From Maylandia zebra (Eukaryota > Chordata > Actinopteri > Cichliformes > Cichlidae), in NCBI RefSeq assembly GCF_041146795.1, contig NC_135176.1:20991286-21055285 (forward strand): a stretch of DNA of 64,000 bases, given 5' to 3'. Position numbers and translations under genes: made by a program. The notes under the pieces are model-generated. The model did not search any database, was not told where the DNA came from, and saw only the letters and a program-made list of their open reading frames with translations. Shown in pieces: positions 1-64,000 of this stretch (position 1 is the first letter of the stretch; each line of letters starts with the position of its first letter).

Positions 1-1355
1 GACCAAGAAAAACAAGGAATGGACATTAGACCAGTGGAAATCTGTGCTTTGGTCTGATGAGTCCACATTTGAGATCTTTTTGTTCCACCCCCGATTGTCA
101 AGGCTCGGCTGTGTGGCAGGCAGGAGGAGGACCCAAAATGCAAAACTCACACAAACGGGGATGAACTCAAAAGGCAGCTTTATTGCTGAAGAGGCAGAAC
201 ATAGGAAATACAAAACTAAACTGGGAAAAGTAAACTAACACTCGGAGAGAGAGACACAGGGAAATCCACGCAGCATGAGGGACGACGTCACGCTGAACAG
301 AGGGAGACGCAGACAGAAATACACAGAGGGTTAACGAGGAAAGTGGGAACACACGGGGAACACAGGTGACACTGATAATCATAACGAGACAGGGCGGGGT
401 GAACTGAACATGACATGTACGGGCGTGAGAGTCACAAAGTAAACAGGAAGTGCACAGAGGTTCAGACAGGAGGAGAGAGAGCACGGGGAAAACACAGACA
501 TAACGGGCTGGGGAAACATGAAACAACCACAAAGGGAGACGAGGGCTCATAAATACATAGAGGGCACACAGGGGGAAGAGAGAGCACGGGGAGAACTTAG
601 ACATAATGGGCAGGGGAAACATGGAATAAAACATAAGGAGAGACGAGGGCTCACAGATACACAGAGGGGCACACAGGGGGTAAAAGCCATGAAGGGAAAA
701 CACTTAGGGAACAACACAACAGGGCAACTCAGAAAACATGGCCTAAGCAAGGAACAAAATACAAACATACAAGAAAACTAAGAACACTGGGCCAACATGG
801 CCCAGGACCATGACACCGATGTCTTTGTGCGACTCAGAAAAGGTGAACGGATGGTCACTACGTGCATGGTTCCTACCGTGAAGCATGGAGGTGTGATGGT
901 TGGGGGTGCTTTGCTGGTGATACTGTTGGGAATTTGTTCAAAATTGAAGGCACACTGAATCAGCATGGCTACAAAAGCATCCTGCAACATTCCACAGTCA
1001 CCTGTGGCAAATTCAGATGGTTTGGGATGAGATGGACTGCAGAGTGAAGGCAAAAGGGTCAACAAGTGCTCAGCATGTCTAGGAACTCCTTAAAGACTGT
1101 TGGAAAACCATTTCAGGTGACTACCTCATGAAAGTCATGGAGAGAATCCCAAGAGTGTGCAGAGCAGCAATCAAAGGGTGGCTGTTTTGAAGAATCTAAA
1201 ATATTGAGCATGTTTTCACACTTTTTGTTTACTTCATAATTCTATGTGTTCATTCGTAGTTTTGATGCCTTCAGTGAGAATCTACAATGTAAATAGTCAT
1301 GAAAATAAGAAAAAAAACGATAAAATGACATGTGTCCAAACTTTTGACTGGTTGT
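1..1355 (+). mobile_element. Tc1/mariner DNA transposon relic, 5' end outside the window
   Basis: Broken Tc1-like transposase text runs on the plus strand. Bases 20-90 encode a stretch containing WSDEST, the usual setting of the second catalytic aspartate. After an insertion it resumes near 820 with FVRLRKGERM and VKHGGVMV, both typical of Tc1 transposases. The right terminus near 1330-1355 carries the familiar Tc1 end (GTGTCCAAACTTTTGACTGG). The reading frame is interrupted and no intact transposase remains. It lies in what is probably an intron of rad50. Confidence 0.85.
96..815 (-). mobile_element. Solo-LTR-like fossil inserted in the Tc1 relic
   Basis: A 720-bp insert begins TGTCA and ends TGACA, and is flanked by a perfect 5-bp direct repeat CCGAT (91-95 and 816-820). 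TG...CA ends plus a 5-bp target duplication are typical of a single long terminal repeat left by an LTR element. No internal coding region is present. An AATAAA-like signal on the minus strand near 180 suggests reverse orientation. The middle contains loosely repeated purine-rich blocks. It is younger than the Tc1 copy it interrupts. A non-LTR, non-autonomous element is an alternative. Confidence 0.5.
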
Positions 1356-2032
1356 ATAAGTTGGTATCTGACATAGCAAATGTAGAGCAGGTCATCCAGA
1401 TTAAATTAAAACATGTCACGATTTCATCTAAGGGCGTGCAAAGTCAATCTTACCAATCCTAGTTGATGTAATCACAAATTTATACATACTATTCTGATTT
1501 ATATTTTTACACAGCTCAAAAAATGTATACATGTGTAAATATTACCACTTTCCTGCCTACATGAAGAAATATTGGTAAGTTTTATGCACGTCTTCTGTCC
1601 TAAAAAGCTTTTGTAGTTTTACTGTAATGACACATCTTGTGCTTGTCTTCCTGATGAGGCTCTTTGAATTTAGGTCACCAGAACTACCGCAGAGTTTTTA
1701 GCTTCATAGCTGGAACGTCAGCAGCATTGACAGGGTGGGAAGTGATGTCAGTGTCTTCCAGTACTTTGAGTTGGTGGCCGAGTGCAGGCTGAAATCTGAT
1801 ACAGTTTAACTGGTATTGCATAGTGACGTTTTTATTAACTTTATCTTTTTTTTACTGTTTTGGAAAAATCTTTATCTAAGTATTCCTTATTAACCTAAAT
1901 TCATCAAAATTTTTGGAAGAAAAATGTTTTAAAAGAATTCTAACTAAATTAAATCAACAGGGCATTGCTTACACTTTTACATTGTGTTGCATTCCTGTTA
2001 ATTAATCTTTGCAGTCAAATAAGGTGTTTATT
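1356..2032. other. Probable rad50 intron, no feature recognised
   Basis: AT-rich sequence between the Tc1 relic and the Helentron-like element. I see no exon-like reading frame with splice sites and no transposon end. Confidence 0.4.
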
Positions 2033-3488
2033 GTGTGGATGCTTTAAGCATCCACACTATTGAGTTCCTGTTTCTCTTTATTCTTTATACTTTATTATTA
2101 TTTTTATTATTCCAGTTGCTTCCGTACACTTTTTGGCACTTAACTACTTCCACAATTTTCAGCCGATTTTCACCGTTCAAATTTTAAACTATTCTGCTAT
2201 TTTTGCTCTTTCTTGCTATGATTTTTGCTATTTTTAACTATTATACTTTTTAAAATATTCCACTTTTTTCCTTTAATTTGTCCCATTGAAATGAATGGGA
2301 AACTTCTGCAATTCTGCTAAAATTTGCTTGTTTTTGAAACTTAACTACTTCCTCATATTTTCACCTAGAACAACCATTCAAACTTTAAAATGTTCATAAA
2401 TTATTGGGCTATTCAGGTATGATTCAGCTTTTTGAAATCTTTTACTGTTTTACTTTTATGCCTCTTAAAGTTTTCAGTTGCAAAATTGTGATTTTTCACA
2501 AAATACATGCGTTGTTATGGTTGCTATGCTCTTGGCTTCCAGTGTGCCACTGAAGGTTTTGCAATTTTCACTTCATGTCCGAACAACTTCTTGCTACTTG
2601 CTCAATTTTCACTCAACTTCCACAAATTATACATCAAAACGTAGGTATTTTTGCTGGCTTTCAGAAAATGTCACTATCATTGTTGTGGGATTTATAGAAT
2701 TTTCGCAAATCTCCTCAGACCAACACAATGTCGGAAAACTCTCCATATAAAGTCAATGGAGAGTTTGTTCAAAATCACCGTTGGATTTCTGTAATGAGAG
2801 GCATATTCGAATCGTCATATCTCCTTAACGAAGCAAAGTTAAGACATGAGGCTTGTCCCCGAATATCTTCAGACACCCCTGACGCTCACAATTCAAGAAT
2901 TTCTTTCTCACCTATTACCGTTCTGAAATGAGTTGGACTTGTTTGAGGGTAGGAAATTCGTCCTTCGCTCAGATTTCTTCAGATTTCAAACCCTGGAAAT
3001 GAACCACTTTTTTCTCTCGTCATAACTTTTTGTTGGATTTCCACAGAGACCTGAAAATTTCCATGATTGTTCACCAAAGCCTGCTGTCTCTTACGGTGAA
3101 AGAATGATATCGATACTCCAAATAGATTTCAAGTCACAAAGCGTTGTTTGAGGGCAAGTCAAGGCAGTTTTTGCTTCGCTCTACTCAGTTATGGTGCATT
3201 ACAAGTCAAATATCTTTAATAATTCATATTTTAATGATAAATTGTTAACACTGGAAGATTCCCCCATCTCTTCTGAACAAAACGGTGTAAGAATGACCGC
3301 TCTAGCCCCTACGGTTAGGAAATTATGGTCATTTGTTTGAGGGGAGTCGTCACTATGAGAAATAGGCTGCAATAATCCTGTGCCTCTCTAAGCTGCGTGT
3401 GTAAAAAGATGCACCTGTTTTGGCGGGAAAACGTAAACAGCCACTCTGATTGGTGGATTTAAATTCGGCAGCTCTCTCCCTCTGTGTC

Positions 3489-3525
<37 letters not shown>

Positions 3526-5450
3526 AGTGGGAGAGAGAGGACCCTGCCCTTATTTGGCAGCATGTCATTGTAGGATTTAAATTGAATATAGTTAGACTGG
3601 TTGACTGGATTAGAGCCTGTGTTTGTGTGTCCCTCTGTGCATTTGTTTCAATATGCCTCCATATTTGTAATTTTGTAAGTTATTACTATTCTGCTAAATC
3701 ATAGTATTTCTGCTATTTTATAAGATTTGTGCAAAATATAGTATTTCTGATTAATTATAGTTTTTCTACTAAATCACAGTACAGTATTTCTGCTTTTTAT
3801 AGGATTTGTGCTAAAACATAGTATTTCTACTAAATGTAGTATTTATGCTTAATCATAGTATTTCTATATATTTCTGCCAGGTCCCCAGGCAGCCAATCCT
3901 CTGTGAGGACTTAGACATTCAAATTTTCAAATCAGGTCCTGCACGGTTTCCCAGCCAATCATATATGTGTCCTGAGGCATTCAAATTTGCATATTGGGGA
4001 CTTCATGGCTTCTAAGCCAGCCAATCATATCTGAGGGCTGAGGAATTCAAATCCACAAATCAGGGCCTGCACGGCTTCCCAGGCAGCCAATCATATATGT
4101 GGCCTCAGGCATTCAAATTTGCATATTGGGGGAATTCGTGGCTTCTAAGTCAACAAGTCATCCATGTCGTATATCTCTAAAAATTCACATTTTAATGATA
4201 AATTGTTAACACTGGAAGATTCCCCCATCTCTTCTGAACAAAACGGTGTAAGAATGACCGCTCTAGCCCCTACGGTTAGGAAATTATGGTCATTTGTTTG
4301 AGGGGAGTCCTCACTATGAGAAATAGGCTGCAATAATCCTGTGCCTCTCTCTGCTGCGTGTGTAAAAAGATGCACCTGTTTTGGCGGGAAAAAGTACACA
4401 GGCTCTCTGATTGGTGGATTCAAATTCAGCAGCTCCCAGGCTGACCTAGAAACTTACTTCTCTCTCCCTGTGCATTTTTATGCTGATTTTTTCATTTAAC
4501 AAGTATATTTGAGGGACCCTCAGCATGTTCAGCATTTTTTCAGCTGTCCATTTTGCTTTTCCAATTTTTCTGTTTAACTTATTACTATTGTGCTAAATCA
4601 TACTGTTTCTGCTATTTCATAAGATTTGTGCTTAATATAGTATTTCTGCTTTTAATAGGATTTGTGCTTAATATAGTATTTCTGCTTTTTATAGAATTTG
4701 TGCTTCATATAGTATTTCTGCTTTTTATATGATTTGTGCTTAATATGGTATTTCTGCTAAATTATAGTATTTCTGCTTTTTATAGGATTTGTGCTAAAAC
4801 ATAGTATTTCTACTAAATGTAGTATTTATGCTTAATCATAGTATTTCTATATATTTCTGCCTGGTCCCCAGGCAGCCAATCCTCTGTGAGGACTTAGACA
4901 TTCAAATTTTCAAATCAGGTCCTGCACGGTTTCGCAGCCAATCATATATGTGTCCTGAGGCATTCAAATTTGCATATTGGGGACTTCATGGCTTCTAAGC
5001 CAGCCAATCATATCTGAGGGCTGAGGAATTCAAATCCACAAATCAGGGCCTGCACAGCTTCCCAGCCAGCCAATCATGTATGTGGGCTCCAGGTATTCAA
5101 ATTTGCATATTGGGGAATTCGTGGCTTCTAAGTCAACAAGTCATCCGTGTCATATATCTCTAAAAATTCATATTTTAATGATAAATTGTCAACACTTGAA
5201 GATTCCCCCATCTCTTCTGAACAAAACGGTGTAAGAATGACCGTTCTAGCTCCTACGGTTAGGAAATTATGGTCATTTGTTTGAGGGGAGTCGTCATTAT
5301 GAGAAATAGACTGCAATGATCCTGTGTCTCTCTGTGCTGCGTGTGTAAAAAGGATGCACCTGTTTTGGAGGGAAAGAGTGCACAGGCTCTCTGATTGGTG
5401 GATTCAAATTCAGCAGCTCCCAGGCTGACCTAGAAACTCACTTTTCTCTC

Positions 5451-5497
<47 letters not shown>

Positions 5498-6451
5498 CAG
5501 AGAGAGAGAGAGAGAAAGGCTTTTAATGGGATGATCTCATTCTAAGATTCAAATTCAATATATTTAGACTGGTTGACTGAATTGGATCTTGTGTGTGTGT
5601 CTCTCTGTGCATGTGTGTTTTCTTATGTGTACATATTTGTGATTGTGTGGCTGTTATAGATTTTTTTGCTGATTTTTTTCATTTAACAAGTATAGTTGAG
5701 GGACCTTCAGCATGTTCATCATTTTTTCAGCTGTCCATTTTTGCTTTTCCAATTTTTCTGTTTAAGTTATTACTATTGTGCTAAATCATACTATTTCTGC
5801 TATTTTATAAGATTTGTGCCAAATACCGTATTTCTGCCAAATATAGTATTTCTGATTAATTATAGTTTTTTCTACCAAATCATAGTACAGTATTTCTGCT
5901 TTTTATAGGGTTTGTGCTTAATATAGTATTTCTGCTAAATTATAGTATTTCTGCTTTTTATAGTATTTGTGCTAAATTATAGTATTTCTGCCAAATTATA
6001 ATATTTGTGCTAAAACATAGTCTTAATTTAAAATTACAATATTCATAGTTCATCACAGTGTCTCTGGTAAATCACAATATTTCTGCTCTGTTGTACTATT
6101 TTTCTAAATCATAGTGTTTCTGTAATGTTTAAGTATTTTTGGCTAAATATATTCTTTCTGTTATCTTATACTACTTCTCCTAAATTCTTGTATTTTTGAG
6201 AAGTTATCATGTTTCTGGTAAGTTACAATATTTCTGCTAAATTCTGCTATGCTATTGTATTTCTGCCAAGTATTATGTTTCTTCTAAGATATTGCAGTTC
6301 TGCTAAGTTATTCCATTTTAGCAAACTTCTTTTGCTTCTGCAAAGTTTTTACAATTTCTGCAACTTTTCAGCTTTTTCAGCTACTTTTTGCATACAGCTT
6401 CAGCTTTAAGCATCCACACTGCATTTTCGCAGGAAATGCAAATTTTTCTAG
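2033..6451 (+). mobile_element. Non-autonomous Helentron/Helitron-like element with internal tandem repeats
   Basis: The left end is a near-perfect 25-nt palindrome (2033-2057, starting GTGTGGATGCTT). Its right half (AAGCATCCACACT) recurs at 6408-6420, just inside the right end. Next comes a small hairpin (stem GCATTT/AAATGC, 6421-6439), a T-rich spacer, and CTAG at 6448-6451. An inverted repeat placed asymmetrically, a subterminal hairpin and a CTAG terminus are the known layout of Helentrons and their non-autonomous relatives, which also often carry central tandem repeats. The insertion lies between T residues, as expected for that group. No Rep/helicase coding remains. The family call is inference. 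Confidence 0.5.
3209..6000 (+). repeat. Three roughly 1-kb direct repeats inside the Helentron-like element
   Basis: The block beginning near 3209 recurs near 4169 and 5150. Each copy has TTTTAATGATAAATTG, then a tract with AACGGTGTAAGAATGACC, then blocks of CCAATCATAT/GCATATTGGGG type and many short units of the kind TAGTATTTCTGCTTTTTATA. Anchors are about 960-980 bp apart. The first and third copies carry (TG)n runs (3489-3523 and 5452-5496). The third copy grades into degenerate short repeats. Confidence 0.8.
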
Positions 6452-9400
6452 TTTTGTTTGCCTTTCCTAGAAGCAAGCTTTAAAGTTTGCTTTATGATGG
6501 ATGTGAATAAAACTTGTAGTAAAGCTACAACTGAGAGATCCTTCTCTTTTTCATCTGCCTTGTTTTGCATACATGACAGCTATTGGGACTTTGGAAAAAT
6601 AATCACATTATTTTTTGTCCATGGGGTTGATCATTTCTGTGAGGTCTGAAAGTACTTCTTTTGCTTAGTGGACAGCATGCCAAATGGAATGCACTTGTGT
6701 TGGTGATTTCAGTGCGTCTTTGTGGGCTCAATAGATGTGCAGATATGCAGGTCTGTTATCCGTAGTATATCACTTCAGTCAAGTGCATTCAGGAAGCATC
6801 ATGTCTCGCAGGCCAGCAAACAGCTGTGATTGGCACGCCATCAAGCGGTGATTTGAAGAGCGCTTGAGTGCTTTTGCTTTGCGCTTTGTTGGCATAGCAC
6901 ACATTTGAAATATTATTTGATCATGTTCATTTAACTCATTCACTGCCAGCCATTGGCAGTGAATGAGTTAAACCCATTGACTCATTCACTGCAATTGACG
7001 GCTATAGACGTCAATGGCAGTGAATGAGTTAATTGTGGGAAGCAAAATGTCTAATTGTACAGCCTATTAATAACAAGCAGGGCTCGCTTTACCCCAGAGG
7101 ATGGTGCTTCCAAGAATTTCAACTAGATCACAGGGCAGTTTTCCACTTGATGTGTTACATCACATCAGCTTGTCCAGATAACCTCTGTTTTTTGACGTTG
7201 ACTGAACGTATTGCCTCCTGTGGTGGTCTTGTTGACGCCTCAGTGAAGGGAAAAAAAAAAAGATTACTTCACTGTCTTGCACGAAGTAGGTGGCCTTTAG
7301 TCATTCTATAAATAAAATAATTTGAAAATGAGTCATGTCTTTCATGTGAAGTACCAGGCTCTTGAGTAACTAAACAGATTCTATGGATTCCAAAAAGCAG
7401 ATTAGTTTTAAATTAATATATTAAAAAAGCTAGTTTTGCTGCTCAACTTCTTCGTCTATTTTTATAGTTGCCTTTATAATGCTGTTAATTTATCTTGGGA
7501 AAACTTTTTTCAAGACTCTATGTGACTGCATTCATAAACTACAGCTATGAATCATTTGCACATTTTATTTTAAACTTTAATAATGTTTCATCAGTTTCAA
7601 TGAAAGGTCATTGGTTTTTAGTTCTGACACTTTGCTACTGCATGCTTTTTATCTTTAGAAAAATATATATATTGACCTGCCTAATAATGCTAAATTACAC
7701 CTATAATTACAATTTGCAGACTAATTAGCAGCCCGATTTACATAATGCAACACTTGCAAAAGTTAAGTTTTCGGAATTATCTGGCTCTTGACCTATATGT
7801 TCTGCTTGCCACATACTCATCCCCCACTACATTTCATGGCGAAAAAACTTTTTCTAACTTAGAGTTAGGTATGAAACAGTACACTTTGTTGTGTGCAAAG
7901 AGTTCAACTATTCGGTGCAGTCAGCAGTTTGAAAGCATGTTTGCGTGTGCAGAGTGCAGATGCGAGCACTTGTTTTGAGTTCAGGTCGCTAAAGCCTTTT
8001 ATAAATAGAAGCCAATACAGGCTTTTGACTTTTAATTGTAGGCCCATAGATTATTACAGATATAGGTAGTTTACGTTAGGGTGCTAAGATGATATATTAT
8101 CTTTCTGTGTTATCTTCAGTTATGTGTTATTCTATGTTATCTTCATTTACATGGCTAACCTTAAGTAAGCTCCCATAACAAATTGTATCTGATACCCCAG
8201 ACCTGGCATATTGTGAACTTTCACAATACACTTACTTTCTCACCATTCCAGTTCACTGTATCCTAATGGATTGTAAGATTGATGAAAAAAATAAACAGAA
8301 TTTAAATCCACAGTTAATCGTTTGAATAACTTTTCAGGAACAAATGCTAAATAATTGCAGAGCCTGTTTTTTCCGAGTGTTTTGAAAAGCATCTCGACTT
8401 AATGCCGAGTTATGCTTCCATGTTTTCTCATACGTCATTGTGTAAAGACTTTCCAGCAAAGATGACTATAAAACTCAAAAACAACCCCCCACAGAAACTG
8501 TTACAGTATAAAAACGATTAGATCAACCCCCCACAGCAAGAGTTAAAGCTGTACCGGAATAAATGTGGCAGGTCACAACAGAGTTGTTAACTGTGTAGCT
8601 TTGTACCTGATGTGCGTCTACCACTACCAGGGCAGGGTTTTTTTCTGGATTAATAGAACTGATTTTGATTTACTTCCAAAGAGCACTCACCACTATTTAT
8701 GCTTTTTGAAATGACCGCCTAAAATCCTAAAACATAATGTTAGGTTTACTATCTCAAGCCGGGTAATGCAGCAGGACAGTGAATGTAAACATCAAAGGAA
8801 AGACAGCAGAATCCATCTTTCAGAGTGGCCCAGCCAGAGTCTAGTAGGAATACTGTTGAGATACAAGAGTTGACTTATTTTTCTCAGAGTGCACAAAATA
8901 TTTAACATGTGTATTATTTTTGTGTTAAGCACAGTTAAATACCTGTGACTTGAGTAATGGCGAAGTAAGATCTTATCAAGAATTAATGCAAAAAACAAAG
9001 ATTGTACATGTCTGTTTTAGTGCTGCATACTAAGCAGTTAATGGATAGTAGATGAATCACTAGTATTATCTGCTAATCCATTTACTCTGAAGGTTCAAAA
9101 GAAGTCTTATCTAATGATGACGTTTTTTTCCAACAGGTTTTAAATGACCTAAAAAAAGACTTAGACTTACTTACTTAAACTTACTTATTAGATTAACCTA
9201 AATTTGCTATTGTGGTGAAAAATATCCTGCTCGACATGCAAGCCTTCCAAGCACAGAAAAAAAACATCTCATAGAGCAGAGAGTTCACTTCCTATTTTGT
9301 ATCACCGCATAACTATCAATGCCATCATTTTTATGTGGCTTCAGCATTTGCAGTGCTGATTTTCATGATTGAAATGTGCAAATAATTGAAAATTTATCAG

Positions 9401-11133
9401 CAAGGTAGCAAAGCATGACATTGTACACAGTGAGTTGTACAGATATGTCTGGGTTTTCTATTTAAATGCAACTGTGTTATAGCAAATCAAAAGCACCTGA
9501 AGGTTACGTTTATTTGTCAATGTATCAGGCTTTTTTTTTTAAATTATCCTTTCTTTCTATTAAAAATATATTCATGTTTGCAAACTGTTTATTCTTGGAG
9601 ATCAGGATACTCTGAGAGACACTTAATAAGGATAAAAGGCCTTGGTAAGGATGTGTGAGCTCACCATCACTGATACCATCTGAGTACGGTATCTGAAGAG
9701 AGCAGAAGCATCATTTACCCATAAGTGTGGGTTAGAAAAGGCATGACAGCCTGCAGTGTTATCAAGATTGCAAGCAAGGCATAGAGCCTTCCATCAGACA
9801 TTACATCCAGGTCACAGTTTCTATTTGAATACAGAGAAAATGGTTTCTATGGTAAGATGTTTTGATTTGGACGCAAAAAAATGAATCAGTGTGCAAAAAT
9901 TGTCTGTGCAGAACTGAGCAAAAGCTAGAAGTCACTGATAATGTGACTTTCAATAAAATGAAGGTAGTTGAAAGTCAAAGTTAAAGAGTTTGTGTTTGCT
10001 AATTATTGAAGAGTCAGCATAGCTTTCATTGTATTCTGGTCAAAATAACAGTCTATATGTGTTGGCTCAGCGGTTCTTAAACATTTTCTTTCATGCCCTT
10101 CTTCAGAAGTCCATGAAAGTTCAAGCCTCACACTCTAACTTTTAGCAATCATTAAAAGCGAAAAGTTATCCAAGTATAATTTAAATTTGTAAATGTCGGT
10201 ACAGGAGCGTGAGTCATTGTATAAGAAGGAAATCTGATTCCTTCAGACCCATCTCGCTTCATACTTTTCAACTTAGATCGTCAGTTTTGAATACATTGCA
10301 AGCAGTATTTAAACACATCTGGGAAAGCGAGGGCATCTCTAAGAGATACCAGGTTTACTGGGTCACAGATGTAGAGCGGGCTCTGTAGATTTGTGAATGT
10401 AAACGTTCGTCAACAAAGGAAATGACTTGCAGCTACCGTAAAATGAGAGTCAGCAACTTCCAGTGAAAGGGGGTGAAGTAACCACTAATGATCTTTAACC
10501 CTTTTTGAAGTGATTACCAATGAGAGTGCAGAATGTCATTTTACATTACCAAAGCAAAGTCTCAGGAGATCTGAGTGACAACAATTACCTCTTCTGCTGC
10601 GTCTGTATGATACACAACAGTAATTTAGTGCGTGTGCAGAACTCATGTTACTCAGCCTGATTGAGACGGACATTAAACAGACGAGTCTATGCACGTCAGA
10701 TTTTGGGAAGTACCCCTCACGTATCTCAAATTAAAATGAGGTCGTTCTTCAGCTTCAGAGTTCTAATTCATGGTCCTACTTCAAAATTGCAAAACTAATT
10801 GAATGTGTTGAGGATATTGTGGGCTCACAGTCACTATCACTGCATTATCATAGTGTGCAGGGAGTTGATTGGTCCACTTCTGGACTTGGAGAAAATGTCT
10901 CTCCTCTTTTTCTCCTGCAATCCAAGACAGATATTTTGGCACTTTTTATACATAGAAATTCATAGAATAATGGCTACAGTCTTCTATGAACTTACTGTGT
11001 GTATATTGTTGTAAATATGCATAGCAAGGGTTTTTAGCAGTATGACTTGAGTTGAATGCCCCCCTGGTCAAAGTTGGTTGTCTGTCCAGTTTATGCTCTG
11101 CTGCCAACCCTGAAAACATGCCTGTGTTGAAGC
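6452..11133. other. Probable rad50 intron sequence
   Basis: About 4.7 kb of AT-rich DNA without a convincing exon on either strand. It contains the small palindromic MITE at 6931-7032. I looked for the rad50 coding segment that should precede the exon at 13826 (coiled-coil end, expected to finish in a Gln codon split after CA) and did not find it here. Confidence 0.4.
6931..7032. mobile_element. Short TTAA-flanked palindromic MITE-like repeat
   Basis: TTAA ends at 6931-6934 and 7029-7032 enclose repeated, mutually inverted copies of CTCATTCACTGCCA. A first hairpin (6935-6971) is followed by a second around GACGGCTATAGACGTC. TTAA flanks fit a piggyBac-type target, but no family is assigned with confidence. 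Confidence 0.5.
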
Positions 11134-11302
11134 AATGTAATGGTAAATGGCCTGTATTTGTATAGCGCTTTACTTACTCCCTAAGGACCCCAAAGCGCTT
11201 TACACGTTCAGTCATCCGCCCATTCACACACACATTCAGAGACTGGTGATGGCAAGCGACATTCTAGCCACAGCCGCCCTGGGGCGCACTGACAGTGGCG
11301 TA
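11134..11302. repeat. Common teleost dispersed repeat (TATAGCGCTTTAC family)
   Basis: The text TGGCCTGTATTTGTATAGCG, a second GCGCTTTACAC, CATTCACACACACATTC and CCGCCCTGGGGCGCACTGAC is a combination I recognise as a widespread interspersed repeat in fish genomes. Its class is not clear from this copy. Confidence 0.6.
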
Positions 11303-11414
11303 ATGTAAAGCCTTTTCTTCATGTTTCTCCTATATGTGCAATAGGTTCTACAAAGAATACTTAATAACATTTTGTTGTAAAAGTCTTGATGCATGCTCAA
11401 TCATCCAGGTAAGT

Positions 11415-11690
11415 AAATCCCAAAAGGTTGATTCTGTTCGTCTTAGACGTAGCGTTTTCAGTGGGAGAACTGATACTGATGATGTCACTTGGATGAATGA
11501 CGAAACATTTCTCCCACTGAAATGTTTCGTCTCTCAAGCGCCGGTGTCCTGCAGGTTTTAGATGTGTTCTCGAACCAACACAGCTGATTCAAATGGCTAA
11601 ATTACCTCCTCGACATGTCTTATTGCCAGGCCTCTTATGTTCTCCAGAGGCCTGGCAATCTAGGTGAACAGAATCAACCTTTTGGGATTT
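11415..11690. mobile_element. MITE with perfect 24-bp inverted ends, composite interior
   Basis: Bases 11415-11438 (AAATCCCAAAAGGTTGATTC...) are the exact reverse complement of 11667-11690. Inside are a hairpin of CAGTGGGAGAA/TTCTCCCACTG (about 11460-11520) and a piece of the same hAT MITE seen whole at 22853-23078 (GGTGTCCTGCAGGTTTTAGA). It may be a composite insertion or an inverted duplication around a hAT fragment. Confidence 0.55.
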
Positions 11691-12688
11691 TTTTCTGAAC
11701 TGGAAGATCATCACAATACAACAGTTTTAGTATTTCTATAGCAAAGTTCATCAAGAAAATGCAGAATTCTGCACTAAACATCCTGAACTTTTGAAACCTA
11801 GTGTGATTAAGTCAGCCTACTAAAGTCAATGGATGATAGACAGTGCCCTGCCTTACTTCTGTTATATTCTAGGATATTAGTAGACATCTTGAGACTAAAT
11901 GTTACCTAATGCTAATGCAGTATTTTCATATAAAGAAATGCTGTATTATTATATTACAAGATAATAAAACTCAAAATGGGATTACTTTTTAAAGGGACAA
12001 ATATTACACCACCTTCACATAATGGAAGTCATTAGTCACACCTTCCTTTTGTTGCATGAGAAGTTCTGTAAAGAAGATGTAATAGGTTGGACAGGCGGAT
12101 ACTTGCCCTACTATCTCTATTTTTACTTTATGGTTTATTCACTATATATGGTCTACAGAAGACATACCGTTAGTTGTACTGTTATCGCTAGGTTTTTTTT
12201 TTTTGCAAACCACATTTCATGTTTCTAATCAGTTTGTTAGATTATAGACCAAAAGTTTCTTGGTATTCCGGAAAGTGAAAAAAAATCCAGCTGAGCGTGT
12301 ATCTTATGTATGATTTCATATCCTGTCAATATTATAGATACATTTATTGAAAGATTAAAAAAACGTTGCTGTTGTTTTTCATTTTTTGTAATCAGTTGAT
12401 CAGATGCTTATTTTTTGAATGTTTCAATTTTGTGCAAACGTTGGGTTTTTTTTTCGCATTTATCCACTGTCGAATAAATGATAAATATCTGGAGATGTGC
12501 AGACACGGGGATTGCTTAATAACTACCTCACACATAATGGTAGGATGTGACCTGTTATAACCTTTTTACCTGATTGCGAATAGGGAAATAGCACTTCAAT
12601 AAACTTAGATGTCCCATGCAGCAATGTCTAGTAGAAGTGGCTTTTTGGTAGATAAATACATCTATCTTTAATTAGGTTTATCCTTTAT
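11691..12688. other. Probable rad50 intron, no feature recognised
   Basis: AT-rich sequence with no exon, RNA gene or clear transposon end. Confidence 0.35.
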
Positions 12689-13794
12689 ATATTGCTCAAA
12701 AATTAAAAGAACACTTTTTAATCAGAGTATAGCATCAAGCCAAATAAACTTTGGGATATTGACCCAACTCCTCCAGGATGGCACATCAGTAGTTGCCATT
12801 GCAAGAAGATTTCCTGTGTCTTCCAGGACAATATCTAAAGCATGAAGGTAATTCCAGGAGACAGGTAATTACTCCAGGACAGCTGGACAGGGCTGTTAGA
12901 GGTTCTTAACACATCAGTAGGATCATAATCTGCTACTTTTGTGCAAAGAGGAACCAGATGAGCACTGCCAGAATCCTACAAAATGAACTCTGGCAGGCCA
13001 CTCGTGTGAGTGCCTCTGAACAAACAATCAGGGTGGCTTGAGGGCCCGGCATCCTTTAGTGGGCCTACTCTAGTGTGCTCACTGCCGGGCACTGTTAGGC
13101 GTGAATGGCATTTGGCACAGAATATCAGAACTGATAGATCGACCACTGACACCCTGTGCTTTTCAAAATGAGAGCTGGTTCACCCTAAACACATTTGATA
13201 ATGTGAAAAGGTCTGGAGAAGCCATGGAGAACATTATGGTCCCTGTCACACTGTTCAGTTTAGTGGTGGGTCAGTGATGATCTGTGGAGCCATATCCATG
13301 GAGGGATGCACTGACCTCTACAGGCTAGGCAACGACCGCCTGACTGTCATGAGGCACCGGGATGAAATCCTTGGACCCATTGTCAGACGCTACGCTGGTG
13401 CAATGGGTCCTCGTTTGCTCCTTGTACACAACAATGCCTGCCCTCATGTAGCCAGAGTATGTAGGGAGTTCCTGGAGAGTGAAACAATTGATACCACTGA
13501 CTGGCCTCCACACTCGTCTGACCTAAATCAGAAAAACACATCTGGGACATTGTGTTTCCAACCCCACCAGGTTGCACCTCATACTGTCCAGGAGCTCAGC
13601 GATGCCCTGGTCCAGATCTGGTCATCATCTGTCCCCCAGGACATCATCTGTCATCTCATTAGGAGCCCTGACATTGTCAGGCAGGCATGTGGTGCCAATA
13701 CTAACTACTCCCATAACGTCCATATCAGTAGATATATCCAGTATAATATTTCTTTCCCCATTGTGATCCTTTCCTTTAATTTTTTGAGCAGTAT
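12689..13794 (+). mobile_element. Tc1-like DNA transposon with decayed transposase
   Basis: The terminal inverted repeats are of the ATTGCTCAAAAATTAAA type, left near 12690 and reverse complement near 13770-13794, next to TA. Between them the plus strand keeps transposase fragments: MMICGAISMEG, then LLLVHNNACPHVARV (DNA.PH is the usual catalytic context, here N), then DWPPHSSDLN. The frame is broken upstream and a canonical catalytic residue is changed, so the copy looks dead. It ends about 30 bp before a rad50 exon, within the intron. Confidence 0.85.
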
Positions 13795-13825
13795 ATTAAT
13801 TTTTAATTTTATTTGTTTTCCACAG

Positions 13826-15322
13826 AACCATCATGAAATTCCACAGTATGAAGATGGATGAAATCAATAAGATCATACGAGACCTATGGCGCAGCACCTA
13901 CAGGGGTCAAGGTGTGTCTCACATTAACAAGAGAGCGCTATTATTAATTTGTGGTATTTTCAGAAATACTGTTTTTCCCCCTCCTTACTGTCATTTATCT
14001 ATTCTCTTCTCTCTCCAGATATTGAGTATGTGGAGATCAGATCTGATGTGGATGAGAATTCATCTGCTGGAGTGAGGCGGAGGGTTTACAACTACAGAGT
14101 AGTTATGGTGAAAGGAGACACAGCTCTGGATATGAGAGGACGCTGCAGCGCTGGCCAAAAGGTAAAAAAATGATTATTTTTTTTTTCGGTTTTGTGGTTA
14201 CATCGCATGAAACCTGCATGTGACATGCAGTAAAAAGGTCAAACTTCTCAGTGAATCAAACATGATGTGACCATTTTGTTGTCTTCCTCTTTAAAAATAT
14301 GATTGTGTGTGTCTAGGTACTGGCATCGCTGATAATCCGTCTAGCTCTGGCAGAGACGTTCTGTCTGAACTGTGGGATCCTAGCTCTGGATGAGCCCACA
14401 ACCAACCTGGACCGAGAGAACATCGAGTCACTGGCACATGCCCTTGTAGAGTGCGTATATACGGATTCAGTATTCTTACTGCTATACTTGTGAAAACCCT
14501 CATTAATAGGATGCAACAGCTCCTAACATTAACTGACAGCTGTCTCTTTAGCCCCAAAACCAAATCCTTTAAATAGTTTAAGTAGCAAAGTGTCAAAGTA
14601 CACACTTAGGGAATGTCTAATGTGCTCGGTCCCATTTATAAGCCGCCTCATCACATCTGGAACCTCACTTGGGCTTAAAAGCTGTCATTAAATCCAAGTT
14701 AACTTTGTACCAAAAAGGCCCCTTTGATGTAGATATGTTGCTATAGATACTGAGGAGTAGATGGGCTTCAAACCAGGAAATAAAAAGAAGTGCACAGCTG
14801 GTGATACTGAATTAAAAAGAACTGTTTAATTATTGCAGTAGTAAAAAACAGACTCCTCTGTTTTAATGTAGATTGGTGCTATCCTTCAAGCCTCATACTG
14901 TGTCCCTACACAGTGCCCACTGAAGTGTTACAGGATGTATAGGTTGTCATGCCCATTCCTCTGTAAAAGTTGAACTATTTTGGCTTTACTGGAGCAGACC
15001 GTGTAATGTATCGGACAGAGAAACCAGCATCCGACCTGTCAAAACATTAAACACAGACTTCTAGTTGTATACCTTGGCAGCCACTGTCTTCCTTGCAGTG
15101 GGATGTAACTCTTTATCTCCTGCTGTTTTCTTCAGAATCATTAAGAGTCGCTCTCGCCAGCGCAACTTCCAGCTGCTGATCATCACTCACGACGAGGACT
15201 TTGTGGAGCTGCTCGGGCGATCCAGCTACATTGAACATTTCTATCGTATCCGTAAGAACCAGGATCAGAACTCTGAAATCACAAAGTGCAGCATCCATTC
15301 CCTCTCATCCTATCTTCACTGA
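13826..15322 (+). CDS. rad50: DNA repair protein RAD50, last four exons (3' part of gene)
   Basis: RAD50 is the SMC-like ATPase of the MRE11-RAD50-NBS1 complex, which senses and tethers DNA double-strand breaks in the nucleus. Exons are 13826-13911, 14019-14161, 14317-14450 and 15136-15322 (stop TGA). All junctions are AG/GT and the phases match across each intron. The first exon encodes [19 protein letters not shown], the end of the coiled coil running into the C-terminal ATPase lobe. Next come CSAGQK (ABC signature), [12 protein letters not shown] (Walker B and D-loop) and LIITHDEDF (switch histidine). The final residues resemble the vertebrate RAD50 end apart from the extreme tail. About 182 residues are covered. 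The N-terminal part and Zn hook lie off the window to the left, and no further exon was recognised in 1-13825, implying a very large intron. An AATAAA lies 417 nt after the stop. Confidence 0.97.
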
Positions 15323-15738
15323 GCACTGAAGTGATTCGAAAAGCTGCTTTGGAAATGTAAACTAATGCTTTATCTCTTTGCTTTGATTTTATTTGGGCAA
15401 AGACCACGTTCAGGTTTGCTTTTCAGGAGGCATGAAGAAAACTCATTCGCACATCATTTGTTTAATAACTGACTATAATTTAACTGATATGCAAAGGCAT
15501 GTTTGGTTGATAGTGTTTGTTTTTGAAGTCAGTCGTCAATAACCTTATATAAACATATTATAACCGTAATTATCCTTAAGAAACTGTTAGAAGAAGTGCC
15601 AAAACAAAAGCAATAGGCTTCTGTTAACATCAGAAATATTTAAGGACAAAAAGCTTGATTCTAATCCATGAAGAATTTGCTTGTTGTGCTGGAATCCAGC
15701 GTGAGGAAAAGAGCTGTTTGGATTTGTTTTGGGGGAAA

Positions 15739-15744
15739 AATAAA
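15739..15744 (+). terminator. rad50: rad50 polyadenylation signal
   Basis: AATAAA followed by AT-rich sequence, about 0.4 kb downstream of the rad50 stop. It implies a short 3' UTR ending before the first cytokine copy. Confidence 0.5.
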
Positions 15745-16117
15745 ACTGCTAAAAACTGTCGAAACTTTTCTACATATTTATTGAAATACTGCTCTGACTA
15801 GTGACCAGCAGCCATCAGATGGCATTTTCAGCAACAGCACATGCTTTGCTTAAAAAAATAGGGGGAAATTACACATTGAAATTCATATATAGCTAAAAAA
15901 AAAAAAAAAAAACCCTAAAGAACACATAAGTCACATATCAAATTGTGATGAATGGAATATTCAACTTGAAAATCTTAGCTGGTGTACATTTGTCATTAGC
16001 TGAGAATAAAATTACAGAACATTCAGTGGAAACCAAAGTTATTAACCTATTATCACACCACAAATCAAAGGTAAGATTATTTAATTGCTGTAGATTTATT
16101 TCAGAGAAACACAGCGC

Positions 16118-16240
16118 CTTTATCTCAAAGTTGCTCATTGACCACAACTTAATCAAGAATTTTGTCACACAATTCGTACATTTTTTTTTCTTGCAATTGG
16201 CAAATGTGATAAGGCGTGGGCAAAGCAAGTATAAGTAATC
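16118..16240 (+). promoter_or_regulatory. Promoter of il4/13-like copy 1
   Basis: TATAAGTA at 16230-16237 lies 95 bp before the start codon, preceded by GGCGTGGGCAAAGCAAG, which is shared with copy 2 and, slightly changed, with the others. Upstream are ACCACA (16141-16146, RUNX-type) and TTATCT near 16120 (GATA-type). Conservation of this block across the array supports a core promoter. The named factors are inference. Confidence 0.6.
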
Positions 16241-16324
16241 TGTTATCTGCCAAGACTTCAGAACAAACTTCAAGGGCTTTTTTTGAGGACGCATCTTCTA
16301 AAGGTTTTCACTCTAAGTACAAGT

Positions 16325-17136
16325 ATGGAAATGATGATGATGATGCTTGTGCTAGTGTCTGCTGCGCTGATGAGTCCATGTGCTGCAAATCCCGTCCGGA
16401 GTCTCAACCTAGACCATATCATTGACTTGGCTGACCAATACAATAAAACTATGTATGAGGTAAGGGCTCATCTCATAAGAACGAGTGTTTTTTTGACTCT
16501 TAGCTTGAACATTTTATAACGTTTTTGGTGCCTTGACTTGTTAAAAAACTTGAAAGTGTGTTAAAATTTTAAATGTTGACAAATATTTTTTCTATTTAAT
16601 GTGGAAGAAGTTCTATGTTGAGGATGTGACACACTTGGTTAAATCTGGATGTGGGGTGAGAGGATCCTTTTCCATCTCTTTGAAACTGTGTTCCCTGTAG
16701 AGCATTCAGTTTTATTGGATTACATTTTTAAATGTCATTCATTTTAAACACGTCTGAAGTGAATATGTTCTCGCTCCTGTTGCATACAGAATAAGTTTTT
16801 CTGCAGAGTGCATGACATCCTGAAAAAGCATGACAGAACGGAGGATAAGAAGATTGTGAGAAACCTGGACGTGTTTTTTAAAGAAGGAAATGTAAGATAT
16901 CTTTTTGCCAAATGAAAATGTCCCATCTATGTTACAAATATGTAAGGATTATGTACTAATGGCATTTGCAATACAGTGAGCGAGATCATACTGAACCCAG
17001 GTGTTTTCTTATCTTTTAGGTGAACTGCACAGAAGAACTAATTAACGTGCCTCATGCAACAACCGAAAAGCCAATACCGTTTCTGCTGGAAAACCTTGCA
17101 AACTGCATTCGCCGGAGAAACTTCATGGGAATCTAA
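16325..17136 (+). CDS. il4/13: Interleukin-4/13-like cytokine, copy 1 (133 aa)
   Basis: Four exons: 16325-16459, 16608-16655, 16790-16891 and 17020-17136, all introns phase 0 with GT/AG ends. Exon 1 is 45 codons: a signal peptide (MEMMMMMLVLVSAALMSPCA, cleavage probably near CAA/NP) and helix A (LDHIIDLADQY). Exon 2 is 48 nt and ends SGCG. Exon 3 starts NKFFC, and exon 4 starts VNC and ends RRNFMGI. The mature protein has four cysteines and NKT and NCT glycosylation sequons. A 45-codon first exon and 48-nt second exon match mammalian IL4, and the position just 3' of rad50 matches the mammalian IL13-IL4 cluster. The exon 2 acceptor is a tandem AAGAAG, so a 45-nt variant is possible. The 3' UTR has several ATTTA motifs, typical of unstable cytokine mRNAs. 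It is the most divergent intact copy. Another rad50-linked four-helix cytokine (IL-5 or CSF2-like) is the alternative. Confidence 0.8.
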
Positions 17137-17689
17137 AAACAAAAATGCCTGATTAGCTTCGTGATCCGTGAACTGTCTGACATCTGGTAACGTCTTCAAA
17201 TGTTTTTCATAGTCACAGTTTGATACAGTTAAAGTACTGGATATTTATTTTCTGGTATAGTTTTCTCTTTTATGCAGTTTATTTGTTATTTAATAGCAAC
17301 TACATTCAGTGCTTTCACAGGGACGTTTTTGGTTGAGTTATTTTTAAGCTGCATAAGTAAAAATGCATCCGTCGCTGGCATTAAACTTTACAACAGTTAA
17401 GGCAGCAACTGCACATTATTGTAAACTGCATATTTATATTTTATTTAAAACAAGTTCAGTTCACATTTTGATATGTTTGGATGTTTGTTGTAGTTCTTTC
17501 ACTCCACATTGAAACAAGTGTTTACAGAACAAGAAGTCGTTTTTCTCACAAGCTGCATTTGTATGGAAATGCTTTGTACTTTATGTTAAGACAGTCAGCT
17601 TTAACAGACATTTTGATCCTGTTTTATTTTTATATTAAATTTTGATGACGCCTTACTTCTGACAAGCTGTCTCGTATTATTCAGTCCTT

Positions 17690-17890
17690 CAGTCCCTATT
17701 GTCTGAAAAGAGGACATACTTGTCAATATTTTCAGTTCAGTATCTTGACTTCTGTTATAATTACTTTGCATGATTGGTTCAATGCTACACTCCCTGTAAG
17801 CCAGCTGTCTTCTGATTGGTAGCTCCTCCTACATAGAAGGTTTAGGAGTAGCTGGTTGTACTCACAGCCACAACTGTGTACCTTAGATTC
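17690..17890 (+). repeat. Downstream flanking block of the cytokine unit, copy 1
   Basis: The text CTTCTGATTGGTAGCTCCTC, preceded by a TTTGCATGATTGG piece and followed by CTCACAGCCACAACTGTGTACC, recurs after the other copies (about 22200-22445, 25540-25780, 39300-39440 and 40780-41040). It marks the 3' side of the duplicated unit. Whether it is functional is unknown. Confidence 0.6.
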
Positions 17891-17895
17891 ATGTA

Positions 17896-18396
17896 CCGTA
17901 TTTTTCGGACTATAAGGCACACTTAAAATCCTTCAAGTTTTCTCAAAAATCATATGTAGTGTGCTTACTGACCTCAAACCAATTTTATGTGGTACAAGGC
18001 GCTTAAAAATCTGTCAAAAAATGTTTCAGTACAACTTTGGCAAGCTACGAAGCCGCACCACTTGATGGATTGTTGGAGCATTACGGCTACTGTAGTCAGG
18101 AGCCTCATGGAATAATCTGGGTCCAAAACTCCGTCCGCTTTAGGTCCCAAAGTCAGACAAATACTGCAGCATCACTGAGAGTTAAAAACTGTCTAAATGT
18201 TTTCATCTTTAATAAAATGATGAGTGTTGCTGCTTCACCAGGTGTAACAATTAAGTTTAACATCCAGGCATCCATGAAAACAGAATTTATTACATTTAAT
18301 GGAGTAGGAAATTAGCAGGACGTTAGTTCACTAGTTTCTACCTAAACATGATATAGCATGTTCTGACTGAGAGATTGGCGGTCTGAAAAAATACGG
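17896..18396. mobile_element. TA-flanked MITE (CGTATTTTTCGGACTATAAGG family)
   Basis: The left end CCGTATTTTTCGGACTATAA and the right end GTCTGAAAAAATACGG are inverted repeats flanked by TA (17894-17895 and 18397-18398). This terminal motif is a well-known animal MITE type with TA target duplication. No coding sequence. Confidence 0.65.
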
Positions 18397-19429
18397 TAAG
18401 CATATTCCTAAGAGAAACCACTCTTGTGTATATACAACTACCAGCCATTTTGTTAGGTACACCTGTTCAGCTACAGCATCATGTTGACCTTTGAATCAAA
18501 CAGACTAGCAGCAGATTCTGCTTTTGACATCTAAGAACAGGAAACTCAGGCTACAGTCCACAGAGGCTCACCAAAATGAAACAAGGAGACTGGAAATCGA
18601 TTTTTTTTTTTGTTCTGATAACATTGAGACTGTGTTGTGTGGCAGGTGTTTTGTTGCCAGACTTTTTAACGCTTGTGGGGTGGCTCTAGCGCAAGAGACA
18701 CCACAGATCATCTACTCATCTGCTGATCAGAGGATTGGTGGTTTGAGTCCTGGCTGCTTTGATCTGCATGGCAAATATGCTTATGCAAAATACTAACCTG
18801 CATCCATTGGAGCATTAATGTGTGCGATTGGTAGATGGAAAGCATTTAAGCATAGAAGAAAGTGCAGGTGTGAATGGGTGAATGAGGCATGTTGGATTAA
18901 GCACTTTGAATGTTCTGGGAGTAGAAAAGCAGAATTGGTCCATTTACCACTTCAAATCAAATCACTTGTATTGTCACATCACATGTGCAGGTACACTGGT
19001 ACAGCACATGTAAGTGAAATTCTTGTGTGCAAGCTTCACAAGCAACAGAGGTGTGCAAAATACAATGACATAAGAACAAAGCAAAATATAAGAATGAGAA
19101 TTCTAAGAACAAATATAAGAATGTCTGCGGTGTCTCTTGAGCTAGAGCCACCCCGCAAGCGTTCCCAAGTCTGGCAACAAAACACCTGCCACACAACACT
19201 GTCTGAATGTTATCAGACCAAAAAATCGATTTCCAGTCCCCTTGTTTCATTTTGGTGAGCCTCTGTGGACTGTAGACTGAGTTTCCTGTTCTTAGATGTC
19301 AAAAGCAGAATCTGCTGCTAGTCTGTTTGATTCAAAGGTCAACATGATGCTATAGCTGAACAGGTGTACCTAACAAAATGGCTGTTAGTTGCATATACAC
19401 AAGGGTGGATTCTCGTAGGAATATGCTTA
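18397..19429. repeat. Large inverted repeat, about 310-bp arms with a 0.4-kb spacer
   Basis: The left arm 18397-18706 and right arm 19125-19429 are reverse complements with only scattered mismatches by eye; both outer ends start TAAGCATATTCC. The arms contain Tc1-like relic text (TTTGTTAGGTACACCTGTTC and AGAACAGGAAACTCAGG) and are bordered outside by the CGTATTTTTC MITE end on both sides. The spacer has no recognised gene. Plus-strand open frames here are by-products of the repeat. Confidence 0.85.
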
Positions 19430-19659
19430 CTGTATTTTTCAGACCATAAGGCGCATTAAGTGAAACAGAACAGCCAGATAAGTCAAACTTTGCTCAACTC
19501 ATTCTCCTTACTTTCTCCATTTCCGTACCATTGATTCATTAATGTTGAATATGCATACCAAATATGTATATATACAAGTGTGTGTGTGTGTGTGTGTGTG
19601 TGTACATATGTATAAAATAAAATATACAATATACAAAGGTTAGCAGTGGATGCACTGCA

Positions 19660-20162
19660 TTCAGCATGATATGGTGCATTTCCATCAGGATAATGCACCA
19701 TATTACCTATAAATCTCTCCTTGGGCTGGTTCCCTCTTATTTATGTGTTTATATGTGTAAAAACCACAACCAGTACAGCCTTAATTTTCACAATATCGGT
19801 CCCAAAAATCAGAACAGAATTGGGGGAAAGGGCATTTAAATACGCTGCCCCTGCTTCCTGGAATAATCTGCAGAAGGAACTAAAATTATTAGAATTGGTT
19901 ACCTTGGGGGAGTTTAAGTCCATCTTAAAGGAACGAGGGAATAACTCTTTTACTCAGTGTGATTGTTTTTAATATCGCTCTTAATTTGATCTGTTATTGT
20001 ATATTTTTCACATGTTCGTACGGGGATATTGTATTTGTTTTAAATGTTATATACTTATGAGGTACATGCATTTTTGACTTTTGTTGCCATGATGCCAGGT
20101 CTCTCTTTTTTTAATCTCAATGAGATTTTTACGTGGATAGATAAAGGACTAATAAAAAAAAA
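19660..20162 (+). mobile_element. 3' end of a non-LTR retrotransposon (L2/CR1-like)
   Basis: A plus-strand frame (about 19721-19972) has the C-terminal signature found after reverse transcriptase in fish LINEs: VPKIRTELGERAFKYAAPAS then WNNLQKELK. It is followed by ATCTCAATGAGATTTTT and an A-rich tail at 20150-20162. It is a 5'-truncated copy. The first 40 bases are Tc1-like relic. Confidence 0.7.
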
Positions 20163-20460
20163 ATAGTGATCATAAATCACGAAGCTCAAATCATCTCAGA
20201 CTTGTTTCTTGGTAAGAAAATTAGGGCAAAACTGCAGATTACAGTTACTGTTTGACCAAACGATTGAGGAAACGGCTAAAACATCAGATGTTCATGAATT
20301 AAATAATCAAGTCGAAAAATGTTTACTGCCAAACTCTGTGTAATCTGTACAGTAGAAACGGATGAAATAGTAATCAGTCTAAACAAAAACCAGCACCTGT
20401 ATGAGGACGGGATTGAAAACCACATCAGAAATCAAACTTCAGACTAGTCAAGTCTTCTCA
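20163..20460. other. Tc1 relic tail and upstream flank of copy 2
   Basis: About 20166-20240 keeps AGCTCAAATCATCTCAGACT followed by TTTCTTGG, matching the Tc1-like relic at 29086-29150. The rest resembles the 5' flanks of other copies and holds no gene. Confidence 0.5.
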
Positions 20461-20596
20461 ACTTTATGAGAATATTTTCAAGTAACCATTGTAAATAGAT
20501 GTCTGTTGTTGTTTTCTTCTTCTCCTTTTTTGTAATGCAGCCCACCGTATAGACTCATTTCAGAGAAACTGTTCTCCTTTCTCAAGCTGCGTATTG

Positions 20597-20704
20597 ACCA
20601 CAACTTAATCATGAGTCTTATCTCTCCATCGCTGCAGACTGCATTTGGGGTTTTTTTTGTAATTGACAATTGTGGTGAAGGCGTGGGCAAAGCAAGTATA
20701 AATA
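20597..20704 (+). promoter_or_regulatory. Promoter of il4/13-like copy 2
   Basis: TATAAATA at 20697-20704, 107 bp before the ATG, behind GGCGTGGGCAAAGCAAG. Upstream are ACCACA at 20597-20602 (RUNX-type) and CTTATCT at 20617-20623 (GATA site, reverse). The block is shared with other copies. Confidence 0.6.
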
Positions 20705-20803
20705 ATCTGTTCATCAGCCAAGACCTCACAGCAACCTGCAAGCTGACAATTGAGCAGAAATACTTTAAAGGCTTTTCAGCTTTTCAGCCAACTAATAACA
20801 AGT

Positions 20804-21681
20804 ATGGAGATGATGACATTTGTGCTGGTGTCTACTGTGGCCCTGCTTATCAGTCCATGTGCTGCAAATCCCATGTACAATATGAACTTAAACAATATCA
20901 TTGACCTTGTTCAAGAATACAGTAAAACTTTGAATGAGGTAAGACCGTATCTTATACATTTAACTGCCTCTTAGCATTCATAGAGCTTTTTGTTGTTCTT
21001 GTTGTTAGTTTACTTTTATTTTTTCTGCTTTGTTCAAGTTTTTAAAACTTGATTGTGACAATTTGTCTCTCCAACGTTGCAGAGTATCTATGTGGAGGAT
21101 GTGACACACTTGGTTGAATCTGGATGTGGGGTGAGAAGACTACTTTTCATGTCTTTGAAACAGTTTGCAAGCTTTCCATTCAGGTTTCTTTTTTGAGAGA
21201 CTGCAATAAGAACAGTGATCTCTTTTTAACATTTTAATTGTGTTTATTTGTAACGCTAATACTTGTTTATGTTTCATACAGAATAATTTCATCTGCAAAG
21301 TGCACGAGATCCTGGAAAACCATGCCACAAAGCAGCAGAAATATAAAGAGAAGGAGATTGTGAGAAACTTGGAAGTGTTTATTAACGGCACAAATGTAAG
21401 ATATCTTCTCTGACATATTTCCTATATAAGGTATACATCAAATCTGTGTTACGCACCTTTAGAGACAATGTACTAAATCTACCTGTTGTGTCTTTGGTGA
21501 GACAAAGAATCTGCAAAACAATAAAACATATTGTACTGAGCTCAGCTGATTTCTTGTCATTCAGGTGAACTGCACTGAAGTACTGAAGACTGTGCCGAAG
21601 GCAAGAACTGAAAAGCCAATACCGGCTTTGCTGGAAAACCTCAAGATATGCATTCAGAAGAGAAACTTCAGTGGAAAATAA
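20804..21681 (+). CDS. il4/13: Interleukin-4/13-like cytokine, copy 2 (137 aa)
   Basis: Exons 20804-20938, 21083-21130, 21282-21395 and 21565-21681, all phase 0 with GT/AG ends. The signal peptide is MEMMTFVLVSTVALLISPCA; helix A contains LNNIIDLVQEY; exon 2 (48 nt) encodes SIYVEDVTHLVESGCG; exon 3 has NNFICKVHEILENHA and a three-to-four-residue insertion (KQQKYKEKE) relative to other copies; exon 4 runs VNCTEVLK to RNFSGK. Four mature cysteines and NGT, NCT and NFS sequons. The 3' UTR is AU-rich and AATAAA lies at 22094-22099. Predicted to be a secreted type-2 cytokine acting on IL-4/IL-13 receptor chains (family knowledge). Nothing in the frame suggests inactivation. Confidence 0.8.
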
Positions 21682-22199
21682 AAACACGCCTGGATACCTT
21701 CCAAATCTGTGGACTGTCTGCCATAATGCTTCCAAGTCATTTTCTTTGTTCTTTTTTTTTTTCTTTTTGTAATTTATCACAATTCAAGCATTGGATATTT
21801 ATTTCATTCTATAGTTTAAGACAGTATTTTTCTTCCTTTTTATGCAGTTGATGTTATTTAATAGTAGCTATATTCGGTACATTAGCAAAGACATATCTGA
21901 CTGAGCTGTGTTTAATTGCATTTGTAAAAATTTATGTGTAGCTGTCGTCAAACAGCACAACAGATCAACTTGACATGTTATTGTACAACTGCGTATTTAT
22001 TTTTTATTTAAGTTAAGGATTTTTAATATATTTGTATTACATATTTATTGCAATTGTCTCACATTGCATTGAACCAAGTGTTTACAGAACAATAATAAAT
22101 CACTTTTATCCACAAGTCCCAGTTTGTATGGAAATGCTTTGGGCTTTATAGCAAGACAATTAACTTTTACACACATTTGGCTGTTAAGATCACATTTTG

Positions 22200-22445
22200 A
22201 TGATGGCGTCATTTGTGGCTCACTATATTAGTTCTTGGCTTCTGTTAGCATAACTTTGCATGATTCATTTATACTGACCGAGCTGCAGACTCTCAGTCCA
22301 TCCACTGTCTGAAATTAGCCTTTTGCTTGAAAACTACACTCCCTAAGCTACTTTTCTCATTGGTTGCTCATCCCTAACGGAAGGTTTAACCTGCAGGTGG
22401 GTGGAGCTGCTGTACTGACTGACAGAGCTGTGTACCTGAGATAAC
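22200..22445 (+). repeat. Downstream flanking block of the cytokine unit, copy 2
   Basis: It shares ACTTTGCATGATTCATTTAT, CATCCACTGTCTGAAAT, the inverted CCAAT setting TCTCATTGGTTGC and GCAGGTGGGTGGAGCTGC with the blocks after copies 1 and 3 and at 39300 and 40780. Confidence 0.6.
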
Positions 22446-22489
22446 AATATTAAGGATACCACCACCTCTCAGTCTAACATTGTGTGTAT

Positions 22490-23410
22490 GCATATACACT
22501 TACTGGCCACTTTTGTATGTATATCTCTTCTACTGCTCATTAACAAAAATATCTAAGCAGTTAATCACATGGCGGAAAGCAAATATTTATACATGCAGCC
22601 ATGGTAATGATGCCCTGCTAAAGTTTAAACACAGCATCAGAATCAGGACCACAAGTGATTTAAGTCACTTTGAGCGTGACGAGTTTCTTGGTTCCAGATG
22701 AGTATTTCATTAACTGCTGATCTACTGGGATTTACCCACACAACAATCTAAGGTTTACAGAGAATGAACTGAAAAAGTAAAACCGAATTATCTGTGCAAA
22801 AATACTTTCATGATAGCAGAGATCAGGGGAGAATGGCCAGACTGCTTTAAGCCAGGGGTGGGCAACTCCATGCCTCGAGGGCCGGTGTCCTGCAGGTTTT
22901 AGATCTCACCCTGGGTCAACACACCTGAATCAAATGATTAGTTCATTACCAGGCCTGTGGAGAACTAAAGGACATGTTGAGGAGGTAATTTAGCCATTTG
23001 AATCAGCTATATTGGATCAAGAACACTTCTAAAATCTGCAGGACACCAGCCCTCGAGGCATGTGGTTGCCCACCCCTGCTTTAAGCTAATAGGAAGAACA
23101 CTCTAAGTCAAATAGCCAATTGTTAGATTGATCGTATGCAGAAGAGCATCTCCGAATGCACAACACATCTAGTACTGTAGCCCAATTGCACTGAACTTCG
23201 ACGCAGAAAGGGTACATCCTCAGAAGACACATAAGGTGCCACTCCTGTTTGCTAAGAATAACATAGTGAGGCTACAGTTTACAATTCTACAATAGAAACC
23301 ATTTAAATCATCGCCAAGTATGTTGAGTCTCGATTTCTGCTGCAATATTTAGATGGTAGAACCAGAATTTAGTATAACAACATTAAAGTAAGAATCCATC
23401 CAAGGGATTA
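22490..23410 (+). mobile_element. Tc1-like transposon relic in the copy 2-3 spacer
   Basis: Decayed sequence of a common fish Tc1 family: CTTACTGGCCACTTTTGTAT at the left end, then GATTTAAGTCACTTTGAGCG, CTGATCTACTGGGATTT, GCAGAAGAGCATCTCCGAA and GAGTCTCGATTTCTGCTGC. No open transposase frame survives. A hAT MITE (22853-23078) interrupts it. Parts of the same family lie in other spacers of the array. Confidence 0.8.
22853..23078. mobile_element. hAT-type MITE, 226 bp, with perfect 8-bp target duplication
   Basis: The ends CAGGGGTGGGCAACTCCA and TGGTTGCCCACCCCTG are imperfect inverted repeats flanked by CTTTAAGC at 22845-22852 and 23079-23086. The interior has GGTGTCCTGCAGGTTTTAGA and its inverse. 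This is a familiar teleost hAT MITE, younger than the Tc1 relic it interrupts. Confidence 0.9.
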
Positions 23411-23926
23411 AGGAAACATTTAATTAACGTATCAGATTGTGAATGAAATACTCAAGTCAAAAATCTTCACTACCATTCACTGTAATTTGTACAGTAGGAA
23501 ATGATGTAACAATTTTCAGTGGAAACCAAAATCATCGGCCCTTTGGCCAGATTTAAAATCGCACCGCAAATCGAAGTTAAGATTGGTTGAGTCTTCCCCC
23601 ATTTTTTTCAGCAGTATACTTCCAAGAAATCACTTTGCGTGGATCACAGTCTGTAATGAAGTTTCTTTTGAAAGTACCTTTTTTTTTTCATCTTTTCTGT
23701 AATGCAACCAAGTCTGGTTATTCTGAGAAAATAGTTTCTTTTCTGCTCATTGACCACAAACTAATCATGGATCTTATCGCCAAGGCGCTGCAGACTGCTT
23801 TTTGGTTTTTTTGTAATTGGCAAACGTAATGAAGGCGTAGACAGAGCAGGTATAAATAATCTGCTCTCAGCCAGCACTTCACAACAACTTCAAGGACTTC
23901 TGCTTTTCAGCCAACGAACAACAAGT
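23411..23926 (+). promoter_or_regulatory. Upstream region and promoter of il4/13-like copy 3
   Basis: TATAAATA at 23851-23858 is 76 bp before the ATG. ACCACA (23753-23758) and CTTATC (23773-23778) lie about 75-100 bp upstream of it. From about 23440 onward the sequence is nearly the same as the flank of copy 5 (34750-35130), pointing to recent duplication of this unit. Confidence 0.6.
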
Positions 23927-24989
23927 ATGGAGATGATGATGTTTGTGCTGGTGTCTGCTGTGGCCATGCTGATCAATCCATATGCTGCAAATCCCGTCAG
24001 TAACGACAACCTAAACCGTATCATTGACCTGACTGAGAAATACAACAGAGATCTGAATGAGGTAAGGGTTCATCGTATAAGCAAAATTGTTTGAGTGACA
24101 CTTAGCTTGAAATTTTTTTTGGTGCCCTAACTTGTTAAAACCTTTAAAAGGTGTTTGCAATGTTCAGTTACAAATATTTTTTCTATTAAATTCGATTACA
24201 TTTTTTGGTGCCTTATCTAGACAAATGATTCAATATGTTATAAGTGTTAGCTGACAAAGTAATTTTTTCTTGGATCTTACAGAGGTTCTTTGTGGAGGAT
24301 GTGTCTTACCTGGCTGACAATGGATGTGGAGTGAGGAGACGTTTTTTCATGTCTTTGAAACAATGTTCCTTTTAATTCATTCAGTTTTCTTGAATTGTTC
24401 TTCTGATTGGCAGTTTGAGTTGGTTATTTATTTATTTTGACAAACTGCAGAAAAAACACTAGCCAACTTGTATAATTGTAAATGCATGTGTTTTTAAAAG
24501 CTTATAAATCCGTCCTTGTGTTCCATACAGAATAACTTCTTCTGCAAAGTGCATGACATCCTACAAAAGCATGCCAAAAATAACAGCGAGAAAGATATTG
24601 TGAGAAACCTGGAAATATTCATTAAGGAATCAGATGTAAGTTATCTATTTTGACACATCTCCAACTTAAGAACAACAAATCTGTGTAGTCTGTGAAGGTT
24701 CTCAGTCATCCAGGTCATCATAGTCTAAGGAGTTTGGAAAGAAAAGCGTCAGTCTGTGTTGTAAATATTTAGAGACAATGTGCTAACCTCACTTTAGGTA
24801 GACAAATGCATCTGCAAAACTGAGCATATATACTGAACACAGATTCCTGTCTTTCAGATAAACTGCAAAGAAGTACTAAAGAAAGTAGGGCCGTCAGACA
24901 AAGAACAGCTACTACCTGATTTGCTGGGAAACCTCACCAAATGTATTCAGAGAAGAAATTTCATGGGAAACGTAACACAAGCTGCCTGA
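23927..24989 (+). CDS. il4/13: Interleukin-4/13-like cytokine, copy 3 (139 aa)
   Basis: Exons 23927-24061, 24283-24330, 24531-24635 and 24858-24989, all phase 0 with GT/AG ends. The signal peptide is MEMMMFVLVSAVAMLINPYA, helix A has LNRIIDLTEKY, exon 2 encodes RFFVEDVSYLADNGCG, exon 3 starts NNFFCKVHDILQKHAK, and exon 4 starts INCKEVLKKV and ends QRRNFMGNVTQAA. It therefore has a five-residue longer tail than copies 1 and 2. Four mature cysteines and NNS, NLT and NVT sequons. The start codon context ACAAGTATGG matches copies 1, 2 and 5. The 3' UTR is AU-rich with AATAAA at 25409-25414. It is the closest relative of copy 5 throughout and of copy 4 in the 3' half. Confidence 0.8.
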
Positions 24990-25539
24990 ATACCTTCAAG
25001 ATCGTTGAACTGGCTAACGTGATAACTCTTTTAAGTGTATTTCAAAAGTCATGGGTTTTCATAATTCAAGCATTTTTTTCATATTATATATTTTTTTTAT
25101 ATAGTTTGGTAAGTTATCACTGATTTTTCTCTGTCTTTTTTATGCAGTTTTTATTATTTATTGATACTAAATTCAGTACAAGACAAAGATTTATTTTGGT
25201 TGAACTATGTTTTAACTGCAAAAGCAGAAATATATCTGTAGCTGTCTTTGATCATTACAAAGTTTAAGAAAGCAACTTAATGTGTTTTTGTACAACTGCA
25301 AATTTGCTTCTTTTTTTAAGTAAAAGTAATTCTGGTTGTTGTAATATATTTGTGTGATATTTTTATTGTAACTCTCTCACACCGCATTGTAACAAGTGTT
25401 TACAGAACAATAAATCACATTTGCCCAGAAGTGGAATTTGTGTGGAAATGCTTTGTGTCAATCTACTGTAACAAACATTTTATTTTCTTTATTTTAAACC
25501 TGAATTTTTATAAAACTGAACCTTTCGCAGATCGTTTCA

Positions 25540-25780
25540 TATCATTCTGCCCTTTCAACATCTTAATAGGGAGATATTATATTCATTTGCAGCAGTTCTT
25601 GGTCTCTGTCAGAGTTCCCCATGCCATCCATGCTCTGGAGTGAACCTTTGGCTTTGATACTGCATGCATTTCAAGTCAGCTTCCTTGTGATTGGCAGTCT
25701 AATCAAAACAACCACAAGCTCCACCCAAAGCAGGTGGGTGGAGCTGCTAACTCACAGCCACAGCTGTGACATCCCACAGC
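25540..25780 (+). repeat. Downstream flanking block of the cytokine unit, copy 3
   Basis: GCAGCAGTTCTTGGTCTCTG, CTTGTGATTGGCAGTC and GCAGGTGGGTGGAGCTGC align by eye with the other downstream blocks. Confidence 0.55.
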
Positions 25781-26324
25781 TCTGTAAATAGAAAAGAACT
25801 CGCAAACTGAGCATTCATAGTGGTTTGAAGCTTTCAGTATCACGTATATATAAACTTTCCTCATAATTTGAAAATATGGCTAGGTTTAATATGTAACAGT
25901 ATTAATATTAATCAGTATCCATGATACACAACGTTCGATAATGTGTCATGCGCAAAAGCATCAGCTCTAAAAGCCGTGCTTAGAGAGTGCTTTGTAGTGA
26001 ATCAGAAGAGTCGATTCTCATTGAGCAAGAGCCACCTCCTCACTTAATTTCCTTTCACTGCTCAGCTCTCACACAGTGGCTCAGCTATGCTCCAATTCCT
26101 CCATATTGTGGCCAATCACATGCGAGGATATAGGATAATATCATTATGTGAAAAACAGAGAGGGTGAGATACGCGACAGTCAAGTGGAGCGTGCGTCTGT
26201 CCTCTCAGTAAGTGAGTGAGACAGTAGACAGGGGTGAGAAGGGCTGTGCAGGTGCATCGCAAAAACACATAAATATGCCTGACACCCATAAACGAAGCAG
26301 CATCTGGCTGTAGTATAAAGACTT
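25781..26324. other. Spacer, no gene recognised
   Basis: No exon, RNA gene or clear transposon end was seen in these 0.5 kb. Confidence 0.35.
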
Positions 26325-26455
26325 TTTTTTGTCTCGGTTTCTGTCTCGTCTCGACTTTATCTTTGTCTTGACTTGGTCTGTCTTGGTCTTGTCTTGGTCT
26401 CGATGCCCTCTGGTCTTGGCATTGCCCTGGTCTTGGTTTAGGCGGTCTTGACTAT
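26325..26455. repeat. TCTTGG-rich short tandem repeat
   Basis: Degenerate repeats of CTTGGTCT and GTCTCGACT type form a pyrimidine-skewed run, a pattern found in a dispersed fish repeat. Confidence 0.5.
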
Positions 26456-26460
26456 AAGTC

Positions 26461-27905
26461 TAACAAACACACACAAAGAACAAAACAAAAACTCAGTCAC
26501 AATTAAAAGCTAGTGATTAAAAATGTGTTTTCAGACGGATCAGATCCTAATTTGAAGAGACACTATTACAAAGTTTGGGAGCAGAAATTGCAAAGGCCTG
26601 GTCTCCACTGTTTTTTAGCCTGCTTCAAGGGACAACTAGAAGCAACTTATCAGCTGACCTATTTGGATTAGTTTTAGTTAAAAGAGCAGAGAGGTCTGAT
26701 GGAGCTAATCCATTTAGAGACTTAAAAACAAACAGTAAAATCTTAAAATCATTTCTACTGTACTGTAAAGTACTGGAAGCCACTGTAAATGAGCCAAGAC
26801 TGGGGAAATGTGGTCATGTTTACGAGTGCCTGTCAAGTGTCGGGCTGTAGCATTCTGAACAAGCTGAAGACGAGAGAGCAGAGCCTGGCTGATACCAAAA
26901 TAAAGACTTTTACAGGAGTCAAGCCTGGATGAAATGAATGCATGAATTACTTTCTTGAAGTCAGCAGATGACAAAATGTTCTTAATTTTTGCAAAGGCCC
27001 TGAGCTGGAAGAAGCTGGCTTTTACAACAGAATTTATTTGTTTCTCAAATCAAAAATTGCTATTAAAGAACACTACCAGATTTTTTGCAATGGGAGTTCT
27101 AGACTTTTCCAGAGGCCCAAGGTCACCCTTATATGGTGGCCCTGAGAACCCAAAACATGGGAGGTGTGTTTTATCATGATTCATATAAAACTGATGACGG
27201 ATTTTTAGGCTAATAGTTAGGCTAACAAACTTACCTCTCACCTTTTCTTTCCTCACAAAACTGATAGATCCTCCACTTCTTTTAAGAGTCTCCCAGTGCA
27301 ATTCTTAGCATATTTTGGTTCCTGCAACTGGTCCGACGGGTTATTGTCTCCACAGAAACACTTTCCTTGTGCTTTTGGAAATATGTTTTTTCCTATTTCT
27401 GTTTTCGTTTTTCCTAGTTCCGTAGTCATTTTTCCTATTTCTGTTTAGTTTTTTCCTTTTTCCGTTGTCGTTTTTCCTATTTCTGTTGCATTTTGTGTGC
27501 TTTTGCAGCAGTTTTCTTATTGCTGGTGTTTTCTTAAATTGCAGTTCGTTTGGTCTTTCAGGGCCACCGTACCCTTAAAAGAAAAACAAGGGTTAGAAGG
27601 TCCAAATAGTACAATCTCAGTTTTTTGATCGTTTATATTCAAAAAATTGAAAGCAAACCATGAATTAATGTCATCAAAGAAGTCTAGCAAAACTTTTAGA
27701 GAGTCTGTAGAATTCTTTTAAGAGGAAAGTAGATTTGAGGATTATCGGCAGTGAAATAAGATTCCATCTTTCCTGAAAATAGAGCCCAATGGGAGCATGT
27801 AAAGAGAAAAGAGGACTAGGCCAAGGATAGATCCTTGAGGGACCCCACATGTAAGGGGTGTAGATGTGGATGAAAAGCCACCGAACCTGACAGAAAAACG
27901 TCTAT
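26461..27905 (-). mobile_element. Non-LTR retrotransposon relic
   Basis: The minus strand near 26714-26974 encodes HAFISSRLDSCKSLYFGI and LSRLQLVQNATARHLTGT, the conserved end of the reverse transcriptase of CR1/L2/Rex1-type LINEs. The frame is short and the rest decayed. Text near 27820-27850 (GATCCTTGAGGGACCCCAC) belongs to the same class. Its middle holds a short degenerate tandem repeat (27378-27500). Confidence 0.65.
27378..27500. repeat. Degenerate minisatellite (TTTTTCCTATTTCTG units)
   Basis: About four to five imperfect units of roughly 28-32 bp, each with TTTTTCCTATTTCTG, inside the LINE relic. Confidence 0.55.
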
Positions 27906-27919
27906 CAGTTATATATATA

Positions 27920-29165
27920 TATAATCACCAGCATTTTGTCAGGTACACAACTGCAACAAGATGTTGAACCTTGAATCAAATTGAGTACAGTAGCAGAAGA
28001 CTGCACCAGGTCACACTCCTGACATCTCGGAACACGAAACTGAAGCTGCAGATCATGCAGGCTCACCAAAGTTGGGAAATAGAGGATGTGAACAATGTGG
28101 TTTGGTCTGATGATTTAGTTTCTGCTGTGACATTCAGACAGTAGCTTCAGAATTTGGTGTAAATGACATTAAAGCATGGATCCATGCTGCCGTGTATGAA
28201 CGCTCTAGGCTGCTGGCGGTGGTGATGCAATGTGAGTGATATTTTCTTGGCACACTTTGTACTAGTGGTGGGCGGTTCGATCCAAATATCGATTGTATCG
28301 ATACCAAGTCGGCATCGATATCGGATCAATACTAGCCTGGTGAGATTGATTCTTTACTTTAAGTTCCGCTCTTGTTTGCAGTGCTGTGGTTTGGGAAAAG
28401 ACGAAACAGCCAGGTCGCCGGACTCGCCGCTCCTGTGTCAGCACAGAGCAGGCACACTTTACTCCCCCTCCTCCTCTTGTGTTTAGATGTTGCGCCATCA
28501 TGTGACGTGACTCAGATGCTTTGGGGGTTGTTAAATTGTTTACATATTATTTATATTTTCACCAGTTGTTTTTTTGTTGAGAATTTTAGATGTCATTTTT
28601 GTGTTACAGTTTCTCAACAGTACTTGTTTGTTTTAATTTGTTTACTGGTTTGCGTGCACTTTTCATTTTAGGTTTTGTCAAAAAAAATTGATAATATTGG
28701 TTTTCTATAAGTATTTTCTATTTAATTATAAATTTTGTCCTAATTATGTCCTAGGTTTTAACTATTTCATACTAAAAAAGGAAACATCATAAAAAAAACT
28801 TAAGTTCATGAAAATTAATTGAGATTTAGCAATTCAATGGTGCATCCACCTTATTTATTGAAAAGTATCAGTATCGGCGATACTGGCCTGTATTTACTTG
28901 GTATTGAATCGATACCAAAATATGCAATGTCGCACACCACTACTTTGTACTAACTGAGCATCATTAAATCATAAAAGCCTGATTGAGTATTGTTGCTGTT
29001 CATGTCCATTTCTCCCTGTAGGATCACAGTGTACCCATCTTCTGATGTCTGCCTCCAGCAGGACAAGGGAACATGTCTCACAGCTCAAATCATCTCAGAC
29101 TGGTTTCTTGAACATGAAAGTGAGGCAAAATTGCCAGTTACACTCAATATATGCTCACAAAGTTA
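27920..29165 (+). mobile_element. Tc1-like transposon relic in the copy 3-4 spacer
   Basis: Same Tc1 family as 22490-23410, here its central and right parts: CACCAGCATTTTGTCAGGTA, GAACACGAAACTGAAGCTGC, GTTTGGTCTGATGA, and after an insertion GATCACAGTGTACCCATCTT and CATCTCAGACTGGTTTCTTG. The coding frame is broken. The hAT element 28263-28942 splits it. Confidence 0.75.
28263..28942. mobile_element. hAT-like non-autonomous element, 680 bp, 8-bp target duplication
   Basis: The ends TAGTGGTGGGCG and CGCACACCACTA are inverted repeats flanked by CTTTGTAC at 28255-28262 and 28943-28950. ATCGATACC-type subterminal repeats occur near both ends. No transposase is recognised. It interrupts the Tc1 relic. 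Confidence 0.85.
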
Positions 29166-29689
29166 ACAACAAACAAACACTTCAAACATCTGATTTTGCT
29201 GAATGAAATATTCTTGTTGGAAATCTTTAGTGCCATATTCTGCGTAATTTGTTGAGTAAAAAATGACGTGACAACAGTCAGTGGAAACCAAAAAAAATCA
29301 GCCCATTAATTCAAACATAAGATTGTTCAAGTCTTCCCTTAATTTCTTTGAACAGTACATTTCCAGGTAACCACTTCGAGCGGATGACAATCTGTTAATA
29401 AGTTGCTTTTTCATTTTTTTAAATTCAGAGAAACGCTTGCTTTTCTGCTTACTGGCCATAACATCCTCATGTCCCTTATCTGACATTCACCTCAGATTGT
29501 ATCTAGGCTGTTTTTTGTAACCAACAATTAGGGCGAAGGCATGGGCAAAGCAAGTATAAATAATCTGTTCTCATCTAAGACCTCACAACAACCTGCCAGT
29601 TGACATCTGAGCAACAGAAACACTTTAAGGGCTTCTGCTTGAAGACACGTCTTCTAGAGGTTTTCAGCCAACAATCAACAAGTGTGGAG
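29166..29689 (+). promoter_or_regulatory. Upstream region and promoter of il4/13-like copy 4
   Basis: TATAAATA at 29555-29562, behind GGCATGGGCAAAGCAAG, 135 bp before the first usable ATG. CTTATCT at 29475-29481 is a GATA-type motif. The RUNX-type ACCACA of other copies is changed to GGCCATA here. The leader CCTCACAACAACCTGC matches copy 2. Confidence 0.55.
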
Positions 29690-30672
29690 ATGACGATGCT
29701 CATGCTGGTGTCTGCTGTGGCCATGCTGATCAGTCCATGTGCTGCAAATCCTGTCCGTAATCTTACTCTCAGCGATAGTCTTAACAGTATCATTGACCTT
29801 GTTGAACAATACAGTGAAAATCTCACTAAGGTAGGAGCTCATCTTATAAGCACAACTGTTTTCTGGACTCCTAACACTCATAGAGCTTTTTGTTGTTGTT
29901 GTTGTTAGTTAACTCGTGTTTTTTCTGCTTTGTTCACGTTTTTGGTGCGTAAAACTTGTTTGTGACAATTTGTCTCACCAATGTTGCAGAGTTTCTATGT
30001 GGAGGATGTGACACATTTGGTTGAATCTGGATGTGGGGTGAGAAAACTTCTTGTCTTTGAAACAGTTTGCAAGTTTTCCATTCAGGTTTTTTTTTTTGAG
30101 ATACTACAACAAGAACAGTGGTCTCTTTTTTACATTTTATTTATGTTTATTTGTAAAGCTTAGTTTACTTATTTATGCTTCATACAGAATAACTTCTTCT
30201 GCAAAGTGCATGACATCCTACAAAAGCATCCCAAAAATGACGAAGAGAAAGATATTTTGAGAAACCTGGAAATATTCATTAAGAAATCACATGTAAGTTT
30301 TTTTTGGGTTTTCTCAGATGTAAGTTATCTTTTTTGACACATCTCCAACTTAAGAACAACAAATCTGTGTAGTCTGTGAAGGTTCTCAGTCATCCATGAT
30401 CATAGTTTAAGGAGCTTAGAAAGAAATGCGTCAATCTGTGTTGTAAATATTTAGAGACAATGTGCTAACCTCACTTTAGGTAGACAAATACATCTGCAAA
30501 ACAGTGAGAGATATACTGAACACAGATTCTTGTCTTTCAGATAAACTGCAAAGAAGTACTAAAGAAAGTAGGGCCGTCAGAAAAAGAACAGCCACTACCT
30601 GATTTGCTGGGAAACCTCACCAAATGTATTCAGAGAAGAAATTTCATGGGAAACGTAACACAAGCTGCCTGA
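29690..30672 (+). CDS. il4/13: Interleukin-4/13-like cytokine, copy 4 (141 aa), mosaic
   Basis: Exons 29690-29830, 29990-30037, 30188-30292 and 30541-30672, all phase 0 with GT/AG ends. The ATG used by the other copies reads GTG here (29684-29686). The next in-frame ATG, two codons on, gives MTMLMLVSAVAMLISPCA and keeps a signal peptide. Helix A has LNSIIDLVEQY, exon 2 encodes SFYVEDVTHLVESGCG, exon 3 starts NNFFCKVHDILQKHPK, and exon 4 ends QRRNFMGNVTQAA. Four mature cysteines; sequons NLT (three) and NVT. Exon 1, intron 1, exon 2 and intron 2 resemble copy 2, while exon 3 to the 3' UTR is nearly copy 3, with the switch near 30185. AATAAA lies at 31093-31098. No premature stop is seen. An upstream in-frame TTG at 29600 is not a likely start. 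Confidence 0.75.
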
Positions 30673-31099
30673 ATACCTTCAAGATCATTGAACTGGCTAA
30701 CGTGATAACTCTTTTAAGTGTATTTCAAAAGTCATGGGTTTTCATAATTTAAGATTTTTTTCATATTCTAGTTGTTTTTTTTATTAGTTTGGTAAGTTAT
30801 CACTGATTTTTCTCTTTTTTTTATGCAGTTTTTATTATTTATTAATACTAAATTCAGTACAAGACAAAGATTTATTTTGGTTGAACTATGTTTTAACTGC
30901 AAAAGCAGAAATATATCTGTAGCTGTCTTTGATCATTACAAAGTTTAAGAAACCAACTTGATGTGTTATTGTACAACTGCAAATTTGCTTCCTTTTTAAG
31001 TGAAAGTCATAAATTCTGGTTGTTGTAATATATTTGTGTGATATTTTTATTGTAACTCTCTCACGCCGCATTGTAACAAGTGTTTACAGAACAATAAAT

Positions 31100-31339
31100 C
31101 ACATCTGCTAATTTCTTTGAACAGTATATTTCCAGGTAACCACTTTGAGTGGATGGCAGTCTGTTAATAACTTGCTTTTTTTTTTTTCATTTTTTGAAAT
31201 GTGAACGGTCATGTAGACCCTTTCAAAGTCAAAGTCTCAAGTCAAAAATCTTTACTACCATTCACTGTAATTTGTAGAGTAGGAAGTGATGTAACAATTT
31301 TCAGTGGAAACCAAAATCATTGGCTCTTTGGCCAGATTT
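31100..31339. repeat. Junction of copy-4 3' flank with two upstream-flank fragments
   Basis: Just after the copy 4 AATAAA the text jumps to CTAATTTCTTTGAACAGTAT, which is the upstream flank of copy 4 itself (29340). Near 31220 it switches to a copy-3-like upstream flank (CAAGTCAAAAATCTTTAC). The usual downstream block and Tc1 relic are missing, so a deletion or unequal crossover removed them. Confidence 0.6.
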
Positions 31340-34300
31340 TTTTGTGATTAATATTCTATTGTAATTTTAGAACACTACGGTCCACTGTAGATACAGATTA
31401 CGTCACATAAAAAAAGCATCGGCAGAACAGTAGAGAATACAAACCCAAAATGAAGGGGGACAAACAAAACAAGAGATAAACAAACAAGCAAAAAAACAAA
31501 CAAACAAAAACACAGCCATCCTTTGACTACGTGGGTCTTGCTGCATGCCACACTCTGTCATCCCTGAGAGTGCTTCGTCAGAATCCCAATGTCTGTGCCA
31601 CTCTAAGTTCTAGTCTGATCCTTTTACTCTGAACAGATATGGATCCCACTTCAGGTGGAAGCTTTCCACTTTATTCAGAAGCCTGTATGAGAGTTGTTCT
31701 AGTGCAGCAAGTCTCCCTAGTTGAACATGCCATACAGAGACAGGTGGGGTGGAAAGGGCCTTCCACTGGGAGATAATGAGTTTACGCCCCAGCATCAATG
31801 CAGTCTGTACCCACTCAGCAGCCTTAGGCAGAGCATGTTTAAGGAGTGATGGGTCCCCCAAAACGAGTAGTCTTGGTGAAAAAGGAATATCCCATCGTAT
31901 GGTTGATTTGATAAAGTCATGTATCTCAGTCCAAAAGATTTGGGTTTTAGGACAGCTTCAAATCATATGGGTCAATGTGCCCACCCCAGTCTGACATCCC
32001 CAGCATTCAGGGGACTGTATGAGGTTTGCCCTGTACAGTCTGTGTGGCGACCAGTAAATCTGGTGTAGTAATTTGAATTGGATTAGTCTCGTTCTAAGTT
32101 CCCTGGACACCTTTTTGCTATTCTGCAAAATTGTAGTCCATTCCTGATCTGTAAAAACCACACCAAGGTCAGCTTCCCAAGCTAATCGGAGGGCAGGTAG
32201 CCCTTTACTCGTGCCCTTAACAAGCATTGAGTAATATTTAGAGACTTCATGACTTCCCCCAAAGATTTTTTTGATGTAGCTGAGATATTCAATAATTGGA
32301 GGTGGTGAGGAGGAAGAACCAAAGGTTTTGAGCAATAAGTGCCGGAGCTGCAAGTATCTCCAAAACTGACTCTGTGGCACCTGAAACTGTGCTTTAAGGT
32401 CGTTGAAGGACTTGAGAATTCTCCCCTGATACAGGTCTCCAAGAACAAGTATCCCTCTCTGGACCCACAGTCTCCAGAAGAACGGAGACTTATTAATGCA
32501 GAGTTTGGGATTGAGCCATATGGAGGCCTTAGTATGAAGGTAGGAGTTAAAATTTAATAGCAAGGCCACCTTCTTCCAGACTGTCTACAGGAACGAAAGA
32601 ATGGGGTGGGTTTATATATCTGGTGAGAGCTTGGTGGTTAAAATGTGCATCGGAGGGAGTGGTGACCACAAAGTACTCTCAAGACTAAACCATGGGATTT
32701 TTAGCGGGAGTGTTTGTAGTAGGTAATTAAATTTTGGAGCACAATTCATTTTGATGATGTTAACTTTGCCCCAAAGGGTGAGAAACAAAGGGGACCATCT
32801 AATTATGTTGGTTCTGAACGTGTTCAATAGAGGTTCAAAATTAACCTGAACTATGTTAGATAACAAAGGGGGGAACGTAATGCCCAAGTATTTAATACCA
32901 GTCTGAGGCCAGCTGAAATCCCCTGGCTGGAACAGGGTTTTGGGGCAGAAGGCTGTCACAGGGGGCGCTTCAGACTTTGACCAATTTACTCTATATCCTG
33001 ATATATTAGAGAACCGGTTAATAATTCTTTAGAGAGCAGGTAGAGAGTGTTCTGGCTACAATATCAGGACCAGAGCATTGTCAGCATAGAGCATCAATTT
33101 GTGATTATTATTGTGGACCTGGATACCTGGAAAATTAGGGCCTCTACGTATTGTCGCTGCCAGAGGCTCTAAAGCTAGAACAAAAAGCAGAGGACTCTGT
33201 GGGCAGCCCTGTCTTGTACCTCTGTGGAGGTCGAAGGACTGTGATATAATACGGTTCATTAGTAGTAATGCTCTTAGATTGTTGTAGAGAAGTTTGATCC
33301 ACCTTGTGAATTTTGAGCCATTACACAAAATAGGAAACACCACTCTACCCTGTCAAATGCTTTCTCTGCATCTAGGGAGAGGGCTATAGCTGGAGAAGAG
33401 TCCCCCGTAGGGGATTTATTCTGGGTTGCCCACATAATATCAATTAGGCATCTAATGTTATCGGCAGAGCTGCGAGTCCAAATAAAACCGACTTGGTCGG
33501 GGTGTATTAGGTAAGTCTTGACCTTATCTAATCTGGTTGCTAGTACCTTGGCCAGAATTTTGCAATCGCAATTGATCAAGCTGATGATCAAGCTGATTGA
33601 TCAAGAAATCAAACCACGAAGCCCTATAATATTGAAACTAAACAGTTTGTACAAAGTATATCGTGTATAGCGTGTTAATTAACACTAGGGCAAAAAAAAA
33701 AGGTTGTGTTTAAATCCAAGCCCATGACTGTAAATAACTCCCTTAAGGTAAAGACAGAATGTAGTCCTGGGCTTTTTTTGGGTTGGTAAACTCACGTCTG
33801 CCCGCCGTCATTTTCAGCACCAGCACTGCTGGGAAAAGTGGGGAGAACTTCATTTTCCTTTCGTGCAGCAACCGTTTACAGGGATTAAATGCTGCTCGTT
33901 TGTCCATGACAACTTTGGAGTAGTCGGGGAAGATCATGATGTGGTGGTTGTTCCAGCTCAGCTGCCCCAGCCTCGGCGCAGCTTCCACGATCCGTTCCCT
34001 GTCCTGGAACCGTAGAAATCAGGCGATGATGATCTTTGGGGGATGACTGTCAGTTTTGCGTCTCACTAGGCTGCGGTGTGCGCAGTCAATCTCCAGCCCG
34101 CCCAGGAAGTTGTAAGGAGTTGTGGAATTGTGTTGTGCACGAGTGTCAGAGCGTCCGAACCCTCACAGCCCTCGGGAAAGCCAGCAAAGTGCAGGATTTT
34201 TCTCCATCCTCTGTTTTCAAGATCATCTAATTTCTGTCGTAGAGCGTTTACCTCGTCACTAGTAGCAGGAGGATTTTCCTTTAGCACTCTGCTAGCATCT

Positions 34301-34749
34301 TCAAGGAAATCCAGGTGAGACTCAGCGTTGCTTATTCGAGTAGCCATATCCTCTAGCTTAGCCTCCACTGCCCTCGTAGCAATTTGGATAGAATTGAGTT
34401 TGCTCTCTTGTGTCTCGGTTGCAATGGACTTGCAATGTCCTTGGCCATTTGTTCAGTTGTAGCAGCCTGGATAGTATCCGACATTGAAGGTGAGGGCGGG
34501 CGCACATCATTAGCTTTCGCCGAGGTTTCCTTGCTAGCGCCTTCTTGCCGTTGAAGCGTAAGTTTTTGTTAGTGACTCTGCATTATGAGCTTTCACAAAG
34601 AGTCTTCAAGCTTCCCACAGCCCTGGGGTGATATTTTGTAAGTGTTGTGTAGCGCAATGTTCTAAGTCTAACGCAAATTAGCTGCCACTGCGACGGAGCT
34701 TCCCCATTCAAGCTGCCATCTTGACAGCCTACGTCACCGGACTCCCCCC
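31340..34749 (-). mobile_element. L1/Tx1-like LINE, internally deleted, 13-bp target duplication
   Basis: Read on the minus strand. An ORF1-like part (about 33743-34480) has a coiled-coil stretch and LDDLENRGWRKILHFAG then FPEGCEG, as in L1 ORF1 proteins. A reverse transcriptase part (about 33000-33600) has LDAEKAFDRVEW, GTRQGCPQSPLLF and YADNALV, where the usual YADD is changed. A C-terminal part (31958-32569) is frame-broken. The endonuclease region between them is missing. The direct repeat TTTGGCCAGATTT at 31327-31339 and 34750-34762 marks the insertion, which lies in the upstream flank of copy 5. Confidence 0.85.
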
Positions 34750-34762
34750 TTTGGCCAGATTT

Positions 34763-35130
34763 AAAATCACACCTCAAATCAAAGTTAAGATTGTTTGAGT
34801 CTTCCCCCATTTTTCTCAGCAGTATCACTTTGCGTGGATCACAGTCTGTAATGAAGTTTCTTTTGAAAGTACCATTTTTTTTTCATCTTTTCTGTAATGC
34901 AACCAAGTCTATTGGTTATTCTGAGAAAAATAGTTTCGTTTCTGCTCATTGACCACAAACTAATCATGGATCTTATCGCCAAGGAGCTGCAGACTGTTTT
35001 TTGGTTTTTTGTAACTGGCAAATGTGATGAAGGCGTAGACAGACCAGATATAAATAACCTGCTCTCAGCCAGCACTTCACAACAACTTCAAGGACTTCTG
35101 CTTTTCAGCCAACGAACAACAAGTATGGAG
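34763..35130 (+). promoter_or_regulatory. Original promoter and leader of il4/13-like copy 5, cut off from its gene
   Basis: Nearly the same as the copy 3 promoter: ACCACA 34952-34957, CTTATC 34972-34977 and TATAAATA 35049-35056. The ATG that belongs to it (35125-35127) is followed by GAG and then TAG from the inserted hAT element, so it now opens a two-codon frame. The real coding sequence starts 1.37 kb downstream. Confidence 0.7.
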
Positions 35131-36495
35131 TAGAGATGGCACGATACCACTTTTTTATGTCCGATACCGATACCGATATCATAAATTTGGATATCTGCCG
35201 ATACCGATATGAATCCGATAGTGTTTTTTAATCAACAAAACTGTTTTTTAAAATATCTTGCTGCATTTTGTATAAGTTCATACTCAAGTTTAAAACAACA
35301 ACTACACTAAAGCTATTCTGTTATACCTGTATGCAAAAAAAATGTTTCATAGTTCAGCAATACTGATCAATCTAATAAACTTAGACCTACACCATCCTCC
35401 CTATTCTGGTATTTTAAAGAGTACTTAGCGTAAATATTAAGCAACCTAACTAATAGGGTTCCAACTCCCAGCAACAACAAAAATAAATAAATAAAAAATA
35501 GGGAACTACCCCTCACGCGCCACCTCATGATGCTTAATTTGATGCAGTGTGAAAAAAATGCACAGAAATCAATTATTTTTCAAGAAATATTAAATAGATT
35601 CAACATCTTTCTTCAACAGAATTGCAGACTGCACAGATGGTACCTTCCCAAAGGAAAAAGTACTATAGCTTACTAGGGTATATATATTAGACTTAATAGT
35701 TACTATATACAGTAATTGACTTCTATTCATTTTGCATCAAATTAAAACTTTGGGTGTCAGATAATTATTTATTAAAAGCTTGACATTTTAAATGAGAATA
35801 AGAAAGAAAAGTATGTCTTTGTGCCCCCTTTTCCCTGTTCATGCCCTACCGGCCCCCCTGGCTAAACTTTGCTAGATCCGCCCCTGCACAAATACCAACG
35901 TCAGCTACGTAGAAAAAGATCCTGGAGTAGAAAGTAATATTAAATACATTCTAACAACAGCTGATCAAGCTTAAACGTGCTTCTGTTGTTCAGCCGCTGG
36001 TTTCCTCTTTCTGGTGCAAAGTGGGCCAAAAGCAAACTAGAGACACGGACTCACGACAGAAAAGCTGATCAGCTGATCGTTAAGCAGTTTCATGATTGAA
36101 GTAGCAGCAAGAAGAGGCAGTCGCTCCATATATCGTTTGTTAAGCTTAACGCAGGAATGCTTTACAAACATTCAGAGATGGACTTACACACTTGCTTTAC
36201 TTCTCTCGGGGATAACTTTGTCGGAGATGAAATGCCGGGTTGCTAGCGAAGCTCCAAATGCTATCCAGAGCACCGACAGGTCCCGCATGCCACAGCCGCT
36301 CTATCACGTGATGCATACTGCTCCAACGTGCTAACGTTCTGAGGTGAGTTACGGCGTATTGCAAGTTTTGTGAGGTGCTTTCGTGATATTTAATGGATCG
36401 GATTACATTTTTTATTTTTCTCCGATATCCGATCCAGTAATTTAGGTCAGTATCGGACCGATACCGATACGTAATATCGGATCGGTCCATCTCTA
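35131..36495. mobile_element. hAT-like element inserted at the start codon of copy 5
   Basis: 1365 bp with ends TAGAGATGG...CCATCTCTA and subterminal ACCGATACCGATA-type repeats. It is flanked by perfect 8-bp direct repeats GTATGGAG at 35123-35130 and 36496-36503, which include the start codon of copy 5. No transposase frame is recognised, so it is non-autonomous. Confidence 0.9.
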
Positions 36496-36497
36496 GT

Positions 36498-37598
36498 ATG
36501 GAGATGATGATGTTTGTGCTGATGTCTGCTGTGGCCATGCTGATCAATCCATATGCTGCAAATCCTGTCAGTAACGACAACCTAAACCGTATCATTGACC
36601 TGACTAAGAAATACAACAGAGATCTGAATGAGGTAAGGGTTCATCGCATAAGCACAATTGTTTGAGTGACACTTAGCTTGAAATTTTTGTAACATTTTTT
36701 TGGTGCCCTAACTTGTTAAAACCTTTAAAAAGTGTTTGCAATGTTCAGTTACAAATATTTTTTCTATTAAATTTTTTGGTGCCTTATCTGATTCAATATG
36801 TTAAAAGTGTTACCTGACAAAGTAATTTTTTATTGGATCTTACAGAGGTTCTTTGTGGAGGATGTGTCTGACCTGGCTGACAATGGATGTGGGGTGAGGA
36901 GACATTTTTTCATGTCTTTGAAACAATGTTCCTTTTAATTCATTCAGTTTTCTTGAATTGTTCTGCTGATTGGAAGTTTGAGTTGTCTTTTTTTTTTTTT
37001 TTTACAAACTGCAGAAAAAACACTAGCCAACTTATATAATTGTAAATGCATGTGTTTTTAAAAGCTTATAAATCCGTCCTTGTGTTCCGTACAGAATAAC
37101 TTCTTCTGCAAAGTGAATGACATCCTACAAAAGCATGCCAAAAATGACAACGAGAAAGAAATTGTGAGAAACCTGGAAATATTCATTAAGAAATCAAATG
37201 TAAGTTATCTATTTTGACACATCTCTAACTTAAGAACAACAAATCTGTGTAGTCTGTGAAGGTTCTCAGTCATCCAGGTCATCATAGTCTAAGGAGTTTG
37301 GAAAGAAAAGCGTCAGTCTGTGTTGTAAATATTTAGAGACAATGTGCTAATCTCACTTTAGGTAGACAAATACATCTGCAAAACTGAGCATATATACTGA
37401 ACACAGATTCCTGTCTTTCAGATGGACTGCAAAGATGTACTAAAGAAAGTACGGCCGTCAGAAAAAGAACAGCCACTACCTGATTTGCTGGGAAACCTCA
37501 ACAAATGTATTATAAGGAGGTATAATCCATTTGAAATGGATTCCACAGACAAGTCTTTTTCAGACTTTTACTTTTGTTTCAAGAAAATACCATGTTAG
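36498..37598 (+). CDS. il4/13: Interleukin-4/13-like cytokine, copy 5 (154 aa), altered C-terminus, displaced promoter
   Basis: Exons 36498-36632, 36846-36893, 37095-37199 and 37422-37598, all phase 0 with GT/AG ends. Exons 1-3 are close to copy 3 (MEMMMFVLMSAVAMLINPYA, RFFVEDVSDLADNGCG, NNFFCKVNDILQKHAK). Exon 4 starts MDCKDVLKKVRPSEKEQPLP and stays parallel to KCI, then departs to a 28-residue tail, IRRYNPFEMD...FCFKKIPC, with two extra cysteines. The tail resembles no other copy. The glycosylation sequons of copies 3 and 4 are gone. A hAT element separates the start codon from the ancestral TATA box, so expression would need readthrough, splicing within the element, or a new promoter. The frame is open, but this may be a gene on its way to loss. 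Confidence 0.65.
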
Positions 37599-37849
37599 AG
37601 AGATATTTGAACTGTCTGATATGTGATCACTTGAATGTTTTTCATAATTCATAAAGTGTACGGGTTAGCCCATTTGTTTGCCAAGCATAAGTTTCCGATT
37701 CAATTCTGGCCAGAAATACAAATTCCTTTTTGGAATACAACAAAAAGAACAATGGTTGTGAAACTGGACATTTGTTTTAGCTTATAGTATAGTTTAGTAA
37801 GCTATTAGTATTTTCTTTTCTTTTTTATGCCTTTATCATCCTTTTAGAC

Positions 37850-37940
37850 AAATGACCTGTCCAAGATGTACCCTGCCTCTTGCCCTATGGCAGCTGGGAT
37901 AGGCTCCAGCCCCCCATGACCCTTAAGCTAAAGAGATGAA
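37850..37940 (+). repeat. 3' part of a teleost SINE
   Basis: GACCTGTCCAAGATGTACCC, TGCCCTATGGCAGCTGGGAT and AGGCTCCAGCCCCCCATGAC are the tail of the same SINE family as 55220-55500. Confidence 0.7.
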
Positions 37941-38395
37941 TGGATATATTGTCATTAAAACGTTGAGCAGTTTAATCATCTATTCAAATTGTTTATTACC
38001 CACATACTCAGGTCAATTCTAATACCTATTAAAGTGAAACTTATTTAGAGATCTAATAATGGGTAACTTTGACAGTTTTGTGTTCTATTTTGACAGGTTT
38101 GTGACATATGGTGGGTAGAAAATTGGTTATTTTTGAAGTATGGGTCGCTTTGATAGCACAAACAGTCCAAAGTTGTAGAATTCCATAATTGGTGAAATTT
38201 ATAGCCTATATTTGCCAGTACAAACTGGTTTACAGTTATAGAAATGCTAACCTGAGCCATATACCTCTCAAACTAACTGTAAAAATGTCTGGGAAGAATT
38301 GCCCAGAAGGTAATGCAATACAAGTTTTGAATATCATAGAGAGGTCACAATTGTGTAAACTGACACATTGATTCAAGTAAGACATGAATAAATTA

Positions 38396-38480
38396 GGGCT
38401 GTCAATGTTAACGCATATCAATCCATCATCACAATTAACACGATTAAAGCAATTAACCCATCTGGAGCGCAGAATGACTC
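38396..38480. repeat. Fragment of a hAT-like repeat (GGGCTGTCAATGTTAACGC type)
   Basis: The GGGCTGTCAATGTTAACGC start and ATTAACACGATTAAAGCAA are typical of a common fish terminal repeat. No matching right end was identified. Confidence 0.4.
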
Positions 38481-38565
38481 AAGTAAAGCTCAAGTAATCT
38501 CAAAGTGGTTTATTCAACATGATAATGAGGGGGGAAATGTAATGCAAACAAACATATACGTTCAT

Positions 38566-38780
38566 TTTAGAGAAACAGTTCCTTTTCTGCTTATTGACCG
38601 CAACTTCATCATAAGCCTTATCTCACAGTCACCTCAGATTGCATTTGTAACCGACAAACATGCCAAAGACGTAGGCAAAGCAAGTATAAGTAATCTGATC
38701 TGAACCAACATCTCACAACAACCTGCCAACTGAGCAAAACAACCACTTTAAGGGCTTCTGCTTGAAAACATGTTTACTAC
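38566..38780 (+). promoter_or_regulatory. Orphan copy of the cytokine promoter
   Basis: GAGAAACAGTTCCTTTTCTG, TTGACCGCAACTT (RUNX-type core changed), CCTTATCTC (GATA-type) and TATAAGTA at 38685-38692 align with the promoters of the intact copies. The leader follows to about 38770, but no exon 1 does. A second promoter relic begins about 70 bp later. Confidence 0.6.
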
Positions 38781-38839
38781 TTTGTGGATTCTGTTATCAA
38801 CTTTCTTCTGAAAGTACCACTTTTTTTCTCTACTGTCTA

Positions 38840-39190
38840 TAGGTTGTTCTTTGGAGAAACATTGATTCTATTCATTGATCACAAATTAATTACACATTTC
38901 ATCTTACTGTCTGCATTTGGATTTTTTTGTAACTGGTGAATGTGATGAAGGTATGGGCAAAGCAAATACAAATAATCGGCTCTCAGCCAAGACATCACAA
39001 CAGCTTACAAGCTGAGCAACACAACAGAAACAAGGTCTTCAAGGCCAGTTTCTTGAAATTGTTTATGAGATGATGATGTTTATGCTGGTGTCTGCTGTGG
39101 TCGTGGCAATCCATCCTTGTACTGGAAATCCTGTCTATCATGACATTCTAAACATATCTTTGAACAATACAATGAAACTCTCACTAAAGT
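38840..39190 (+). pseudogene. il4/13: il4/13-like copy 6, decayed promoter and exon 1 only
   Basis: A degenerate promoter (ATACAAATA near 38966 where the others have TATAAATA) is followed by an exon 1 relic. From about 39071 it reads MMMFMLVSAVVVAIHPCTGN, recognisably the signal peptide, then LNISLNNTMKLSLK before a stop. Compared with the other copies, bases are missing in helix A (IIDLVEQY is lost) and the frame shifts. The first ATG of the MEMMM start is damaged too. A GTAAGG donor-like site survives at about 39188. Exons 2-4 are absent: the sequence passes directly to the downstream block at 39300. Confidence 0.75.
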
Positions 39191-39299
39191 AAGGGCTCAT
39201 CTTATAAGCACAAATGTTTTCTTGACTGTTAACTATTAACATTCATACACACAGTTTTTGGGGGGGTTGTTTTATATACTTTGTTCAAGCCTTCATTTT

Positions 39300-39440
39300 C
39301 AGTTCATATCTGTACTCCCTTTAAGCCAACATTCTTCTGATTGGCTGCCCATCCCTAAAAGAAGGTTTGAACTGCAGGTGGGTGGAAGTGCAATACTGGC
39401 AGTCAGAGCTGTGTACTTGAGATAACCATGACATCACACA
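39300..39440 (+). repeat. Downstream flanking block of the cytokine unit, copy 6
   Basis: CTTCTGATTGGCTGCCCATC and GCAGGTGGGTGGAAGTGC match the blocks after copies 1-3, here directly after the exon 1 relic. Confidence 0.6.
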
Positions 39441-40344
39441 GCAGCAAAAGTAAACATAAATAAATAAATAAAAATGGCAAACTGAGCATAATTTATATGT
39501 GATTTTTGCTGATAGTAAATGATGCTTAATACTTACCAGAATATAATCAAATATTTTAAAAAATAAGTACATTTAAGTTTAACCAATATAACAAATATGG
39601 AAGAAATGCAATGACGTGAGTTTGCAATTTAAGCTTAAATCCTATATTAAATCATGTATGTGGAAAGGTCAGATGGATAGAGAGAGGATGTTGAGGTGTG
39701 GCTGGATATTTGGTGATTAGATATTAATAATGTGATTGGATGTCTCTATGGGTGAGAAGAGATATAATTTCAGAAGATGTGTGAAAAGAGAGTATGTTGA
39801 GAAGATCTAGTTGCCATTTAAGCACGCTGTGATTATACTGCCTTTAAGCAGAGATTCAAGTAATGGTTAAGAGGACAGCAAGCATATCAGTGAGTTGAAG
39901 GACAGGCTGAAAGCGTGATAGTGTCACTGGTTTTTTTTCTTTCCTCTTGTCATTTTTTTTCTTCCCTGGTTGATTTTACATTAAAGGCCGTATTTTAAAC
40001 AGCATTCTGTTCTTTTACTGGGTTTGTCTTTATGTCAACTGGGACAGGTGCAATATTATAGTCTGGCAATGTGCAGTCCCCAAGGCTTAAAATAGGTGAC
40101 AGGAAGGGAGTTCAGACAAGAAGTTCACTTAAATATAAACTAATTTATTAAACATGATCTAACCAAGACATTATCAGTGGAGGCAGTGAAGACGTCTAGC
40201 CTTTGAGGTAGTTACAGCTGGGCATGCCCCCTCACTTCTCAGGCTTCATCAGCTTTGCACTGCCTACTGGGTAAGATCAATAGGATCAGATGTTAACAAT
40301 TTTTTTTAGCAGAAGGCCAATCCAGGCTTCCTGTGTTGGGGTGC
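39441..40344. other. Spacer, no gene recognised
   Basis: About 0.9 kb of AT-rich sequence with no coding or RNA feature that I can support. Confidence 0.35.
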
Positions 40345-40770
40345 TGTTCCCTGCCGATCGACAAGCAGCAGACCACACCAGGTCGCACTGCTGGCACCTA
40401 AGGAAAGGAAACTGAGGCTACAAGTCACACAGTGCCACCAAAGTTAGAGACTGGAAAGTTTCAAAAATGTTGTGTGGTCTGATGACTTTATTTCTGCTAC
40501 AACATTCACGCAGGCAGGTTCGGAATTTGACATAAATAACATAAAAGCATGGACCCATCCTACATTGTATCAGCAGTCTAAGCTAGTGGTGGTGGTGGTG
40601 ATGGCACAATGATAATTGATATCTTCTTGGCACACTTTGGGTTCCTTTGTACCTACTGAGCATCATTAAACTGTAAAAGCCTTAGTACTGTTGCTGATCA
40701 TGTCTATCCTTCTGATGACCACAGTGTACCCATTTTCTGATGGCTTCTGGTTGTATTTTCATAATGCTGA
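40345..40770 (+). mobile_element. Tc1-like transposon relic at the end of the array
   Basis: AGCAGACCACACCAGGTCGC, GGAAACTGAGGCTACAAGTC, TTCTTGGCACACTTTGGG and CACAGTGTACCCATTTTCTG are from the same family as the relics in other spacers. Broken, without an open transposase frame. Confidence 0.75.
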
Positions 40771-40779
40771 ACTTTTGGC

Positions 40780-41040
40780 ATGCCATCGTTTCTCATTCTG
40801 TCCTTTTAAGGGAACATATTAATTTCATTTTCAGCAGTTCTTGGTTATGGTCTAATTCTTGTTCTCTATCAGAGTAACTTTGCAGGATTCCCTCACACCA
40901 GAACATGGTGCAGACCCTGAGGTCATCCACTGTCTGAAATGGCTCCCTTTAAGCAGACTTTCTTCTGATTGGCTGCCCCTCCCAAAGCAGCTGGTTGAAG
41001 CTGCCGAACTCACAGTCACAGCAGTGTACCTAAAAAGTCT
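40780..41040 (+). repeat. Orphan downstream block of the cytokine unit
   Basis: GCAGTTCTTGGTTATGGTC, CATCCACTGTCTGAAATGGC and CTTCTGATTGGCTGCCCCTC match the other downstream blocks, but no cytokine exon lies before it. It marks the right edge of the array and suggests a lost seventh unit. Confidence 0.55.
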
Positions 41041-44000
41041 AGAGGTGTTAATTCAAAATAAGACCAAGACAACTTTCAACTGCACTTTAAAATGTGAAAC
41101 TACATTTTTTAATTATTTACTTTTTTAATAGGAGGAACTATAATGAGTCTACATGTCATTTATTTGTGTGCACTAGCCGTGATGGGTCTTGAAGAAGCGT
41201 TGCAGAAGCGTTTAGAAGTTCAAATGATTGCTCAAATATTAATGATTCTGTAAATCATTCAGCCCACAGAACTTCTAAAGAACCCTCTTTTTTTAGTAGA
41301 ATGCACTCAACTAATCGGGGCACCCCAGAAATACATTTGTGCAAATGCTGGTACCCTCTCTGAAAGAAACACGTTTCACCACTCTTTTCCCTCTTGCCTT
41401 ACACAATTACCCATCACTCAGTGACTTGATGCAATGTGAGAGCTATGGGGAGGCTTGCCGTTGGTGGTGGTTGGGTCTCTTTGTGGCTTTCAGCTGTGTG
41501 TATGTGCGCTACTGAACCATGGCTCCCTCATTACTTAATTATAAAGAGACTCTTCTTTTCCAGTTCTTTTTATAGAACTGTTGAAATATTCCCAAAACTA
41601 TGTGTAACCCATTTTTTCTTGAAGGACAGATCAGCTCTAATATTCATTTAACATTGTGTAAAGAGAATAAACAGAGGCAATACACTGCGTGATAACTTTC
41701 TTATAAGATATAAACTAACCCAACTAACCTTTAGTGGAATAAATACCATTTTTGATTAAGTACAAGACGCATAAGCACAAGTCCAGCAATCGCAGTGTTA
41801 CATAAATAACAAAAAATGTTTGACAAAGTGCTGTGAGAAACCAGTTAAATTACTGCTTTCCATTATAAAGCAAAAAACAAGAAAAAAAAACATTATGGGT
41901 GTATTTTAGTATTTTACTAGAAACAGAAAATGCTGCCAAGAATGCAATCCTTTCTACAGTATTTTACCATTTTAATGCGACACAGTATGTTGGGGTCAGA
42001 AGTTGACTTTTTTTTTATCTCTTACTATTATATACTTAAAATTACTAAATTTTGAAAGCATTATATTATTTAAATATTATTTCATGTTTTTGCAGGTCAA
42101 GAGGAGCCCAGTTTAAGTATTTATGTAAAGTAAGAAAAGGCTAAATTCACTCCACTGCATTCTGGACAATTCTGTTGGTGATTTATTCTCTTTTATGTTA
42201 AATGTTTTTGTAAAGTAGTGGATTTTTTTATATGGAGACTGCCCCTGGACCAAAAGGTAAAGTTTCAAATCCATGTGAGATGCAGAACTTGAGTAGGAAA
42301 TTAGTATATTTTATCCACTGTAAACAACAGATCCACATTCAAGAGGTGTTGATTCGTAAGTATTAAATAACCAGGATTTGCTTTATGAGGTATATAATTG
42401 TCTTTAAAAATCCATGTATACATTGTTTAATATTAGGGCTATTTTTTGTAAACATGTGTGTATATATGTTAGAGCAAGCTTTAAAAATATTTTTGAATGT
42501 GTTTGATTTCATTTGCATTAATTCCCTTCAACAATCATTGTGTAATGTGTTCTATATTTTATGTTAGATTTGGATACTACAAACAAACTAACCAAATAAA
42601 CTTAAAACATATGTAGCCACAGAGCTGAGGCTTGTATGTGGCCATTAGTTGTATGGTTTGTTTTTTAAGTTTATTTTTTATTTCATATTATCTCATGAAA
42701 AATGCCTTAAATTGGAAAAATGAATTAAATGTCTAGATATTTCTCTCTTTTTTTCCAATATATTGCCTTTTTCTAACCAACTCTGGTTATTAGTCTAAGA
42801 CTATTCATCTTTATTAATGGCTTATCTATTTACTTACTCTCTCTCCAGATTTATCATGTTTCTGTAGAAGCTTTACATAAATCTTTATTACAATATTTCA
42901 TACTGTAAAAAAATCACAATAAAAAAGGTTCGGAAATATTGGAAAATCCATATTTTTAAGCAATCTGTGATACTGCTATTATATCGTCATCAAAGAATAA
43001 AATACGATTTTTAAGCCTATTGACTATTATTAGTTTGGGTTAAAGAAAACATTATCAGGACTACAAATTAAAAACTCCATGTGGGAATCATTGCAGGCAT
43101 GCAAATAAGCTTGATTTAGCCTAAGGCAACATAACCTGTTATTCTGCTACGATACAAACTGGCTTTTTTCCTGGCAGATCTGATGGGATGTAGGAGATAC
43201 CGTGCTGTCATTCAAAGAATCCTCTCTGCTTCATAGCGAACAATAGGACTTCTTTGTTCATTGACCAGGCTCGTGTAAACATAAAACTCTTTAAGTGTGC
43301 GACAACCATGCTGATTCTGGATCATTACTTGTCTTTAGAGGGGCTTGATGGATGTCGTTTTATGTTCTTCCCCTTCATCTGTACACACACAGACATACAT
43401 GCTCAGCACTGCCTGCCTCTGCTGCTTCTTTATTGTGTTCCTGGTCGATTAGCCTCGGGGCTGTCTTCAGGGCCTGGGGCCGGTGGGAGCAGACAGGAGG
43501 AGGGCGGGTGGCTGCATCTGCTAGGGGACCTCCTTCAGGGGCCCCGCAGTGGCCTGGCTCAGTTTTCATGTCTGTCTTCAAAGGCACAGCCCTGTGGTGA
43601 GAAACAGAGAGAAGACAGTACATCGGCAGTGGCACTGCCATTGTTAGTTTCCCATGTGCCCTCTGTTAATACACAATATGTGGATGATGGAGCATGTCAA
43701 CTCTGAGCTGCTTTTCACTTCTCTATCTATCTATGGCATGTATACTTTAATTGTGGCATGATTATCATTCATACACTGCAAATGATTCATTTTGGTTTCA
43801 CAGTTATCAACTTTAAAATACACTTTTGCAGCATTTGAGAGGTTGTACATCTGAGGAATATTAATTAGCTGCATCATTAATCAAATAAATAGATAATGTA
43901 GTGCATGCCTCTACTCATTTCTTCTTTTTTATAGCTCTAGGTCAGTCACATACTATAGCTTCCCCCTAGCTTTATTTTTGCATTTACAGTACTCTGCTGG

Positions 44001-46620
44001 CTGGTATACGCTCCTCATGCCCCGCCTCCCGTCCTCCTGTTCATAGTGGACCCTCTTGGTGCTCCTGCTGTCACAGGTGTTTAGTGTCAAACTGTCCGTG
44101 GCCAGCAGGGACGCGCTTACCTTGACGTGATCAACCTTGAAATGAAAAGAACTAAATCCAGACAGTCAGGGTAACAGACATGTCAGCCATTAGGGATTTT
44201 TTCCTTCCTTCTCTCATATTTTTGCTCGTTCCTGACTTTTCACTCTTGCTCTTCCTCACTTTCGCTTTACATTATTTCTCTTTACATTCCTTTTTCATTT
44301 GCACATTGCCAACCTTCCTTTACTCTCTCTGCTGATTCCATTTTTTTCTTTTTACCTTATTTTCCTCTTACCGTTCATTTTATCCTAATTTCATTTTCTC
44401 TGAGTATGTTCTGTCTTTTGTTCCTCCATCTTCTCTTTCCTTAGTCTGTTTCTTAACTTATGCCTCCCACAAGTCCTTTTCTCCCGTTTCCTTTCCTTTG
44501 TCTTGCCACACTACAGCCACATGTGAGTGGAGTTATGGAGTTTGATTATGTTCAGAAGACCTTATTGTGATTATGCGTTCTTACACTCTAATCTGGGTTT
44601 GTGTGTAGCTCATCTTCTGACCAGCTAAGTGCTTTGTAGAGGAAAAAAAAATCACGCCACAGTGAATTATTTCTGGCTGGGTTAGTTTTATTTCTCTGGG
44701 CACTTTGATAATGGAGAGGTTTGAATAATGAATGGGGTATATAATACTGTTCTTCAGACCCGCTGAATGAATTTAGCAAGTGCATATAAGTGAGTTTCTG
44801 TGAGTGCCTCTAATATACACCCCTACATTTCTATTTCTATTTTTGGAGCTGGAACATGAATGTGCTCTTCTGTGAAAGAAATGAAATTGCTAGAAATGTT
44901 TTTTAATTTTTGCTATTTCTTTTTTTTTTTTTAATTGCTTCTCATCTGTCATCAGGCAGGAAGGATCTCTCGCCTGCAGCCTCCAGTGTTGCCATTTCTA
45001 CACAGACTATTCAGACATGTTTCCACAACTGAATCGTATCTGCATACGATTGGCCTCAAGCACAGGGTGTTAGAGTCTAAATTTCTTTCTATCCTACATT
45101 TCTAATTTTCTCTGTGGAAGCAATGACAGTTTGCTGGTGCTTCAGAATATTTGTATTTTAAAGTCAAATTACTGATTTGAGTTCCTTTGGAACAAGAGAC
45201 TACTATAATTACAGGAAGTGCTATAAGCAAGTTCATTTTAGTTTCAGCCTACCCTCTATAACTTTGTCTCCATTAATATTATTATTCCGTTATTTTGGAA
45301 ACCTGTCAGCCATTCTCACAAACTGCCTGACCAGCAGTACAAAACATTCTCAAAAAAGAGAAAATAAAGGCAGCACTCTCACATCAGGTAGTGGAATTAA
45401 AAGATTATCCCCATTATTAATGATTTATTTTCTGTTTATTTATCTATTACTTTTATATGAAGTACAGTAAACACACACACACAACATGACTGCCATGAGT
45501 CTGTGGATTTACATCACTTCAGTGTCTTGTCTCTGTATGTGATTTCAGACTGACTCCATAATGTTGAGATAAGGTCTCTGTGGAGGACATTACATCTGTT
45601 GCAGGACTCTTATTGTTGTTGCTAAAAATACTGCAATGATACATGACTGTCAGTTGTGTCCCTAATGGAATGAATAAGAATCTAAATCTGAAGTGCCAAA
45701 AAACCTTTGCACAGTACTGCAGAAATGCAAATACTTTAATTTGCTTTATAACAAAAAATGGACTTTAGTATATTATACTATAAAATCTGTAGATTTTTCT
45801 TACCCTGTAAATAAACAATTAATTACAAAAGGACTTCAGAACTGCACTAATGCAATGAGTTATTTGAAAGAATGTAGCATTAGCGAAACAGAAAGAATGT
45901 GGATCCAACCATGGAAAAAGTGACAGAAACTGCAGAGAGCATCACCTGCTGTACCTTTAAAAGACATTCATCCATCATCTTGGCTTCAAGTTTCTAGAGA
46001 GTAACACAATCTCATTGTGTGCCTGTGAGCATGTGTATCCAGGTCTGTGCTGCACACAGGTGTGTGTATATTTCTGTGTGTGTGTGTGTGTGTGTGTAGC
46101 AGCGGTTTGGCTTCTGATGATAATAGAAGGTGACTAATAGAGAGCCCAGAGGTAGCTGTCTTCCCTCGCTCTGGTCACATTCTCATTTGTTGCTACTGGC
46201 ATGGGATGAATTATTGAGTTTGGGGTGTCTTGGCTTTACCCTCCCTTCACATTCCCTTAGTGTGCTCCCACGGATGACAGCCACCCTGTGAGAGTGCGTA
46301 TTTTAAAGCAAACTGAGAGACAAAGAGAGAGGGGGTACATATATGTGCACCTATTCTTGAGCAATTAAACAGAGCTTTCATCTTCATTCTGTCAAAAATA
46401 GTCAGACAGTTTGTACTTAAGTAGAAGTACATATACTAATGTTAGAAAAGTACTCAGGTAAAAGTTGAAGTTTCTACCACCTGTTTTTGTGCAAAGCTAA
46501 CTGAACCTATTTATATTATATTAATGTAATAATTAATTTATATTAGTAGATGGAATTACAAACTTTATATGAGTCTAAATTTGGATTCTCGTAAATATAT
46601 TCACTTAAACAATACAAACA
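41041..46620. other. Intergenic, no gene recognised
   Basis: About 5.6 kb. The longest plus-strand frame, 43254-43706, has no family resemblance, splice context or good start and was not accepted. A locally GC-richer patch lies at 43430-43570. No RNA gene is recognised. Confidence 0.4.
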
Positions 46621-46625
46621 AACAA

Positions 46626-46680
46626 TCCATCCATCCTCATCCGCTTTATCCGAGGCCGGGTCGCCAGGGCAGCAGCCTAG
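46626..46680. repeat. Fragment of a teleost SINE/LINE tail
   Basis: CCATCCATCCTCATCCGC then GAGGCCGGGTCGCCAGGGCA is a common fish repeat end, here next to a long AT microsatellite. Confidence 0.55.
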
Positions 46681-46705
46681 GCTTAGGCAAACAAACAATA
46701 AAAAC

Positions 46706-46710
<5 letters not shown>

Positions 46711-46797
<87 letters not shown>
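46711..46797. repeat. (AT)n microsatellite, about 87 bp
   Basis: Uninterrupted TA dinucleotide run. Confidence 0.98.
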
Positions 46798-46801
<4 letters not shown>

Positions 46802-48037
46802 CCAGATGTCATACAGATGTTTCATGAATTGCCCTGGCTGAGTTCCATCCTCTACACTGACAGTAAACTGTACTATATGCTGTCTTTATATTAGACAGTA
46901 TACAGTTGGTATGAAGGTGGAATTCAGTCAATGAATCTAATCATCAACTTCAAACTCATCTCTGAGGCACTTAGAGTAACGTTTCTCTGAGCATTAACCC
47001 ACAGCAGCTGTGCACCAGTCTCACGCTGTTCTTTACTTTAAATTCATCACAGTACAGCAAACTAACCTGTTTACCCTGCACTAACCTGCAGCGGATTTCC
47101 ATCCAGTCTGCCTCAATTTGTTTTACAGCACGTTTCACAATATGAAAAAACATAACATAAAAACATACATCGGATTTAAAATCATGAGGACTTAATGTAC
47201 GCTTTAAATGTGCAGCCTTACCTTTGAACCTAACCTCTCTTCCTCTCCTGTCCTGTCTTTCTTATCTTTCTCCATCTCTGAGTGAAGTTAGCTCTTTTTC
47301 TTTTCCCTCCCTGTAAAATACAGCAGCTGGACTTTTAGCTAGCAACACACTGTGAGACAAACTACTAATGTTTGTTAAGCTGATGGAAACGTTGGATTTG
47401 AAATGACCTGCCGCTTAAAAAATGTTTGTATGTTTATGCTGGCTCCTCTTCCTAGGGCTGAAGTGCTGAAGATGCTGAAGTATCACGATAATGCAACTTA
47501 TGTACACTTGCAGTTCTTCCGGTGCCAAAAAACAAAACGAAAACAACCTTTAACCCCTTTAACTATGGCACACGCACACGGCCTTGCACCTTTCATTCCG
47601 TGGTAACTAACACACAAACGGGACTGCCTGTCATGTGTTACTGTTTAGACTCAGATCAGTTTGATGTTTGAAGACCCACAGTGACGTGAACTAATAACTC
47701 CACTCAAATGTGTTAAACCAAAGTAACGAGCCTGTTTTGAATATGTAAGCAGTAGAAAGGACATATATTTGTTTAGAAATGTAGTGAGTAAAAGTAAAGA
47801 GCTGTCACAAAAATAAATACACAGGTAAAGTACAAAAACCTGAAAATTTTACTTAAGTACAGCCACCTCTGAAAATAGTCATCCCAGCATGAAAACATCT
47901 TCACTATATCTTCACAGAGCTCTGCTCCCTTTATCGCAGTGTTAGCCCTGTTTCTTTTTACCACTGTTATCATCATCATCATCATTATTATTATTACTAG
48001 TCTCAAGTCCTTCACCCGTCACTATTTTAGCTGTGAG

Positions 48038-48040
<3 letters not shown>

Positions 48041-48130
<90 letters not shown>
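48041..48130. repeat. (CA)n microsatellite running into (AT)n
   Basis: About 80 bp of CA repeats followed by ATATATATAT. Confidence 0.98.
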
Positions 48131-48132
<2 letters not shown>

Positions 48133-48779
48133 CCTTGCAGATGACGCATGAATTTGCCCCTGATCACGTCTCTGTTATTGCACGAGAAAACGCAATATAC
48201 CTTTCAGCTGCTGCTGAATAATTGAGGTGCCCTCAGTCGCCACATGTCGCTAACGCACAAGCCTTCAGCTCAACTTACCGCATAGGGACGACGTTATGAT
48301 ATCAATGCAGGTATTCCAAAAATGAATTATTCACACCGCCAAGCTCTTGTTTTATCTTCATTTTTATGCCACAAACGTGCCGGCCGTTAGAGAGAAATTT
48401 GGCTCTGGTCTTGAAAAGAGTTTCACGCTAATGGAGTATTTTTAATAACAATTAAAGTGAAATGTTTTCTTACAGGCCAATAAAATAACACTTAATTAAA
48501 TGAAATTAACGTTTACAGGTCAAAAATCAACTGGGCGAGAATTTGCATTTTATTTTACCGTCTTCTCTCAAGTTCTTTTTGTTCCCCGTAAATTACACTG
48601 TGAGTATTCACTTCTCATCAACAAACCCCAAAACGTTTCCGTGTATTTGTAAATTGATCCGAAACTATTAACAAATGTATTTTATTTTAATTTAATTTAA
48701 TAATACTATTGTTAAAACTAAAACAAACTGGTTGGGCCTATTTTTAAAAGCACTGGGATATTTTCCATATAGAAATATG

Positions 48780-48780
<1 letters not shown>

Positions 48781-48865
<85 letters not shown>
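48781..48865. repeat. Compound trinucleotide repeat (CAA)n(TAA)n
   Basis: About fifteen CAA units followed without a gap by TAA units. Confidence 0.98.
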
Positions 48866-49149
48866 CGCTGGGTGCGATAGGCTATTCCGCGCTTCCCCCA
48901 AATAATTATATCAAAATATTAAAATATTTGTTTTAAACTACACAAAATATGTAAATAGCAAAAAATAAAATTAAATACTTACTTAGATAAACAGAAAAGA
49001 AAATCATAAAAACCATTCCCATCTTTCCTGCGTTAAACTGTGGTACAGCCAATGTCTCCCTAGAGTTCCCAGAGTTCCCAGTCAGGCTTCTACTTCCAAC
49101 TCTTCCACATTACTTCGTTTTATACCAATATATAATTAATATTGCATCG

Positions 49150-49520
49150 TCATTACTTAATAATTTCAAAGCCCATGCACGGTGACATGAGGGCATCCAT
49201 AATTAAAACCGTGCTAATTAGAGAAAGGGGCCATAAGTAGCGTGTACACAGTCAGCGCTCTGCGGTGTGAACATCGCTGTAGAAACGGAGGCCCGTCTCT
49301 TTCTTTGGTCCTTGTCGGCTATCATATACAACGATACATATTTAATTCCAGCAGAGGTCTGGGGATTTATAAATAAAACAGTCTGGCGAGGTCCCATAAA
49401 AACAAACTGTTTACAATGAAGTTATGGCCCATTGGTTCGGCCTGCGATTTGTTCGTCACGGTAACGGCTCTCGCGCTGTAACTTCAAGAGTAAATGAATG
49501 CAGCTTCATAAGTCACAGAA
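49150..49520. promoter_or_regulatory. Candidate conserved non-coding element 3' of pou4f3
   Basis: A repeat-free stretch of more balanced composition than its surroundings, 1.0-1.4 kb past the pou4f3 stop. It has homeodomain-type motifs: CCATAATTAAAA near 49197-49208, close to the Brn-3 consensus GCATAATTAAT, and TAATTA at 49215-49220. Conservation was not tested, so function is inference. Confidence 0.3.
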
Positions 49521-50550
49521 ATAAAGTCGCCCCAGTGGGATTTTAAAAAATAACTGATAATTTATTAAGTTTAAAATTCACACATGTTTTTTCCAAATGA
49601 AATCAAGAGTGAGAAAAAATAAATAGTTAGATCAGGTGATGGAGGCCTGTATACTGGATATATCTCACCAATATGATAAATATACAGCTCACCTGTAATG
49701 GTCCAAAACACGTTCACATCAAAATATTAAAATATAGCAGCAGCCAAAGCCACACGTCTGTGCCTCATATATATATATAAGACGGTGTCATTTTCATTTC
49801 TAAATAATTAAAGATAGCCAGACTCACAGTGTCATATACCTTGTGAAAGAGTCACTGTTGCTTGTGCGTAAATTACCTTCACACAGTTCACGAAGAGAGC
49901 TGATTAGTTCGCAAAAAAGAAAAATACCGAGAAAAAATAGTGATTTAAAAAGGTGAACACACTGAGGACACATTCCACTGAAGTTTTCAAAAAGAAAAGA
50001 GGTGAAAAAGAAAGCGGTGAAAACGACATATAGTTCAGTGTATATGAGCCAGTGATGTGGAGGACAAACTCAGGTCTCAACCAATTATCTTACAAAATCG
50101 TATTTTTTCTTTTCTTCTCGAATTCCTGAAGACTCTGTCTGTCTCTTCAGATAACATCAGTTTAACATTTAAACAGCCCATAAATTCAGCCTCCATGAAC
50201 TCCAAGTAATGGTTTATAAAAAGTGAGTTAATAATCCCTGAATGTGACAAATTGTCAGGGTGAATTTCCTAAAAATCCACATTTAGAGTGTGCAAGATAC
50301 AAGACAAACAACATCAAAGTCATCCTCCTTACAGATCTATAACACATTTATCAGTCCCGTATTAATAACAAAATCGAAAAAGTGCAACAATGAAGAGTGC
50401 GTGACACGAAATGGGGATGAAGTAAAAGTCTTTCTGGGAGCAATCCAAAATGAGACACGTTGCAAAATCCCTGTTAGTTAGGTTACTTAGGCTATTATTA
50501 ATCACTCGATCAAAAATGTAGTAGGCTATTTTATTCATGATCTGTGTAAC

Positions 50551-51957
50551 TCAGTGCACCGCAGAGTATTTCATTCGTTTCTGTTTTTGCCGCTGGTTGC
50601 AAAACCACACTCGAACCACGTTCTTTTTCAGGTCCAGTTTTTCGGCGATCGCCGCAATTTTTTCCGAGGAGGGTCGGGGCTGAATGGCAAAGTACGCTTC
50701 CAAAGAGCGCTTCTCCGGCGCGGCGATGGACGTGCGCTTTCTTTTCCTCTCGTTCCCGTTGAAAAGGTCCGGCTTGCTGCTTTTCTCCCGGTAGGCAGCC
50801 TCGGCTTCCTCCAGCCAGGCCTGGAGAACCGGCTTGAGCGCGATCATGTTGTTGTGGGACAAGGTGAGGGACTCGAACCTGCAGATGGTGCTCTGGCTCA
50901 AAGACCCCACTCCTGGGATCTTGAGGTTGGCCAGAGCTGACCCGACGTCCGCCTGGGTCACCCCGAGTTTGATCCTCCTCTGTTTGAACCGCTCGGCGAA
51001 GGCTTCCAGCTCCCTGGGATCCGACTCTACGTCGTTGACACAAGCCATACCGCCGTGAACGGACAGGGAGTGAGGGTGGGCCATAGTGGCCATCGCCTGG
51101 TGCAGCTGCCCCATAGTCTGCAGGTGGTGATGAGGGTGCTGGTGGTGGTGCGCCGGCGTGGTCATCCCTGGAGGCTCTGGGGCACCCATCCCGGTCACAG
51201 CCAGGCTGGTGGAGAGGTGGTCCAGGAGGTCTCCGGCCTCCAGGGTCTGTCCGAGGTGGTGGTGGTGATGAGAGGCGATGGTGGAAGGAACGTGGGAGAT
51301 GGGCACGGTAGTAGAGGAAGAAGATGAAGCTGAGGTGCAGGGGACACTGTTCATGGTATGGTAAGTCACGTCTGGTTTGAACGGGTGACTTTTGCCGTGA
51401 GAGACAATGCTGTCAGCAGCCGCCAGAGCCTCTGCCCGTGCCAGCAGGCTCTCATCAAAGCCTCCGAATATATTGCCCTGCAGCTGCAAGCAAGAGTGCG
51501 CATACTGGAGTCAGTGGGGAATTCTGTCAGGCAGCTCTCAGGATCTAAAAAACATTTTCCAAAGGCAAGCAGCGCCGAGGAGAGAAGAGAACCCTCCTCA
51601 AAGCGCAGGTCATAAAAATTAATATGAAAGCAAGAGCATTGCTTGAATAGACATGTGGATGAGATGGGGAGGATGGGGTTGGGAGGGGGAGGGGGGTACA
51701 GACAGAAGAGAGAGGGAGAGATAGCGGATAGAACAAAGTCCTGTCAAATCAACTTTACAGACATTTCCAGTGTGATATTTTCCCCTTTCTCTCACCCAGT
51801 ATACTCCAGTCATTCTCCCCTGACCTGAACGTACCTGTGGGGCGGGCAGACAGACTCTGCGCATGCCCTCCGAGCCTGAGTGCAGGCCGGGATACTTGGG
51901 CTCGTGCAGAGCCGGGTGCATGGAGAAGTGCTGCTTGCCGTTCATGGTCATCATCAT
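50551..51957 (-). CDS. pou4f3: POU class 4 transcription factor 3 (Brn-3c), complete, two exons, 351 aa
   Basis: Nuclear POU-homeodomain factor required in vertebrates for survival of inner-ear hair cells (and lateral-line hair cells in fish). Exon 1 is 51957-51835 and encodes [20 protein letters not shown] onward to VCLPAPQ. A 351-bp GT/AG phase-0 intron follows. Exon 2 is 51483-50551. The POU-IV box region ([16 protein letters not shown] across the junction to [15 protein letters not shown]) is intact. Histidine-rich stretches lie at about residues 113-117 and 153-161. The POU-specific domain spans about 194-271 ([20 protein letters not shown]) and the homeodomain about 287-346 ([20 protein letters not shown], then [12 protein letters not shown]). 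The end RMKYSAVH is the POU4F3 ending. Human POU4F3 is 338 aa, so the length is normal. Three consecutive ATGs open the frame and 51957 is the first; an in-frame ATG-less extension upstream is unlikely. Neighbour rbm27 is also next to POU4F3 in human. Confidence 0.98.
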
Positions 51958-53765
51958 CCTCCCTGCAAGCACCTCGCTAGCAGTGTGGCCCCTGACATAA
52001 AAGTTGGGGCACGGACAGCTACACGGCTCCTTTGCTCTCCTTCACCAGACTGAACAGTTAACATCAGCAGCGCCTCCCGGCATTCCCCTCTCCCGCTTCC
52101 TCCCTCTCCCCTCCTCCTCTTTCAGTCTCCCTCCTCCCACCCACCCTCTCTTCTGCTCAACTTACAGGTTGCAGAATCGTGGACTCTGTGCGCAAGCGTC
52201 TAAGAATAAGCAAAACCAAAAAGCCCCACAATTCTTTAATTAAAAGGCTATTTATCGACGGCATCCTTGATATTTGGAGTCTTGTAATTTCCTTTCCCCT
52301 GAGATATAGATGTGTATTATCACACCGACATTTACAGCCTATGTTATTTCTATAAATCCAGTGTTAAGTTCATGCAGGATACCTCCGAGCTCCCCACCAT
52401 TGCCAACGATGAGGTCATAGGTGACAAGCAGAGTGAAAGGCTTACAGCAGGCTGCAATGTAGCAATTATTATGCAGCACAAAGACCGTTTCAATCATTTC
52501 AGCACCGAGGACAGCGCAGCATTTTGAGTAGTAGTACTGAGTGTGTATTAAACCGTGGATGGATATGTTTGGATGACTTTATGGATGGATTTGGTCCTGC
52601 GTGCTCCAAACTGTATCTAAGGCCTGCTGGTTGACCGGTCGACCCAACGGCCTTGGCTTTGTCCCATCCACTGTGAACGCCAGTCCTCGGGCTGTTTCAC
52701 GGTCTTCTCATGTGGCTGCCTGGATAAAACTCACGAAGCCGGCCTGGACGGTCCGAAAGAGGAGCCAGGTTGGCAGAGGCTCCCGATGACACAGCCTAGT
52801 CTATCCGATCCTGCTGCCTCTCTGGTTCCCCAGACTGTGAATAATTTAGCACCACCGTGGCAGGCATCCATTACCACACTGGCAGGTTCTTATACATTAC
52901 ACAGATTAAAACAGCCAAGGACTTCTCGACCCGGGCAAACTTTGACTTTCAGACTTGGTTGCGAAGAGCATGTGGCCTTAACTCATATTTGCGAGTGTTG
53001 CGTTCAAATAACTCAACACAGACTCATAGAGATACCTTTAATGATCTTCTCCTGGCGTAATTCAAACGCAGATATACGTCCTTTGAACGATAATTTGATG
53101 TATATTCTAAAATATTAAACTAAATATTTTTTAGTTTCGAAAATTTAACTATAATCTTCTGCATCATTGACAGACTATCCGCACTGTATGTGAATACAGG
53201 CTTTCCACATAGCCTCTGGCTGAAGCGTGATGTCACAAAGCACGCCTCTCAGACTTTGAGAAACTTTTCACTTTCAGCAGAAGGAAACGCCCTCAAAGTT
53301 TCCTCCTTTTAAATGCATTAAAGAGATTGACCCCTGATTGGCTTTTTTGAGTCTGATCGCTCGTGCGATACTTTTAGTTACCCAACGTGTTATTTAAACT
53401 GAGTTGTGAACACGTGAGATCTCACCAGAAGATATCATTTTTCATCAGCGTGAGAATAAAAATCAGATACAAGAACCTGAATCTCCGCATTAGTCTGTAG
53501 AAAGCATGAAACCCCTGCTTGCTGTTACACTGCTGGGGTTATTCATAATTTAGTGGTCATTGTACTATGTCATCTTTGCACTCTTCATAGTTTGAAGATG
53601 CCCTGGCCTGTTTTATAAAGAGCTTTGTCATATTTGCAGCACCACCTCTCCAACGTGTCCCCACACCACGCCATCAGCACCGCCCATCCATCTGGCCAGG
53701 CTACATCTGGAGCTCAGTTCCACCAGACGATCTAAATACTGTCACAGCCTTCATTACACACCGTG

Positions 53766-53775
53766 ATGAATAATT
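53766..53775. promoter_or_regulatory. POU4F-type motif upstream of pou4f3
   Basis: ATGAATAATT matches the first half of the known POU4F binding motif (ATGAATAATTAAT) and lies about 1.8 kb upstream of the start. POU4F genes are known to autoregulate. A single match can be chance. Confidence 0.2.
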
Positions 53776-54009
53776 TCAGGAAAGAAACAATAAATAAATA
53801 AGCGCGCTACCAATCAGCAGCTTACTTTTGATGATATAATTAAATACACAAGCACAGTCAATTCTCCCAGTGCTTGTTCCTTCACCTCCCAGTAACCAGG
53901 TCAGAATGAAATCTGGAATGTTGAACTGTCAAGCCCTTCAAGTCCTTTCCCCTGGGACGAGCTGGAAGTTCTTGCATTAAGCTAAACAGATTCTGAGTGT
54001 TTTCACTTG

Positions 54010-54220
54010 ACTTCCTAAAGTAAGAAATGGTCATGCATTATTCAGTGATATTTTAATATGTCGCAGCTGCTCTGTGGTGTCTTCACTCAGATGCGTTGGG
54101 ATTTGCTTGGGAACGTATCAAAGTGGACGCCCATGACCATAACGGCTTGTCTTATTGGCTAATTATTAAGCCATAAATCAGCTTTGACCCTACTTTTATG
54201 TAACTCGATCTCCTTTACAA
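54010..54220. promoter_or_regulatory. Candidate pou4f3 upstream element with E-boxes
   Basis: CAGCTG (54064-54069) and CAGATG (54088-54093) E-boxes lie between ATGCATTATTCA and GGCTAATTATTAAG, in a repeat-free stretch about 2.1 kb upstream of pou4f3. Atoh1, an E-box factor, activates Pou4f3 in hair cells (established). The link to this site is inference. Confidence 0.2.
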
Positions 54221-55219
54221 ATGTTCTTTTTAATATTATCCTTCATTGTGTAATATTACAAAAATAAAAATGCAAAAGTTGTTTTCATGTGTTCTGGAAA
54301 TTTATGAAAAAAAATCCCATTTACTTATTCACATTATCATTATCACATAGCGACGCTGGGGCGCTGACCCATCTTACTTTAATTAATGTTCTTTAGGATG
54401 CTTCTCAAACTTGACTGTTCCTTAAATGAATCACTTTACTCTGAGGTCGCACAGTTAATTATCTGTTAGAATCAAACTACTTTTGCAATTAATAACTTGA
54501 AGTAATCGTTTTCCGTATGATTTCAGTTTTTCATGTTATTTTGGAGGAATTTTTTGGCCCGCTCGATTTTACAGTGCTGCTTCAGTTCATTGAGGGTTGT
54601 CGTTTGTTTATGCATGACTGTACAATTGAGCTGACATCTGGACTTTGACTGGGCCGTTGCAGAATCTCACTTCTTTTTTTCCTCAGCTGTTGTGCAAAGC
54701 TTTATCTGTTGGGCAGATGGCTTCACATTTTACTCTAGAATACTTTGGGATACAGAGAAGTGACTGCAAAGTGCACAGACAGTTGGTATGCTGTTAATAT
54801 GTTGTGCTTAATTTTTTGCATTATGGGCACACACTCCACTTTTGTTTCCCCTGGTCAGAGGACTTTTTCCCCCCAGAAATCTTGTGGTTTGTTCAGATCC
54901 AATTTCTTGCAAACCTAAGCCATGCTGCCATCTTCTTTTCAGAGAGAAGAGGCTTTCCCCTGGCAACCCTTCCAAACAAGCCACACTTGTTCAGTATTAT
55001 TATTTAACATGCTGACTGAGGCCAGTAGAGTCGGAGATGTAGCTCGTGTTTTTTGCAGCTTCTCTGTGTATTTCAGTCTGACCTTGGGATAAACTTGCTG
55101 GGACCTCCACTCCTGAGATTAGCAGCTATCTTGAATATTTTCCACTTGTGAATAATCATGTTGATGGCATGATGGACTTCAAAATACTTGGAAATAACCC
55201 CATAACACTTCCCAGACTA

Positions 55220-55500
55220 GCATGGTGGCACGCACTGTTGCATTACAGGAAGAAGGTCGGGAGTTCGACCCCACAATCTGCCTGGGGCCTCCCTGTTTGT
55301 TTGGGTTCTCTTCTGGCTTCCTCCCACAGTCCAAAGACATGCAGTGGAGATAGGTTAACTGATGATTCTAAATAGCTCATCGGTGTGACTTATTGTCCAT
55401 GTTTCTGTTAGCCCTGTGTCAGGCTGATGACCTGTCCAGGTTGCAGCCTGCCTCTCACCCTATGATAGCCGGGATAGGCTCGAGCTCTCCCACCCCCAAT
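55220..55500 (+). mobile_element. Teleost tRNA-derived SINE copy
   Basis: GCATGGTGGCACGCACTGTT (A-box side), GTCGGGAGTTCGACCCC (B-box), TCCTCCCACAGTCCAAAGAC, then CCTATGATAGCCGGGATAGG. It has the usual order of this abundant fish SINE with internal differences. Confidence 0.75.
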
Positions 55501-56148
55501 AAAAAGAGCTAAAATTTTGACCCAATAACACTTGGATAAATGTGAATACACACGTAGAGTAGAATTTCAAAGTAGGTTCTACCATAAGTAAATTCAGTGT
55601 TATAAGGGGTTTAAGTGTCATTTGTGATATGCTTTTCTGACACTTGTACGTCATCAGTGCCTTCACCCCGAACTTTAAGCATAAATTGCAAAAAATGCCA
55701 GATGTAGCAAAACAAAATTGTCAGAAGGTTTGATAAACACACCATTTAAAAGAAGGTTAATGCACTCATGCATCAAAGTACTTAAAGTATAAGGAAAAAA
55801 TCTAATGGCTTTCAGTAATTCCACTGTTTAGTCATAACATTTGATGTGTTTTAAGCACAGGTATAATCTTTAATGCTATAGCCTAATTATAAGTACTAAT
55901 ACTGCAGTGTGAATTATTTAATTACCGAGCACATGCAAGAAGAATGAGACCACACAAGAGAATAGGTTCATATTTTCTGGAATGCTTTTGCCTGGAAATC
56001 CCCCCCTTGCCAATGCTGACATGTTTTCATTTTCTTTACCTTTTCTTTTCCCTCCCAGATCCAATTTATATTTATGTATGTTTTCTGTTTTTTTCCCCCC
56101 CCCTCTTTTTTTTTTTTTATGGCCTTATAAGCACCCAATTCCTCCATC

Positions 56149-56154
56149 TTTATT
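56149..56154 (-). terminator. rbm27: Candidate rbm27 polyadenylation signal
   Basis: AATAAA on the minus strand (CCAATAAAG context), with no better-supported downstream signal. A nearer site could be used instead. Confidence 0.3.
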
Positions 56155-56745
56155 GGCAAAAGCAAACATGCTAGTAAATTAGAAATCCATTTTTACAAAC
56201 AAAATACATGAAGAAAATACATCCACATCCTGCAAATATAAACAGTAACAAATCCAAAACTATTATCCAATAAACACTTTACATTTTTTACACCATTGTG
56301 TGATAGTACAAAAAGTGGGAGACCTTCTCTGAATCCTCACTCACACAAAGCAAGAACCTCGCCAGTATAGGTTTATCCCTTCAACCTGCCAGTGACCTCA
56401 TTAAATTTAAAAAACAAAACAAAAACATCACATGAGAAAATCATAATGAAGTACAAAGGGAAAAGCAACAGCCTCTCCTCTCACACACACATCATTCTGA
56501 CGCTAATGCTGGAAGTAAAAACATCAGCTTTGGGACAATGAGGTCGCTGGCAGGAGGCGTCTGAGTATCAGTCAACAGTCAGATATGCAATCCACACAAG
56601 AGCACTACCAACATTGTAGGTGGGAGGAAGATCTGCACCCTTTTAGATGTGGTGCCAGCGTGCATTAGGGAGCAAAGAAAACCAATTGTAATCACTGACT
56701 GAATATATGACCACGCAGGCCAAAATGTGCATTTTTTTTATATTT

Positions 56746-56871
<126 letters not shown>

Positions 56872-58774
56872 ACATTTCTACACGCATGTCTTGTGTAAAG
56901 TCTGCACAGTAATAAGTTAAAGTCTTTCTTCTCCTATGGTGCTTCATTCAAACTGGATATGATCAGTTTAGCTGAGTTACAAAAAGCATAAATCAAACAA
57001 AACGTCATTAAGCTGCATGTAAATGCATCTGGTGGAAGGGACAGGACTAATTCTTTAACCAAATACATTTGTATGTGAGTTTTAATGGTTTTTGATTCCT
57101 CCCACCTTGAGGATTCTAAAATACAGTATATGGGGGGGGGAAAAAAAAAGGCAAAACAGAAAATAAAAATATTTATCATGAACTCACACACTGTGGTTTT
57201 ACTCACAGAGTGGCTTCGGAGCACAGTTTGACAATATTCAGATAGAGGCAAAGCTGCACTTAAGCTAAATCAATGTTGTTACGGGCATGACTCAGTGTCT
57301 TTCAGAGTGTTTTCCACAGCTCGGAGCAGCTCTTATATTTCGTAAACAGACAAACAAACAAAAACCTACTTAAATGACAAGTTTAGTCAAATAACAATAT
57401 GAACTGGTTGAAAACTGAAAATACAAAATTCTTGCGACTAAAGCAGAGATACTAAGCTCTCCTGCTCAACATTTTCTACCTGACACAACCTCATCAGTCG
57501 TTAACCCCCCCCCCAAAAAAAAACAAAGGGGGAAAAAACAAAACAAAAAAATATTAAACTTAGAAAGAAAAAAAAAAAAAAAAAGATCAGTAATTTCTCT
57601 TTCAAGCATTTACAAAATTTACAAAAGTAAATCACGTCCTGTAAAAACTCAGCAATCCGCTGACTGTGTAAGGCAAAGAAATTATTTATATATTCTTTTT
57701 TTTTTTCCTTTTTAAGCATTACATTCAAACACCTGTCTATGGATCTCACATTTTTGAAATGGGTGATCTGATCTTTGTCCCGTCAGGGCCTCTGAATGAC
57801 CAAGTGACAGAAGAAAACAAGTGAAAATGTTACGCACTCTTAGCAGATGAACATTACAACATGTGTTTGGGTGTGTATTTACACAGAGTGGCACTGGACA
57901 ACTGAGTGAGCAACAAAATACAAGTGTGTGGGGGCGATTTTTTCCCGAACATGACTACATGACTGTATATGAAGTGCATGGAAGTTTGTAAACATTGATT
58001 GTGTTTTTTTTATTGCACTGGTATCCTATTGTACCTGCACTGGCTGTATGGCCACGGTGCAGCATCTCTATGGGTCTGTCTGTTTATTAGGAACACCAAC
58101 ATGCATGTGCACTGGCAAATATTCATACCAGCACACATTTAGGGAAAAAGAAAGATGCAATCCTTTAACACGTTGGGCTTTACCACATCAAAACTATGAG
58201 CGAAGTGAAAGCTGTACCATACTTTGCCAATATCGGTACGGCACAGTGCATTTATGCAGTGTGGAAAAAGAATAAATAAATTTCTCTGTGGTAGCGGCAG
58301 AGAACGTTCTGTTGGTGATGGAATGGCTGTCCCTGAACGGAGGACAAGATTCTACAAAAACTGGTGAGAAAAAGAGCTTAAATACAGTATGTATAAAAAT
58401 ACCTATTCACAGTCGACACAAATGTTGTGCATTACTGATATTGTCCATCTGGTAAGCACACAGAAACTTACATAAGTTTTTCTAGCTATAAGAACAACTA
58501 AACATGTATCTTTCTCAGCAAAAGTGAGATGTTTTAAACAACTGTTTAGTTGAGGGATACAAAAAACTGTTGACCATCTACACTTCTTTTCATGTACAAT
58601 AAAGTAAAGACGTTTTTTTCTTTTACTTTGATTAGAGTCTAAAATTACTTTGAAAATACTGGAAAGGGAAAAAAAAAATGCGAGTTCCTTTACATCAATT
58701 TTAATCTGCGTGGGAGTGGGAGTGGGGGACCACTGATTCTGACGGAGAGCAGTTAATGATAATGACGAATGTCA

Positions 58775-61700
58775 TTATCGCCTCCAAGATCGACTCTCGT
58801 ACTCATCGTCTTCATCGTCATCCTCTTCCTCCTCCTCTTCTTCCTCGTCCTCCCCAGGTAAATACGAGCTAGCTTCCTTCTGTAGAAATAAATACCATGT
58901 TAGCATTTATATTTATGCTTTTTCTGGAAACTTTAAGTCAGCTTTCCTCCTGGCAACATGCATGTTTAGAACACAGCAAACAGAAAGTGATTCAAAGTGT
59001 AGCAGAGGGAAATTATTTAGTCTGATATTAGCTATTTTTAATAATATTGTAACAAATAAAAAATGTTAGGTAACTGTTTAAAGAAAAAAAAAAAACAATC
59101 CAAAAATATATTGGAATATCAGATTTTAAAATCACCAAATATTGGTACTGATCTTAAAAATCCTATAGTGGTCAGACTGCCTGCTTCTGATATTTCTTAT
59201 GCTTTAGATTTAGACATCCTCCATTCTATTGGTTAGCCATCGGTGAATCCACCATGACAGGTGACCTGCTGATCAGTCTCAGGAAATTAATCCTAATCTC
59301 TGCCAGTCAAACTAGTCTGTAGACCTGTCCAGAAATCTGTCTGTTTCAGCTCCTGTGATAAAACGTGATGAGCATGAAGTGGCTATAAGTAGATCTGCAG
59401 TCAGAGGAAATCTGACCACAAATCTCTACCTGTGCACAGACACATTTTCAGAATGGCAACCGTACCTTTAAAAACAAAAGTTACATATAAGAAATGGCAC
59501 AACCTCAAAGGAGGAAACAAACCCCTTAAATAAATACAGCATAAGGATTTCACCTGACAGTAATGCAGTTTTACTCATGGGGCTAAGATGCTCTTAGTAC
59601 TGAGAGGCTAGCACTCCTTTTCCTTTGGGAGCTGCTGTTAAAAATTAACAAGCAGCAGAAAGAAATAACCAAGTAAAATTTTGTGAATGTAACTAAAACT
59701 TCAAAAGTTTCCCCAACTCAGATTTTCAAGTTGTGTCGTACACAACGCCCTTTCCTTAATTTGTTTTAGTTACTGGGAAAACATGAAGCTGTGTGTGTAT
59801 TTGTCATACCGCACTGTCCTCATCTTTAGCCTCCTCTTCCTCGGGCTCCGTTGTAACAGAGGGCGTCTTGGGCTTGTACCAGGAAATCTGCAGAACACGA
59901 CCTTTGAACTTAGCTCCCTGGTTTGCTGCCTAGAACACCAAAGAGAGGTACAGCTCTTTTAGATGCTATACTGGAGTATTTTAATTATTTTAATGTATTA
60001 ATTTATTCTATTATTATTAGAAGAGGATTAGAGGAAAAGCAGCAAGATTAAGAGAACATGTAGCCCATACACATTTGGAGCCATGTGACTTACATTCTCT
60101 GCTTCACTCCGTGTCTTAAAGGTCATGACGACACTGTTGGCGTCTTGGTCACGGAGATCCTCGATTTCACCAAATTTCTAGGTTTAAAAATATCAGTTGG
60201 CCAATCAGGATATACTTATACACATCAAAACATTTATGACTTATCACAGGGAAAATGATTCACTTAACATATCTAAAAGATATAAGAGGGAATAAAGTGG
60301 TATTTATTACTACAGTTTTTATTACTTAGCAATAACATCGTGCTGTATTACTGGAGGGAGAGATCCTGCCATATTCTTACCACAAAGTGCGGCATTAGCT
60401 CTTCTTTTTCCTCCTGAGTGACCCCTAAAATAGCCAGGGCTCTGGGTCTGTGATCAACCACCATACGGTTCACAGCCCCGCCGCGCGCCATCATTTCCCG
60501 GTTTCGACTCCGGCCACGGCCCACGTGCATCGCACCAGGATCTGGGCCCAGCTTTCCTCGGCCGCGACCTCGACCTGCTGGAGGCCAGATCAAACCCAAA
60601 CGTGTTGCCTAAAGGAGGACAGAAAGGGCGGTTGACTGGACGCTGTTTGATTTCAGTACACAATTACACACCACTGTGTGTCTAATTTATATATTGAATA
60701 ACTTTTAAAAAAAAAAAAAAAAGTTTATGGAAAAATACAAAAACAACAACAAAAAGGAGCAGGCCATCACAACCCTTCAGAGCTGAAACATTTTCTACAA
60801 ACCCTTACTCTCTCACTTTCTGCCCTTTACCACTAGTTGTCACTCCTCCATTTTTAAAAACATCTCCTTCCTTCTCAGACACTCCACAAGCTCACAACCA
60901 CTCTCCCTTTAATTGTCATCCTGCGATTTTCTTACAAGGACCAGTGTCTCAAACTTTAATGAGGCGCAGCTCCATCAGTGTAGGACGTGTGTCTTATTTG
61001 GCTTCGTTAGCAGATGTTCCTCTGGGCTTGCTTAAGTGGCTGCAGTTTAATGTGCAGAAGGCGGGCCGAGTTTAGATGGATGGGGGATGCATATCCATTT
61101 TTAAACAACTAGCCAATTTAAGACCCTGGGGTTAAAGGAAAAAAAATGCAAAGCAGGTTGTTGCTAACAAAAGCTATGTTGTTGTTAGCCTGATCTTAAG
61201 CCACAGCCGTCTGCGTGCACAGCAAATTTAGAGGATAAAGAAGAAGAAAACACTGTGTGTAACACCAAAAAATACAAATAAATAACTGTATGGGCTGCAT
61301 GACCTAACCTGAAACCTAATTAATGACTTTTGGCAGAATCACTGGGAAGATGTGTTATTTATGTGTCATTGCTCACTTAACCAGGAAACCACGCTAACTT
61401 ACAAGAGACCTGATCCAGAATGAATGCAACAAAGATGAGGTTAAATGCAAGTTATAGAACATGAAATATAATGTACAAATACTCCAAACAAAACTGCAAT
61501 ACTAATTACCTCAAGAAAAGCCACCAATTCAGTAGATAAGTGTGTGTAAGTCTACCTCCTTACACTTTGATGGAGTGTAGTAATAAAATGCTGTTTAATC
61601 TGATGTGTCAAAACCCCGAGGGGACTACAAAGCAAGCATCTGGAGGAGTGCGTCTGGCAACTACTGGAGCCGACTAAGATAACAGTACAGAGGTAAACTG

Positions 61701-62488
61701 AAAATTTACCATAAAACTCTTTTTTTTTTTCATTACTGAATACAATTCAAGTTTATTTATATAAGGCCAGTTCACAAAAACAGTCGCCTCAAGGCAATTA
61801 TGCTGCAAGGTAAAGACCTTGTGACGATAGTGTGCAAACCACAACAGTCGGTCCCCTATGAGTAGCGATTGGGGTAAGCGGGAAAGAGAAACTCCCTTTT
61901 AACAGGAAGGAAGCAATAGGTCATTTACATCTTGTGTAGGTGTCTTGTGGTATCACCAAGACGTTCGCATCAGATTCATTAGGACTCTTACGAAGTTTCG
62001 AGCTGAGCGAATAACACTAAACACAGCGGATCTGGAGCTTGTGCAGAAACTGCAGGATCAGGTTCCAGTTATCACAGTCAAATAAAACAAACAGAACATA
62101 GATGGTTTTAAAAAAAAAAACAAAAAAAAAAAAACCTTTCTGCCTGACACGTCTGACAGAACACAAATAAACTAATGAATTTAATATATTATTTGATTTA
62201 TTTTAATCGGTGGACAGATACCATCTCTTTCCACCCCTTGCAGAACAGGCTGCGACTATAATCTCATCTGCACACTTCCTCTAAGACATTTCTTGGTATC
62301 ACATCCTCTAATTCAGTTCTCAACGAAAGTGTTGATGATGCAAGATGCTGTCAATGATTAACTTTGTGTCTGTTTCTATCCATGTGTATTTTCTGTGCGT
62401 GTGTGTGAGAATGTGTGTGTGTGAGAGAGAGAGAATGTGTGTGAGAGTGTGTGTGTGTGTGTGAGAGAGAGAGAATGTGTGTGAGAGT

Positions 62489-62529
<41 letters not shown>

Positions 62530-62550
62530 TGAGTGAGTGAGTGAGTGAGT

Positions 62551-62586
<36 letters not shown>

Positions 62587-64000
62587 GTATTACCTCCACC
62601 TGTAGCTGCCCCAGTTTTCTTTTGAGGTCTGTTGTATCCTCTCCAGAGCTCATCTTCTTGTGAAAGTCCAGCTCAGCATCTAGCAGCTCCTTGTGGGCCT
62701 GATCGCATGTCATAGAAAAGAAATTTGTTTACTTAATCCAGAGAAGCAATTAAATACACAAATATCAACTTGTGTTTACAAATACAGGAGGGGGGGGTGG
62801 AGCGTGCTTGTTGGTCTAACAAGGTCAATCAAGACAAAACTGTGTGAATCGAAATTGTGATTAAAAACCAAAAAAAAACCCCCCAAAAAAAAAAACTTTA
62901 TTCCTATGCACCCAATATTCAAACAGATCCTCTACTTCGGTCCTGTACAGAACCAACATTGACTTTTTGATCTTTTTTTCAATTTTTGCAAACCTAAGAT
63001 TAGTGTAAGAACCGTTTCTTTCAATATGGATTAAAAGATAAGCATTCCTTGGAATTTCCAGGAAAAATAACAACCCCCCCCCCCCCAAAAGAACCATTTT
63101 TTTCATTGCATTCAGACTAAAAAGGACCCAATCCCAGGTATAGGAACTCATACAGCTGAAATTTGAAAAGGGCCTAGGACTAGGACACAACTACATGCAA
63201 AGAGGAGAAAACGAATGTGAAAACAGCAAAGATTTGTTGAGGCTGAGCGGTTATTGGTTATTCACTTGGTATATAGGACAGCCTGTGTGCACATATCCTG
63301 TATATACGTAAATGTCTATACCTTGTGGCCAAGTAGTTTTAGAGCCTATAGAGAATGTTTTTTGACACATTTTGGTTTAACATCAGTGGAATCCTACGCA
63401 CTCTCACCCCCCCCCTTGATGCGGTCAGCACACTCGAGGCAAGCTGTCTAACCCTAAAAAGAAGAAAGAAATGTACTCCCCCTCTCCTTTACCAGTGGCT
63501 CAGAGATATTATATAGTTCTTAAACTTAGAAAACACACAGCAAATATTTTTAAGATATTATAAATTGAGATCTGGAGGGTCTTTCTTTCTACTGCTTAAT
63601 AAAGACCCCATAAATACATTAATCCACCAGCATCTAAGGTTTAGAGTACACAAAATGTATATAAAAAAATTTAAACTCATAAACATCTACCTACTCAATG
63701 TATGCAGTTTTATTCTTCATATAAAAAATGTTTTTTATGTGAAGAAACGCCTTTTTAAAAAGAACCTGTGAAGTGTGAAAAAAAGGCAAATAAACAACTC
63801 TACCAATGTGTGATATAATTTTCGGCCTAAATTTCCCGCCCCTACTCTCAGTTACGTACAAAGACAAAAAGGAAGCCAAACTTACATCAGTCTTGGTTTT
63901 GGGCTGGCTGTGGTTAGTTTTGGCGCTTGAGACCTGGGAGGCAAGGTTCATTTCATTCTGGAGCTGGGTGATCTTTTCCGTTAGTTCTTTCAGCGTTTTC
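58775..64000 (-). CDS. rbm27: RNA-binding motif protein 27, last six exons (5' part outside window)
   Basis: RBM27 (with its paralogue RBM26) is a nuclear RNA-binding protein with a CCCH finger and an RRM, linked to the poly(A)-tail exosome targeting connection. Exons from 5' to 3' are 64000-63886 (continuing left of the gene start, off window), 62698-62594, 60608-60381, 60177-60094, 59929-59810 and 58879-58775. All junctions are GT/AG, and those within the window are phase 0. Recognisable parts in order: KTLKELTEKITQLQNEM coiled coil, ELLDAELDFHKKMSSGEDTT, the RG-rich GRGRGRGK segment, VDHRPRALAILGV and KFGEIEDLRDQDANSVVMTF (second RRM), FKGRVLQISWYKPKTPSV, then KEASSYLPGEDEE, an acidic run and the ending YESRSWRR. 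The RRM is split over three exons. The ending and position beside pou4f3 favour RBM27 over RBM26. Introns carry a dispersed repeat (61741) and a GT/GA microsatellite directly after the 62594 donor. Confidence 0.95.
61741..61925. repeat. Teleost dispersed repeat in an rbm27 intron
   Basis: CAAGTTTATTTATATAAGGC, ACAGTCGCCTCAAGGCAATT and AGAAACTCCCTTTTAACAGG are the order of a common fish interspersed repeat. Confidence 0.65.
62390..62585. repeat. Compound GT/GA/GACA microsatellite next to an rbm27 donor site
   Basis: About 195 bp of GTGTGT, GAGAGA, GTGA and ACAG runs that ends within 10 bp of the splice donor at 62593. On the rbm27 strand the intron therefore starts with a CT/CA-rich tract. 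Confidence 0.95.

Follow-up and report, generated by a model that had tools for sequence, protein, structure and literature searches.

A tandem array of probable IL-4/13A genes between rad50 and a pou4f gene in the cichlid Maylandia zebra

The mammalian IL13-IL4 pair at RAD50 consists, like the array described here, of tandem four-exon cytokine genes, but its two members are specialised as IL-4 and IL-13 and differ in receptor use, whereas the array is read as holding A-type copies only. In frogs, gar and elephant shark, IL-4/13 genes occur as single or tandem copies (PMC9465101). The elephant shark has several such genes at one RAD50 locus, named up to IL-4/13D, and in this species and in frogs they lie between KIF3A and RAD50; unlike the array, this non-teleost KIF3A-RAD50 locus is single and undivided (PMC4690019, PMC4905449, PMC9465101).

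Among teleosts, the published gene order is LARS, RBM27, POU4F3, IL-4/13A, RAD50, DRD1 (PMC11649633), while the published flanks of IL-4/13B are KIF3A and ATRX (PMC5440397). European sea bass possesses IL-4/13A1 and IL-4/13A2 in tandem by RAD50, with four exons and phase-0 introns as in the array, together with a separate single IL-4/13B, for which a candidate also exists here; yet the sea bass has two copies, with a mutual identity of 37.9% (PMC5440397), as against five copies, one of them a mosaic, and relics at the present locus. Turbot shares the order POU4F3, IL-4/13A, RAD50 and four conserved cysteines (Cys64, 70, 104 and 130, spaced 6/34/26), but has a fifth cysteine beside the last conserved one, and the available part of the turbot paper mentions no array of IL-4/13A (PMC11649633).

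Among the open-access papers listed in literature searches, none was found to report three or more IL-4/13A genes in tandem in a teleost, nor an IL-4/13A locus in a cichlid. The window analysed here, the whole stretch of 64,000 nucleotides from which positions are counted, holds an array that is very probably a tandem expansion of teleost IL-4/13A, which is its best reading. Of 20 csf1ra primers of Astatotilapia burtoni compared with the genome, 15 match exactly and 5 with a single mismatch, which points to an East African cichlid as the probable source; a gsdf primer of A. burtoni gave no exact match. The contigs resemble cichlid linkage groups. Should G1-G4 all be expressed, this would be the largest teleost IL-4/13A cluster that we found mentioned, in a rapidly radiating group of fish, and ligand diversification, dosage and receptor choice would be testable at a single locus. 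As a practical caution, qPCR or knock-out of "the" il4/13a gene in such fish may miss some of the copies.

The array and its flanking genes

Five four-exon genes lie head to tail at 16325-37598, on the downstream side of rad50. Their models were built from homology and splice signals, without transcripts.

15136-15322, + strand: last coding exon of rad50 (PDB phmmer E 9.2e-25; acceptor read in the sequence)
16325-17136, + strand: G1, exons 16325-16459, 16608-16655, 16790-16891, 17020-17136; 133 aa
20804-21681, + strand: G2, exons 20804-20938, 21083-21130, 21282-21395, 21565-21681; 137 aa
23927-24989, + strand: G3, exons 23927-24061, 24283-24330, 24531-24635, 24858-24989; 139 aa
29690-30672, + strand: G4, exons 29690-29830, 29990-30037, 30188-30292, 30541-30672; 141 aa
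36498-37598, + strand: G5, exons 36498-36632, 36846-36893, 37095-37199, 37422-37598; 154 aa
50551-51489, - strand: pou4f gene, going by its residues taken to be pou4f3; main coding exon, with Pou at E 2.9e-31 and Homeodomain at E 4.8e-18

The rad50 match covers residues 1246-1312 of the 1312 in RAD50, and an upstream exon of the pou4f gene can also be read in the sequence. The array is therefore placed between RAD50 and a POU4F gene, the flanks published for IL-4/13A (PMC11649633, PMC5440397). All introns of the five genes are GT-AG and phase 0, and all five frames are open, whereas the other two frames of each coding sequence contain 8-13 stops. The first exon comprises 45 codons in G1, G2, G3 and G5 and 47 in G4, where GTG stands at the start position used by the other copies and the first in-frame ATG is at 29690; the second exon measures 48 nt throughout, and the third 102-114 nt. 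Identity to G3 within the array is 54-82%. Synonymous divergence (dS) is 0.40-0.52 between G1, G2 and G3, from which these copies would be expected to be older than the East African cichlids. When G3 was used as a genome-wide protein query, all 18 matches fell within the array; no further array-type copies are detectable elsewhere in the genome by protein search.

Every N-terminus carries a hydrophobic stretch, judged by eye, that runs up to the residues AANP. Cysteines occupy positions 60/66/98/124 in G1 and 60/66/102/128 in G2, each with one more inside the putative signal peptide, and 60/66/99/125 in G3. The resulting spacings of 6/32/26 (G1), 6/36/26 (G2) and 6/33/26 (G3, G4 and G5) place the cysteines C3, C4, C8 and C9 in a turbot-like arrangement in all five copies, 6/32-36/26 as compared with 6/34/26 in turbot (PMC11649633).

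An IL-4/13-type tandem expansion beside rad50, the core of the original prediction, is thus supported by the flanks, the exon plan and the cysteine spacing, and the predicted set of five open, four-exon genes on one strand agrees with the models, as does a first exon of 45-47 codons followed by one of 48 nt. Other parts of that prediction need revision. The four mature cysteines stand at their expected places in every copy, but G5 carries six, because it has lost its homology to G3 beyond 37511. The likeness to the mammalian Th2 cluster extends to the RAD50 neighbour, while the closest comparison is the teleost pou4f3-rad50 A locus. The proposed match of exon sizes to mammalian IL4 is less good for exon 3, which fits IL-13 better (105-114 nt in tetrapod IL-13, 126-177 nt in IL-4; PMC4905449). 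Finally, the array is a tandem expansion as claimed, but not of five sound genes: G1-G4 look sound, each retaining an open frame, splice sites and a promoter, and G5 is doubtful.

Mosaicism, insertions and relics

G4 is a mosaic. Left of its main break at 30180-30193, 116 of 153 informative sites are G2-like, and right of it 208 of 226 are G3-like; none of 2000 shuffles gave an equally good breakpoint, and trees were also made as evidence. The G2-like part runs from intron 1 to intron 2, and the G3-like part from exon 3 onward. A G2 origin of the entire 5' half, including helix A, was rejected because exon 1 has 12 G2-like and 16 G3-like sites and is closer to neither copy. In G4, then, the A-B loop (exon 2 and its introns) would be G2-like and helices B-D (exons 3-4) G3-like; should G1-G4 all be expressed, this gene would offer a natural exon-swap experiment. 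Unequal crossing-over or conversion among copies has probably reshaped the array.

The surroundings of G5 have been rearranged by transposable elements, and degenerate copies follow it downstream.

31340-34748, - strand: LINE with reverse transcriptase (RVT_1 E 7.2e-12 in the open reading frame 33274-33591, - strand)
34763-35130, + strand: promoter and 5' leader of G5, with a TATA at 35049
35131-36495, + strand: hAT-like element sitting at the start codon of G5, with GTATGGAG as its 8-bp target duplication
38540-38780 (approximate), + strand: Ga, an orphan promoter whose gene is gone; compared with the promoter of G4, 74.7% identity in 233 columns
38790-39219, + strand: G6, a relic with a degenerate promoter and a frame-broken exon 1 (39070)
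40853-40986, + strand: downstream block named in the original prediction, matching 22229-22315 and 39315-39358

The LINE lies upstream of the G5 promoter and is bounded by the two copies (31326-31339, 34749-34762) of a 14-bp target duplication. Of 2723 candidate copies of the hAT-like element, 40 were scored, of which the 39 other than this one stand at 94-97%. The G5 promoter differs from that of G3 at only 15 of 352 aligned bases; the segment at 34763-35130, previously taken for an orphan promoter, is hence G5's own, isolated by the LINE and hAT-like insertions. At the other end, homology of G5 to G3 stops at 37511, and both the C-terminus and the 3' UTR have been replaced; among 40 of 1314 candidates scored, the only sequence past this point that matches elsewhere is a short repeat. 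With its promoter isolated by two elements and its 3' end replaced, G5 is probably decaying.

A real orphan promoter nevertheless exists in Ga, and the exon-1 relic predicted as a sixth copy was recovered as G6. The supposed orphan downstream block, however, is part of a repeat dispersed through the genome: for the copy at 22220-22460 there are at least 40 matches, 36 of the listed ones on other contigs, which rules out reading the block as a per-gene enhancer. Counting every unit with a promoter, the locus has very probably grown by tandem expansion to seven or more, five of which still encode protein.

Coding constraint, promoters and proposed function

The products of G1-G4 are most likely secreted class-I helical cytokines, which would bind IL-4R-alpha together with gamma-c or IL-13R-alpha-1 and, by signalling via STAT6, would drive type-2 responses. 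Secretion, fold, receptors, expression and function are all predicted here. A different possibility is that the array is a birth-and-death remnant, in which one or two copies function and the others, weakly expressed or silent, are kept by drift and gene conversion. The damage to G5, G6 and Ga is consistent with such a history, as is the lack of a significant difference between coding and non-coding divergence, both between G3 and G5 (18/378 coding and 34/977 non-coding differences, p=0.27) and in the 3' block common to G3 and G4 (10/237 and 30/651, p=1.0). Tests of dN/dS add to this, being non-significant in five of six pairs; a ratio below 1 at p<0.05 was obtained for G1-G3 (p=0.047). The ratio is 0.58-0.65 in all seven pairs of G1 or G2 against another copy, which was counted for the tandem IL-4/13A reading, and 0.82 for G4-G5 and 2.08 for G3-G5, which were counted against it. 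The last value reflects 16 non-synonymous and 2 synonymous changes; positive selection on G3/G5 is not supported, because the non-synonymous rate is no different from non-coding divergence (p=0.17).

Against a remnant stand the open frames, splice sites and promoters retained in G1-G4, as well as exon lengths that differ among the five genes by multiples of three only, while intron lengths vary freely. Furthermore, when neutral evolution by substitution alone was simulated on branches assumed to be 0.2 long (0.1 for G4), the probability of remaining stop-free was 0.17 for G1, 0.11 for G2, 0.12 for G3 and 0.29 for G4. On this evidence, a largely non-functional remnant seems rather unlikely, if still a serious contender.

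A more ambitious extension of the tandem IL-4/13A reading is speculative, and we give it little weight: the array might be a working, partly exon-shuffled set of type-2 ligands, a repertoire shaped by parasites, in which G4 may pair receptor contacts unlike the other copies and promoters that differ in GATA sites serve different tissues or receptor complexes. A GATA site common to every promoter was ruled out. TTATCT is confined, at a single alignment position, to G2, G4 and Ga; in G3 and G5 this position has TTATCG, and the GATA sites of G1 lie elsewhere. This pattern is weak, as chance alone would by estimate place roughly 0.5 sites in each promoter. STAT6-like sites, also weak, occur in the G3 and G5 promoters only. 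Within 0.4-0.5 kb past the stop codon, ATTTA is found four times in G1, seven in G2, twice in G3, three times in G4 and once in G5, an excess in G1 and G2 only, given the roughly 1.3 per 0.5 kb expected at the rate of the window.

Family assignment and the gene beside atrx

The family search proposed as a check on the five proteins named no family above cut-off. In Pfam, none of the five matched IL4 or IL13, the best sub-threshold hit (E 0.0024) being to an unrelated family, and a PDB sequence search with the array proteins gave no cytokine matches. The missing profile match says little, as even recognised members of types A and B and their human counterparts share only 16-18% identity (PMC5440397). 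Membership of G1-G5 in the IL-4/13 family is accordingly argued from position, exon plan, cysteine spacing and a gene on another chromosome.

This gene, at C2 37624946-37625780, is single and divergent, has four exons separated by introns in phase 0, and lies some 5.7 kb from a sequence encoding an ATRX ADD domain; KIF3A was not found within the 30 kb read around it. In global alignments covering G1-G4, it outscored 1000 of 1000 shuffles against G1, G3 and G4, and 983 of 1000 against G2. For the mature part alone, the outcome is weak for G2, whose score was reached by 150 of 1000 shuffles, and for G4, whose score was reached by 34 of 1000. Its Pfam match to IL4 is sub-threshold only (E 0.025), its PDB matches are marginal and to kinesin (best E 0.0009), and tblastn with it did not retrieve the array. 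It differs from the array in its second exon (39 nt vs 48) and last cysteine spacing (20 vs 26). A search beside an ATRX-like gene on C10 revealed no second IL-4/13B in the 20 kb examined. The C2 gene sits beside atrx, where IL-4/13B is expected, and was counted in support of an A identity for the array.

It might be proposed that the array genes are instead short-chain cytokines of a different family found at the type-2 locus (IL-3/IL-5/GM-CSF), seeing that the Pfam and PDB searches name no family and that gar and elephant shark have IL-5-family genes at this locus (PMC4690019). However, published IL-4/13A genes show this POU4F-RAD50 position, exon plan, intron phase and spacing of cysteines (PMC5440397, PMC4905449, PMC11649633), and the available text of PMC4690019 reports no IL-5-family candidates from non-cyprinid teleosts, making such an assignment highly improbable. 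That the IL-4/13A-like array is in part an assembly artefact, with haplotypes or wrongly joined reads placed one after another, is scarcely credible, as even the closest pair, G3 and G5, differs at those 34 of 977 non-coding bases, the flanks and insertions are individual to each copy, and the contig, 34.9 Mb long, has the size of a chromosome.

Gene models, family and neighbours

Five four-exon genes (G1-G5) lie head to tail on the + strand, spanning 16325-37598 of the window, and every one of their introns is GT-AG and in phase 0. The first exon is 45 codons long in four of the genes and 47 in G4, while exon 2 measures 48 nt and exon 3 102-114 nt across the five. The original prediction of five such genes, with a first exon of 45-47 codons, a 48-nt second exon and phase-0 introns, is thus borne out. 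Its further claim that the exon sizes match mammalian IL4 requires amendment for exon 3, which is closer to the range reported in PMC4905449 for tetrapod IL-13 (105-114 bp) than to that for tetrapod IL-4 (126-177 bp).

A search of the 962-Mb genome with the G3 protein returned 18 matches, every one inside the array. The cysteine spacings (6/32/26 in G1, 6/36/26 in G2, and 6/33/26 in G3, G4 and G5) fall at 6/32-36/26, as compared to 6/34/26 for the conserved cysteines 64, 70, 104 and 130 of turbot IL-4/13A (PMC11649633). The family-profile search suggested with the original prediction gave no IL-4/IL-13 match in Pfam for G1-G5, where the hits all belonged to unrelated families and stayed below threshold (best E 0.0024), and a PDB sequence search with the array proteins found no cytokine (best E 0.089). 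On grounds of homology, G1-G4 are predicted to be secreted type-2 cytokines that act through IL-4R-alpha complexes and STAT6. Sea bass is described as having two A isoforms and one B, with overlapping but distinct activities (PMC5440397). The cichlid studied here carries five probable A-type genes.

The last rad50 exon was found upstream of the array, as had been predicted, and a pou4f gene lies downstream. The ORFs at 60-62 kb, two of which were run against Pfam and gave no match, are presumably rbm27-like; the ORF at 13274-13861, upstream of the last rad50 exon and also lacking a Pfam match, we take from its motifs to be Tc1/mariner transposase-like. The gene order given for the teleost IL-4/13A locus in PMC11649633 is LARS, RBM27, POU4F3, IL-4/13A, RAD50, DRD1.

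A mosaic copy and constraint

G4 agrees with either G2 or G3, but not both, at 379 sites. A single breakpoint fits this pattern best when placed at 30180-30193, where exon 3 begins, with 116 of 153 sites G2-like to its left and 208 of 226 G3-like to its right, a score matched by none of 2000 shuffles. On the 5' side, G2-like sites outnumber G3-like ones in the promoter and leader (20:5), intron 1 (35:10), exon 2 (11:1) and intron 2 (38:5), but not in exon 1 (12:16); on the 3' side, the same ratio is 2:19 for exon 3, 5:43 for intron 3, 2:37 for exon 4 and 9:109 for the sequence after it. Exon 1 thus shows no leaning towards G2, and G4 is not uniform even to the left of the break. In trees, G4 groups with G2 over exon 1-intron 1 (bootstrap 100) and exon 2-intron 2 (91), though only weakly in the promoter (52), and with G3/G5 over exon 3-intron 3 (99) and exon 4 (100). 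G4 would accordingly pair an A-B loop of one type with helices B-D of another, as judged by its sequence and PMC4905449. G1 looks mixed too: its intron 1 is 74-75% identical to those of G3/G5 as against 52% for G2, while its exon 2 is 90% identical to those of G2/G4 as against 73% for G3.

In the seven comparisons that involve G1 or G2, dS is 0.39-0.52 and dN/dS 0.58-0.65, and the remaining pairs give dN/dS of 0.61 (G3-G4), 0.82 (G4-G5) and 2.08 (G3-G5). Six pairs were tested for a departure of dN/dS from 1, which reached p<0.05 in G1-G3 alone. In a substitution-only simulation with assumed branch lengths, the chance of staying stop-free was 0.17 for G1, 0.11 for G2, 0.12 for G3 and 0.29 for G4. 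Taken together, G1-G4 look maintained as a set, and each alone less surely so. At assumed substitution rates brought from outside this analysis, dS of 0.40-0.52 would make the G1/G2/G3 duplications considerably older than the East African radiations. An East African cichlid is the likely source of the DNA: of 20 published Astatotilapia burtoni csf1ra primers tried, 15 were matched exactly and five with a single mismatch, all inside some 9 kb of contig C2, although a gsdf primer from A. burtoni had no exact match.

G5, relics and repeats

G5 is a copy of G3, from which it differs at 34 of 977 non-coding bases, and it is associated with two insertions:

31340-34748: LINE, upstream of the G5 promoter
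35131-36495: hAT-like element of 1365 bp, between the G5 promoter and coding exon 1; its 8-bp duplication includes the start codon

The hAT-like element is abundant, and the 39 other copies scored, of 2723 candidates, are 94-97% identical. An unspliced transcript from the old G5 TATA box would contain 23 ATGs before the real start, one being the duplicated original start, which now meets a stop after two codons, and the other 22 lying within the element. Furthermore, homology to G3 stops at 37511, within exon 4, so that the last G5 residues and the 3' UTR differ from those of the other copies. Despite its open frame, G5 is probably decaying; in simulation, drift alone would leave the frame open with a chance of 0.84 at the assumed age.

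Two relics bring the promoter units in the array to seven:

38540-38780, + strand: orphan promoter (Ga)
38790-39219, + strand: G6, an exon 1 with promoter, its frame broken, as the predicted sixth exon-1 relic

The predicted orphan downstream block is part of a dispersed repeat (at least 40 matches genome-wide; of those listed, 4 on the contig of the array and 36 on others). An inverted repeat lies between G1 and G2 (18380-18707 and 19124-19445; 328 columns, 92.7% identical). A non-genic segment of the G3-G4 spacer (27992-28259) recurs at the array's 3' end (40364-40639) with 73.6% identity, and may mark another lost unit or be a repeat.

A candidate il4/13b beside atrx

In other euteleosts, IL-4/13B is located between KIF3A and ATRX (PMC5440397). 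A genome search with the ATRX ADD domain found at least two places (150 of 440 candidates scored). One, an ATRX-like domain with 72% identity, is at C10:11996890-11997000, on the chromosome that also carries the array, and no IL-4/13B-like exon was found in the 20 kb read beside it. The other, on a second chromosome (C2), was confirmed as ATRX, and has near it:

C2:37624946-37625780, strand opposite to the atrx ADD-domain exon and about 5.7 kb from it: probable il4/13b, four exons, phase-0 introns

Its exons of 141, 39, 105 and 126 nt encode 136 amino acids with seven cysteines, of which 59, 65, 99 and 119 (spacing 6/34/20) occupy matching positions in exons 2, 3 and 4; in alignment, each of the four lines up with a G3 cysteine, but only three with those of G1. 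No KIF3A was seen in the 30 kb read around the gene. The best PDB matches are kinesins (E 0.0009), which counts against an il4/13b identity, and its Pfam IL4 match falls below the cut-off (E 0.025). Tblastn with the C2 gene did not find the array, which is unsurprising given the 16-18% identity published between A and B (PMC5440397). In global alignment to the C2 gene, which covered G1-G4, G1, G3 and G4 beat 1000 of 1000 shuffles and G2 983; over the mature part alone, the shuffles reaching the observed score numbered 0 of 1000 for G1, 2 for G3, 34 for G4 and 150 for G2.
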